Below are positions 1-37,404 of a DNA stretch of 37,404 nt, in pieces. Positions within the stretch are counted from its first letter, which is position 1. Each line of letters starts with the position of its first letter. The notes beneath the pieces are model-generated. The model was not told the DNA's origin, did not search any database, and saw only the letters and a program-made list of their open reading frames with translations. Source of the stretch: an uncultured Gemmiger sp. (GTDB taxonomy: Bacteria; Bacillota; Clostridia; Oscillospirales; Ruminococcaceae). Location: the NCBI GenBank assembly GCA_944388135.1, contig CALXHP010000012.1, positions 1 to 37,404 of the forward strand. The letters run 5' to 3'. The position numbers and the translations under genes are program-made.

Positions 1-160
1 CCCCTTGAGGGGCGTTGTCCGTATTATGCCCTTCTAGGGCTTACACAAGCCCCCGGCTTAGCCGGGGGTCCTGACTTGGGGAAAAGGCAGAGGGGAAGTA
101 TCCCCTTGCCGGGTGGGCCGGATACACCGGCGAATATCCTTTCCCGGGCTATAAGGGTAA
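1..160. other. Gene-free left edge with GC-rich hairpins
   Basis: No coding region is convincing here. Three dyads are visible: CCCCTTGAGGGG at 1-12, GCCCTTCTAGGGC at 28-40, and a strong hairpin CCCCCGGC-TTA-GCCGGGGG at 50-68. The last has no U-tract on either side, so it is not a standard terminator as it stands. The gene to the left lies outside the window. Confidence 0.5.
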
Positions 161-194
161 AATTTCTTCGGTTCCTTCTTTATAAAGAAGGAAC
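161..194 (-). repeat. 3'-UTR palindrome element, copy 1
   Basis: The palindrome at 171-194 (GTTCCTTCTTTA-type half, perfect apart from the central TA) lies 7 bases beyond the stop codon of the minus-strand gene at 202-681. Read in gene sense it is followed by the tail CGAAGAAATT. No CGCAGGG-core terminator follows this copy. It belongs to the same family as the copies at 19912, 20125, 25748, 25834, 30114, 30276, 30382 and 32388. Confidence 0.75.
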
Positions 195-201
195 AAGGAG
201 A

Positions 202-681
202 TCACGGCACCTTGTGTTCCTTGGCGGTCCAGGCGTCCACCCGCAGGCAGAACACCGTGGTGGCCCGGAGCATGGCCGGGTCCACCGTCCAGTCGGCGCG
301 GCGGGTGTAGTGGGCCATGATGCAGTTCAGCCCGTGGAGCTTGGCGGCGTCGTCGGCGGGGATCTCCACCCGGCCCCGGCCCATGACGCTGCGGTAGGCA
401 AAGGTGTATTCCTCCGCCTTGGACCCCGGCACCAGGCGGTGACCGGTATCCATCTCGAAACTGGCCAAAAGATTCTTTTGCAGCAGCGCAATCTTCTTTC
501 CCGCCGAGGCACCGTGGAACCAGAGGACCAGCCGGCCGTCCTGTTCCTCCCAGCCGAAATTCAGCGGCAGGATGTAGGCAAGGCCCTCCTCATCCACCAA
601 CCCCAGCCGGCAGCAATCACACTCCGTCAGGATCTTTTGCATGGCCGCCCCATCGGTAACTTCCCGGTCTTTTCTGCGCAT
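202..681 (-). CDS. Pyridoxamine 5'-phosphate oxidase-fold (NimA-like) protein
   Basis: This 159-residue protein begins MRRKDREV. It has the split-barrel pattern of small PNPOx/NimA-like flavoproteins: a short helix with CDCCRLGLVDEEGLAYILPL, a strand reading LVLWFHGASAGKKIALLQKN, then SFEMDTG and YRSVMGRGRVEI. Such proteins bind FMN, F420 or heme, and the substrate cannot be read from sequence. I chose the ATG at 681 because GGAAAGGAAG at 691-700 gives a good ribosome site; starts further upstream would run into the likely promoter at 719-747. The gene stands alone and is divergent from the lipoprotein gene at 861. A 3'-UTR palindrome follows its stop. The fold is fairly certain, the reaction unknown. 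Confidence 0.8.
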   Translation of the reverse strand: MRRKDREVTDGAAMQKILTECDCCRLGLVDEEGLAYILPLNFGWEEQDGRLVLWFHGASAGKKIALLQKNLLASFEMDTGHRLVPGSKAEEYTFAYRSVMGRGRVEIPADDAAKLHGLNCIMAHYTRRADWTVDPAMLRATTVFCLRVDAWTAKEHKVP

Positions 682-718
682 GGTGTACAACTTCCTTTCC
701 TGTGGAAAACTTGCTTCC

Positions 719-747
719 ACTATACCACACCGGCCGTGGGGCTGCAA
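719..747 (-). promoter_or_regulatory. Putative sigma-A promoter for the PNPOx-like gene
   Basis: On the minus strand TTGCAG (742-747) and TATAGT (719-724) are separated by 17 bases. The expected start lies about 30 bases before the ATG at 681. Confidence 0.55.
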
Positions 748-860
748 GCATGGGCAGAAGATACAATTTAATTTACACCCTTTTGTGCACCTCGTACATT
801 GCAGCCCCGCCCGGTCTGCCTGTATACTGAAAATACATTCCGGAAAAGGAGGACTGTACC

Positions 861-1574
861 GTGAAAAAACTGCTGCCCGCCCTCTGCCTGCTGCTGGCCC
901 TTACCGCCTGCACCCGCCCTGCCCCGGCACAGACCCCGCCGGAAACCGCCGAGTCCGCCGACGCCACCGCCGCTGTCACCCTCGACCTGGCGGCCTATAC
1001 CGATGCCGCCCAGGGGGACGTCCTTTCCGGCGATCCCCGGTTTTTCCTGGACGAGGCTTTGACCCAACAGATGAACATCACCGAAACGACTTCCAGCGGC
1101 GCCCGGGTCACCTATACGGTGGCGGTGCCCGCCGGTACCGCCGACCTGTATATGGTCCCGCCCCAGCTCTGCCTTACCGAGGAGGTGGAGGAACAGTCCG
1201 CCCCCGCCAAGGGCGACCAGGACCTGGGGGACTTCCGGGTGGAGAGCGTGGAACTGGAAAACGGCACAGACCTGGAACTGGTGGTGAAGATCGACCCCGC
1301 CAGCGCTGCCTTCCCCGAAAACCTTCACCTGCAGATGGACGGGATGTACTATACCGGCGGCCACAGCCGCCGGATGGAGTGGGGTGACGACCAGGTGACC
1401 CATGTGAAAGAGTGGGCGGTCTCCTTCACCATGAAGGGCTCGGTGGCCGAAGCCGAAAAGGCGCTGGAAACCGCCACCCTCCACTGGAGCCAGCTCAGCC
1501 GGTATGTCCAGCCCCAGGACCTGCCCTGCACCGCCGACGGGGTGACCGTCCACCCCGTGAACCCCGGCGCCTGA
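861..1574 (+). CDS. Uncharacterised lipoprotein
   Basis: The 237-residue product starts with GTG at 861, supported by AAAGGAGG at 845-852. It has a classic lipoprotein signal peptide: positively charged MKK, a hydrophobic run, and lipobox LTAC with the lipidated cysteine at residue 17. An Ala/Pro/Glu-rich linker follows, then a soluble domain predicted to sit outside the membrane. I do not recognise the domain. It contains a run of alternating hydrophobic strands (for example VTYTVAVPAGTADLYMVP and LELVVKIDPASAAF), suggesting a beta-rich fold. The gene is followed by its own terminator and is therefore probably monocistronic. No neighbour suggests a function. Confidence 0.8.
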   Translation: MKKLLPALCLLLALTACTRPAPAQTPPETAESADATAAVTLDLAAYTDAAQGDVLSGDPRFFLDEALTQQMNITETTSSGARVTYTVAVPAGTADLYMVPPQLCLTEEVEEQSAPAKGDQDLGDFRVESVELENGTDLELVVKIDPASAAFPENLHLQMDGMYYTGGHSRRMEWGDDQVTHVKEWAVSFTMKGSVAEAEKALETATLHWSQLSRYVQPQDLPCTADGVTVHPVNPGA

Positions 1575-1601
1575 CCTGTCCTGACCTGTATAGTCCCTTT
1601 C

Positions 1602-1634
1602 CGCCCGCCCCGGCAACCCCGGGGCGGGCGTTTG
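1602..1634 (+). terminator. Rho-independent terminator after the lipoprotein gene
   Basis: A very GC-rich stem, CGCCCGCCCCGG (1602-1613) pairing with CCGGGGCGGGCG (1619-1630), is followed by TTTGT. It ends the transcript of the lipoprotein gene. Confidence 0.7.
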
Positions 1635-1650
1635 TGCTGCCTGGCAATTC

Positions 1651-1680
1651 TTGACATTTTTCCACTTTTTGTCGTATAAT
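1651..1680 (+). promoter_or_regulatory. Strong sigma-A promoter for the alpha/beta hydrolase
   Basis: TTGACA at 1651-1656 and TATAAT at 1675-1680 are both perfect consensus hexamers with an 18-base spacer. It shows that translation cannot begin at the in-frame TTG at 1651. Confidence 0.9.
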
Positions 1681-1722
1681 TTTCCTCGGCTCCCCTTGGG
1701 GGAGGGAAAGGAAAATAAGGAA

Positions 1723-2730
1723 ATGGAAACTGCAATCAAACCCAAAACCGGTACCCGCTGGCTGCGCCGGGCGCTGGTGGCCCTGGCGGTGCTGGTGGTA
1801 CTGCTGGCGGCAGCCATCGGCTTTGGCAGCAACTATCTGGTGGAATACGCCATCGGCCGCAGCGGCGACGGCGGCGACCGGGAGGTGGCCCTGGAAGTGG
1901 AACCCGGCGGCGACACGGTGGAAGCCACCATCGCCGCCAACAAGGCCGCCCAGAAAGAACGCAACGAGGCCTTCGCCGCCGCCCACCCCGGCGAACGGGT
2001 GGAGGTGACCTCCGACGACGGACTGACCCTCTCCGGCGTTTACTACGCCAACGACGGCCACCGGTGGGTCATCGCCCTCCACGGCTACCGGGGCAGCAGC
2101 CAGGACTCCCTGCGGTTGGCCCAGCCCTACTATGAGGAGGGCTTCCAGGTGGTGATGCCCGACCTGCGGGCCTGCGGCGAAAGCCAGGGCGACTATGTGG
2201 GAATGGGCTGGCTGGACCGGATGGATGTGCTGGACTGGATCGACTGGATCGTGGCCCGGGACCCCCAGGCTGCCATCGTGGTCCACGGCATGTCCATGGG
2301 AGCCGCCACCACCATGATGACGGCGGGGGAGGACACCCCCGACAACGTCCGCGCCTTTGTGGAGGACTGCGGCTACACCAGCGTGTGGGATGTCTTTTCC
2401 AGCGAGCTGCAGCTGCGGTTCGGGCTGCCGGAATTCCCCCTGCTCTACACCGCCAGCGCCCTGGCCGATGCCAAGGCGGGGTACAACTTCCGGGAGGCTT
2501 CCGCCCTGGACCAGGTGGCCCGGTGTGAAAAGCCCATGCTTTTCATCCACGGCACCGCCGACGACTTCATCCCCTATGAGATGATGGACACCCTCTACAG
2601 CGCCAAACCCGGCGACAACAAAGCGGAGCTTACCGCCGAGGGTGCCGGCCACGGGGAGGCTATGTACGCCCTGGGCCAGACCTACTGGGATACCGTTTTT
2701 GCCTTTGTGGACCCCTGCCTGGAGGGGTGA
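1723..2730 (+). CDS. Membrane-tethered alpha/beta hydrolase
   Basis: The 335-residue protein has an N-terminal membrane anchor (about residues 14-36, ALVALAVLVVLLAAAIGFGS) and a serine-hydrolase domain resembling the S33/BAAT-type hydrolases common in clostridia. The nucleophile elbow is GMSMG with Ser191. The acid is probably Asp280 or Asp281 in HGTADDF, and the base is His310 in GAGHGE. The strand ending in HGYRGSS supplies the oxyanion region. The catalytic domain should face outward. The ATG at 1723 is chosen because the longer reading frame would start inside the -35 hexamer; TAAGG and GGAGGGAAAGG lie just upstream. The substrate is unknown; esterase or peptidase activity is plausible. 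The gene has its own promoter and terminator. Confidence 0.88.
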   Translation: METAIKPKTGTRWLRRALVALAVLVVLLAAAIGFGSNYLVEYAIGRSGDGGDREVALEVEPGGDTVEATIAANKAAQKERNEAFAAAHPGERVEVTSDDGLTLSGVYYANDGHRWVIALHGYRGSSQDSLRLAQPYYEEGFQVVMPDLRACGESQGDYVGMGWLDRMDVLDWIDWIVARDPQAAIVVHGMSMGAATTMMTAGEDTPDNVRAFVEDCGYTSVWDVFSSELQLRFGLPEFPLLYTASALADAKAGYNFREASALDQVARCEKPMLFIHGTADDFIPYEMMDTLYSAKPGDNKAELTAEGAGHGEAMYALGQTYWDTVFAFVDPCLEG

Positions 2731-2738
2731 CAGACCCT

Positions 2739-2772
2739 GCCCCTGCCTGCCCGGCGGGGGCCCTTTTGTTTT
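2739..2772 (+). terminator. Terminator after the alpha/beta hydrolase
   Basis: GCCCCTGCC (2739-2747) pairs with GGCGGGGGC (2753-2761) and is followed by CCTTTTGTTTT. It separates the hydrolase from the sigma-factor operon. Confidence 0.65.
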
Positions 2773-2846
2773 CCGGCAAAAAAACGAAAAAAGCTGCTCA
2801 CTTTGGGGGTGGCCGGTCGTTATACCTTATGAACGGTGGTGAAAGG

Positions 2847-3332
2847 ATGGAACAGGCAGAGCTGGAACAGCTGATTCTTGCCCACTATGAGGAAATTTAC
2901 GCTTACTGCTGGCGGCATGTGGGCGGGCGGGAGCTTGCCCAGGACCTGACCCAGACGGCCTTTCTGCGGTTCTGGCAGCACCGGGACCGGTACGTCCACG
3001 ACGGCCGGGAACTGAACTATCTGTACACCATCGCGGGGAACCTCTGCAAGGACTGGTGCAAGCGGAAAAAGGCGGTGGCCCTGGAGGACCTGCCGGAAAG
3101 CCAGCGGGACCCCGGCGCCCCGCCCCCCGACCGGGACACCGCCCTGACGGTGCGGGCTGCCCTGGCCGCCCTGCCCTTTGAACAGCGCAACGCCCTGCTG
3201 CTCTTCTATGACCGGGGGTTCACCGCCGCCGAGATCGCCGCCATCACCCGCACCACGGTGCCCGCCGTGCGGTACCGCCTGCACCGGGCCAAACGCCGTC
3301 TGCGGGAACTGCTGAAGGAGGAACTGCCATGA
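2847..3332 (+). CDS. ECF-type sigma-70 family RNA polymerase sigma factor
   Basis: The 161-residue protein has the two-domain layout of group 4 (ECF) sigma factors. Region 2 covers about residues 8-75, with YCWRHVGGRELAQDLTQTAF and the NLCKDWCKRKK basic end. A Pro/Asp-rich linker follows, then region 4 with the helix-turn-helix FTAAEIAAITRTTVPAVRYRL near the C-terminus. I start at ATG 2847 after GGTGGT; an in-frame ATG at 2830 would add six residues. It is the first gene of a five-gene operon (2847-7391) and its stop overlaps the next start in ATGA. It probably controls its own operon, but I cannot define its target promoter. No classic zinc-binding anti-sigma protein is encoded nearby. Confidence 0.9.
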   Translation: MEQAELEQLILAHYEEIYAYCWRHVGGRELAQDLTQTAFLRFWQHRDRYVHDGRELNYLYTIAGNLCKDWCKRKKAVALEDLPESQRDPGAPPPDRDTALTVRAALAALPFEQRNALLLFYDRGFTAAEIAAITRTTVPAVRYRLHRAKRRLRELLKEELP

Positions 3333-4084
3333 CACCCAGAACACCGGAACCGGACTGGGGCGCGCTGCTGCGCCGGGACGCCCCGCCCGCCCCCGACCCG
3401 GCGGGCCCGGCCAACACCCTGCGCCTGCTGCGCACCCTGCCGCCGCCCCGCCCCACCGGCTGGGACTTTGTGCGCAGCCAGGCCGGATTTATCCGCAAGG
3501 GGATGTGGGCGGCCCAGTTCGTCGTGCTGGCGGCGGTGCTGGCCCTGGTGTGGACGGGGGGCGACCCCGGCAGCGACCTGCTCTACCGGTACGCCCTCTG
3601 CGCCGGGGCGGCCCCCCTGCTGCTGGTGGCCAACGTCCAGGACCTGGCCCGGGTCTACCACCAGGGGATGCTGGAACTGGAACTGGCCACCCGGTACAGC
3701 CTGGCCAAGATCACCGCCGCCCGGCTGCTCATCTTCGGGGTCTGCGACGGGGTGCTGCTGGCCGTCCTGGCCGGGGCGGGGGCGGTGGCCTGCCGCCAGA
3801 CCCTCTGGGTGGTGCTGCTCTACTGCCTGACCCCCTTCTGCTGCGTCAGCGCCCTCTGCCTGGCCCTGCTGCGCCGTCTGCGCCCGGCCGCCTTCGCCAA
3901 AGCCGCCCTGGCGGTGGCGGCGGCTGCCCTGGTGGTGCTCACCCTGCCCGCGGGCCGGATACGCCGCCATCTCTACGGGCTGGACGCCCGGCCCTTCTGG
4001 GCGGCGGCCCTGATACTCTCTGTGCTGGCGCTGGCCTGGCAGGCCCGGCGGCTGACCCGGGGCGGTCTGCGGACCACCCTGTAA
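3329..4084 (+). CDS. Multi-pass membrane protein in the anti-sigma position
   Basis: This 251-residue protein starts at the ATG that overlaps the sigma-factor stop, so the two are translationally coupled. About 55 cytoplasmic residues rich in Pro and Arg (for example LLRTLPPPRPTGWDFVRS) come first. About six membrane helices follow, such as AAQFVVLAAVLALVWTG, GAAPLLLVANVQDLA and FWAAALILSVLALAWQA. I recognise no family. Position right after an ECF sigma gene, with an N-terminal tail, is the usual layout of membrane anti-sigma factors, so that role is a reasonable inference. It could equally be an accessory part of the ABC exporter encoded next. GC content is very high throughout. Confidence 0.75.
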   Translation: MTPRTPEPDWGALLRRDAPPAPDPAGPANTLRLLRTLPPPRPTGWDFVRSQAGFIRKGMWAAQFVVLAAVLALVWTGGDPGSDLLYRYALCAGAAPLLLVANVQDLARVYHQGMLELELATRYSLAKITAARLLIFGVCDGVLLAVLAGAGAVACRQTLWVVLLYCLTPFCCVSALCLALLRRLRPAAFAKAALAVAAAALVVLTLPAGRIRRHLYGLDARPFWAAALILSVLALAWQARRLTRGGLRTTL

Positions 4085-4100
4085 CCGAAGGAGGAACACC

Positions 4101-4982
4101 ATGGAAGAATTGCAGCTGCAGCATCTGACCAAATGCTATAAACAGTTTGCCGCCGTGAACGACCTGACCCTGACCCTGGGGGAGGGGGTCTACGGCCTGC
4201 TGGGGGCCAACGGCGCCGGCAAGACCACCCTGATGCGGATGCTTTGCGGCATCCTGGAACCCACCCGGGGCACCGTGCGGTGGGGCGGCACCGAGATCGC
4301 CCGCCTGGGGGAGGAATACCGGGCCCTGCTGGGGTATCTGCCCCAGGACTTCGGCTGCTACCCCGACTTTACCGGGCCGGAGTTCCTGCGCTACATCGCG
4401 GTGCTCAAGGGGCTGACCCCCGCCGAGACCCGCCGCCGTACCGCCCAGCTGCTGGCCCAGGTGGGGCTGGAGGAGGCGGGCCGCAAAAAGCTGCGGGCCT
4501 ACTCCGGCGGGATGCGCCAGCGGCTGGGCATCGCCCAGGCCATGCTCAACGACCCCCGCATCCTCATTCTGGATGAACCCACCGCCGGCCTGGACCCCCG
4601 GGAACGGGTGCGGTTCCGCAACCTCATCGCCGACTACGCCAAGGGCCGGACGGTGCTGCTCTCCACCCACATCGTCTCCGACGTGGAGGCCATCGCCGAC
4701 AAGATTTTGCTGATGAAGGCGGGACGCATCGTGGAGGAGGGCACCGTGGCCCAGATGGCCGACACCGCCCGGGGCAAGGTCTGGACGGTGCACACCGACG
4801 CCGCCACCGCCGCCCGGCTGGAGGCGGTCTACACGGTGGCCAACCTGCGCCACACCGGGGCGGGGGACGGGGTGGAGCTGCGGCTCATCACCACCGACCC
4901 GCCGGAAGGGGCTGTGGCCGTGGAGCCCACCCTGGAGGATGTCTATCTCTGGCATTTTGCCGACGAGGAGGGAAAGTCATGA
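4101..4982 (+). CDS. ABC transporter ATP-binding protein
   Basis: The 293-residue ATPase has all nucleotide-binding motifs: Walker A GANGAGKTT (about residues 36-44), the signature YSGGMRQR (about 134-141), Walker B ILILDEPTAGLD (about 154-165) and the switch histidine in LLSTHIVSDV. After the core domain comes an 80-residue C-terminal extension typical of ABC-2 exporters. The start has GGAGGAAC just upstream. Its TGA overlaps the ATG of the first permease (ATGA at 4979), so the ATPase and permease are coupled. It should energise the two permeases that follow. The substrate is unknown; peptide, antibiotic or lipid export is typical for this class. Confidence 0.93.
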   Translation: MEELQLQHLTKCYKQFAAVNDLTLTLGEGVYGLLGANGAGKTTLMRMLCGILEPTRGTVRWGGTEIARLGEEYRALLGYLPQDFGCYPDFTGPEFLRYIAVLKGLTPAETRRRTAQLLAQVGLEEAGRKKLRAYSGGMRQRLGIAQAMLNDPRILILDEPTAGLDPRERVRFRNLIADYAKGRTVLLSTHIVSDVEAIADKILLMKAGRIVEEGTVAQMADTARGKVWTVHTDAATAARLEAVYTVANLRHTGAGDGVELRLITTDPPEGAVAVEPTLEDVYLWHFADEEGKS

Positions 4983-6154
4983 GGCTGCTGGGCTGGGAAC
5001 TGAAAAAGATCCTCCACCGGCGGATGACCCGGGTGCTGCTGGGCATCTGCCTGGCGGTGATCCTGCTCATGTCGGTGACGCCGGGGTTTGCCAACCTGGG
5101 CTTCGGCACCGAGGTGGAGGCCCCCACCTGGGAGGCCCGGGCCCGCAGCGTTCAGGCCACCGCCGACGCCGCCCCCTGGCACGGCCCCCTGGACGGGAAA
5201 GCCCTGCTGGCCGCCCGGGACGCCTGCCGCAGCGACCCCACCGGGGACCATACCTTTGTGGAGGGAAACATCCTGAGCTGGGCCTCCCGCATCTTTGCGG
5301 CGGCGGGGATCATCCCCACCGAGGACTGGCCCGCCCGGATGCTGGCCCTGGAGGACGACACCCTCACCGGCGTGTATGACCGGCGCACCGACCTGCTCCA
5401 GACCGTCTACGGCAGCCGCCCCCCGGCGGAACAGGAACTCCTCTGGGCCCAGGAAGCCCGGGTCACCAAGCCCTTCACCTACGACTGGGTGGGCGGCCAC
5501 GCCCTGGAACTGGACCAGCTCATCAACACCATGCTGCTGGTGGGGCTGCTCCTCTGCGCCGCGGTGGCCCCGGTGTTCTGCGGCGAGGTGCGCACCCGGG
5601 TCTATACCCTCAGCCACTGCGCCCGCTACGGCCGGGGCAAACTGGCCGCCGCCAAGCTGGGGGCGGTCCTCCTCTTTACCGGGGGCGCCTTCGCGGTGTG
5701 CATGGGGCTTTTCGTGGCCATCCAGCTGGCCTTCTTCGGCACCCGGGGGCTGTCGGCCTCCCTGCAGATGGTCTCCTGGTCCTGTATGCTCCCCCTCACC
5801 GTGGGCCATGCCGAGGCGCTGCTCCTGGGCAGCGGGCTGCTCTCCTGCCTGGCGGCCGCCGCCATCACCGCCGCCCTCTCGGCCGTCTTTTCCACCGAGT
5901 TCCCCGTCCTGCTGGGCCTCTTCGCCGTCCTGGTCTTTCTGCGCCAGCTGGCCATCCAGGCGGGCGGGGGCTGCCTGGCCCAGACGCTGCCCTTCCTGGC
6001 CACCCTGGGGGAACTTACCGGCAATACCCTCATCACCCTGCCCGGCGGCAGCGTCCGGCTGCAGTTCTTCTACCGCCTGGCCGTCCAGCCGGTCTACCTG
6101 GTCCTGCTGCTCCCCCTGGCCTGGCGGCTCTACACCCGCCGCCAGGTGGGATGA
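4979..6154 (+). CDS. ABC-2-type permease, first paralogue
   Basis: The 391-residue membrane protein begins MRLLGWELKKILHRR, the usual cytoplasmic start of ABC-2 permeases. Helix 1 (about residues 19-37) is followed by a large outward loop of about 130 residues, then five or so helices. Blocks are shared with the next gene: QEARVTKPFTYDW, GRGKLAAAKLGA, and a C-terminus reading LAVQPVYLVLL with LYTRRQV. The two permeases are therefore tandem duplicates that have diverged, and probably form a heterodimer with the ATPase encoded at 4101. Translation is coupled upstream by ATGA. No defect is visible. Confidence 0.88.
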   Translation: MRLLGWELKKILHRRMTRVLLGICLAVILLMSVTPGFANLGFGTEVEAPTWEARARSVQATADAAPWHGPLDGKALLAARDACRSDPTGDHTFVEGNILSWASRIFAAAGIIPTEDWPARMLALEDDTLTGVYDRRTDLLQTVYGSRPPAEQELLWAQEARVTKPFTYDWVGGHALELDQLINTMLLVGLLLCAAVAPVFCGEVRTRVYTLSHCARYGRGKLAAAKLGAVLLFTGGAFAVCMGLFVAIQLAFFGTRGLSASLQMVSWSCMLPLTVGHAEALLLGSGLLSCLAAAAITAALSAVFSTEFPVLLGLFAVLVFLRQLAIQAGGGCLAQTLPFLATLGELTGNTLITLPGGSVRLQFFYRLAVQPVYLVLLLPLAWRLYTRRQVG

Positions 6155-6167
6155 AAGGAGGCGCTCC

Positions 6168-7391
6168 ATGTCGCTCTATCTCTGGGAACTGAAAAAGATC
6201 TGGCGGCGGACCTCCGCCCGCATCGCCCTGGCTCTCACGGTGGGGTGGGCCCTGCTGGGCATCCTGGTCAATGTGTTTTTCAACAACAGCTATAAGGTGG
6301 ACGGCCAGACGCCCCGCATCCCCGGCCCCCAGGAGATCGCCAACCAGCTGGCCTGGGCCGAACCCTGGCAGGGACCCCTTACCGGGGAAGAGCTGGCCGC
6401 CGCCCAGCAGACCGTCTGGGACTACTACCACGACCCCGCCAACCGGACCCCCGACGGCAGTCTGACCAACGATTCCTGGAATGCCGTCATCCGGCCTATG
6501 GGGGACATGGCCGACACCCTGATGGACATAGCCGCCGCCGTGTATGACGACCTGCCCTATGCAGGGTGGGGGGAGCTGGAACCGGACCGGTTGCGGACCT
6601 ACTACGACGACCGGGCCGACGCCGTGGACCGGTGGCTCGCCAGCCAGCTGCCTGACCCGGCGGACCGGGCCTTGTTTGAAGCCCAGGAGGCCCGGGTGGA
6701 GACCCCCTTTGTGTATGACTGGTACAGCGGACAGTTCTCTGCCATCCAGGTCATCCAGGATACCTTCCTGGGGGTCTGCCTGCTGCTGGGCATCGCCCTG
6801 GCCCCCCTCTTTGCCGGGGAGGTCCAGACCGGCACCCTGGCCATCAGCCACGCCGCCCGCCGCGGCCGGGGCCGTCTGGCCGCCGCCAAGCTGGGGGCAG
6901 CCCTCACGGTGGCGGTAGCGGTGTGGGCCCTGGTGGCCGGCCTGCTGGTGGTCAGCCAGCGGCTGGCCTTCGGCACCCGGGGACTGGACTGCCCCATCCA
7001 GCTGATGAAACCCCTGGCCACCGCCCCCCTCACCTTCGGGGACTGCCAGCACTATGCCCTGGTGTTCGGGCTGGCCTGCTGCCTGGGCACCGTGGGCTTC
7101 ACGGCGGTGTTCTCCGCCCTGGCGCCGGCCAACTTCCCGGCCATCCTGGGCGTTTTCGGGCTGCTGGTGCTGCTGCCCATGGCCAGCGGCCTCTTCCCCT
7201 GGGAGGTCCGCCAGCTGGTGGCCCTGCTGCCCACGGCGGGGGATTTCTACGACCTCTTCCGCCAGAACCTCTACCATCTGGCCGGGCTGCGGGTCTGGTC
7301 CCCCGTGATGCAGCTGGCCGTCCAGCCGGTCTACCTCATCCTGCTGGCCCCCCTGGCCGGGCGGCTCTACACCCGCCGTCAGGTGTGGTAA
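6168..7391 (+). CDS. ABC-2-type permease, second paralogue
   Basis: The 407-residue protein starts MSLYLWELKKIWRRTS at the ATG at 6168, with AAGGAGG at 6155-6161. Like its upstream neighbour it has one helix, a large extracytoplasmic loop (about residues 38-190), then a group of helices. Matching blocks include QEARVETPFVYDW, GRGRLAAAKLGAALT and LAVQPVYLILL. It is the last gene of the sigma/ABC operon and is followed at once by a strong terminator. The loop sequence is the most diverged part between the two copies, which could reflect substrate handling. Confidence 0.88.
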   Translation: MSLYLWELKKIWRRTSARIALALTVGWALLGILVNVFFNNSYKVDGQTPRIPGPQEIANQLAWAEPWQGPLTGEELAAAQQTVWDYYHDPANRTPDGSLTNDSWNAVIRPMGDMADTLMDIAAAVYDDLPYAGWGELEPDRLRTYYDDRADAVDRWLASQLPDPADRALFEAQEARVETPFVYDWYSGQFSAIQVIQDTFLGVCLLLGIALAPLFAGEVQTGTLAISHAARRGRGRLAAAKLGAALTVAVAVWALVAGLLVVSQRLAFGTRGLDCPIQLMKPLATAPLTFGDCQHYALVFGLACCLGTVGFTAVFSALAPANFPAILGVFGLLVLLPMASGLFPWEVRQLVALLPTAGDFYDLFRQNLYHLAGLRVWSPVMQLAVQPVYLILLAPLAGRLYTRRQVW

Positions 7392-7396
7392 AAACC

Positions 7397-7432
7397 AAAA
7401 AGACGCCCCCCGCCTGGGGGGCGTCTTTTTTT
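7397..7432. terminator. Bidirectional terminator between converging operons
   Basis: The stem AAAAAGACGCCCCCC (7397-7411), loop GCCT, and GGGGGGCGTCTTTTT end in a run of seven T. The A-run on the left makes it serve the minus-strand gene at 7439 as well. Confidence 0.92.
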
Positions 7433-7438
7433 GTAGAG

Positions 7439-8767
7439 TCATTGGGGGCGCAAAGCGTCGGCGGCTGCCGCCAGCTGGTCGTCGGTGGAGGTCCAGTAGA
7501 AGGTGATGGCCACGATCCGCCCCGGCCAGACCACCAGATAGTCGTCCAGCACGGTCTGGCTCCAGTGGCGCTGGTAGACCGCCTCGGCGCCCCAGAGGGC
7601 GGGGTCCACCGGCTGGTAGGAATCCCGGAACACCGTGCCGTCGGGCTGCACCTCGTCCTGATGGTCCGCCAGCAGGGCGTCCAGTACCCCCTGCTGCACC
7701 GGGAGCAGCGGGCTGTCCAGGATCTGGTATTCCAGATCTTCCAGAATTCCGGCATCCTCCCCCAGGGCATGCTGGGAACAGCTGGTGCAGCACAGCAGCG
7801 GCGACCACTGCACCGTCCGGCGCTTGCTCCAGAGCCCTGTTTCATTGCCGGTGAGGGCCTCGACGGTGAGGGGCAGCGGGTCGTCGTAGACGTCCCGGAG
7901 ATATTCCCCCTCCCGGTACTGGGCCACCGGCCGGGTCTGCCCCCGGGGCAGCAGCCGTCCGTCCAGCACTGCGGCCACCCCGGCCACCAGGGTGACCAGG
8001 CAGACCGCCAGCAGCACCAGGGCGTTGACCAGCCGGACAAAGAGGGGAGACCGGCCTTTGGCCTGCAGGTGAATCCGCAGGGGCAGCAGGGCAAGGCTGG
8101 CCAGCAGCATCGCCCCCAGCATCACCGCCGCCAGAGGGTTGGCGGGGAGGATCAGGGCCAGGGAACCCAGCAGCCACGCCCAGCCCGCCAGGGTGAGGAG
8201 CAGGTAGCGCCTTTGGGGCGGCGGGGGCGGTTCCTGCCGGGCCAGGGCCCGGCGCACCCGGGTCAGCCGCACCAGGCAGCTGCCCAGCAGGACCGCCAGA
8301 TAGATCAGGCACCCCAGGGCCAGCAGAGTCATGCCCACCGCTGCGCTGTCGCTGAGGGTGGCGGGCAGATCCTGCCGGAAGAGCTGCAGCTGGCTGCCCA
8401 GCAGGAGGACCACCAGCAGAAGGGTCACCGCCACCCTGCGGATCACCGAGCGGCAGGTCCGCACCAGGACCTCGTTCTGTTCCTTGTCGGTCACGGCGGG
8501 GAGCGGGGCGTCGGGGTCGGTGGTGTAGACCAGCCGCAGCACCCCCCACTGGGCTCCCCGCTGCCACCCGGCGGGCAGAGGCTGGCCGGGCAGGGCGTAG
8601 AACACCGCCGCCCGGCGGTACCCGGCCTCGTTGGGGGTGCAGCGCCAGAGGTTGGGGCCCAGCACATCCACCCGCTGGCCCTTGTCCAGCAGGGCCTGGG
8701 CTTTGGCGGCGATGACCCCTGGGTCATTCACGGCGCGGGCCAGAAAGAGAAAGCGGTGATCGGACAT
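7439..8767 (-). CDS. DUF2812-like membrane protein
   Basis: The 442-residue product has a soluble N-terminal domain of about 105 residues, including AQALLDKGQRVDVLGPNLW and LRLVYTTDP. Five predicted membrane helices follow (about residues 110-130, 143-168, 186-204, 208-228 and 248-270), then a C-terminal domain of about 170 residues outside the helices. The order resembles DUF2812 proteins of Firmicutes, whose function is unknown; the assignment is by layout and a few motifs only. The ATG at 8767 has AAAGGAGG 5 bases upstream. Only 70 bases separate it from the surface-protein gene, and they hold a terminator but no clear promoter, so expression may depend on read-through. Confidence 0.7.
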   Translation of the reverse strand: MSDHRFLFLARAVNDPGVIAAKAQALLDKGQRVDVLGPNLWRCTPNEAGYRRAAVFYALPGQPLPAGWQRGAQWGVLRLVYTTDPDAPLPAVTDKEQNEVLVRTCRSVIRRVAVTLLLVVLLLGSQLQLFRQDLPATLSDSAAVGMTLLALGCLIYLAVLLGSCLVRLTRVRRALARQEPPPPPQRRYLLLTLAGWAWLLGSLALILPANPLAAVMLGAMLLASLALLPLRIHLQAKGRSPLFVRLVNALVLLAVCLVTLVAGVAAVLDGRLLPRGQTRPVAQYREGEYLRDVYDDPLPLTVEALTGNETGLWSKRRTVQWSPLLCCTSCSQHALGEDAGILEDLEYQILDSPLLPVQQGVLDALLADHQDEVQPDGTVFRDSYQPVDPALWGAEAVYQRHWSQTVLDDYLVVWPGRIVAITFYWTSTDDQLAAAADALRPQ

Positions 8768-8782
8768 AGCGGCCTCCTTTCC

Positions 8783-8818
8783 GAAAAAACAAAGAGGGAC
8801 GCCCCGGCGGGCGTCCCT
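8783..8818 (-). terminator. Terminator after the surface-protein gene
   Basis: On the minus strand AGGGACGCCC, loop GCCG and GGGCGTCCCT (8795-8818) are followed by CTTTGTTTTTT. It lies between the surface-protein gene and the DUF2812-like gene. Confidence 0.8.
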
Positions 8819-8837
8819 GACAGAAGCGGGAAGATCC

Positions 8838-11033
8838 TCAGCGGCGGTGATAATGACCGCTGCCGCCGGACTTTTTGCGGGAAACAGCTACGGCCACACC
8901 GGTGAGCACGGCCAGGGCCGCTGCGCCCCCTGCCACCGGCAGAACGGGGAAGCCGCCCTCCTGGTCCTCCTCATTGGGAGGTACGGTGGGAATGGGCCGC
9001 TGGGTAGGTTCCGGGGTGGGTTCCGGCGTAGGCGTGGGTGTGGGGGTTGCCGTGGGCTCCGGGGTGGGGGTGGCTTTGGCGGTGCCGCTGCCTTTGCTCC
9101 CCGAACCGCTGCCCGAACCGGAAGCGCTGCCGCTCTGGGCTGCGGCCACGGTGGGGTCCACGTTCCATTTGGCGTAGATGGTGGTGTCCTTCACCAGCAC
9201 GATGGTGCCCACCGGCTGGGTCAGGGCTTCGTCGGCATACCACCCTGCGAAGAGGTAGCCCGTCCGCACCGGGGTGTAGGGCCACAGCTCCACCGGGGCA
9301 CCCAGACCGAACCGCACATCCTCCAGGGGCAGGCCGCCCATGGTGTTGAAATGGAGGGTGTGCATCTCCAGCGGGGTGGGTTTGGGGGTAGGACTGGGGG
9401 TGGGTACCGGCGTGGGAACGGGTGTGGGGGCCGGCGTCACCACCGGTGTGGGGGACGGTGTGGGGGTCGGGGTCGCCGTGGGGGTCGGTGTGGGGGTCGG
9501 TGTGGGGGTCAGATGCCAGTGGGCGTACAGGGTGGCGGAAGCGGAAAACACCGTGTCCTCCGTCACCGGGGTGCCGCCCTCCTTCTCGGTGAACCAGCCG
9601 TCAAAGGTGTAGCCCTTCCGGGTGGGGGTGGGCAGAGAGGCCACGACCCCCTGTTGGGTGACGGCGGAAGTCGGGGTGACGGTGCCGCCGTTGCAGTCCA
9701 GGAAGAGGCGGTATTCGGTGACGAAGTCATCGGGCAGGTCCCCGGACACCCGGCCGTCGTGGGCCAGCAGGAAGGTGCCGGTGCCGGTGAGGCTGCCGGT
9801 TTTTCCCAGGGTCAGAAGGGCGCCGTCCAGTTCCAGGGTGCCGTCCTGGGTCAGGGTGCCCCCGTTGGTGCTCTCGGTGTCGGTGAGGATCAGGGTGCCG
9901 GTGTTGGTCAGGGTCCCCCGGTTGTCCAGGGTACCGTCGGTGAGGGCCAGGCTGCCCTGGTTGTCCAGGGTGCCGGTGTTGGTCAGGGCGGCGCCGGCCA
10001 GGGTCATGGTACCGGTGTTTTCCGCCACGGCGCCGGTGACCAGCTGGAAGTCGCTGCCCTGGAAGGTCAGGGTGCCCCCGTTGTCCAGCCGGGAAGCAAC
10101 GCCGCTGGTATAGGAGCCGCCCAGTTCCAGGGTGGCCCCCTTGGCCACCGTCAGGGTGCCGTTGTTGTTGAGCCCGGCGGGGACCCGGAGCGTGCCCTTC
10201 ACGGTGAGGGCGGCCCCGGGGTTGAGGAAGAGGGACTGGGTCAGGGCCAGGTCCTGGGAGAGGGTGACACTGCCGTAGACCGAGGCGATGGAATTGCTCA
10301 CAAAGAGGCCGCTCCACAGGGAGGTGTCGTCGTTGTCACCGATGGTGTCGGCGTAGAGGATGGCGCTGCCCTGGCTGCCGGTGGAGAAGGTACCGTGGTG
10401 GGTGCAGCCGGAACCGCCGCCGATGTCAGCCACGCCGGGACCGCCCCAGGCGGAGACGGTACCGCTGTTCACCGTGAGGGAGCCAGGGTCGGCGGTGTTG
10501 GTGCCGGAGGCGGTGGGGTCCTGGGCGTTGCCGCCGATGCCCGCGGCGCCCCGGCCGCCGGTGGCGGTAAGACTGCCGGGACCGTGGATGGTCAGGTCGG
10601 CGCCCTCGGGCAGGCAGAGCCCCGCATAGCCCTTGGCGCTTTGCAGGGTGCTGTCGCCGGTAAGGTCCAGCTCCAGGGTGGCCCCCGGTTCCAGGGCAAA
10701 GGCGGCCCCGGTGGTGCAGTTCAGCTGCACATCCTCCAGGGTAATGGTGCCGGTATAGCCGTCGGCCACCAGGATGGAGGCGTCTACCGGGTCGCTGCCG
10801 GTGGAGGTCACCGTCAGGTCCCCTTTCAGAAGGGTGAGAACGTTGGTGGCGGTATCAAAGGTGTAGTTCCGGCCCTGGGTGCCGCCGGTAACGGTGAGGG
10901 GCGGGGCGACCCGCACAATGGCGGAGCCGCTGGGGGTAAAATCCCACAGGGCGGCGGCGGGCAGGGCAGCGGCGGTACTGAGCGCAGCGCCGGCAAGCAG
11001 CAGCGCCAGGGTGCGGCAGATGGTTCGTTTCAT
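8838..11033 (-). CDS. Large secreted surface protein with InlB B-type repeats
   Basis: The 731-residue protein has a signal peptide ([20 protein letters not shown], cleavage near residue 30). A long repetitive beta-rich region follows (about 40-440) with turns such as [20 protein letters not shown], suggesting a beta-helix adhesin. Two InlB B/Listeria-Bacteroides repeats lie at about 444-506 ([14 protein letters not shown]) and 556-624 ([15 protein letters not shown]). Each is followed by a Pro-Thr linker, the first about 48 residues long. A C-terminal helix (about 694-717) and basic tail [14 protein letters not shown] anchor it. There is no LPXTG sortase motif, only FPVLPVAGG, so it probably stays as a membrane anchor. 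The ATG at 11033 has AAAGGGGG upstream. A role in adhesion is inferred. Confidence 0.85.
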
Positions 11034-11094
11034 GGCAGGGCCCCCTTTCGCGGGTGATCGGACAAAATCCGCGCTTTTTCGATGATATACCTTC

Positions 11095-11123
11095 ACTATA
11101 CCATGTTTGGGGGGCCCGGGCAA
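11095..11123 (-). promoter_or_regulatory. Putative promoter of the surface-protein gene
   Basis: On the minus strand TTGCCC (11118-11123) and TATAGT (11095-11100) are 17 bases apart, about 60 bases before the start codon. Confidence 0.5.
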
Positions 11124-11186
11124 GGCGGGCGGAAAAGTTTTACAACTGTAGCGGCCCCGGGGGTTTCTTCCTTATATATAATAGGG

Positions 11187-11244
11187 AAAAAAGACCGCCC
11201 GAACGCCGAAGAGCGGCACCGCAAAGACGGTGCCGCTCTTCGGC
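11187..11244 (-). terminator. Hairpin terminator of the truncated kinase/TRAP operon
   Basis: A perfect 16-bp stem, GCCGAAGAGCGGCACC (11205-11220) with its complement at 11229-11244, has an 8-base loop. On the minus strand a run of six T follows after about 12 bases (11187-11192). It lies 42 bases past the stop of the dctM remnant, as expected for the original end of that operon. Confidence 0.6.
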
Positions 11245-11285
11245 ATGCAGAGGCAGTAGCAAAACAGAGGGATCGCGGCCGGGGG

Positions 11286-11449
11286 TCAGAACCAGGCCGG
11301 AGTCACCGTAGGTACATACCCGGCCAGCTTGGGAATGAAGAGGCTGATGTCGGGGATGAAGGTGATGAGCAGCAGGGCAATGATCATGCAGAGGTAGAAG
11401 GGCAGGGTCGCCACGACCACCTTCTCCATGGGACGCTTGGCCCCGGCGG
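11286..11449 (-). pseudogene. 3' remnant of a TRAP transporter large permease (dctM)
   Basis: On the minus strand, in a frame different from the kinase, the sequence reads AKRPMEKVVVATLPFYLCMI, then ALLLITFIPDISLFIPKL, ending AWF and a TGA at 11286-11288. This is the characteristic final helix and tail of DctM-type large permeases, which typically end with a PMEKV-LPF block, a hydrophobic run and P-x-S-L-x-x-P-x-L. Only about 50 residues of the usual ~430 are present, and no start or upstream part exists. It abuts the sensor kinase near 11450. The most economical reading is a deletion that fused the 5' part of a kinase-regulator-dctPQM locus to its 3' end. A chimeric assembly is the alternative. 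Confidence 0.75.
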
Positions 11450-12868
11450 GTCCAGCAGCCGCAGCCGGGCGGCCACATTGCTCAGGCCGATATGTTCGCC
11501 GGACTCGGGTACTTCCCGCAGGCGGTCCCGCACGGCATGGAGGGTCTGCCGGTCCATCCCCACGCCGTCATCCGCCACCGCAATGTAGAGCAGCCGGTGC
11601 CGGGGCAGCCGCCGGATCACAATGCGCACCGTGCCGCCTTTTTCCCGGGGGATGATGCCGTGTTTGAAGGCGTTCTCCACCAGGGGCTGCACCAGGAAAG
11701 AGGGGACCATCGTCTCGGTCAGGTCGATGTCGTCGGCGATCTGCCAGGTCAGCCGCACCCGGTCCCCGAACCGCACATGGTAGATGGCGAAAAACTCGTC
11801 GATGATCCGCACCTCCCGGGAGAGGGGGACCTGCAGGTCGTTGCTGGCCAGGCTGTACCGCAGCAGCTGGGACAGGGCGGTGATAAGGGCCTGGGTGCGG
11901 TGGGCATTCTCCTCGTCGGAGACCCGCAGGATGACCCCCAGGGTGTTGAAGAGAAAATGGGGGTCGATCTGGCTGCGCAGATGCTGCAGCCGGGCCCGCT
12001 CCACCGTGTTCTGCAGCTCCAGGGCCTCGGTCTCCCGCCGGTGGAGCTGCCGTTCGATCTCGTTTTTCTCCTGCAGGGTCTTGACCTGCCGGGCCATGGA
12101 ATGTTTCATCCGGTTGAAGGCCCCCGCCAGCTGGCCGATCTCGTCGCTGTTCTGGGGCACCGTCACGTCGGGGGTGTCGAAGGCGCCCCGGCCAATGGCC
12201 CGGGAAGCCTGGATCATCTGCTGTACCGGGTCCAGCAGCCGCCACACCGCGTGGACCACCAGCGCCCCCAGCACCACACAGAGGAGGGAGGCTACCGTCT
12301 GGACCGCCTTCAGCCGCTCGTTCAGGGCGGACAGCCGGGTGTAGGTGCTCTGCCCCTCGGTGATGGCGGTGCGGAGCAGCTCCCCGGTGTATTGCTGAAG
12401 ATACCGCCCGCAGACCGAAACCTGATTATAATAGAGGGTGGCTGCTGCCGAGGCGTCCCCCGCCTGGAGGAGGGCGTCTATCTGTTCCATCAGCTTGTCG
12501 TAGTTCCCATAGGTGGTGAACACCGCCTGGGCCAGCAAGTACTGTTCCTCCCCCACTTCCTGCAGGTCGCCGTCGATGTGGCGCAGCCAGGCATCCGCCG
12601 TCACGGTGCCCGCCTGGAGGTTCTTGGCCAGCTCGTTCAGGTCGCCGTTCTCCCACCGGAAGTTTTCCAGCGCCGTGAGCTGGTTGTCCACCCCGGCGGA
12701 AAACCGGCTGATGGAATGGAAGTTGCCGTTCTGCCGGTCCAGCTGGTCCAGGATCACGGTGGACTGGTAGTGGTTCACATAGAGCTGTACCAGCAAAACG
12801 GCAAAAAAAGCGGTAAAAAAGAGAACGATGCGTCCTTTCAGGGTCATGTGCCGCTGAAACCACTGCAT
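11384..12868 (-). CDS. YesM-like sensor histidine kinase with altered C-terminus
   Basis: The protein is 494 residues from the ATG at 12868. Helix 1 is at about residues 13-31, an extracellular sensor region at 32-188, and helix 2 at about 189-212. A HAMP region and coiled coil lead to a His_kinase domain with SQIDPHFLFN (histidine near residue 304). The ATPase domain has VENAFKHG, VADDGVGMD and GEHIGLSNVAARLRLLD. After that the normal ending (last strands with the G-T-x-V pattern) is missing. It is replaced by about 20 unrelated residues, PPGPSVPWRRWSW and so on, read out of frame through a dctM remnant. No response regulator is nearby. Activity is doubtful. The likely former role was control of TRAP-type solute uptake. 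Confidence 0.85.
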   Translation of the reverse strand: MQWFQRHMTLKGRIVLFFTAFFAVLLVQLYVNHYQSTVILDQLDRQNGNFHSISRFSAGVDNQLTALENFRWENGDLNELAKNLQAGTVTADAWLRHIDGDLQEVGEEQYLLAQAVFTTYGNYDKLMEQIDALLQAGDASAAATLYYNQVSVCGRYLQQYTGELLRTAITEGQSTYTRLSALNERLKAVQTVASLLCVVLGALVVHAVWRLLDPVQQMIQASRAIGRGAFDTPDVTVPQNSDEIGQLAGAFNRMKHSMARQVKTLQEKNEIERQLHRRETEALELQNTVERARLQHLRSQIDPHFLFNTLGVILRVSDEENAHRTQALITALSQLLRYSLASNDLQVPLSREVRIIDEFFAIYHVRFGDRVRLTWQIADDIDLTETMVPSFLVQPLVENAFKHGIIPREKGGTVRIVIRRLPRHRLLYIAVADDGVGMDRQTLHAVRDRLREVPESGEHIGLSNVAARLRLLDPPGPSVPWRRWSWRPCPSTSA

Positions 12869-12902
12869 GCTGCCGCCACCTTTGCCGGAAAATTTGCCTC
12901 CT

Positions 12903-12931
12903 ATTGTACAGCTTTGGCGAAAAAACCGCAA
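12903..12931 (-). promoter_or_regulatory. Putative promoter of the sensor kinase
   Basis: On the minus strand TTGCGG (12926-12931) and TACAAT (12903-12908) are 17 bases apart. The start would lie about 25-30 bases before the ATG at 12868. It is divergent from the promoter at 12961. Confidence 0.55.
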
Positions 12932-12960
12932 GCCCGGCGAAAAAAGTTGTGCGGTCTGAC

Positions 12961-12989
12961 TTGCAGGCTGACCGGCTCCATGGTATCAT
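12961..12989 (+). promoter_or_regulatory. Putative promoter of the YcxB-like/cupin/kinase genes
   Basis: TTGCAG (12961-12966) and TATCAT (12984-12989) have a 17-base spacer and precede the gene at 13036. Confidence 0.5.
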
Positions 12990-13035
12990 AGGGGCAAACA
13001 GGGGATTTTTTCCCCTCATCCCCGGAGGTTGGTCT

Positions 13036-13593
13036 ATGGCTGGTAAACATACCGTTCTTTCCGTTCCCGTGCAGCTGGATACTGCGATGTTCCGTGATTT
13101 TGCGGCTTTTGATGTGCTCAAACGTCAGAAGCGGTGGCGGCGGCCTTTGGTCTTTGCCGTCCTGATGGTGGCTTTCGCGGTGGTCTGCTTCACCCAGGTG
13201 GGGGTGCGGGAAGGCGCCGCCCTGGTGGGCACCGTGCTGGCCGTGGTGGGGCTGGGCCTGCCCCTGGTCTATTTCCTGATGTTCTTCCGCTCGGTGAGCC
13301 AGCAGGCAAAAAAGATGGGGCTGACCACCCCCAAGGATGTCTACCGGGTGGTGCTGGATGAGGAAGGAGTCCGGATGTGGCCCGCCGGCCAGCAGGACAA
13401 GGAGGAGGCGGCGGTCACCCACCCCTGGGACCGGATCTACGGCGCCTGGCGGACCCCCCAGGCCATCTATCTCTACATCAATGCAGCCCAGGCCTATCTG
13501 CTGCCGGCGGAGCAGATCCCCGGCGGCCCCGAGGCGGCCTGGTCCCTGCTGGAAGATCATCTGCCCGCCGAAAAGCGGCACACCGCCCGCTGA
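13036..13593 (+). CDS. YcxB-like membrane protein
   Basis: The 185-residue product has two membrane helices (about residues 36-57 and 63-83) and a C-terminal cytoplasmic domain. The ending WDRIYGAWRTPQAIYLYI then AQAYLLPAEQIPGG matches the YcxB-like pattern of W-x-x-I, a strand, and Y-x-x-P. The function of that family is unknown. The ATG at 13036 follows GGAGGTT. It is the first of three same-strand genes with gaps of 14 and 25 bases, so it is likely co-transcribed with the cupin and the kinase-like gene. It is divergent from the sensor kinase. Confidence 0.72.
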   Translation: MAGKHTVLSVPVQLDTAMFRDFAAFDVLKRQKRWRRPLVFAVLMVAFAVVCFTQVGVREGAALVGTVLAVVGLGLPLVYFLMFFRSVSQQAKKMGLTTPKDVYRVVLDEEGVRMWPAGQQDKEEAAVTHPWDRIYGAWRTPQAIYLYINAAQAYLLPAEQIPGGPEAAWSLLEDHLPAEKRHTAR

Positions 13594-13607
13594 AGGAGGC
13601 CTTTTGT

Positions 13608-13952
13608 ATGGAAAAACAGCATCAGAATGCCGTGTGGGTCCCCCACACAGAGACCCTGCCCGAACCGGCGGGGGAAGGGGTGGTGCGCCGGGTGCTGGCC
13701 TACGGCCCCGAGCTTATGTGTGTGGAAAACACTTTTGAACGGGGCGCCGTGGGGGCGCTGCACAGCCACCCCCACACCCAGATCACCTATGTGGTGTCGG
13801 GCCGGTTCCGGTTCACCGTGGGGGATACCACCCGGGAGGTGGGCCCCGGGGACACCATCCTGAAACAGGACGGGGTGCGCCACGGCTGTGTCTGCCTGGA
13901 ACCGGGCATCCTGCTGGATATCTTTACCCCCATGCGGCAAGACTTTGTCTGA
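13608..13952 (+). CDS. Single-domain cupin protein
   Basis: This small protein (114 residues) is one cupin barrel. Motif 1 is GAVGALHSHPHTQITYVVSG (residues about 46-65), with His ligands and a Glu replaced by Gln/Thr. Motif 2 is PGDTILKQDGVRHGCVC (about 83-99). The metal site His-His-(Gln)-His looks usable. Such proteins are isomerases, oxygenases or sensors, and the ligand cannot be named here. AAGGAGG precedes the ATG at 13608. It sits between the YcxB-like and cytidylate-kinase-like genes and is probably in their operon. Confidence 0.85.
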   Translation: MEKQHQNAVWVPHTETLPEPAGEGVVRRVLAYGPELMCVENTFERGAVGALHSHPHTQITYVVSGRFRFTVGDTTREVGPGDTILKQDGVRHGCVCLEPGILLDIFTPMRQDFV

Positions 13953-13977
13953 CCGCCCAAACCAAGGAGGTTTGCTT

Positions 13978-14568
13978 ATGAAACGTATCATCACCATCGG
14001 CCGGGAGTTCGGCGCCGGGGGCGGCGAACTGGGCCGCCGTCTGGCCCGGGAGCTGGGCATCGCCTACTATGACCGGGACATCATCCTGCGCACCGCCAAG
14101 GCCAGCGCCCACCTGAGCCCCGAACAGGTCCGCCGCTGGGACGAGCGGGTACCCCATGAGTTCGGCTTTACCCAGAGCCTTTTCAACTTCTACGACCGCC
14201 CACTGAGCGAGGAACTGTGGAATGCCCAGGTGAAGGCCATCCGAGAGCTGGCCGACAAGGAGAGCTGTGTCATCGTGGGCCGCAATGCCGACTACATCCT
14301 GCGGGAGTTCGACCACTGCCTGCGGGTCTTCGTCCACGCGGACCGGAACTGGCGGCTGATGCACATGCGGGACCTGATGCCCGATACCCCCCTGGACCAG
14401 CTGGAAGCGGATATGGATTCCGCCGACCGGGCCCGGCGCAACTACTGCGCCAAACACACCGGCCAGGTCTACGGCGACAGCCGCAACTACGACCTGACCC
14501 TGTGCACCAGCAAGCTGGGTCTGGACAAGGCGCTGGAGATCCTGCTCTGTGCGGCGAAGGAACTGTAA
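13978..14568 (+). CDS. Cytidylate kinase-like family protein
   Basis: The 196-residue protein opens with ITIGREFGAGGGELGRRLA, a P-loop variant typical of the cytidylate-kinase-like family common in gut Firmicutes. YYDRDII and VIVGRNADYILRE follow, and a lid region with MRDLMPDT and DSADRARRNYCAKHTG. Length matches the family. It is unlikely to be the housekeeping cytidylate kinase, which has GxxGSGKGT/S; the true substrate is unknown. AAGGAGG (13964-13970) precedes the ATG at 13978. It is the last gene of the run starting at 13036. Confidence 0.85.
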   Translation: MKRIITIGREFGAGGGELGRRLARELGIAYYDRDIILRTAKASAHLSPEQVRRWDERVPHEFGFTQSLFNFYDRPLSEELWNAQVKAIRELADKESCVIVGRNADYILREFDHCLRVFVHADRNWRLMHMRDLMPDTPLDQLEADMDSADRARRNYCAKHTGQVYGDSRNYDLTLCTSKLGLDKALEILLCAAKEL

Positions 14569-14616
14569 AGAGAACTTCGGCCGAAACTTAAAAAAAACCG
14601 AAAATGGCCCTGCAGC

Positions 14617-14644
14617 TTGACTTTTCATAAAAAATTGTTATAAT
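14617..14644 (+). promoter_or_regulatory. Promoter of the first amino-acid ABC importer
   Basis: TTGACT (14617-14622) and TATAAT (14639-14644) have a 16-base spacer. Transcription should begin near 14651, leaving a leader of about 128 bases before the ATG at 14779. Confidence 0.75.
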
Positions 14645-14671
14645 AGAAAAGTACGATGTATGGGAACTATC

Positions 14672-14711
14672 AAGGGCGATAGCATCCGTATGGATTGCTG
14701 TTGCCCTTTTT
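14672..14711 (+). terminator. Leader hairpin with U-tract (possible attenuator)
   Basis: AAGGGC with an imperfect extension GATAGCATCC pairs with GGATTGCTGTTGCCCTT, and TTTTT follows. It lies between the predicted promoter and the substrate-binding-protein gene, so it may attenuate that operon. It could instead simply end the upstream transcript. I recognise no known riboswitch class. Confidence 0.6.
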
Positions 14712-14778
14712 CTGTAGTTTTCTGCATCCCCGCGGCCGCCCGGCCGTGGAATTTGTATAGAGAGGAACGAAGAACATT

Positions 14779-15621
14779 ATGAAAAAACTGCTTGCATTGA
14801 GCATGGCTGCCATGATGGCTCTGTCTCTGGCTGCCTGCGGCGGCTCCGCATCTTCCGACGCGGCTTCCGCCTCTTCCACCACCGAGGGCGCTTCCTCCAG
14901 CGAAGCGGCTTCCAGCGAGGCCTCTGCCGAAACCGCCGGTTCCGACAAGACCTGGGTCATCGCTACCGACACCGTTTTCAAGCCCTTTGAGTACACCGAC
15001 GCCAACGGCGATTTCGTGGGCATCGACGTGGACATCCTGGCGGCCATCGCCGAGGACCAGGGCTTTACCTATGAGCTGAAGAGCCTGGGCTGGGACAGCG
15101 CCATCGCTGCCTGCCAGGCCGGCCAGGCCGACGGCATGATCGCCGGCGCTTCCATCACCGATGAACGCAAGTCCTCCGGCTGGATCTTCTCCGACGGCTA
15201 CTACACCGCCACCCAGACCATGACTGTGCCCGCCAACTCCGACATCACCGGTTTCGACGGCCTGTCCGGCAAGACCGTGGCGGTCAAGACCGGCACCCAG
15301 GGCGCTGCCTATGCCGAAAGCCTGAAGGATCAGTACGGCTTCCAGATCACCTATTTCGAGGATTCCCCCACGATGTACCAGGCCGTTCTGGGCGGCCAGT
15401 GCGCAGCCTGCTTTGAGGATACCCCCATCATGCAGGCGTCCATCAAGGACGGCGGCCTGGCCCTGAAGGTGCTGGAGGATACCGCCAATGAGGGCGGCGA
15501 CTACGGCTTCGCCATCTTCAACGCCGACAACCAGGAACTGATCGACATGTTCAACGCCGGTCTGGCCGACATCAAGGCCGACGGCACCTACGACGAGATC
15601 CTGGCCAAGTACCTCGGCTAA
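14779..15621 (+). CDS. Amino-acid ABC transporter substrate-binding lipoprotein (system 1)
   Basis: The 280-residue lipoprotein has signal peptide MKKLLALSMAAMMALSLAAC with the lipidated cysteine at residue 20. A Ser/Ala/Glu linker follows, then a family 3 solute-binding domain. Typical blocks are FKPFEYTDANGDFVGIDVDI, ADGMIAGASITDERKSSGW, LSGKTVAVKTGTQGAAYAES and a C-terminal YDEILAKYLG. It captures a polar amino acid outside the cell and delivers it to the permease at 16009; the Arg in TDERK is the usual alpha-carboxylate contact. The specificity (Gln, Arg, cystine) is not readable. Some 390 bases and a terminator separate it from its permease, which should favour excess binding protein. 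Confidence 0.9.
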   Translation: MKKLLALSMAAMMALSLAACGGSASSDAASASSTTEGASSSEAASSEASAETAGSDKTWVIATDTVFKPFEYTDANGDFVGIDVDILAAIAEDQGFTYELKSLGWDSAIAACQAGQADGMIAGASITDERKSSGWIFSDGYYTATQTMTVPANSDITGFDGLSGKTVAVKTGTQGAAYAESLKDQYGFQITYFEDSPTMYQAVLGGQCAACFEDTPIMQASIKDGGLALKVLEDTANEGGDYGFAIFNADNQELIDMFNAGLADIKADGTYDEILAKYLG

Positions 15622-15936
15622 TCAGTGGTCAAAAGGGGCAACAGCCGCGCAGGTTGCCGCCTGACGCGGCCGTTTAACGGGTTGCGGTACCCGCATCATG
15701 CGGCGCGCCTTGTGGCGGCGCTTGCATTCTGCGACCGCGGCCCCTGCTCCGCCGTGCTGATTCTGCCGCAGGCAGCGCACGGCTCTGCAGCCCTCTTTGG
15801 AATCCCCTTCGACAAAATTTTGCCCAAAACCGCGCACTCGGCGCGGGCGCCTCGCACACAATTTTGAGCAAAATTTCCCTGGCTGTGTCGCCGACGTCGG
15901 CACATGTCCGCCGCCGCCGACAACTTTGAAAGTCCG
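15622..15936. other. Gene-free spacer with inverted repeats inside importer 1
   Basis: No credible gene is visible in this 315-base stretch. It holds an A/T-rich inverted pair, AAAATTTTGC at 15814-15823 and GCAAAATTT at 15868-15876, around a GC-rich centre (GCGCACTCGGCGCGGGCGC). It contains several short GC palindromes. Composition and position between two genes of one operon suggest an inserted intergenic repeat; this is an inference from structure only. Confidence 0.45.
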
Positions 15937-15970
15937 GGGACGCCTGGTATCTGCAGGCGTCCCTGTTTTT
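15937..15970 (+). terminator. Intra-operon terminator between binding protein and permease
   Basis: GGGACGCCTG (15937-15946) pairs with CAGGCGTCCC (15954-15963), followed by TGTTTTT. Partial read-through would give more binding protein than permease. Confidence 0.75.
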
Positions 15971-16008
15971 CACGTTCCCGATTTTCCCCCGAAAGGAGAG
16001 TTCCGTCC

Positions 16009-16683
16009 TTGATCCAGATCCTTACCACCTACGGCGGGCTGCTGCTGACCGCTATGGGCCAGACCCTGCTGCTGGCGCTCTGCGGGCTGTTCTTCGCCTG
16101 CATCCTGGGCCTGATCTTCGGTCTGCTCAGCGTTGTCAAAAACCGCGCCTGCAACATCATCTCCATCATCTTCGTGGACGCCATCCGCGGCGTACCCATG
16201 ATCGTGCTGGCCTATTTCATCTACTTCGGCATCCCCTATCTGCTCAACACGATCATGGGCTTCGGCGGTGTCACCCTGTCGGCCCTCCAGGCCGGTACCA
16301 TCTGCCTGGCCCTGAACTGCGGCGCCTATATGGCCGAGATCATCCGCGCCGGTATCGAGAGCGTGGACAAAGGCCAGATGGAAGCCGCCCGCAGCCTGGG
16401 CCTGCCCTACTGGCGGGCCATGTTCCGGGTGGTGCTGCCCCAGGCCATCCGCACCATGATCCCCAGCATCATCAACCAGTTCATCATCACCCTGAAGGAT
16501 ACCTCCATCCTGTCGGTCATCGGCTTCCCCGAGCTGGTCAACACCGCCAAGAACGTGGTGGCCAACTCCTTTATGTCCTTCCAGGTGTGGGCCATCGTGG
16601 CCGTCATGTATCTGATCGTCATCACCATCCTGTCGGTGCTGGCCAAGCAGATGGAAAGGAGGCTCAACCGTGGCCGTGAATAA
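16009..16683 (+). CDS. Amino-acid ABC transporter permease (system 1)
   Basis: This 224-residue HisM/GlnP-type permease has five membrane helices. It carries the EAA loop [20 protein letters not shown], which docks on the ATPase. The N-terminus [20 protein letters not shown] and the segment [20 protein letters not shown] are typical. I choose the TTG at 16009 with AAAGGAG at 15992-15998; an upstream ATG frame would run through the terminator hairpin. Its 3' end overlaps the ATPase start by 14 bases. With the genes at 14779 and 16670 it makes a complete importer, probably with a permease homodimer. Confidence 0.9.
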
Positions 16684-17416
16684 GAACAACGTCAAGATCC
16701 ATGTCTCCCACCTGAAAAAGAATTTCGGCAACCTGGAAGTCCTCAAGGACGTTTCCGCCGATATCCATGAGGGGGAAGTGGTGGTCATCCTGGGCCCCTC
16801 CGGCTCCGGCAAATCCACCTTCCTGCGCTGCCTTAACCGGCTGGAAGAGATCACCGGCGGCGAGGTCATCGTGGACGGCCACGACCTCACCGACAAAAAG
16901 ACCAACATCAACAAGGTCCGGGAAAACGTGGGCATGGTGTTCCAGCACTTCAACCTCTTCAACAACCTGAACGTCATGGGCAACATGATGCTGGCCCCCA
17001 CCGAGCTGAAAAAGGCCACCAAGGCCGAAGCCAAGGAAAACGCCCTGCGGCTGCTCAACCGGGTGGGCCTGGCCGACAAGGCGGAAGCCTACCCGGCCCA
17101 GCTTTCCGGCGGCCAGAAACAGCGTGTGGCCATCGCCCGCGCCCTGGCCATGAACCCCGACATCATGCTCTTCGACGAGCCAACCTCCGCCCTGGACCCC
17201 GAGATGGTGGGCGAGGTGCTCCAGGTCATGAAGCAGCTGGCCAGCGAGGGCATGACCATGGTGGTGGTCACCCATGAGATCGGCTTCGCCCGGGAAGTGG
17301 CCAGCCGGGTCATCTTCATGGAGGGCGGCTACATCGTGGAGGAAGGTACCCCCGACGAGGTCATCAACCATCCCAAGCAGCCCCGCACCATTGATTTCCT
17401 GAGCAAAGTTCTGTAA
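16670..17416 (+). CDS. Amino-acid ABC transporter ATP-binding protein (system 1)
   Basis: This 248-residue ATPase of the GlnQ/HisP group has Walker A GPSGSGKS, the Q-loop [11 protein letters not shown], signature LSGGQKQR, Walker [15 protein letters not shown] and the switch His in VVTHEIGFA. The GTG at 16670 is preceded by AAAGGAGG (16655-16662); a second GTG at 16676 is possible. The 14-base overlap with the permease couples translation. GlnQ-type ATPases normally end close to this length. A strong terminator follows. Confidence 0.95.
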
Positions 17417-17420
17417 AATC

Positions 17421-17463
17421 CGGCGGGATCGGGGCATTTTTGCCCCGGTCCTGCCGTTTTTTT
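17421..17463 (+). terminator. Terminator after importer 1
   Basis: A long stem CGGCGGGATCGGGGCA (17421-17436) pairs with TGCCCCGGTCCTGCCG and ends in seven T (17457-17463). Confidence 0.93.
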
Positions 17464-17474
17464 GTGGTTTTCCC

Positions 17475-17541
17475 TTGCGCAACGGGGATTTTTGCGGTAC
17501 TATTAAAAACACCGTTGCTTTGCTGCTTTAAGGCAGCAAAG
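17475..17541 (+). promoter_or_regulatory. Promoter and leader hairpin of importer 2
   Basis: TTGCGC (17475-17480) and TACTAT (17498-17503) are 17 bases apart. Near the transcript start lies a 9-bp hairpin, CTTTGCTGC (17518-17526) with GCAGCAAAG (17533-17541). It has no U-tract, so it is more likely a 5' stabiliser or protein site than a terminator. Confidence 0.5.
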
Positions 17542-17585
17542 ATTGTGCGAGGGAAAACGGGTATCATTTTAGGGAGGAAGAAATT

Positions 17586-18455
17586 ATGAAAAAACTGATC
17601 AGTCTGCTGCTGGCCGCCGGTATGATGGCCAGCCTGGCCGCCTGCGGTTCCGCCGCATCCACCAGCGAGTCCGCCTCCACGGCGGAGTCCACCAGCGAAG
17701 CCGCTTCCACCGCCGAGGCCGCCGAGGCCGCCGAGGCCGAGACCACCGGCGAGAGCGACCTGCAGTACATCCAGGACAAGGGCAAGATGACCATCGGCTA
17801 CACCGTCTACGCCCCCATGAACTACACCGACGAGAACGGCGAGTTCGTGGGCTTTGACACCGAGCTGGCCACCGCCGTCTGCGAACAGCTGGGCGTGGAG
17901 CCGGAGTTCGTGGAGATCAACTGGGACACCAAGGTGGTGGAGCTGGATGCCAAGAGCATCGACTGCATCTGGAACGGCATGACCCTGACCGATGACATTA
18001 TGGCCAACACCGCCTGCACCAAGGCCTACGCCAAGAATGCCCAGGTGGTGGTCATGAAGAAGGACAGCGGCTACACCTCCACCGCCGACCTCGTGGGCAA
18101 GACCGTGGTGGCCGAGGCCGGTTCCGCCGGTGAGACCACCGTCCAGGAGGACGAGAACCTCTCCCAGGCCGACTATGTGAGCAAGAGCGTCCAGACCGAC
18201 TGCCTGATGGAAGTTGCCGCCGGCACCGCCGACGCCGCCGTCCTCGACCTGACCCTGGCTTCCGCCATGATCGGTGAGGGCACCGACTACGCCGACCTGG
18301 AGATCGTGGATGAGCTCAACGCCGAAGAGTACGGCGTGGCCTTCCGCAAGGGCAGCGACGCCGCTGCCGCCGTGGATGCAGCCTTCGACGCCCTGAAGGC
18401 CGACGGCACCATGCAGACCCTGGCCGACAAGTACGGCCTGACCCTGGCTGACTGA
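17586..18455 (+). CDS. Amino-acid ABC transporter substrate-binding lipoprotein (system 2)
   Basis: The 289-residue family 3 solute-binding lipoprotein begins MKKLISLLLAAGMMASLAAC (Cys20). A Ser/Glu/Ala-rich linker of about 35 residues follows, then the binding domain: MTIGYTVYAPMNYTDENGEF, IDCIWNGMTLTDD, LVGKTVVAEAGSAGETTV, and a C-terminal TLADKYGL. It resembles polar amino-acid binders, and in this group the permease and ATPase next to it are often annotated as cystine or glutamine systems. The stop codon overlaps the permease start by one base (TGATG at 18453-18457), showing coupling. It is a paralogue, not a duplicate, of the protein at 14779. Confidence 0.92.
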   Translation: MKKLISLLLAAGMMASLAACGSAASTSESASTAESTSEAASTAEAAEAAEAETTGESDLQYIQDKGKMTIGYTVYAPMNYTDENGEFVGFDTELATAVCEQLGVEPEFVEINWDTKVVELDAKSIDCIWNGMTLTDDIMANTACTKAYAKNAQVVVMKKDSGYTSTADLVGKTVVAEAGSAGETTVQEDENLSQADYVSKSVQTDCLMEVAAGTADAAVLDLTLASAMIGEGTDYADLEIVDELNAEEYGVAFRKGSDAAAAVDAAFDALKADGTMQTLADKYGLTLAD

Positions 18456-19114
18456 TGAGCGAGGCCGGGGTAATCTGGGGCCGGCTGACAGAAGCCTTCT
18501 GGCTGAACTGCCAGCTTTTCGGCCTGACACTGCTCTTTGCGGTGCCGCTGGGACTCATCGTGGCCTTTGGCTCGATGAACCGGTTCGCCCCCCTGCGCGG
18601 GGCGGTCAAGACCTTCGTCTGGATCATCCGCGGCACCCCGCTGATGCTTCAGATCCTGGTCATCTACCTGGGCCCCGGCCTGCTGGGCTTTACCAGCCCC
18701 TGGCCTTCCGGGTCCAGCGGCCGTCTGGTGGCGGCCGTGGTGGCCTTTGCCATCAACTATGCCTGCTATTTTTCCGAGATCTACCGCGGCGGCATTGAGG
18801 CGGTGCCCAAGGGCCAGACCGAGGCCGGGCAGGTGCTGGGCATGACCCGCAGCCAGATATTCTTCAAGGTCACGCTGCTCCAGGTCATCAAGCGCATCCT
18901 GCCCCCCATGGGCAACGAGATCATCACGCTGGTCAAGGATACCTCCCTGGCCAACGTCATCGCCAACAAGGACATCATCATGATGGCCAAGGAGTACAGC
19001 GCCAAGGGCCTGATCTGGCCCCTCTTCTCCACCGCCATCTTCTTCCTGGTGTTCGTGGGCGCCCTGACGCTGCTCTTCGGCTGGCTGGAAAAGCGGCTGG
19101 CGTATTTCCGCTGA
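18455..19114 (+). CDS. Amino-acid ABC transporter permease (system 2)
   Basis: This 219-residue HisM/GlnP-type permease has the characteristic FVWIIRGTPLMLQILVIYLG, the EAA loop GQTEAGQVLGMTRSQIFFKV and LVKDTSLANVIA. About five membrane helices are predicted. It starts by one-base overlap with the binding-protein stop and is followed 13 bases later by its ATPase, with GAGGAGGGG as the ribosome site. All components of importer 2 are thus in one transcript with no internal terminator, unlike importer 1. Confidence 0.93.
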   Translation: MSEAGVIWGRLTEAFWLNCQLFGLTLLFAVPLGLIVAFGSMNRFAPLRGAVKTFVWIIRGTPLMLQILVIYLGPGLLGFTSPWPSGSSGRLVAAVVAFAINYACYFSEIYRGGIEAVPKGQTEAGQVLGMTRSQIFFKVTLLQVIKRILPPMGNEIITLVKDTSLANVIANKDIIMMAKEYSAKGLIWPLFSTAIFFLVFVGALTLLFGWLEKRLAYFR

Positions 19115-19127
19115 GGAGGGGACTGCT

Positions 19128-19910
19128 ATGGCATTATTGGAAGTGGCCGGCATCGGCAAAAGCTTCGGCAGTACCGCCGTGCTGCGGGATATCTCCTTTA
19201 CCCTCAACGAAGGGGAGGCCATCGCCATCATCGGGTCGTCGGGCTCCGGCAAGACCACCTTGCTGCGCTGCCTGAACTTTCTGGAGACGGCGGACACCGG
19301 CTCCATCACGGTGGGGGGCGAGACGCTGTGGAGCGCCGACGACATCCACACCCAGAGCGAGGCGGCCATCCGGAAAAAGCGGCTCCATTTCGGGCTGGTG
19401 TTCCAGAACTTCAACCTTTTCCCCCAGTATACGGCTTTGCAGAACGTCATGCTGGCGGAACAGCTGCTGGCCAAGGAACGCCCCGACTACAAACAGCACA
19501 AAAAGGAAATCCTGGCGGAGATCGAGGCCCATGCCCGGGAACTGCTGGCCGATATGGGCCTGTCCGACCGGGCGGGGCATTATCCCCACCAGCTGTCCGG
19601 CGGACAGCAGCAGCGGGTGGCCATCGCCCGGGCCCTGGCCCTGAAACCGGATATCCTCTGTTTCGACGAGCCCACCTCGGCCCTCGACCCCGAACTCACC
19701 GGGGAGGTGCTGCGGGTCCTGCGGGACCTGGCGGCCAACAAGACCACCATGATCATCGTCACCCATGAGATGAAGTTCGCCCGGGATGTGGCGGACCGCA
19801 TCCTCTTCATGGACGGCGGCGTGGTGGTGGAACAGGGCCCCGCCAAGGAGGTCATCGACCATCCCAAGGAGGAGCGCACCCGGCAGTTTCTGGCAAGTTA
19901 CGGGAAATGA
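19128..19910 (+). CDS. Amino-acid ABC transporter ATP-binding protein (system 2)
   Basis: The 260-residue GlnQ-type ATPase has Walker A GSSGSGKTT, Q-loop FGLVFQNFNLF, signature LSGGQQQR, Walker [15 protein letters not shown] and switch His in VTHEMKFA. An insert of about 15 residues rich in Lys and Glu (KERPDYKQHKKEILAEIEAH) sits between the Q-loop and the signature, as in many clostridial members. The stop is followed one base later by a 3'-UTR palindrome copy and a terminator. Confidence 0.95.
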   Translation: MALLEVAGIGKSFGSTAVLRDISFTLNEGEAIAIIGSSGSGKTTLLRCLNFLETADTGSITVGGETLWSADDIHTQSEAAIRKKRLHFGLVFQNFNLFPQYTALQNVMLAEQLLAKERPDYKQHKKEILAEIEAHARELLADMGLSDRAGHYPHQLSGGQQQRVAIARALALKPDILCFDEPTSALDPELTGEVLRVLRDLAANKTTMIIVTHEMKFARDVADRILFMDGGVVVEQGPAKEVIDHPKEERTRQFLASYGK

Positions 19911-19911
19911 T

Positions 19912-19947
19912 GTCCTTTCTTTACAAAGAAAGGACCAAAGAAATTCC
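19912..19947 (+). repeat. 3'-UTR palindrome element, copy 2
   Basis: A perfect-arm palindrome, GTCCTTTCTTTA-type half plus its complement (19912-19935), begins one base after the stop of the importer 2 ATPase. The tail CAAAGAAATTCC follows. A bidirectional terminator stands five bases further on. Confidence 0.8.
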
Positions 19948-19951
19948 AACC

Positions 19952-19983
19952 AAAAAGGCATGGTCCATGACCATGCCTTTTTT
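19952..19983. terminator. Terminator after importer 2
   Basis: AAAAAGGCATGG (19952-19963) pairs with CCATGCCTTTTT (19971-19982), followed by further T. The A-run makes it work on both strands. The region 19984-20084 beyond it shows no gene and no clear signal. Confidence 0.88.
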
Positions 19984-20084
19984 ATATACAGATAAAAATG
20001 TGTTTGGAAATTGCGGGACCGGTCACACCGCAGTGGGGCTGTCTGTTTCCTGTCTGCGAGGGGGAACCGGGACCCCCATAAAAA

Positions 20085-20120
20085 TACCCCGCAGGGTATC
20101 GCCCTGCGGGGTACTTTTTA
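20085..20120. terminator. CGCAGGG-core terminator, thioredoxin side
   Basis: TACCCCGCAGGG (20085-20096), loop TATCG, CCCTGCGGGGTA (20102-20113) flanked by A and T runs. Its core is shared with the hairpins at 25788 and 30154. In minus-strand sense it follows the palindrome copy after the thioredoxin gene. Confidence 0.85.
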
Positions 20121-20124
20121 TGAG

Positions 20125-20158
20125 AGTTTCTTCGGTTCCTTCTTTGCAAAGAAGGAAC
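20125..20158 (-). repeat. 3'-UTR palindrome element, copy 3
   Basis: The perfect 24-bp palindrome (GTTCCTTCTTTG plus its complement, 20135-20158) lies 9 bases past the stop of the minus-strand thioredoxin gene. In gene sense the tail CGAAGAAACTCTCAT follows, then the CGCAGGG-core terminator at 20085. Confidence 0.85.
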
Positions 20159-20167
20159 AAACCGTCC

Positions 20168-20479
20168 TCACAGCACGCCGTTCAGCCACTGCATCAGGGT
20201 GGGCTTGGGCATGAAGCCCACCTGGCGGGCCACCGGCTGGCCCTTCTTCAGGACCACCAGGGCCGGGATGCTGGAAATGCCGAACTGCTGGGCCAGGGCC
20301 AGGTTCTCGTCCACGTCGATGCCGTAGAAGAGTGCCTTGCCCTCCAGGTCCTGGCTGGCGGATTCCAGCACGGGGGCCAGCATCTTGCAGGGATTGCACC
20401 AGGTGGCGTTGAAATCCAGCACCGCCACGTCGGCGGCCAGGGCCTGGGTCAGATCATTTTTGTGCACTTCGTGTACCAT
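20168..20479 (-). CDS. trxA: Thioredoxin
   Basis: The 103-residue protein has the thioredoxin fold and length. The active site is WCNPCK with Cys28 and Cys31, where the usual Gly-Pro is replaced by Asn-Pro. The cis-proline is in SSIPALVVLKKGQPV. It reduces disulfides in cytoplasmic proteins using electrons from a reductase, very likely the protein encoded 6 bases upstream. AAAGGAG precedes the ATG at 20479. The altered CNPC dipeptide should shift the redox potential compared with CGPC; that is inference. The two genes form an operon ended by the palindrome-terminator element. Confidence 0.92.
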   Translation of the reverse strand: MVHEVHKNDLTQALAADVAVLDFNATWCNPCKMLAPVLESASQDLEGKALFYGIDVDENLALAQQFGISSIPALVVLKKGQPVARQVGFMPKPTLMQWLNGVL

Positions 20480-20485
20480 ATTGCA

Positions 20486-21358
20486 TTACTCCTTTGTGTT
20501 GCGTTTGCGGGCGGCCAGGTACTCCACGGCGGACAGTGCCGCCACGTTGCCTTCCCCCGCAGCCTTTACATACTGATAGGGCAGCCCCACGGCGTCGCCG
20601 CAGGCAAAACAGCCCGGCAGATTGGTCTCCATTCTGGCATTCACCGCCACATGGCCGCCCTTGCCCTCCAGACCCGGCACCAGCTGGGTGGGGGCCATGG
20701 CGTCCCGCAGCAGGAACACCCCGTCCACCGGGTATTCCCCGCCGTCGGTGTGCAGCGTCGTCACGGTGACTTCCCCCGTCACGGCGGTGGGCTTCTCCCG
20801 GAGGACCTGTACCGTGGCGGGCAGGTCGGGCGCCCCGTCGTAGAGGGGCAGGTAGAGCACCGACCCCGCTACCTCCGCCATATAGGCGGCTTCCGGCTCG
20901 GCGGCCGGGCTGGACCCGATCACCGCCACCGCCTTGCCCCGGTAGAGGGGCGCATCACAGGTGGCACAGTAGCTCACCCCCCGGCCGAGAAACTCTTCCT
21001 CGCCGGGCAGGGGCTTGCCCTGCACCACCCCGGTGGCCAGGATCACCGCGGTGGCTTCGTAGGTCTCGTTGGCCGTCTGGACGGCAAAATAGTCCCCCAT
21101 GGCATAGACGGCGTTCACCCGGGCTTCGGTGACCTGGATGCCCATGGTGTCCAGATGGTTCTGGAAGGCCGCCCGCAGGTCCTCGCCGCTTACAGCGGGC
21201 AGACCGGGATAGTTCTGGATGGTATGGGCTTTGCCGATCTTCTCGCTCAGCTCCTTGCTGCCGAAGAGCAGCAGGCTCTTGCCCCGGAGCCGGGCGGTGA
21301 TGGCCGCCGATACCCCTGCAGGGCCGCTGCCGATGATGGCAATATCTACACGCTCCAT
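20486..21358 (-). CDS. Thioredoxin reductase-like flavoprotein with atypical NAD(P)H site
   Basis: The 290-residue FAD protein starts MERVDIAIIGSGPAGVSAAI (dinucleotide-binding GSGPAG) and has the redox pair CATC at Cys131/Cys134, matching thioredoxin reductase. The C-terminal FAD motif is GCFACGDAVGLPYQYVKAAG. In the middle domain the usual GGGDSA is replaced by GSSPAA, and the basic HRR-type NADPH clamp is absent (LYLPLYDGAPDLP stands there). It is also shorter than the usual ~310 residues. It may accept electrons from ferredoxin, like the clostridial ferredoxin-dependent flavin thioredoxin reductases. The ATG at 21358 has AAAGGAG upstream. Paired with thioredoxin at 20168. Confidence 0.85.
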   Translation of the reverse strand: MERVDIAIIGSGPAGVSAAITARLRGKSLLLFGSKELSEKIGKAHTIQNYPGLPAVSGEDLRAAFQNHLDTMGIQVTEARVNAVYAMGDYFAVQTANETYEATAVILATGVVQGKPLPGEEEFLGRGVSYCATCDAPLYRGKAVAVIGSSPAAEPEAAYMAEVAGSVLYLPLYDGAPDLPATVQVLREKPTAVTGEVTVTTLHTDGGEYPVDGVFLLRDAMAPTQLVPGLEGKGGHVAVNARMETNLPGCFACGDAVGLPYQYVKAAGEGNVAALSAVEYLAARKRNTKE

Positions 21359-21443
21359 GGCGTCACACTCCTTTACCGGAAATGGCAGCCCGCCCGGGGA
21401 ATCCCCGGCAGGGATGCCAGTATCTTCCAATTCCTACAATACT

Positions 21444-21471
21444 AGTATACTATAGTTTGCCCCGAATACAA
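21444..21471 (-). promoter_or_regulatory. Putative promoter of the reductase-thioredoxin operon
   Basis: On the minus strand TTGTAT (21466-21471) and TATACT (21444-21449) are 16 bases apart. The -10 lies in the palindromic stretch ACTAGTATACTATAGT, which could also be a regulator site. Confidence 0.4.
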
Positions 21472-21505
21472 GCCCCGGGCTGTGAATAAAGTGTAAATTT
21501 TTAAG

Positions 21506-22996
21506 TTACAGCTTGTAGAGGTCGGTGTACTTGGCCTTCAGGTAGTCGGTGAAATAGTGGGGGTCGAAGTCGCCGCCGCAGAGGCTCTTCACCAGCCAGG
21601 CGGGTTCCTTCAGGTTGCCGTACTTCCACAGCCGGTCACAGAGGGCGTCCTTCAGGGGCTGGAGATTGCCTTGGGCCCACTGGGCGTCCAGGTCCATCGT
21701 CCGCCGCAGGTCGGCAATGGCCTGGGCACCGTAGGCGCTGCCCAGGGCATAGCTGGGGAAGTAGCCCATATCGCCCATGGCCCAGTGGATGTCCTGCAGG
21801 CAGCCGTGGCCGTCGTCGGGCACATCCAGGCCCAGGTATTCCTTGTACTTGGCGTTCCAGGCGGCGGGCAGGTCCCCCACCGCCAGGGTGCCCTGGATCA
21901 TCGCCTTTTCCAGCTCGTACCGCACCATGATGTGCAGCGCATAGGTCAGCTCGTCGGCCTCGGTGCGGATGAGCCCCGGCTCCGCCCGGTTCACCGCCCG
22001 CCAGACTTCTTCCTCGGTGACATCCGCCAGCTGGGTGGGGAAGAGTTCCCGCAGGGTGGGGTAGAGGCAGTGGACAAAGGCACGGCTGCGGCCCACATAG
22101 TTCTCAAACAGGCGGCTCTGGCTCTCGTGCAGGCCCATGGTGGCGCCGCCGGTGACGGCGGTGTAGTCCAGCTCGGGGGCAATGTGCCGCTCATAGAGGG
22201 CGTGCCCCCCCTCGTGGGCTACGCTGTACAGGTTGGAGAACATGTCCCGGGGCATATAGTGGGTGGTGATCCGCACGTCCCCCCGCCAGAACTCGGTGGT
22301 GAAGGGATGTTCGCTCTCGGCCAGCAGGCAGTGCTCCGGTTCCAGGCCCCACAGCTCCATGATCTTTTTGGAAACCTGCTTCTGGGCGTCCAGGGGCCAG
22401 TCCTGGTCGAGAAAATCGGTGCGGATGGCGGCGCCCCGCTCCCGGATGGCCGCCAGCAGCGGCACAATGGTCTGGCGCAGGGTATCGAAGAAGGCGTCGC
22501 ACTGGGCGATGGTGAGACCCCGCTCGTACCGGTCCAGCCAGACTTCGTAGGGGTCCCGGTCGGGGGCAAAGTAGTTCGCCTGGGCCCGGCGGGCTTCTAC
22601 AATCTTTTCCAGATAGGGCGCAAACAGGGCAAAGTCGTTGGTGCGCTTGGCCTTGGTCCAGACCGGAATGCTCTGCTGCACCAGCTTGGTAAAGGCGGCG
22701 TACTCGGCGGCAGGGATCTTGGCGATCTCGTCGTACTGGCGCTGCAGCTCCCGCACCTCGGCGGCCTGCTGCTCGTCCCCGGCATCGGCGGCCGCCTGGC
22801 GCAGCAGGGTGGCGGTATCCTCATTCACCAGCAGGTCAAAGCTGGCCCGGCTCAGCACTTCGCAGGCCTCCGCACGGCCGTCGGCACCGCCCTCGGGGGC
22901 CACCGTCTCGGCGTCGAAGTCCACCACATTCAGGGCGTACCGGTAGGCATACAGCTGCTTTTCCAGCGCCCGCAGACGTACAATGGATTCTTTCAT
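21506..22996 (-). CDS. M32 family carboxypeptidase (Taq type)
   Basis: The 496-residue metallocarboxypeptidase has the M32 signature HEGGHALYE, with zinc ligands His261 and His265 and catalytic Glu262. GLHESQSRLFENYVGRS about 30 residues later supplies the third ligand Glu. Length fits the family (about 500). These cytoplasmic enzymes trim amino acids from peptide C-termini. It could complement the Xaa-Pro aminopeptidase encoded at 25879 in peptide use. The ATG at 22996 has the modest ribosome site GAGGT. No operon partner: it is on the same strand as the thioredoxin genes but separated from them by a promoter region, and divergent from the glycosyltransferase. Confidence 0.93.
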   Translation of the reverse strand: MKESIVRLRALEKQLYAYRYALNVVDFDAETVAPEGGADGRAEACEVLSRASFDLLVNEDTATLLRQAAADAGDEQQAAEVRELQRQYDEIAKIPAAEYAAFTKLVQQSIPVWTKAKRTNDFALFAPYLEKIVEARRAQANYFAPDRDPYEVWLDRYERGLTIAQCDAFFDTLRQTIVPLLAAIRERGAAIRTDFLDQDWPLDAQKQVSKKIMELWGLEPEHCLLAESEHPFTTEFWRGDVRITTHYMPRDMFSNLYSVAHEGGHALYERHIAPELDYTAVTGGATMGLHESQSRLFENYVGRSRAFVHCLYPTLRELFPTQLADVTEEEVWRAVNRAEPGLIRTEADELTYALHIMVRYELEKAMIQGTLAVGDLPAAWNAKYKEYLGLDVPDDGHGCLQDIHWAMGDMGYFPSYALGSAYGAQAIADLRRTMDLDAQWAQGNLQPLKDALCDRLWKYGNLKEPAWLVKSLCGGDFDPHYFTDYLKAKYTDLYKL

Positions 22997-23068
22997 GGGT
23001 CAATACCTCGTGTTTTGTAAAATGGTGTCACTGCCTGTTATTTTACCACACGGCGGCAGGTTTTTCCA

Positions 23069-23097
23069 TTGTAACCGGGGCAAATTTATGGTATTGT
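23069..23097 (+). promoter_or_regulatory. Putative promoter of the GT2 gene
   Basis: TTGTAA (23069-23074) and TATTGT (23092-23097) are 17 bases apart, about 30 bases before the GTG start. Confidence 0.45.
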
Positions 23098-23129
23098 GAT
23101 AGTACAGAAACGAAAGGGGGGATGCGGCC

Positions 23130-23990
23130 GTGCCGCAGGAACAGCCGCTGGTCAGCATCATTGTGCCGATCTACAATGCACAGGACCATATTGCACGCTG
23201 CGTCGAGAGTATCCGACGCCAGACCTACCAGAATCTGGAGATTCTGCTGCTGAACGACGGCAGCCAGGACGTGAGCCTGCAGGTCTGCCAGATGTACGCC
23301 GGGGTGGACAAACGCATCCTGCTCATCGACAAGGCCAACAGCGGGGTGGCCGCCACCCGCAACCTGGGCCTGCAGTTTGCCCGGGGCAAGTATCTGCAAT
23401 TTGTGGACGCCGACGACACCCTGCTGCCCAACGCTACCGAACTGCTGGTGGACCGGGCCGAACGGTACAGCGCCGACCTGGTCATCGCCCACTACAACCG
23501 GATCACCCCGCCCCGCCCCCGCAGCGAGGAAGCCGAGGCCAAACGCCCCCGCCCGCCCCGGCCCGACAAGGTCCAGACCTTCGGCTTTTTGCTGGAAGGC
23601 CCCATGAACAAACAGGAGTTTGCGGCGGGGCTCATGCAGGAACCCGCCAGCTTCTACTACGGCGTCATGTGGAACAAACTCTACCGGGCGGACATCGTCC
23701 ATGCCCATGAGGACATCCTCTGCGCCGAAGAGCTGGACTGGTCGGAGGACCTCTACTTCAATCTCAGTTACATCCGCTATGCGGAAAAATTCTACGCCCT
23801 GTCCACCCCCATCTACAACTACTACAACACCCCGGGCAGCGCCGTGCACACCGTGCTGAACCCGGTGAACATCGTCACCACCCGGGCGGCTCTCTTCAAT
23901 TATTACAAAGAGTTGTACGAACATCTGGGATTATACGAAGAGTATAAACCTCAGATTTTTAAATACCTCGTGGCCACGGCGGAAAGCTGA
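23130..23990 (+). CDS. Family 2 glycosyltransferase
   Basis: The 286-residue GT-A enzyme begins with PLVSIIVPIYNAQDHIARCV. It has EILLLNDGSQDVS, ANSGVAATRNLGLQFARGKY and the metal-binding FVDADDTLLPNA. C-terminal parts include YGVMWNKLYRA and EELDWSEDLYFNLSYI with the probable catalytic Asp. It transfers a sugar from a nucleotide donor to a cell-surface glycan acceptor; the sugar is unknown. The GTG at 23130 follows AAAGGGGGG; an ATG at 23122 is out of frame. The 3' end becomes A/T-rich near 23900. It is followed by a zinc-ribbon protein gene after 28 bases, probably co-transcribed. Confidence 0.9.
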   Translation: MPQEQPLVSIIVPIYNAQDHIARCVESIRRQTYQNLEILLLNDGSQDVSLQVCQMYAGVDKRILLIDKANSGVAATRNLGLQFARGKYLQFVDADDTLLPNATELLVDRAERYSADLVIAHYNRITPPRPRSEEAEAKRPRPPRPDKVQTFGFLLEGPMNKQEFAAGLMQEPASFYYGVMWNKLYRADIVHAHEDILCAEELDWSEDLYFNLSYIRYAEKFYALSTPIYNYYNTPGSAVHTVLNPVNIVTTRAALFNYYKELYEHLGLYEEYKPQIFKYLVATAES

Positions 23991-24018
23991 GGCGCGAGCC
24001 AAAGAAAGGAGCATCAAG

Positions 24019-25020
24019 ATGAAACGCTGTCCCCAATGCGGCGCCGCCAGTACGCGGCCCGGTGAGAAATTCTGTGCCCGGTGCGGAGCACCGCTGACCG
24101 AAGCGCCCGCCCCGGAGGAGGTGACCTGGCCGCCCCAGGCGGCGATCCGCCGCCGTCGCCGGATGATCGCGGCCATTGTGGCCGGGGTGGCGGCCGTCGT
24201 GGTGCTGGCGGGGGTGCTGATCTGGCTGGTGGCGGCCCGCGCCAACAGCCGGACCCAGCCTGTGGAGGCTTCGGCACCGGCTGATTCCACAGCGGAGGTC
24301 ACCTCGGAACCTGCCCCCACTCAAGCGCCGGTCACGGCCGCCCTGGCGGAGGAAAAACGGCTGTACCTGGAAAATCTGCCCACCGCCCCGGGCATGCGGA
24401 TCACGGTGGACGGGCAGGAGACCCCCTGGTACACGGCGGAGGACGGACGCTTCTATATTGACCGGACCGTCCTGGGGGAGAGCGATACCCTGCTGCGGGC
24501 CATCGTGCCCAGCGGTGCGGAGTACCAGACCTCCCTGGCGCTGGTGTCCAAGCCCAGCAACCCCACGGCGTCCTTCGGCACGATGACCACCTGCGAGGAG
24601 GACGGCTACAACAACCCCGACGGGGAATACCTGGACGCCATGCTGTCGGTCTATTACCGGTCGCTGCTGAAAGCCTACAACTCCCGCAAGGTGTCCGACC
24701 TGCGGTTTTCCACTGACCTGAACGACCAGAGCTGGACCGAGGCCATCACCATGGGCGCCTATGACGCCGTGGAATATGACCTGGCCCAGTCCGATATGGG
24801 CTTTACCACCACCGGCCTGGGGTACGGGGACCACAAAGTGACGCTGAACGTTTTCGGTAAATGGGTGGGGGTCAACCGGACCAGCGGCCAGACCGAGACC
24901 GGTACCGACTATATGACCATCCAGGCCATCTGGCAGGACGGTATCTGGCAGATCGACCGCTGCCTGCCCTGCACCGAGGCAGACTTCAACAACGGCACGC
25001 TGCAGCTTTCCACCAACTGA
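24019..25020 (+). CDS. Zinc-ribbon membrane protein with extracytoplasmic domain
   Basis: The 333-residue protein has an N-terminal zinc ribbon with Cys4, Cys7, Cys19 and Cys22 (MKRCPQCG, KFCARCG). A basic patch RRRRR precedes one membrane helix (about 49-73). After a Ser/Thr/Pro linker comes an outer part with a short beta domain (MRITVDGQETPWY, TLLRAIVPSGAEY) and a C-terminal domain resembling the NTF2-like fold of TcaA-type proteins (LDAMLSVYYRSLLKAYNSRK, IQAIWQDGIWQIDRC). Related proteins act in envelope stress or glycopeptide tolerance, but the match is by layout only. AAAGGAG precedes the ATG. A terminator follows. Confidence 0.78.
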   Translation: MKRCPQCGAASTRPGEKFCARCGAPLTEAPAPEEVTWPPQAAIRRRRRMIAAIVAGVAAVVVLAGVLIWLVAARANSRTQPVEASAPADSTAEVTSEPAPTQAPVTAALAEEKRLYLENLPTAPGMRITVDGQETPWYTAEDGRFYIDRTVLGESDTLLRAIVPSGAEYQTSLALVSKPSNPTASFGTMTTCEEDGYNNPDGEYLDAMLSVYYRSLLKAYNSRKVSDLRFSTDLNDQSWTEAITMGAYDAVEYDLAQSDMGFTTTGLGYGDHKVTLNVFGKWVGVNRTSGQTETGTDYMTIQAIWQDGIWQIDRCLPCTEADFNNGTLQLSTN

Positions 25021-25032
25021 AAATTCCTGCAA

Positions 25033-25060
25033 GGCAGGGCCCGCGGGCCCTGCCTTTTTT
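25033..25060 (+). terminator. Terminator after the zinc-ribbon gene
   Basis: GGCAGGGCCC and GGGCCCTGCC (25033-25054) form a near loop-free stem (GC centre) followed by six T. Confidence 0.9.
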
Positions 25061-25088
25061 GTTCACAGAAAGTTTTCGGTTTTTGTAC

Positions 25089-25129
25089 TTGACTTAGTCA
25101 ACCAACAGGGCTATACTTGACATTGTCAA
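25089..25129 (+). promoter_or_regulatory. Promoter with paired TTGACnnnGTCAA operators
   Basis: TTGACT (25089-25094) and TATACT (25112-25117), spacer 17, form a good promoter. Two 13-bp palindromes overlap it: TTGACTTAGTCAA at 25089-25101 covers the -35, and TTGACATTGTCAA at 25117-25129 covers the start point. Their centres are 28 bases apart. This is the layout of a repressor site; the half-site size suits a dimeric winged-helix regulator such as a MarR-family protein, none of which is encoded in the window. Confidence 0.75.
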
Positions 25130-25203
25130 GCGGAAAGACCGCGTGACGGAACCGGAACATTTCGCCCGCTGCGGCGGGCCCACCTCAGAAAGGGGTATAC
25201 GAC

Positions 25204-25746
25204 ATGAGCAAGCTGAATGAATTTATGGAGATCCTTACCGGACATTTCAACAACAAGGCCCAGTACGAGGCCAAGAAAGGGGAGAACTTCCCCTATGCGG
25301 AGCATGTGAACACCGCCTGCAACGACAAGATCACCGGGCTGCCCGCCGATTTTGCGGGGGTGTTTATGGTGGAGGAGAGTTATTTTTCCGCCAACGGCAC
25401 CACCCATGCGGCGCCCCATCTCTTTCTCTTCACCGAGCAGGAGGGCGGCGTGCTGCTGACCAGCTACGACCTGCCCGCGGGCTACGACAAGGACAGCTTC
25501 ACCTATGAGAACCTGAAGCCGGTGGCCTATGCCGACCTGAAACCCTCGGCCAAGTTCACCCCGGCCCTCTACCGGGAGAAGGACGGCGTCTGGGAGGGCG
25601 GCAGCGTGTCGATGTTCAGCCCGGTGCTGAAGTTCACCCTCTTTGAACGGTTCAGCAAGGATGTGCTGGAAGTGTCCGAGAGCATGGAGGTCAACGGCAA
25701 ACGCACCTTCGGCTACGACGAACCTATCCTCTACAAGCGGGCTTGA
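25204..25746 (+). CDS. Uncharacterised 180-residue protein, faint CpcT/CpeT likeness
   Basis: The product is soluble, acidic to neutral, without signal peptide or membrane helix. The N-terminal part FMEILTGHFNNKAQYEA, then FPYAEHVNT, GLPADF and FMVEESYF recalls the F-(S/N)-N-x-x-Q ... P-x-A-x-x ... L-P ... E-E-x-Y order of CpcT/CpeT bilin-lyase-fold proteins. The likeness is weak and a bilin role in this organism would be surprising, so I treat the function as unknown. AGAAAGGGG precedes the ATG at 25204. It is monocistronic, driven by the operator-bearing promoter at 25089, and its stop is followed one base later by a palindrome copy. Confidence 0.75.
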   Translation: MSKLNEFMEILTGHFNNKAQYEAKKGENFPYAEHVNTACNDKITGLPADFAGVFMVEESYFSANGTTHAAPHLFLFTEQEGGVLLTSYDLPAGYDKDSFTYENLKPVAYADLKPSAKFTPALYREKDGVWEGGSVSMFSPVLKFTLFERFSKDVLEVSESMEVNGKRTFGYDEPILYKRA

Positions 25747-25747
25747 T

Positions 25748-25783
25748 GTTCCTTCTTTGCAAAGAAGGAACCGAAGAAATTCC
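25748..25783 (+). repeat. 3'-UTR palindrome element, copy 4
   Basis: The perfect 24-bp palindrome (25748-25771) begins one base after the stop at 25746, followed by CGAAGAAATTCC and the shared terminator at 25788. Confidence 0.85.
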
Positions 25784-25787
25784 AAAT

Positions 25788-25826
25788 AAAAATCCCTCGC
25801 AGGGAATTACCCTGCGGGGGATTTTT
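25788..25826. terminator. CGCAGGG-core bidirectional terminator
   Basis: AAAAATCCCTCGCAGGG (25788-25804), loop AATTA, and CCCTGCGGGGGATTTTT (25810-25826) end two converging genes. Palindrome copies flank it on both sides in mirror orientation. Confidence 0.9.
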
Positions 25827-25833
25827 GATTAGA

Positions 25834-25866
25834 GTTCTTTTGGTTCTTTTCTTGCAAGAAAAGAAC
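25834..25866 (-). repeat. 3'-UTR palindrome element, copy 5
   Basis: A variant palindrome, GTTCTTTTCTTG plus its complement (25843-25866), lies 12 bases past the stop of the aminopeptidase gene on the minus strand. The tail in gene sense is CAAAAGAACTCTAAT. The same variant occurs at 30114. Confidence 0.85.
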
Positions 25867-25878
25867 ATACAGACGCGC

Positions 25879-27666
25879 TTACCGGCCGATGGGAGCGCAC
25901 TTCTTGGCCAGCCAGGCTTTCTCCTCGTCGGTCAGGCGGGGGGCCAGGGTCTCATAGACATGCTGGTGGAAGTTGTTCAGCCAGTCGATCTGTACCCGGG
26001 ACAGTTCATCCACGATCACCGGGGTGGTGTCGATGGGCACCACGGTCAGGGGGGTGAAGCCCAGCCAGTGGCCGTACTGGTTGTCGCCCAGGTCGATGCA
26101 CTCCAGCTCGTTCTCGATGCGGATGCCCACCTCGTCGGTCTCATAGATGCCCGGCTCGTCGGTGATGGTCATGCCCGGCTTGAAGATCACCGGGTTGTTG
26201 GGCCGCAGACTCTGGGGGCCTTCATGGACGCCCGAGATGAAGCCCACGCCGTGGCCGGTGCCGCAGCGGTAGTTCACCTTGTGGGCCCAGACCGGACCCC
26301 GGGCAAAGGTATCCAGGGCAAAGCCGGTGCAGTAATCCAGGAACACCGCCCGGGCCATGTCGATGTGGCTCTGGAGCACCCAGGTGTAGTACTTGCGCTC
26401 GTCCTCGGTGAGGGGGCCTACCGGATAGGTCCGGGTGATGTCGGTGGTGCCGCAGTCATACTGGCCGCCGTTGTCCACCAGCAAAAAGCCCTTGCGCTCG
26501 ATCTTGCTGTTGACCTCCCCTTCGGCATGATAGTGCATCATGGCCGCGTTGGGACCCCAGGCCGCAATGGTGGAGAAGCTGTCCTCCAGATAGCCCGGCT
26601 GCTCGGCCCGGCGCTTCTGGAGCATCTTCTCGATGTCGGTCTCGTAGAGCTCCTGGCCTTCCGCCAGGGCTTTCTCCAGGTCCATCTCAAACCGGACCAC
26701 GGCTACGCCATCCCGGATATGGCATTCCCGGATATTCTCAAGCTCCACCGCATTCTTCACGCCCTTCAGGGCAAAGATGGGGTCGGTGCCCGCCACCGTC
26801 TTGTAGGCGGAAAGGCCATTATAAAGGTCATAGTTGGTGGCCTTCTCGTCCACCAGGAAGACTTCCCCGGCATCCACCTTGCTCACGGCGTCCAGCAGGT
26901 CGGTGTAGCCCCGGACGGCCACCCCGTTCTCCGCCAGGGTGGCGGCGTCCGCCTCGCTCAGACGGCCCGGCGCTACAAAGAGGGTGGCGTCCCGGGAAGT
27001 AACCAGAGCATAGGCCACCGCCAGCGGGGTGCAGGGCAGGTCCCGGGCCCGCAGGTTCAGCAGCCAACCCACGCAGTCCAGCCCGGTGACGGCCAGCGCC
27101 GTGGCACCGGCCTTGGCCAGCTCGCCGCGCACCCGGGCGATCTTCTCCGCCGCCGCGGCACCGGTCTGGGCGGTGGTCAGCAGCTCACAGGGGGTATCCG
27201 GCAGGGAAGGACGCTCGCCGGAAGCATCCCAGATGGGGCTGGCCACATCCTGGCTCTTCAGGGAAGCTCCCTTCTTGGCCAGCACGGCGGTGTACTCGTG
27301 GGCCAGGTCGGCGGGCACGCAGCTGCCGTCCAGCAGCAGGGTCTGGCCTTCGGTCATATGGTCGGCCAGGTACTCCGCCACGGTGGGCACCCCGGCGGAA
27401 CCGGCGTGCATGCATTCAATTTCGGTGCCTGCCAGCTGCTTGTCTGCCTGGACATAGAACCGGCCGTCACACCAAAGGGCGGAACCCTCCTGGGTCACCA
27501 CCAGGGTGGAGTTTTCCCCGGTAAAGCCGGAGAACCAGGGCAGCGCATTGTAGTAGGCGGGCAGATACTCGCTGCAATGGGGGTCACTGGTCATAAGCAA
27601 TACGGCGTCTGCGCCCGCGGCTTTGGCGGCGGCGCGCAGCGCGGCGATTTTTTCATTGGTCGTCAA
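25879..27666 (-). CDS. M24B aminopeptidase P (Xaa-Pro aminopeptidase)
   Basis: The 595-residue enzyme has the three-domain form of long aminopeptidase P. Two creatinase-like N-terminal domains come first (ALRAAAKAAGADAVLLMTSD, FSGFTGENSTLVVTQEG, LWCDGRFYVQADKQL). The catalytic pita-bread domain has metal ligands in LLVDNGGQYDCGTTDITRTY (two Asp), GTGHGVGF (His), TDEPGIY and GIRIENELE (two Glu). It removes the first residue from peptides with proline in second place, in the cytoplasm. The ATG at 27666 follows GAGGGAGTG. It is monocistronic, with a promoter at 27701-27728 and a palindrome-terminator element after its stop. Confidence 0.95.
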   Translation of the reverse strand: MTTNEKIAALRAAAKAAGADAVLLMTSDPHCSEYLPAYYNALPWFSGFTGENSTLVVTQEGSALWCDGRFYVQADKQLAGTEIECMHAGSAGVPTVAEYLADHMTEGQTLLLDGSCVPADLAHEYTAVLAKKGASLKSQDVASPIWDASGERPSLPDTPCELLTTAQTGAAAAEKIARVRGELAKAGATALAVTGLDCVGWLLNLRARDLPCTPLAVAYALVTSRDATLFVAPGRLSEADAATLAENGVAVRGYTDLLDAVSKVDAGEVFLVDEKATNYDLYNGLSAYKTVAGTDPIFALKGVKNAVELENIRECHIRDGVAVVRFEMDLEKALAEGQELYETDIEKMLQKRRAEQPGYLEDSFSTIAAWGPNAAMMHYHAEGEVNSKIERKGFLLVDNGGQYDCGTTDITRTYPVGPLTEDERKYYTWVLQSHIDMARAVFLDYCTGFALDTFARGPVWAHKVNYRCGTGHGVGFISGVHEGPQSLRPNNPVIFKPGMTITDEPGIYETDEVGIRIENELECIDLGDNQYGHWLGFTPLTVVPIDTTPVIVDELSRVQIDWLNNFHQHVYETLAPRLTDEEKAWLAKKCAPIGR

Positions 27667-27700
27667 TCTTCAACACTCCCTCGTATTTTGGCTTGACTTC

Positions 27701-27728
27701 ATCATACCACGTTTTACTAAAAGGTCAA
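27701..27728 (-). promoter_or_regulatory. Promoter of the aminopeptidase gene
   Basis: On the minus strand TTGACC (27723-27728) and TATGAT (27701-27706) are 16 bases apart. CTTGAC/GTCAAG half-sites at 27692-27697 and 27725-27730 form a wide inverted pair around it. Confidence 0.65.
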
Positions 27729-27796
27729 GCGGGCACAATATTTGCAAAAAGTTCAAAAAAACAGCGGCCAAAAGGGCCGAAACCCCTTGACGCGTT

Positions 27797-27805
27797 TGTT
27801 ATAAT
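27797..27805 (+). promoter_or_regulatory. Extended -10 promoter of the CobW gene pair
   Basis: TGTTATAAT has an extended -10 (TG-n-TATAAT, hexamer 27800-27805). No good -35 is present at the right distance. I see no obvious Zur-type box. Confidence 0.5.
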
Positions 27806-27869
27806 GGTATTAGCAGTTAGTTTGTGCGACTGCCAGAACCAACCAATTCAGCGAAACAGAGGTGCCATC

Positions 27870-29072
27870 ATGGCAGAGAATAAGACCAAAATCGATATTT
27901 TTTCCGGCTTTCTGGGCGCAGGCAAGACTACGCTCATCAAGAAACTGATCCAGGAGTGCTTCGCCGGGGAGCGCATCGTCCTGATCGAAAATGAATTCGG
28001 CGAGATCGGCATTGACGGCGGCTTCATGCGGGAAGCGGGCATCCAGGTCAATGAGCTGAACTCCGGCTGCATCTGCTGCTCCCTGGTGGGCGACTTCCGG
28101 GAGGCCCTGAAGCAGGTGGTGGAGACCTACCACCCCGACCGCATCCTCATCGAGCCCTCCGGCGTGGGCAAGCTGTCCGACGTGACCCGGGCTGTGGAAG
28201 GCGTCGCCGAGACCCTGCCGGTCATCCTGAACAGCTTTGTCACGGTGGCCGACGTGAACAAGGTCAAAATGTATATGAAGAACTTCGGCGAGTTCTACGA
28301 TGACCAGGTCAGCCATGCTTCCTGCATCATCCTGAGCCGCACCGGCAACACCAGCGAGAAGAAGATCTCCGACGCCGTGGCCCTGCTCACCGAGAAGAAC
28401 CCCACCGCCACCATCGTCACCACCGACTGGACCGCCCTCTCCGGCGCCCAGATCGTCTCGGTCATGGACGGCAAGCGGGACCTGGTGGCCGAGCTGCTGG
28501 ACCAGGCCCGGGCCGCCAACGAGGCCCATGCCGGTGAGGAGGAGCATCATCACCACCATCATCATCACCATGAGGACGGGGAGGAGCACGAGTGCTGCCA
28601 CCATCACGACCATGATGAGGACGAGGAACACGAATGCTGCCATCATCACGACCATGACCATGAGGAGGGCGAATGCTGCCATCATCATGACCATGACCAC
28701 GAGGACCACGAGTGCTGCGGCCATGACCATCACCACGAGCACCACTATGACGAGCACGGCGTATGCAGCTGCGGCCATCATCACCACGACCACGACGCCG
28801 ACGAGGTGTTCACCAGCTGGGGACGGGAGACGGCCCACAAGTTCAGCCGGGCGGCCCTGGAAGAGGCCCTCACCAAGCTGGACGGCGGCGACTACGGCAT
28901 GATCCTGCGTGCCAAGGGCATCGTGGACGGCGGAGCCGACGGCTGGCTGGAATTCGATATGGTCCCCGGCGAGCACGAGATCCGCACCAGCACCCCCGAT
29001 GTCACCGGCAAGCTCTGCGTCATTGGCTCCCAGCTGAAAGAGGCCGACCTGGCCACCCTGTTCGGCCTGTAA
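27870..29072 (+). CDS. CobW-family GTPase with large His/Cys metal-binding insert
   Basis: The 400-residue G3E GTPase has Walker A GFLGAGKTT (residues 13-21), the zinc-binding CICC (Cys67, 69, 70) and a C-terminal CobW_C domain. Between them, about residues 220-313, lies an insert made almost only of His, Asp, Glu and Cys. It holds a run of nine His and repeats of the type HECCHHHDHD. Members of this family are metallochaperones, usually for zinc; the insert suggests high-capacity metal storage or delivery. The ATG at 27870 follows AGAGGTG. It is followed after 54 bases by a second GTPase, forming an operon. The target protein is unknown. Confidence 0.92.
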   Translation: MAENKTKIDIFSGFLGAGKTTLIKKLIQECFAGERIVLIENEFGEIGIDGGFMREAGIQVNELNSGCICCSLVGDFREALKQVVETYHPDRILIEPSGVGKLSDVTRAVEGVAETLPVILNSFVTVADVNKVKMYMKNFGEFYDDQVSHASCIILSRTGNTSEKKISDAVALLTEKNPTATIVTTDWTALSGAQIVSVMDGKRDLVAELLDQARAANEAHAGEEEHHHHHHHHHEDGEEHECCHHHDHDEDEEHECCHHHDHDHEEGECCHHHDHDHEDHECCGHDHHHEHHYDEHGVCSCGHHHHDHDADEVFTSWGRETAHKFSRAALEEALTKLDGGDYGMILRAKGIVDGGADGWLEFDMVPGEHEIRTSTPDVTGKLCVIGSQLKEADLATLFGL

Positions 29073-29126
29073 GCGCGCAAAGAGGGGAACCGTCCCGGCG
29101 GCGGTTGCAACAGAAAGGATAGTACT

Positions 29127-30104
29127 ATGGCAAGACAGATTCCGGTCTACCTGTTTGTAGGCCAGCTGGAGAGCGGCAAGACCAAGTTCATCCAGGAGAC
29201 GATGGAGGACCCCCAGTTTGATTCCGGCGACAAGACGCTGCTGCTGGTCTGCGAGGAGGGCGAGGAAGAGTACGACCCCGACCGCTTCGCTTTCGGCGGC
29301 GTCCATGTGGCCCAGCTGGAGGACAAGAGCGAGCTGAACAAGGAAAACCTCACCGCCCTGGAGAAGAAATCCGGCTGCGGGCGGGTCATCATTGAATACA
29401 ACGGCATGTGGCTGATCCAGGACCTGTACGACGCTATGCCGGACAACTGGCTGGTCTACCAGTGCCTGGCCACGGCGGACGGCACCACCATCAAGACCTA
29501 CGCGGGGGACAACGCCATGCGGTCCCTCTTGCTGGACAAGCTGCGGGGCAGCGAGCTGCTGGTGGTGAACCGGGCCGAGAAGGTCAACGACGAGGAGAGC
29601 CGCCAGCTCATCCACAAGCTGGTGCGCCAGGCCAGCCGCCGCTGCGACATCGCCTATGAGTTTGCCGACGGCAGCGTGGCCTACGACGATATTCCCGACC
29701 CGCTGCCCTTCGACGTGAACGCCCCGGTCATCGAGATCCCCGAGGAATTCTTCGGCATCTGGTATATGGACTGCATGGACGACGCCAAGAAATACGACGG
29801 CAAGACGGTGAAATTCCTGGCCCAGGTCTGCCAGACCAACCGGGCAGGCAAGAACAGCTTTGTGCCCGGCCGGTTCGCCATGACCTGCTGCGTGCAGGAC
29901 ATCCAGTTTGTAGGCTTCCCCTGCAAGTACGACGATTACAAGAACCTGGAACAGCGCAGCTGGATCACCCTGACCGCCAAGGTCAATGTGAAATATCACC
30001 CCATCTACAAGGGCCAGACCCCCGATTCCACCGGCCCGGTGCTCACCGCCCTGAAGGTGGAGCCCGGCGAAAAGCCCAAGGACGACGTGGTCATGTTCAG
30101 CTGA
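29127..30104 (+). CDS. CobW-like GTPase fused to a YcgQ/DUF1980-like domain
   Basis: The 325-residue protein begins MARQIPVYLFVGQLESGKTK, a P-loop (GQLESGKT) with a noncanonical Leu-Glu. Parts like VIIEYNGMW and SELLVVNRAEKV correspond to the GTPase core (Asn-Arg in place of NKxD). It lacks the CxCC zinc motif. From about residue 207 a new domain starts (KTVKFLAQVCQTNRAGKN, FVPGRFAMTCCVQDIQFVGF; Cys254-Cys255). This matches the C-terminal part of YcgQ/TIGR03943 proteins, which pair with the YcgR permease. Neither permease nor full YcgQ is in the window. Co-occurrence with the His-rich CobW suggests joint work in metal handling, which is inference. A palindrome element follows the stop. Confidence 0.82.
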   Translation: MARQIPVYLFVGQLESGKTKFIQETMEDPQFDSGDKTLLLVCEEGEEEYDPDRFAFGGVHVAQLEDKSELNKENLTALEKKSGCGRVIIEYNGMWLIQDLYDAMPDNWLVYQCLATADGTTIKTYAGDNAMRSLLLDKLRGSELLVVNRAEKVNDEESRQLIHKLVRQASRRCDIAYEFADGSVAYDDIPDPLPFDVNAPVIEIPEEFFGIWYMDCMDDAKKYDGKTVKFLAQVCQTNRAGKNSFVPGRFAMTCCVQDIQFVGFPCKYDDYKNLEQRSWITLTAKVNVKYHPIYKGQTPDSTGPVLTALKVEPGEKPKDDVVMFS

Positions 30105-30113
30105 ACGGGGACC

Positions 30114-30150
30114 GTTCTTTTCTTGCAAGAAAAGAACCAAAAGAACTCTC
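30114..30150 (+). repeat. 3'-UTR palindrome element, copy 6
   Basis: GTTCTTTTCTTG plus its complement (30114-30137) starts 9 bases past the stop of the GTPase fusion gene. The tail is CAAAAGAACTCTCAT, and the CGCAGGG-core terminator comes next. Confidence 0.85.
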
Positions 30151-30153
30151 ATA

Positions 30154-30192
30154 AAAAATATCCCGCAGGGATTTTCCCTGCGGGATATTTTT
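30154..30192. terminator. CGCAGGG-core terminator after the GTPase pair
   Basis: AAAAATATCCCGCAGGG (30154-30170), loop ATTTT, and CCCTGCGGGATATTTTT (30176-30192). The core is the same as at 20085 and 25788. Confidence 0.92.
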
Positions 30193-30198
30193 CTTGGG

Positions 30199-30414
30199 AT
30201 TTCTTCGGCTCTTCCTGGCAAAAAGGGGCGGGGCCGTCGTGGTTCCGGGATTGCCCATGCCCGGTTGAAAGATTGGATTTCTTCGGTTCTTTCTTTGTAA
30301 AGAAGGTTTTTCCCCGTGCCGCCCGGTGGGGGCGAGGCCGCTGTGGTTCCGGGATCGCCCATGCCCGGTTGAAAGATTGGAATTTCTTCGGTTCCTTCTT
30401 TGCAAAGAAGGAAC
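30199..30414 (-). repeat. Tandem ~105-bp repeat with decayed palindromes (copies 7-8)
   Basis: ATTTCTTCGG recurs at 30199, 30277 and 30382. The block GGTTCCGGGAT-CGCCCATGCCCGG (first at 30241, again at 30345) and GTTGAAAGATTGG recur with a 104-105-base offset. The palindrome is degenerate near 30209 and 30286 and perfect at 30391-30414. Orientation is minus, yet no minus-strand gene ends here, so these copies are orphaned. Confidence 0.75.
30382..30414 (-). repeat. 3'-UTR palindrome element, orphan copy
   Basis: A perfect 24-bp palindrome (30391-30414) with the tail in minus sense CGAAGAAATTCCAATC. There is no gene ending at its right side, where only the DnaA-box-like region follows. It is either a relic of a lost minus-strand gene or a transposed copy. 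Confidence 0.8.
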
Positions 30415-30458
30415 AAGGGTGTTCATATCCTGTACACAAAGTGTATATTTCAGGGCGG

Positions 30459-30607
30459 TTATCCACTGCGTAAAGGGGTTATCCACGTTGAAATTGTGGA
30501 AAACTCTGTGGAAACCGTGGAAAACTACCCCGGTTTTTCTGTTGAAACTGTGGAAAACCCGGTGGAAAGCTTGCCGCAGAGCGATTTGGCTTCCAAAGTT
30601 TTCCACA
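30459..30607. promoter_or_regulatory. Cluster of DnaA-box-like sites
   Basis: Eight 9-mers close to the DnaA box TTATCCACA (reverse TGTGGATAA) lie within 150 bases. Forward: TTATCCACT (30459), TTATCCACG (30479), TTTTCCACA (30599). Reverse type: TGTGGAAAA (30495 and 30549), TGTGGAAAC (30507), CGTGGAAAA (30516), GGTGGAAAG (30561). Two GTTGAAA(T/C)TGTGGAAAAC units start at 30488 and 30541. No dnaA or dnaN gene is in the window, so it is more likely a DnaA-binding regulatory or titration site than the chromosomal origin. Confidence 0.55.
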
Positions 30608-30635
30608 GCGGGGCAGTGGAGGCGGGGGACCCGGC

Positions 30636-30664
30636 TTGACAAGGCCGTGGTATCTGTGTACAAT
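30636..30664 (+). promoter_or_regulatory. Promoter of scfA-scfB
   Basis: TTGACA (30636-30641) and TACAAT (30659-30664) are 17 bases apart, just after the DnaA-box-like cluster. The leader before the ATG at 30703 is about 30 bases. Confidence 0.85.
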
Positions 30665-30702
30665 AAGAATAATCCAAAATTGTGCAAAGGAGTGACTGTT
30701 GT

Positions 30703-30849
30703 ATGAAGCACATTCAGACCCTCGAGACCCGCGATATGGTGAAGAGCCTCCAGAACGGCGGCTGCGGTGAATGCCAGACCTCCTGCCAGAGCGCCTGCAA
30801 GACCAGCTGCGGCATCGCCAACCAGCCCTGCGAGAAGGCTGAGAACTGA
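30703..30849 (+). CDS. scfA: SCIFF ribosomal peptide precursor
   Basis: This 48-residue peptide begins MKHIQTLETRDMVKSLQNGG and has six cysteines, at positions 21, 24, 28, 32, 36 and 43, in the arrangement CGECQTSCQSACKTSC. This is the hallmark of SCIFF (six cysteines in forty-five residues), a near-universal clostridial RiPP precursor. The radical-SAM partner forms thioether links from Cys to nearby residues, known for the Clostridium thermocellum pair. The first 20 residues act as the leader. AAAGGAGTG precedes the ATG. The maturase gene follows 81 bases downstream beyond a weak terminator, so the peptide should be made in excess. The role of the mature peptide is unknown. Confidence 0.96.
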   Translation: MKHIQTLETRDMVKSLQNGGCGECQTSCQSACKTSCGIANQPCEKAEN

Positions 30850-30870
30850 TTTTTTCCCATCTGGCAATCG

Positions 30871-30904
30871 TGCCGGGCTGCCCGTGCGGCGCCCGGCATT
30901 TTCT
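30871..30904 (+). terminator. Weak terminator/attenuator between scfA and scfB
   Basis: TGCCGGGC (30871-30878) pairs with GCCCGGCA (30891-30898), then TTTTCT. It probably lowers scfB expression relative to scfA. Confidence 0.6.
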
Positions 30905-30930
30905 ATGGCTGTTTTACAAGGAGTTTTTCC

Positions 30931-32385
30931 ATGATCCATCAATACAAACTGGGCGGTTACAACATCGTGCTGGACGTGTTCAGCGGCAGCGTCCATGCCG
31001 TGGATGACGTGGCCTACGATGCCATCGCCCTCATCGACCAGGGCAAGAGCCGGGAGGAAGCGGCCGCGGCCCTGGAGAAGAAATACGCCGGCCGGCAGGA
31101 CGTCACCCCCGCCGACATCCAGGACTGCCTGGACGACATCGACGAGCTGACCAAGGAGGGCAAGCTCTTTGCCCCCGACGCCTACGCCGACCATGCCTTT
31201 GATTTCAAGAACCGGTCCAACGTGGTGAAGGCTCTCTGCCTCCATGTGGCCCATACCTGCAACCTGAATTGCAGTTACTGCTTCGCCGCCCAGGGCAAGT
31301 TCCACGGCGAGGCCGGCCTCATGAGCTTCGAGACCGGCAAGCAGGCCCTGGATTTCCTGGTGGCCCATTCGGGCACCCGGCGCAATCTGGAGGTGGACTT
31401 CTTCGGCGGCGAACCGCTGATGAACTTTGAGGTCTGCAAGCAGCTGGTGGCCTATGCCCGCAGCATCGAGAAGGAAGCGGGCAAGAATTTCCGGTTCACC
31501 CTGACCACCAACGGCATCGGCATCACCGACGAGGTCATTGAGTGGGCCAACAAGGAGTGCTACAACGTGGTGCTCTCCCTGGACGGCCGCAAGGAAGTGA
31601 ACGACCGGTTCCGGGTAGACCTGGCGGGCAACGGCAGCTATGACCGCATCGTGCCCAAGTTCCAGAAGCTGGTCAAGGCCCGGGGCGGCAAGGGCTATTA
31701 CATGCGGGGCACCTTTACCCACCACAACGTGGATTTCACCAACGATCTCTTCCATATGGCGGACGACCTGGGCTTTACCGAGCTGTCCATGGAACCGGTG
31801 GTGGCCTCCCCCGATTCCCCCGAAGCCCTCACCGAGGAGGACCTGCCCAAGCTGTTTGACCAGTACGAGCTGCTGGCCAAGGACATGCTCCGCCGCCAGA
31901 AGGCGGGCAAGCCCATCACCTTCTACCATTACATTCTGGACCTGAAGCACGGCCCCTGCATCTACAAGCGGATCTCGGGCTGCGGGTCCGGCACCGAGTA
32001 TATGGCCGTTACCCCCTGGGGCGATCTCTATCCCTGCCACCAGTTCGTGGGCGACCCCGACTACAAGCTGGGCAACGTCTGGGACGGCGTGACCAACACC
32101 GCCCTGCGGGATGAGTTCAAGCTCTGCAACGTCTATGCCCGCCCCGACTGCAAGGATTGCTGGGCACGGCTCTACTGCGCGGGCGGCTGCGCGGCCAACG
32201 CCCTCCACGCCACCGGCGACATCCACGGTACCTACGAGTACGGCTGCAAGGTATTCCGCAAGCGGATGGAATGCGCCCTGATGATCCAGGTGGCCCAGCG
32301 CCTCGACCCCGAACTGGCCCGCAACGCCGTGCAGTATGAAAGCGACTGCGACGGCTGCGGCGAAACCAAGGACGCCTGCGACTGA
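30931..32385 (+). CDS. scfB: SCIFF maturase, radical SAM/SPASM protein
   Basis: The 484-residue enzyme carries an N-terminal peptide-recognition domain (about residues 1-95: YKLGGYNIVLDVFSGSVHAV, DIQDCLDDIDEL). The radical SAM core has the cluster motif CNLNCSYC (Cys110, 114, 117), and FFGGEPLMNFE. A SPASM domain binds further iron-sulfur clusters (SGCGSGTEYMAVTPWGDLYPC, CKDCWARLYCAGGCAANAL, then YGCKVFRKRMECAL). It uses S-adenosylmethionine to install thioether cross-links in the SCIFF peptide. Length and order match the known SCIFF maturases. It is in operon with scfA. The stop codon is followed two bases later by a diverged palindrome copy. Confidence 0.96.
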   Translation: MIHQYKLGGYNIVLDVFSGSVHAVDDVAYDAIALIDQGKSREEAAAALEKKYAGRQDVTPADIQDCLDDIDELTKEGKLFAPDAYADHAFDFKNRSNVVKALCLHVAHTCNLNCSYCFAAQGKFHGEAGLMSFETGKQALDFLVAHSGTRRNLEVDFFGGEPLMNFEVCKQLVAYARSIEKEAGKNFRFTLTTNGIGITDEVIEWANKECYNVVLSLDGRKEVNDRFRVDLAGNGSYDRIVPKFQKLVKARGGKGYYMRGTFTHHNVDFTNDLFHMADDLGFTELSMEPVVASPDSPEALTEEDLPKLFDQYELLAKDMLRRQKAGKPITFYHYILDLKHGPCIYKRISGCGSGTEYMAVTPWGDLYPCHQFVGDPDYKLGNVWDGVTNTALRDEFKLCNVYARPDCKDCWARLYCAGGCAANALHATGDIHGTYEYGCKVFRKRMECALMIQVAQRLDPELARNAVQYESDCDGCGETKDACD

Positions 32386-32387
32386 CC

Positions 32388-32427
32388 CCTACTTTCTTTG
32401 TAAAGAAAGTAGGCAAAGAAACTTTAA
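32388..32427 (+). repeat. 3'-UTR palindrome element, copy 9 (diverged)
   Basis: CCTACTTTCTTT and its complement (32388-32413), two bases after the scfB stop, with the tail CAAAGAAACTTTAACC. It is the first member of the tandem array that follows. Confidence 0.75.
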
Positions 32428-32665
32428 CCTTTTACCCGGGAATGAGTAGCGCCGGAAATATGGCGGTCTTGCCTGCACAGAGAGGCAGGGGGAAAGTCTC
32501 TTTGAAAAGAAAGCAGGCAAAGAAACTTTAACCTTTTTACCCGGAAGTGAGAAGTTCCGGAAATATGGCGGTCTCGCCTGCACAGAGAGGCAGGGGGAAA
32601 GTCTCTTTGAAAAGAAAGCAGGCAAAGAAACTGTAACCTTTTTACCCGGGAATGAGTAGTTCCGG
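32412..32665 (+). repeat. Tandem 104/105-bp repeat, 2.4 copies
   Basis: Units start with GGCAAAGAAACT at 32412, 32516 and 32621 (third partial, ending near 32665). Copies differ by only a few bases. Each full unit contains GGAAATATGGCGGTCT, a hairpin-like CTGCACAGAGAGGCAG, and a degenerate palindrome, CTCTTTGAAAAGAAAG, before the next tail. No gene is supported in this stretch. Confidence 0.88.
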
Positions 32666-32690
32666 CAGCGCAAAACCAGAAATACCAGCA

Positions 32691-32721
32691 AAAAAGGCAC
32701 GGTCGAAAGACCGTGCCTTTT
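32691..32721. terminator. Bidirectional terminator between scfB and the surface protein
   Basis: AAAAAGGCACGGTC (32691-32704), tetraloop GAAA, GACCGTGCCTTTT. It lies 13 bases from the stop of the minus-strand gene at 32735. Confidence 0.9.
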
Positions 32722-32734
32722 GGTTTGTGGAAAA

Positions 32735-33919
32735 TCACCGCCGCCGGTGGGAGACAAAGAGCGCGCAGCTCATGATGAGGAAAAACACCGCAATGGCGGC
32801 CACCACCAGCAGGATCAGCTCAAAGATCTTCACGTTGAAGTTGCTCTGCAGCGTCTGGGTGGCGCCCTCGATGGCGGCACTGGTGCTGCTTACCGTGCTG
32901 GAAGCACCGCTCTCCGCCGCAGCCAGCGCTGCCGAAGCGGCATCGGTGTCACCCAAAGCGGTCAGGGCGTCCGCCAGCGCCTGGCCGCCCATGGCTACCA
33001 GACGGTTGTTGGTCTCGCTCTTGACCTTTTCGCCGTTCACCGCGCCGGACAGATATTCCGCCAGCAGGTCGGTGGCACCCCGCAGGGCCGGGGCGTAGTT
33101 TTCATCCACCGTCCAGCCGCTGGTGCTCCACATATTGTTCATATACAGCAGCAGCTGCATGCCGGAGTCCGACAGCATCGAGTTGTAGACGGTTTCCGCA
33201 AAGGTGGTGGAGGAAGTGTCCACCGTGCCGAAGCTCAGCGAGATGAACTGGTAGCACCGGTCATAATCGGTGAGGTCGGCGTAGTAGTTTTTCAGGGCGT
33301 CGGCAATGCTGGTGTCTTTGGTCAGTTGGGACCCCACCACCACCGAGTCCAGGTCCGCCCGCAGGTCCTGGTCCCCGAACTTGCTGGCGGAACCGTCGTC
33401 GTCAATATTGAAGGTGGCCCGCATGGCGTCGGCGTAGCCGGCAGCGTCGTTGGCCTGGCCGTAGTAGACCTGGGCCAGCTCCATGCAGTCGCCGCCCCAG
33501 CTGCCCGTGATGGGCAGGCCGTTGTACACCAGGTTCATCGAAGCCAGCAGATGGCCGAAGTCGATTTTTTCGCCGTTGGGCAGCGTGACGGTGTTCATCC
33601 CCTGCAGGGCCGAAAGATCGGCGTCCTGCTGGGAAACATAGCTCTCAAACTCGGTATCCCGGGTACCTGCCGTCAGCTGCCAGATGGTGGTGTTGTAGTC
33701 ACCGGTGCGGGTGTAGGACAGCGTCAGCAGAATGGGATCGGCATCGTCGTGGTCGGCCGCGTAGTCGTTGGCCAGCTCCTGCAGCCGGCTCAGGCGGTCC
33801 AGCGTGGCGTCGTAGTCCTCGGCCGCGGCACGGGGCGCGGCCCACAGGAACAGGGCCAACACAAACCCCAGCAGACAAAGCAGCCGGGGCAAACGGATCG
33901 TATCGAAATGCGTGGTCAA
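32735..33919 (-). CDS. Uncharacterised exported, membrane-anchored protein
   Basis: I read 394 residues from a TTG at 33919. GGAGGTG sits right before it, with very short spacing, so the start is uncertain. An N-terminal signal sequence (RLLCLLGFVLALFLWAAPRA, then AAAED) is followed by a soluble region of about 330 residues and a C-terminal helix (LILLVVAAIAVFFLIMSCAL) ending SHRRR. The bulk should therefore face outside. Notable blocks are MNTVTLPNGEKIDFGHLLAS and GSWGGDCMELAQVYYG, perhaps an active site, but I recognise no family. A Ser/Ala-rich stretch precedes the anchor. It stands alone between a terminator and its own promoter. Confidence 0.75.
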   Translation of the reverse strand: MTTHFDTIRLPRLLCLLGFVLALFLWAAPRAAAEDYDATLDRLSRLQELANDYAADHDDADPILLTLSYTRTGDYNTTIWQLTAGTRDTEFESYVSQQDADLSALQGMNTVTLPNGEKIDFGHLLASMNLVYNGLPITGSWGGDCMELAQVYYGQANDAAGYADAMRATFNIDDDGSASKFGDQDLRADLDSVVVGSQLTKDTSIADALKNYYADLTDYDRCYQFISLSFGTVDTSSTTFAETVYNSMLSDSGMQLLLYMNNMWSTSGWTVDENYAPALRGATDLLAEYLSGAVNGEKVKSETNNRLVAMGGQALADALTALGDTDAASAALAAAESGASSTVSSTSAAIEGATQTLQSNFNVKIFELILLVVAAIAVFFLIMSCALFVSHRRR

Positions 33920-33955
33920 GCACCTCCAGGGTTGTTTCCGATTTGTAACTTTTAT

Positions 33956-33985
33956 AGTATACCACACTGGCACGTGGTTTGTCAC
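33956..33985 (-). promoter_or_regulatory. Putative promoter of the exported-protein gene
   Basis: On the minus strand GTGACA (33980-33985) and TATACT (33956-33961) are 18 bases apart. It leaves a leader of only about 30 bases, which supports a start near 33919. Confidence 0.5.
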
Positions 33986-34011
33986 GAATTTTTTGTGAAA
34001 TCTACGCCCCC

Positions 34012-34041
34012 TTTACTTGCCCGCCCTCTTTGCCGTATAAT
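34012..34041 (+). promoter_or_regulatory. Putative promoter of the GT-C-like gene
   Basis: TTTACT (34012-34017) and TATAAT (34036-34041) are 18 bases apart. It is divergent from the promoter at 33956. Confidence 0.65.
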
Positions 34042-34074
34042 GGGCCTAACAACCAAACGGAGGAACCAGAATTT

Positions 34075-35853
34075 ATGACCACGGGCAAAAAACACTACGG
34101 CTGGCTGTGGGTGGTGCTGCTCTTTGCGGTGTGCACGGTGGTGTACGGCCTGCTCAGCAGCTATCCCCGGGAACTGGCCGTCTACAGCGACGAGCTGCGC
34201 TACCTGGATGTGGCCCGCAGCCTCTGGCAGGGGCGGGGTCTGCGGGTGCGCAACATGCCCAGCGATTACCAGAAGATCCTTTACCCCCTGTGCATCCTGC
34301 CCGCCCTGGCCCTGAAAACCACCGCCGCCCAGATCACCGCCATCGGCTGGCTGAACGCCGCCTGGGCGTCCAGCACGGTCTTTCCCGCTTTCGCCCTGGC
34401 CCGGGCCACCGGCCAGAACCGGCGGCGCACCGCCTTTCTGGTGGGCATCACGGCGGTGCTGCCTACCCTGTCCGCCTGCTCCACCTTCATGAGCGAGACG
34501 GTCTTTCTGCCCCTCTCTTTGTGGCAGGTCTACTTTCTCTGGCGGGCCATGGCCGCCCCCACCCCCCGGGCTTTCGTCGGCTGGAGCGCCCTGGCCGGGG
34601 CCTGGTGCTGGCTGCTCTATTTAAATAAAGAAGTGGCCCTCTATTACCTCATCGCCTGGGTGCTGCTCCGGGCCTGGGTCCTCTGGCAGGACCGCCGCCG
34701 CTGGCCCGCCGAACTGGCCGGGGTGGCCGCTTTGCTGGGGGCGTTCCTGGTCTGCTTCCTGGCCGCCAAACTCACCCTCTTTGCGGGGCTGGGCAACTCC
34801 TACAACCAGACCGGCTGGCTCACCGCCGAACAGTGGGCTTTTTTGCCCTTTGCGGTGGTCTGCGATGTCCTCTTTACCGTGCTGGCCTTCGGGGTGTTCC
34901 CGGTGCTGGTGCCCCTGGCCGCCCTGCGCCGCCCCCGCCCCGGCACCGACCCCCGCCGCACCCAGCTGCCCCTGCTGGTGCTGCTGGCCCTGGGCATCGG
35001 GGTAGGGGTGGTGGCCTGGAGCATCACCGTGCGGGAGGACCTGGGCTCTGCCTCCCCCCGGCAGCATATGCGGTATCTGGAACCCCTGCTCATCCCCCTG
35101 CTGCTGGCAACGATGGACGCCCTGGACGGCGCCCTGACCCCGGTGCGCCGCCGTGTTCTGGCGGTGCTTACCGCCCTGTGGGGCGCGGGCTTCCTGGTCT
35201 TTTGCCGGGACATCGGCCCCGGCGCCGGGGACAATACCTTTTTGCAGTGGTTCGACTTTGTGGCTGACCGGCTGGACCGGCTGCCGGTGCTGGGCTTGGG
35301 GGGCTGGCTGCTGGTCTGGCGGCTGGCGATCGTGGCGGGCGTCGCCGCCCTGGGGGTTGCCCTGGTACGGCGCAAGGCCCGGCGGGCACTGGCCCTGGCA
35401 GCCCTGGCGCTCTGCGTCCTCTGCTATGCCGGGGAATGGCGGATCAACCGCTGGACCTACGGCGTGGAGGAGGGAACCGTCCGGGACGCCAGCGCCCTCA
35501 ACGATTCCCTCAAAACCCTGGAGGGCACCGTGCTGTTTATCCCCAAGGGGGTGCGCCAGCGGGACAGCCAGCTCATCGACACCTATGTGGACCGGGATGT
35601 CTGCCTCTGCGAGTATGACACCCTGCTGGCGGGGGGATTCCTGGACGACGGGGTGCTGGACCTGGGGACCGAAAAGCCCTACCCCGAATACCCCGGCCGC
35701 CCCTATGAGGACCTGACCGGGGCGGACTGGATTCTCGTCTCCGACGGGGTGCCCCTGGACACCACCGGGCTGGAACCTTCGGGGATTGCCTGCCCGGCGG
35801 GGTACACCCTCTGGCACAACCCCACCCCCGCCCGGGTGGCCTTTACCCAGTGA
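34075..35853 (+). CDS. Multi-pass membrane protein, GT-C glycosyltransferase-like
   Basis: The 592-residue protein has a first helix (WLWVVLLFAVCTVVYGLL) followed by YSDELRYLDVARSLWQGRGL. The Asp-Glu right after helix 1 is the usual catalytic site of GT-C (ArnT/PMT-like) enzymes that use lipid-linked sugars. About eleven or twelve helices fill residues up to about 460. The last 130 residues form an outward soluble domain (VLFIPKGVRQRDSQLIDTYV, ADWILVSDG). It probably glycosylates a cell-envelope component; donor and acceptor are unknown. The ATG at 34075 has GGAGGAA at 34060-34066. It is monocistronic as far as I can see. Confidence 0.82.
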   Translation: MTTGKKHYGWLWVVLLFAVCTVVYGLLSSYPRELAVYSDELRYLDVARSLWQGRGLRVRNMPSDYQKILYPLCILPALALKTTAAQITAIGWLNAAWASSTVFPAFALARATGQNRRRTAFLVGITAVLPTLSACSTFMSETVFLPLSLWQVYFLWRAMAAPTPRAFVGWSALAGAWCWLLYLNKEVALYYLIAWVLLRAWVLWQDRRRWPAELAGVAALLGAFLVCFLAAKLTLFAGLGNSYNQTGWLTAEQWAFLPFAVVCDVLFTVLAFGVFPVLVPLAALRRPRPGTDPRRTQLPLLVLLALGIGVGVVAWSITVREDLGSASPRQHMRYLEPLLIPLLLATMDALDGALTPVRRRVLAVLTALWGAGFLVFCRDIGPGAGDNTFLQWFDFVADRLDRLPVLGLGGWLLVWRLAIVAGVAALGVALVRRKARRALALAALALCVLCYAGEWRINRWTYGVEEGTVRDASALNDSLKTLEGTVLFIPKGVRQRDSQLIDTYVDRDVCLCEYDTLLAGGFLDDGVLDLGTEKPYPEYPGRPYEDLTGADWILVSDGVPLDTTGLEPSGIACPAGYTLWHNPTPARVAFTQ

Positions 35854-35893
35854 AAAATCCCCGGATTTGCAAAGAAATGCCGCGGCTTCGTCC

Positions 35894-35922
35894 TTTACAA
35901 CGCCGCCCAAATACGGTACAAT
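35894..35922 (+). promoter_or_regulatory. Promoter of nfnAB
   Basis: TTTACA (35894-35899) and TACAAT (35917-35922) are 17 bases apart, leaving a leader of about 30 bases before the TTG start. Confidence 0.7.
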
Positions 35923-35960
35923 AAAATGACCAACTAAAACAAAGAGAAGGAGAGATCGCT

Positions 35961-36803
35961 TTGTTCACCATCATGAAACGGCGGGAGCTGAACCCCACCG
36001 TCACCGAACTGTGGATCCATGCGCCCCTCATCGCCAAAAAGGCGAAGGCCGGCCAGTTTATCATTGTGCGTCCCAAGGAGGACTCCGAGCGCATCCCCCT
36101 GACCATCGCGGGGTATGACCGGGAGGCGGGCACCGTCTCCATCATCTTCCAGGTGGTGGGCGGTGGTACCATGGAGCTGAACACCCTCAAGGAGGGCGAA
36201 GCGGTCCATGACTTCGTAGGCCCCCTGGGCAAGGCCACCGAGATCGAAGGCCTGAAAAACGTCTGCGTGGTAGGCGGCGGCGTGGGCTGCGCCATCGCCC
36301 TGCCCGTGGCCCAGGCCCTCCACGCCCAGGGCACCAAGGTTACCGGCATTGTGGGCTTCCGCAACAAGGACCTGGTCATCCTGGAGGAGGAGTTCCGCGC
36401 CTGCTGCGACGACTTCATCATCATGACCGACGACGGCTCCTACGGCGAGAAGGGTGTCGTCACCGCCCCCCTGGAGGCCAAGATCAACGAGGGCGCCAAC
36501 TTTGACGAGGTCATCGCCATCGGCCCGCTGATCATGATGAAATTCGTCGTCAAGACCACCAAACCCCACAACGTCAAGACCGTGGTGTCCATGAACCCCA
36601 TCATGGTGGACGGCACCGGCATGTGCGGCGGCTGCCGCCTGACGGTGGGCGGCAAGACCAAGTTCGCCTGCGTGGACGGCCCCGACTTCGACGGGTTTGA
36701 AGTGGACTTTGACGAGGCAATGCACCGCGGCTCCATGTACAAGCCCTTTGAGGCCCACGCCCGCGAGGAAGAGTGCAATCTGCTGAAACAGGAGGTGCAG
36801 TGA
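35961..36803 (+). CDS. nfnA: NfnA-type FAD/NAD(P)-binding subunit with 2Fe-2S site
   Basis: The 280-residue protein belongs to the ferredoxin-NADP reductase/dihydroorotate dehydrogenase electron-transfer group. It has the FAD site RIPLTIAGYDREAGTVSIIF, the NAD site VGGGVGCAIALPVAQAL, and cysteines of a 2Fe-2S cluster in GMCGGCRLTV and FACVDG (Cys222, 225, 237). With the following gene it forms a complex like NfnAB, which bifurcates electrons between NADPH, NAD and ferredoxin. Annotations as sulfide dehydrogenase or glutamate synthase small subunit partner are possible alternatives. The start is TTG at 35961 with AGAAGGAG upstream. The next gene starts 2 bases after its stop. Confidence 0.87.
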   Translation: MFTIMKRRELNPTVTELWIHAPLIAKKAKAGQFIIVRPKEDSERIPLTIAGYDREAGTVSIIFQVVGGGTMELNTLKEGEAVHDFVGPLGKATEIEGLKNVCVVGGGVGCAIALPVAQALHAQGTKVTGIVGFRNKDLVILEEEFRACCDDFIIMTDDGSYGEKGVVTAPLEAKINEGANFDEVIAIGPLIMMKFVVKTTKPHNVKTVVSMNPIMVDGTGMCGGCRLTVGGKTKFACVDGPDFDGFEVDFDEAMHRGSMYKPFEAHAREEECNLLKQEVQ

Positions 36804-36805
36804 TC

Positions 36806-37404
36806 ATGCCCAACATGGACCCGAAAAAATGTCCCATGCCCAGCCAGGACCCCAACGTCCGGAACAAGAACTTTAAAGAGGTGGCCCTGGGCTACACCGC
36901 TGAGATGGCGGTCAACGAGGCACAGCGCTGCCTCCAGTGCAAGAACCACCCCTGCCGCTCCGGCTGCCCGGTGGATATCGACATTCCCGGCTTCATCGCC
37001 CATGTGGCCAAGGGCGAGTTTGAGGAAGCCTACAAGGTCATCGCCCAGTCCAGCGCCCTGCCCGCCGTCTGCGGCCGGGTCTGCCCCCAGGAAAACCAGT
37101 GTGAAGGCAAATGCGTCCGGGGCATCAAGGGCGAGCCGGTGGGCATCGGCCGTCTGGAACGGTTCGTGGCCGACTGGTACCGGGAGAACGTACATACCAA
37201 ACCCGAAAAGCCCACCCCCAACGGCCACAAGGTGGCGGTCATCGGCGCCGGCCCCTCCGGCCTGACGGTGGCCGGCGACCTGGCCAAGATGGGCTACCAG
37301 GTCACCGTCTATGAGGCCCTCCATGTGGCGGGCGGCGTGCTGATGTACGGCATCCCCGAGTTCCGTCTGCCCAAGGACATCGTCCAGCACGAGGTGGAAG
37401 GCCT
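36806..37404 (+). CDS. nfnB: NfnB/GltD-type FAD-dependent oxidoreductase, 5' part
   Basis: The first 199 codons are present and the gene runs off the window. The N-terminal ferredoxin-like domain has two cysteine sets for 4Fe-4S clusters: CLQCKNHPCRSGCPVDIDIP, and CGRVCPQENQCEGKCVRG. The FAD Rossmann fold follows with VAVIGAGPSGLTVAGDLAKM, and the conserved GGVLMYGIPEFRLPK. This is the pattern of NfnB and of glutamate synthase small subunit (GltD). Its direct pairing with an NfnA-type gene favours NfnB. The ATG at 36806 uses GGAGGTG of the preceding gene end, so the two are coupled. The NADPH domain lies beyond the window. Confidence 0.9.
   Translation, partial: MPNMDPKKCPMPSQDPNVRNKNFKEVALGYTAEMAVNEAQRCLQCKNHPCRSGCPVDIDIPGFIAHVAKGEFEEAYKVIAQSSALPAVCGRVCPQENQCEGKCVRGIKGEPVGIGRLERFVADWYRENVHTKPEKPTPNGHKVAVIGAGPSGLTVAGDLAKMGYQVTVYEALHVAGGVLMYGIPEFRLPKDIVQHEVEG

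Follow-up and report, generated by a model that had tools for sequence, protein, structure and literature searches.

Seven genes in a 37,404-nucleotide stretch of DNA from an uncultured Gemmiger sp. (the window, meaning the whole stretch that was analysed) are followed by copies of a short repeat that carries on one strand a pyrimidine arm, then a purine arm and last a purine tail that mirrors the purine arm. The repeat has a sequence code, a placement at gene ends, a rule of partnership between unlike types (A with B), and units whose orientation differs between species at some sites. Judged from the sequence, the chances are slightly better than even that it belongs, as an A/T-rich member, to the PIT/TM kind of class II (purine-motif) intrastrand DNA triplex repeats; it is probably a DNA-level element that would act on displaced single strands at gene ends. 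The original prediction had described palindromes past stop codons; the mirror rule, the code linking loop and tail, the A/B rule, the changed orientations and the clustering around the origin go beyond it.

The element in the window

The palindrome and its tail are present at all seven sites first listed. Measured on de novo gene calls rather than the official annotation, the copies lie 7, 1, 9, 1, 12, 9 and 2–4 nt past the same-sense stops of seven different, unrelated genes, which bears out the claimed 1–12 nt; the last distance varies with where the 26-nt palindrome at 32388 is cut. Six of the seven genes have a Pfam family, and 25204–25746 has none.

The first copy, a type A palindrome with centre AT (171–194, −), lies 7 nt past the stop of a PNPOx-like gene (202–681, −), with its putative third-strand tail CGAAGAAATTTT at 159–170 (−). 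The second, C-like (GTCCTTTCTTTA, centre AC; 19912–19935, +), begins 1 nt past an ABC ATPase gene (19128–19910), and its tail CAAAGAAATTCC (19936–19947, +) is followed by a terminator-like hairpin in the RNA fold (19952–19982, +). A type A copy at 20135–20158 (−), 9 nt past a thioredoxin gene (20168–20479, −), has the tail CGAAGAAACTCT at 20123–20134 (−) and an adjoining terminator-like hairpin at 20085–20113.

Two copies face each other around one terminator, as had been noticed. The left end of this A-terminator-B unit is a type A palindrome (25748–25771, +) 1 nt past the stop of 25204–25746, with tail CGAAGAAATTCC (25772–25783, +); the right end is a type B palindrome (25843–25866, −) 12 nt past an M24 peptidase gene (25879–27666, −), with tail CAAAAGAACTCT (25831–25842, −). 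They share a terminator-like hairpin (25788–25826, RNA fold). Another type B copy (30114–30137, +), 9 nt past a CobW-domain gene (29127–30104), has the same tail CAAAAGAACTCT (30138–30149, +) and a terminator-like hairpin on its 3' side (30154–30192, RNA fold). The seventh is a type C palindrome (CCTACTTTCTTTG and TAAAGAAAGTAGG; 32388–32413, +) 2–4 nt past a radical-SAM (SCIFF maturase-like) gene (30931–32385), with tail CAAAGAAACTTT (32414–32425, +). The hairpins at 20085, 25788 and 30154 do have the CGCAGGG/CCCTGCG core in common.

Four copies stand outside the first list. An eighth intact copy, of type A (30391–30414, −; tail CGAAGAAATTCC, 30379–30390, −), is not past a stop; it forms the far end of a composite upstream of a SCIFF-like peptide gene, and a decayed copy (30271–30310, −; 26.8 bits) lies in this composite between 30114 and 30391. 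Two further decayed copies (32496–32533 and 32601–32638, both +) lie inside a 105-bp tandem repeat.

The motif RAAGAAAYTYY occurs seven times in the window, against 0.09 expected from shuffles: five matches are in listed copies, one in the copy at 30391 and one in a decayed copy. The two B-type tails in the window do not fit it. Rfam gave no match in the window at gathering scores.

Mirror tail and covariation

The mirror words are AAAGAAG/GAAGAAA in type A, AAGAAAA/AAAAGAA in type B and AAAGAAA/AAAGAAA in type C. Tail positions k1–k7 are the reverse of arm positions p14–p20 at all seven positions in 81 of 87 distinct copies; one distinct copy breaks the rule, having a G in the tail although the T-A pair beneath it is intact. 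Summed over positions, 596 of 609 agree, compared to a mean of 535.1 and a maximum of 550 for re-dealt tails, and none of 2000 shuffles reached the observed value. This shuffle ignores the relatedness of copies – types A, B and C represent few independent events, so the test counts descent in part. Both this test and that of loop and tail used 233 copies: from the 256, the 20 with scores under 28 bits were left out (leaving 236), as were three with no recognisable tail register. By eye, the rule also fits other words of relatives: AGAAAA/AAAAGA in Faecalibacterium, AAAAG/GAAAA in G. formicilis An812, and AAAAGAAA/AAAGAAAA in ATCC 27749.

Such a mirror tail is what the sequence code for a purine-motif intrastrand DNA triplex calls for. 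The predicted triads are chiefly T-A·A and C-G·G, seven of them in 81 of 87 distinct copies, with a first loop of 2 nt and a second of 5–6 nt. The element has the domain order of class II intrastrand triplexes (PIT/ITx), and its triads, its stem (at least 6) and its loops (1–6 nt) agree with that class. Purine triplexes rich in A·A-T are weaker than those of G·G-C.

The arms had been said to vary with pairing kept. Of 67 distinct sequences 40 were analysed, the majority of C-type and truncated ones being set aside: 99.1% of cells were paired, 44 cells were changed on both sides compared to 9.7 in shuffles, and the covariation score was 0.315 compared to 0.127. Three of five measures exceeded all shuffles and to that extent the claim stands, but there was no excess in how many pairs had double changes (5 vs 3.9) or in how many pair types occurred (9 vs 10.3).

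The loop covaries with positions beyond the tail. Position p13 is C if and only if t3 is C in 212 of 215 distinct sequences (three exceptions), and p12-t1 is chiefly G-C/T and A-T. The covariation is alike in the three types (0 of 300 within-type permutations). An antiparallel pseudoknot between loop and tail was rejected: the order of the covariation does not fit it. What is new in this family is its natural variation, with joint changes of hairpin arm, third strand and loop in many copies.

Gene ends, facing units and genome distribution

Of 256 copies in six Gemmiger genomes, 135 start at most 30 nt past a same-sense stop, compared to 5.6% of 12,028 random intergenic 24-mers, and the proposed preference for stop codons thus holds beyond the window. 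The idea that every copy lies in sense past a stop holds for these 135 only; the other 121 have no same-sense stop within 30 nt, and many of them lie inverted at the far end of a two-ended unit. Among 36 tight facing pairs, 28 were A/B, six B/C, one ?/B and one C/C, with no A/A and no B/B. Consecutive neighbours less than 400 bp apart (n = 79) were facing in 63 cases and tandem in 16, and never faced apart. Terminator-like hairpins adjoin copies. By hand count, eight sites have intact units in at least two genomes; both orientations occur at three of these, and also at a fourth, where the unit is displaced as well. Changed orientations and an inverted gene were seen in a survey of element loci alone.

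The genome search with a covariance model that had been proposed found 43 places in the window's own assembly at E<1e-5, including the eight training copies. With up to 150 first-look candidates scored per genome, 14 of 35 Gemmiger genomes had matches at E<=1e-7 but the other 21 had none, so the element looks dispensable. Further afield, the C-type core pattern was found in 3 of 398 genomes of the phylum, the element's own genome included, and model matches in 6 of 247 genomes of the family (best 25 candidates per genome, stricter filters) – G000, G026 and four with one match each. At this search depth the counts argue against a wide taxonomic spread.

In each of two closed genomes, every copy found is near dnaA: within 405 kb in G026 (46 copies, 2.99-Mb chromosome) and within 348 kb in G034 (42 copies, 3.24 Mb). 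These searches scored the best 150 of 532 and 629 candidates, respectively, and weak copies elsewhere could be missed; in G034, one of 43 rows was dropped because it read the same place on the opposite strand. A profile scan of the stretches taken gave 48 and 46 copies with unchanged outer limits. Neither genome showed a preference for the leading or lagging strand (25/23 in G026, 22/24 in G034). A universal origin rule fails in the sister group, where copies stand at genes whose orthologues lie 0.77–1.17 Mb (G026) and 0.67–1.40 Mb (G034) from the origin. Because of these copies the confinement appears lineage-specific, and it is best read as local spread in one lineage, not as a general rule.

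Relation to known repeats and alternative readings

The PIT, BoxC and TM_ECO repeats of E. coli and other Proteobacteria are class II purine-motif intrastrand triplex repeats, according to the main survey (PMC4666352). As described there, TM_ECO formed a triplex in vitro, its loci are unusually variable, and A and B types are combined, in five of five facing pairs of E. coli K-12. The Gemmiger element shares with these repeats the pyrimidine arm, purine arm and purine third strand on one strand, the A and B types, the intergenic position and perhaps the variable loci. It differs from them in that its word is A/T-rich, with seven triads rather than nine, and in that its third strand is backed by comparative evidence. 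The TM_ECO/BoxC consensus CCCTCNCCC N3-6 GGGNGAGGG N3 GGGNGAGGG does not fit the Gemmiger words (GTTCCTTCTTTG and variants). TM_ECO is more often upstream of genes, at no set distance (PMC4666352); the Gemmiger copies, unlike these, lie directly past stop codons and beside terminators, and all those found in the two closed genomes are origin-proximal. A point in common is that the K-12 copies are nearer the origin than the terminus (PMC4666352).

The same survey gives bacterial intrastrand triplex repeats in vitro support and no agreed function, and reports in vivo footprinting in E. coli with no stable triplexes and PIT elements with neither promoter nor terminator activity. It regards 7-nt stems as probably arising by chance and gives G/C-rich motifs a more integral role and A/T-rich ones less weight. 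The A/T-rich motifs of its ITxF database belong, by description, to the same formal class as the Gemmiger element, which unlike them is a conserved multicopy family. Literature searches, covering mostly papers outside subscription, listed no report of the Gemmiger elements.

On the triplex reading, a strand that is left single where RNA polymerase has passed a gene end, or while the DNA is being replicated, would form the predicted hairpin, and the tail would fold back against it as the third strand in reverse-Hoogsteen pairing. Unlike copies (A with B, sometimes B with C) facing around a terminator hairpin form a gene-end module of about 120 bp with two ends. Folding in cells would pause or insulate polymerases beside the terminator, and the triplex fold would promote the local inversions and rearrangements seen. 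We consider unlikely a more specific version in which the A and B words are chosen so that facing copies cannot pair, the hairpins insulate terminators near the origin, and the loop-tail code reflects true tertiary contact within the folded strand; the origin-proximal part would be where encounters between replication forks and transcription are commonest. If triplex formation is true, the family would make the in vivo relevance of bacterial triplexes directly testable: it has a defined place (past stops, beside terminators) and a partner rule (A with B), some related genomes carry copies and others do not, and it would offer a set of sites with countable orientation changes.

It is doubtful, though plausible enough to weigh, that the element is a terminator cassette of the MITE or REP sort, mobile or copied by gene conversion, with hairpins that serve its own propagation, a mirror tail that is part of its recognition end and no role for a triplex in the host. 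Two defined, unlike ends enclose a terminator hairpin, unit orientation differs between species, and the terminator stem GCCTGGGAGGG is found at three G026 loci. Many copies are clustered in one lineage, with none found in the 240 kb around dnaA of G010, and a RAYT-like gene and GTAG-REPs are present in the same G026 sector. However, sense sites are largely shared (23 common to G026 and G034, four only in G026, none only in G034), no transposase of its own was found in searches for Y1/RAYT types, and neither a target duplication nor a clean empty site came to light; the G010 intergenic regions are too different to display an empty site.

Like REP/REPIN sequences (PMC3733652 and PMC8266576), the element is a short extragenic palindrome with facing pairs and many copies, and 'REP-like' is apt to this extent. 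By inspection, however, its words and flanks have no GTAG or CGTC tag. A RAYT match was found in 18 of 35 Gemmiger genomes, among them G026, where the RAYT-like gene lies between gyrB and gyrA, and G000, with a 94% identical match. There was none in G003, G009, G025 and G034, which hold 31–45 copies (two of these assemblies are 82% and 88% complete). RAYT-driven REPs were rejected on this absence from element-rich genomes, and the GTAG-REP word differs.

The uptake-signal inverted pairs of Neisseria and Haemophilus act as terminators. The Gemmiger inverted pairs are likewise downstream of genes, but their words vary with pairing kept, and a hairpin of its own, set between the two copies, is the terminator. 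Uptake-signal pairs as terminators are also mentioned in PMC2267715.

It is decidedly unlikely that the element acts at mRNA 3' ends, its hairpin blocking 3' exonucleases or binding an RNA-binding protein before the terminator. The sense orientation just past stops, the hairpin covariation and the fold of hairpin plus terminator as RNA (four stretches, of which three gave z between −6.3 and −8.3 and one −2.2) agree with such a role. The RNA stability or processing element first suggested is nevertheless not favoured, because the mirror-image tail changes with the hairpin, which is needless for an RNA hairpin, and because purine-motif triplexes are reported as not forming in RNA (PMC4666352). 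In the 36 tight units, moreover, only one end is at a stop in 18 and neither end in two, some of these at contig ends. Several orthologous G010 genes end in an ordinary terminator-like hairpin and have no element (10 genes, by eye; one a 37% identical paralogue). Palindromes common to all gene ends were rejected as well: 14 control stretches of 20 kb away from the origin held no copy by profile, and their long perfect palindromes outside genes resemble plain terminators.

A site for a DNA-binding protein organising the origin domain, like ParB or Noc, is very improbable, for although the 24-bp dyads and the confinement around dnaA in G026 and G034 would suit it, the sister-group copies stand at genes with origin-distant orthologues, spacing is clumpy, both arms change together (needless for a protein reading each half), and the element words do not match the parS (TGTTTCACGTGAAACA) or Noc (ATTTCCCGGGAAAT) consensus with up to two mismatches. 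Separate parS-like sites number one or two per genome in the stretches taken. In the G026 sector, 14 of 19 GTAG-REPs, which are separate from the element, lie within 250 bp of an element copy.

Occurrence and placement at gene ends

The element – a 24-nt palindrome of one pyrimidine and one purine arm, followed by a purine tail – was originally predicted past seven stop codons of the window, which is contig C12 of an assembly of 82 contigs, assigned to Gemmiger by its closest named relatives. All seven copies are present, and there is an additional eighth at 30391. A covariance model built from the eight found at least 43 places in the same assembly at E<1e-5. At least 14 of 35 Gemmiger genomes matched the model at E<=1e-7, and eight of these had at least 26–45 matches per genome. 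The element is rare outside Gemmiger: at least 6 of 247 family genomes match the model, four of the matching genomes being of other genera with one match listed each. The core pattern of type C (the word types are A, B and C) was found in at least 3 of 398 phylum genomes, this genome counted among them. Other repeats in the window include two 105-bp tandem repeats (32423–32632, 91% alike), each with one decayed element copy, and low-complexity repeats within called genes, one rich in GTGGGG and one in His/Cys (9002–9509 and 28514–28806).

A profile scan of 1.58 Mb fetched from six genomes gave 256 copies. Among these the predicted preference for stop codons was borne out – 135 of 256 start −6 to 30 nt past a stop in the same sense, 108 of them within 15 nt, while random intergenic 24-mers do so at rates of 5.6% (30 nt) and 3.0% (15 nt) in 12,028 draws. 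Three copies are inside called genes. On the tail side, five copies are no more than 30 nt from a stop; on the palindrome side, 13 are no more than 30 nt from a gene start.

Neighbouring copies less than 400 bp apart mostly face each other (63 of 79 pairs); 16 are in tandem, and none face apart. The 36 tight pairs (inner gap of at most 80 bp), a non-independent set from a small number of loci in related genomes, include 28 A/B, six B/C, one ?/B and one C/C. Both ends are at stops in 16 of them, one end in 18 and neither in two. The tight pairs whose sequences were inspected enclose a terminator-like hairpin, making up a unit of about 120 bp.

Symmetry of arms, tail and loop

The tail is a mirror of the palindrome arm, not an inverse-complement copy of it. 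Of 87 distinct copies, 81 have a best mirror match of 7/7. Matched directly, 43 of them score 7/7 (a type C tract reads the same as its mirror image) and 38 score 5/7. The mirror sum is 596 of 609, and when tails were re-dealt among palindromes the maximum was 550. Most triads are T-A*A or C-G*G, and a difference in an arm pair from one copy to another nearly always goes with a difference in the tail base (palindrome positions p20, p17 and p16 with tail positions k1, k4 and k5). Differently worded relatives in Faecalibacterium and other Gemmiger also obey the rule, as judged by eye, except for one mirror mismatch in the pair of stretches L275/L276. In purine-motif intrastrand triplexes the third strand is antiparallel to the purine strand, according to PMC4666352. 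Mirror symmetry is the code of such a triplex, and it makes no obvious sense in a hairpin or in an ordinary protein site.

The original prediction also held that the arms vary while pairing is kept. In the covariation test, which used 40 of 67 distinct sequences, this stood in that 99.1% of arm cells are paired, the arm covariation score is 0.315 (0.127 in shuffles), and there are 44 double-changed cells, where shuffles give 9.7 and slid structures no more than 5. It did not stand for the pairs with double changes (5, and 3.9 in shuffles, with 126 of 500 shuffles equally high) or for the number of pair types (9, and 10.3 in shuffles), neither of which was above shuffles. Quasi-palindrome correction is another process by which arms could stay alike in the absence of selection.

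The sequence past the tail is t1 T t3 t4, and the two central palindrome bases, p12 and p13, covary with t1 and t3 in types A, B and C alike. A GC centre is followed by C/T..C, AC by T..C, AT by T..T, and GA or GT by C..T. In 212 of 215 distinct sequences p13 is C if and only if t3 is C; the p12/t1 counts are G/C 150, G/T 37, A/T 25, A/C 2 and G/A 1. In the within-type covariation matrix as a whole, p13-t3 comes third, after two of the palindrome's own pairs, and p12-t1 is fifth for the 127 distinct cores and twelfth when flanks are included; both exceed 300 of 300 within-type permutations. Outside the six profiled genomes, a GA centre is followed by CTTT, as the code predicts, at six places in five loci (stretches L274–L277 and two in L051, by eye).

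The covariation is parallel in order, which rules out a simple loop-tail pseudoknot. If the tail extended along the stem and across the loop, p12/p13 and t1/t3 would come together. In a hand count of the E. coli motifs in Table 1 of PMC4666352, all 15 with loop ends C..G have G as the base past the third strand, 4 of the 5 with T..A have T, and all 3 with T..T have C; as far as that table goes, loop and third-strand end may therefore be coupled in E. coli too.

Probable identity and proposed role

The element is most likely an A/T-rich variant of the class II intrastrand triplex repeats. One of these, TM_ECO of E. coli, shares its A-with-B rule and apparently its restless loci but is unlike it in sequence. 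The unlike end words of a unit would hinder end-to-end pairing, leaving each end free to fold alone. Read in the sense of the gene, the purine-rich strand is the non-template one, which is displaced and would be single behind RNA polymerase. This favours a putative role in pausing or insulation at gene ends. Flips of the unit would be a by-product of this predicted role.

Turnover of sites and chromosomal place

Sense copies were compared at 167 orthologous pairs of the closed genomes G026 and G034 – 23 had a copy in both, four in G026 only, none in G034 only, 126 in neither, and 14 were mixed. Eight sites have intact two-ended units in at least two genomes (hand count). Three of these occur in both orientations: 2731257, 2744058 and the site at a gene we take to be EF-G-like. 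At a fourth, 2938870, both orientations occur and the unit is displaced as well. At 2744058 the unit is inverted including its loop (GTGTTAC to GTAACAC), with outer flanks unchanged, and the EF-G-like site has both unit and flanks inverted, between longer inverted repeats. G025 and G026, with a median protein identity of 99.3%, carry the unit at 2731257 in opposite orientations; the tails also differ, so replacement is possible there. A SCIFF-maturase-like gene with elements on both sides lies on one strand in G000 and on the other in G025, G026 and G034.

The window encodes what is presumably a SCIFF-like cysteine-rich peptide (30703–30849), followed by its radical-SAM partner (together 30703–32385), the maturase-like gene whose strand differs in G025, G026 and G034. 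Sequences judged IS-like by eye break up the terminator portion of units at G000:C33:1-150, G000:C36:1-147 and L017:11500-11628, and two assembly contigs end at such interruptions.

The best dnaA matches are at 2,701,919 in G026 and 1,481,350 in G034. Among the matches listed, the 46 copies found in G026 span −272 to +405 kb around dnaA and the 42 in G034 span −269 to +348 kb. No copy was found in fourteen 20-kb control stretches elsewhere in these genomes, and sampled GC skew was broadly consistent with two arms. The sister genomes G007, G014 and G015 have copies at genes other than those of the main group. Four copy-bearing genes of G007 (copy past the stop in three, upstream in one) have their best matches at origin distances of 0.77–1.17 Mb in G026 and 0.67–1.40 Mb in G034. 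Origin confinement is therefore one lineage's trait. The EF-G-like site, common to G004, G007, G015 and the main group, falls inside the G026 sector. Origin-side clustering is likewise described for E. coli K-12, and its absence for other strains or bacteria, in PMC4666352.

All 19 exact GTAG-REPs of G026 fall inside the origin sector, and 14 have an element copy no more than 250 bp away. In G034, 9 of 10 are inside the element sector and the tenth is at 1122035, about 359 kb from dnaA. A RAYT-like gene of 161 codons (L131:18430-18915, G026 2708430–2708915; also G000:C33:2818-3297) has GTAG-REP hairpins (GTAGGGCGGGGTCTTGACCCCGCC) within and next to it, and in G026 is placed between genes whose sequences we take to be gyrB and gyrA. 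The parS-like TGTTCCACGTGGAACA is found at G026 2686485 and 2688584, and likewise in orthologues, adjoining genes that presumably correspond to noc, soj and spo0J; in the fetched stretches of the six genomes, G001 has one copy and the other five have two each.
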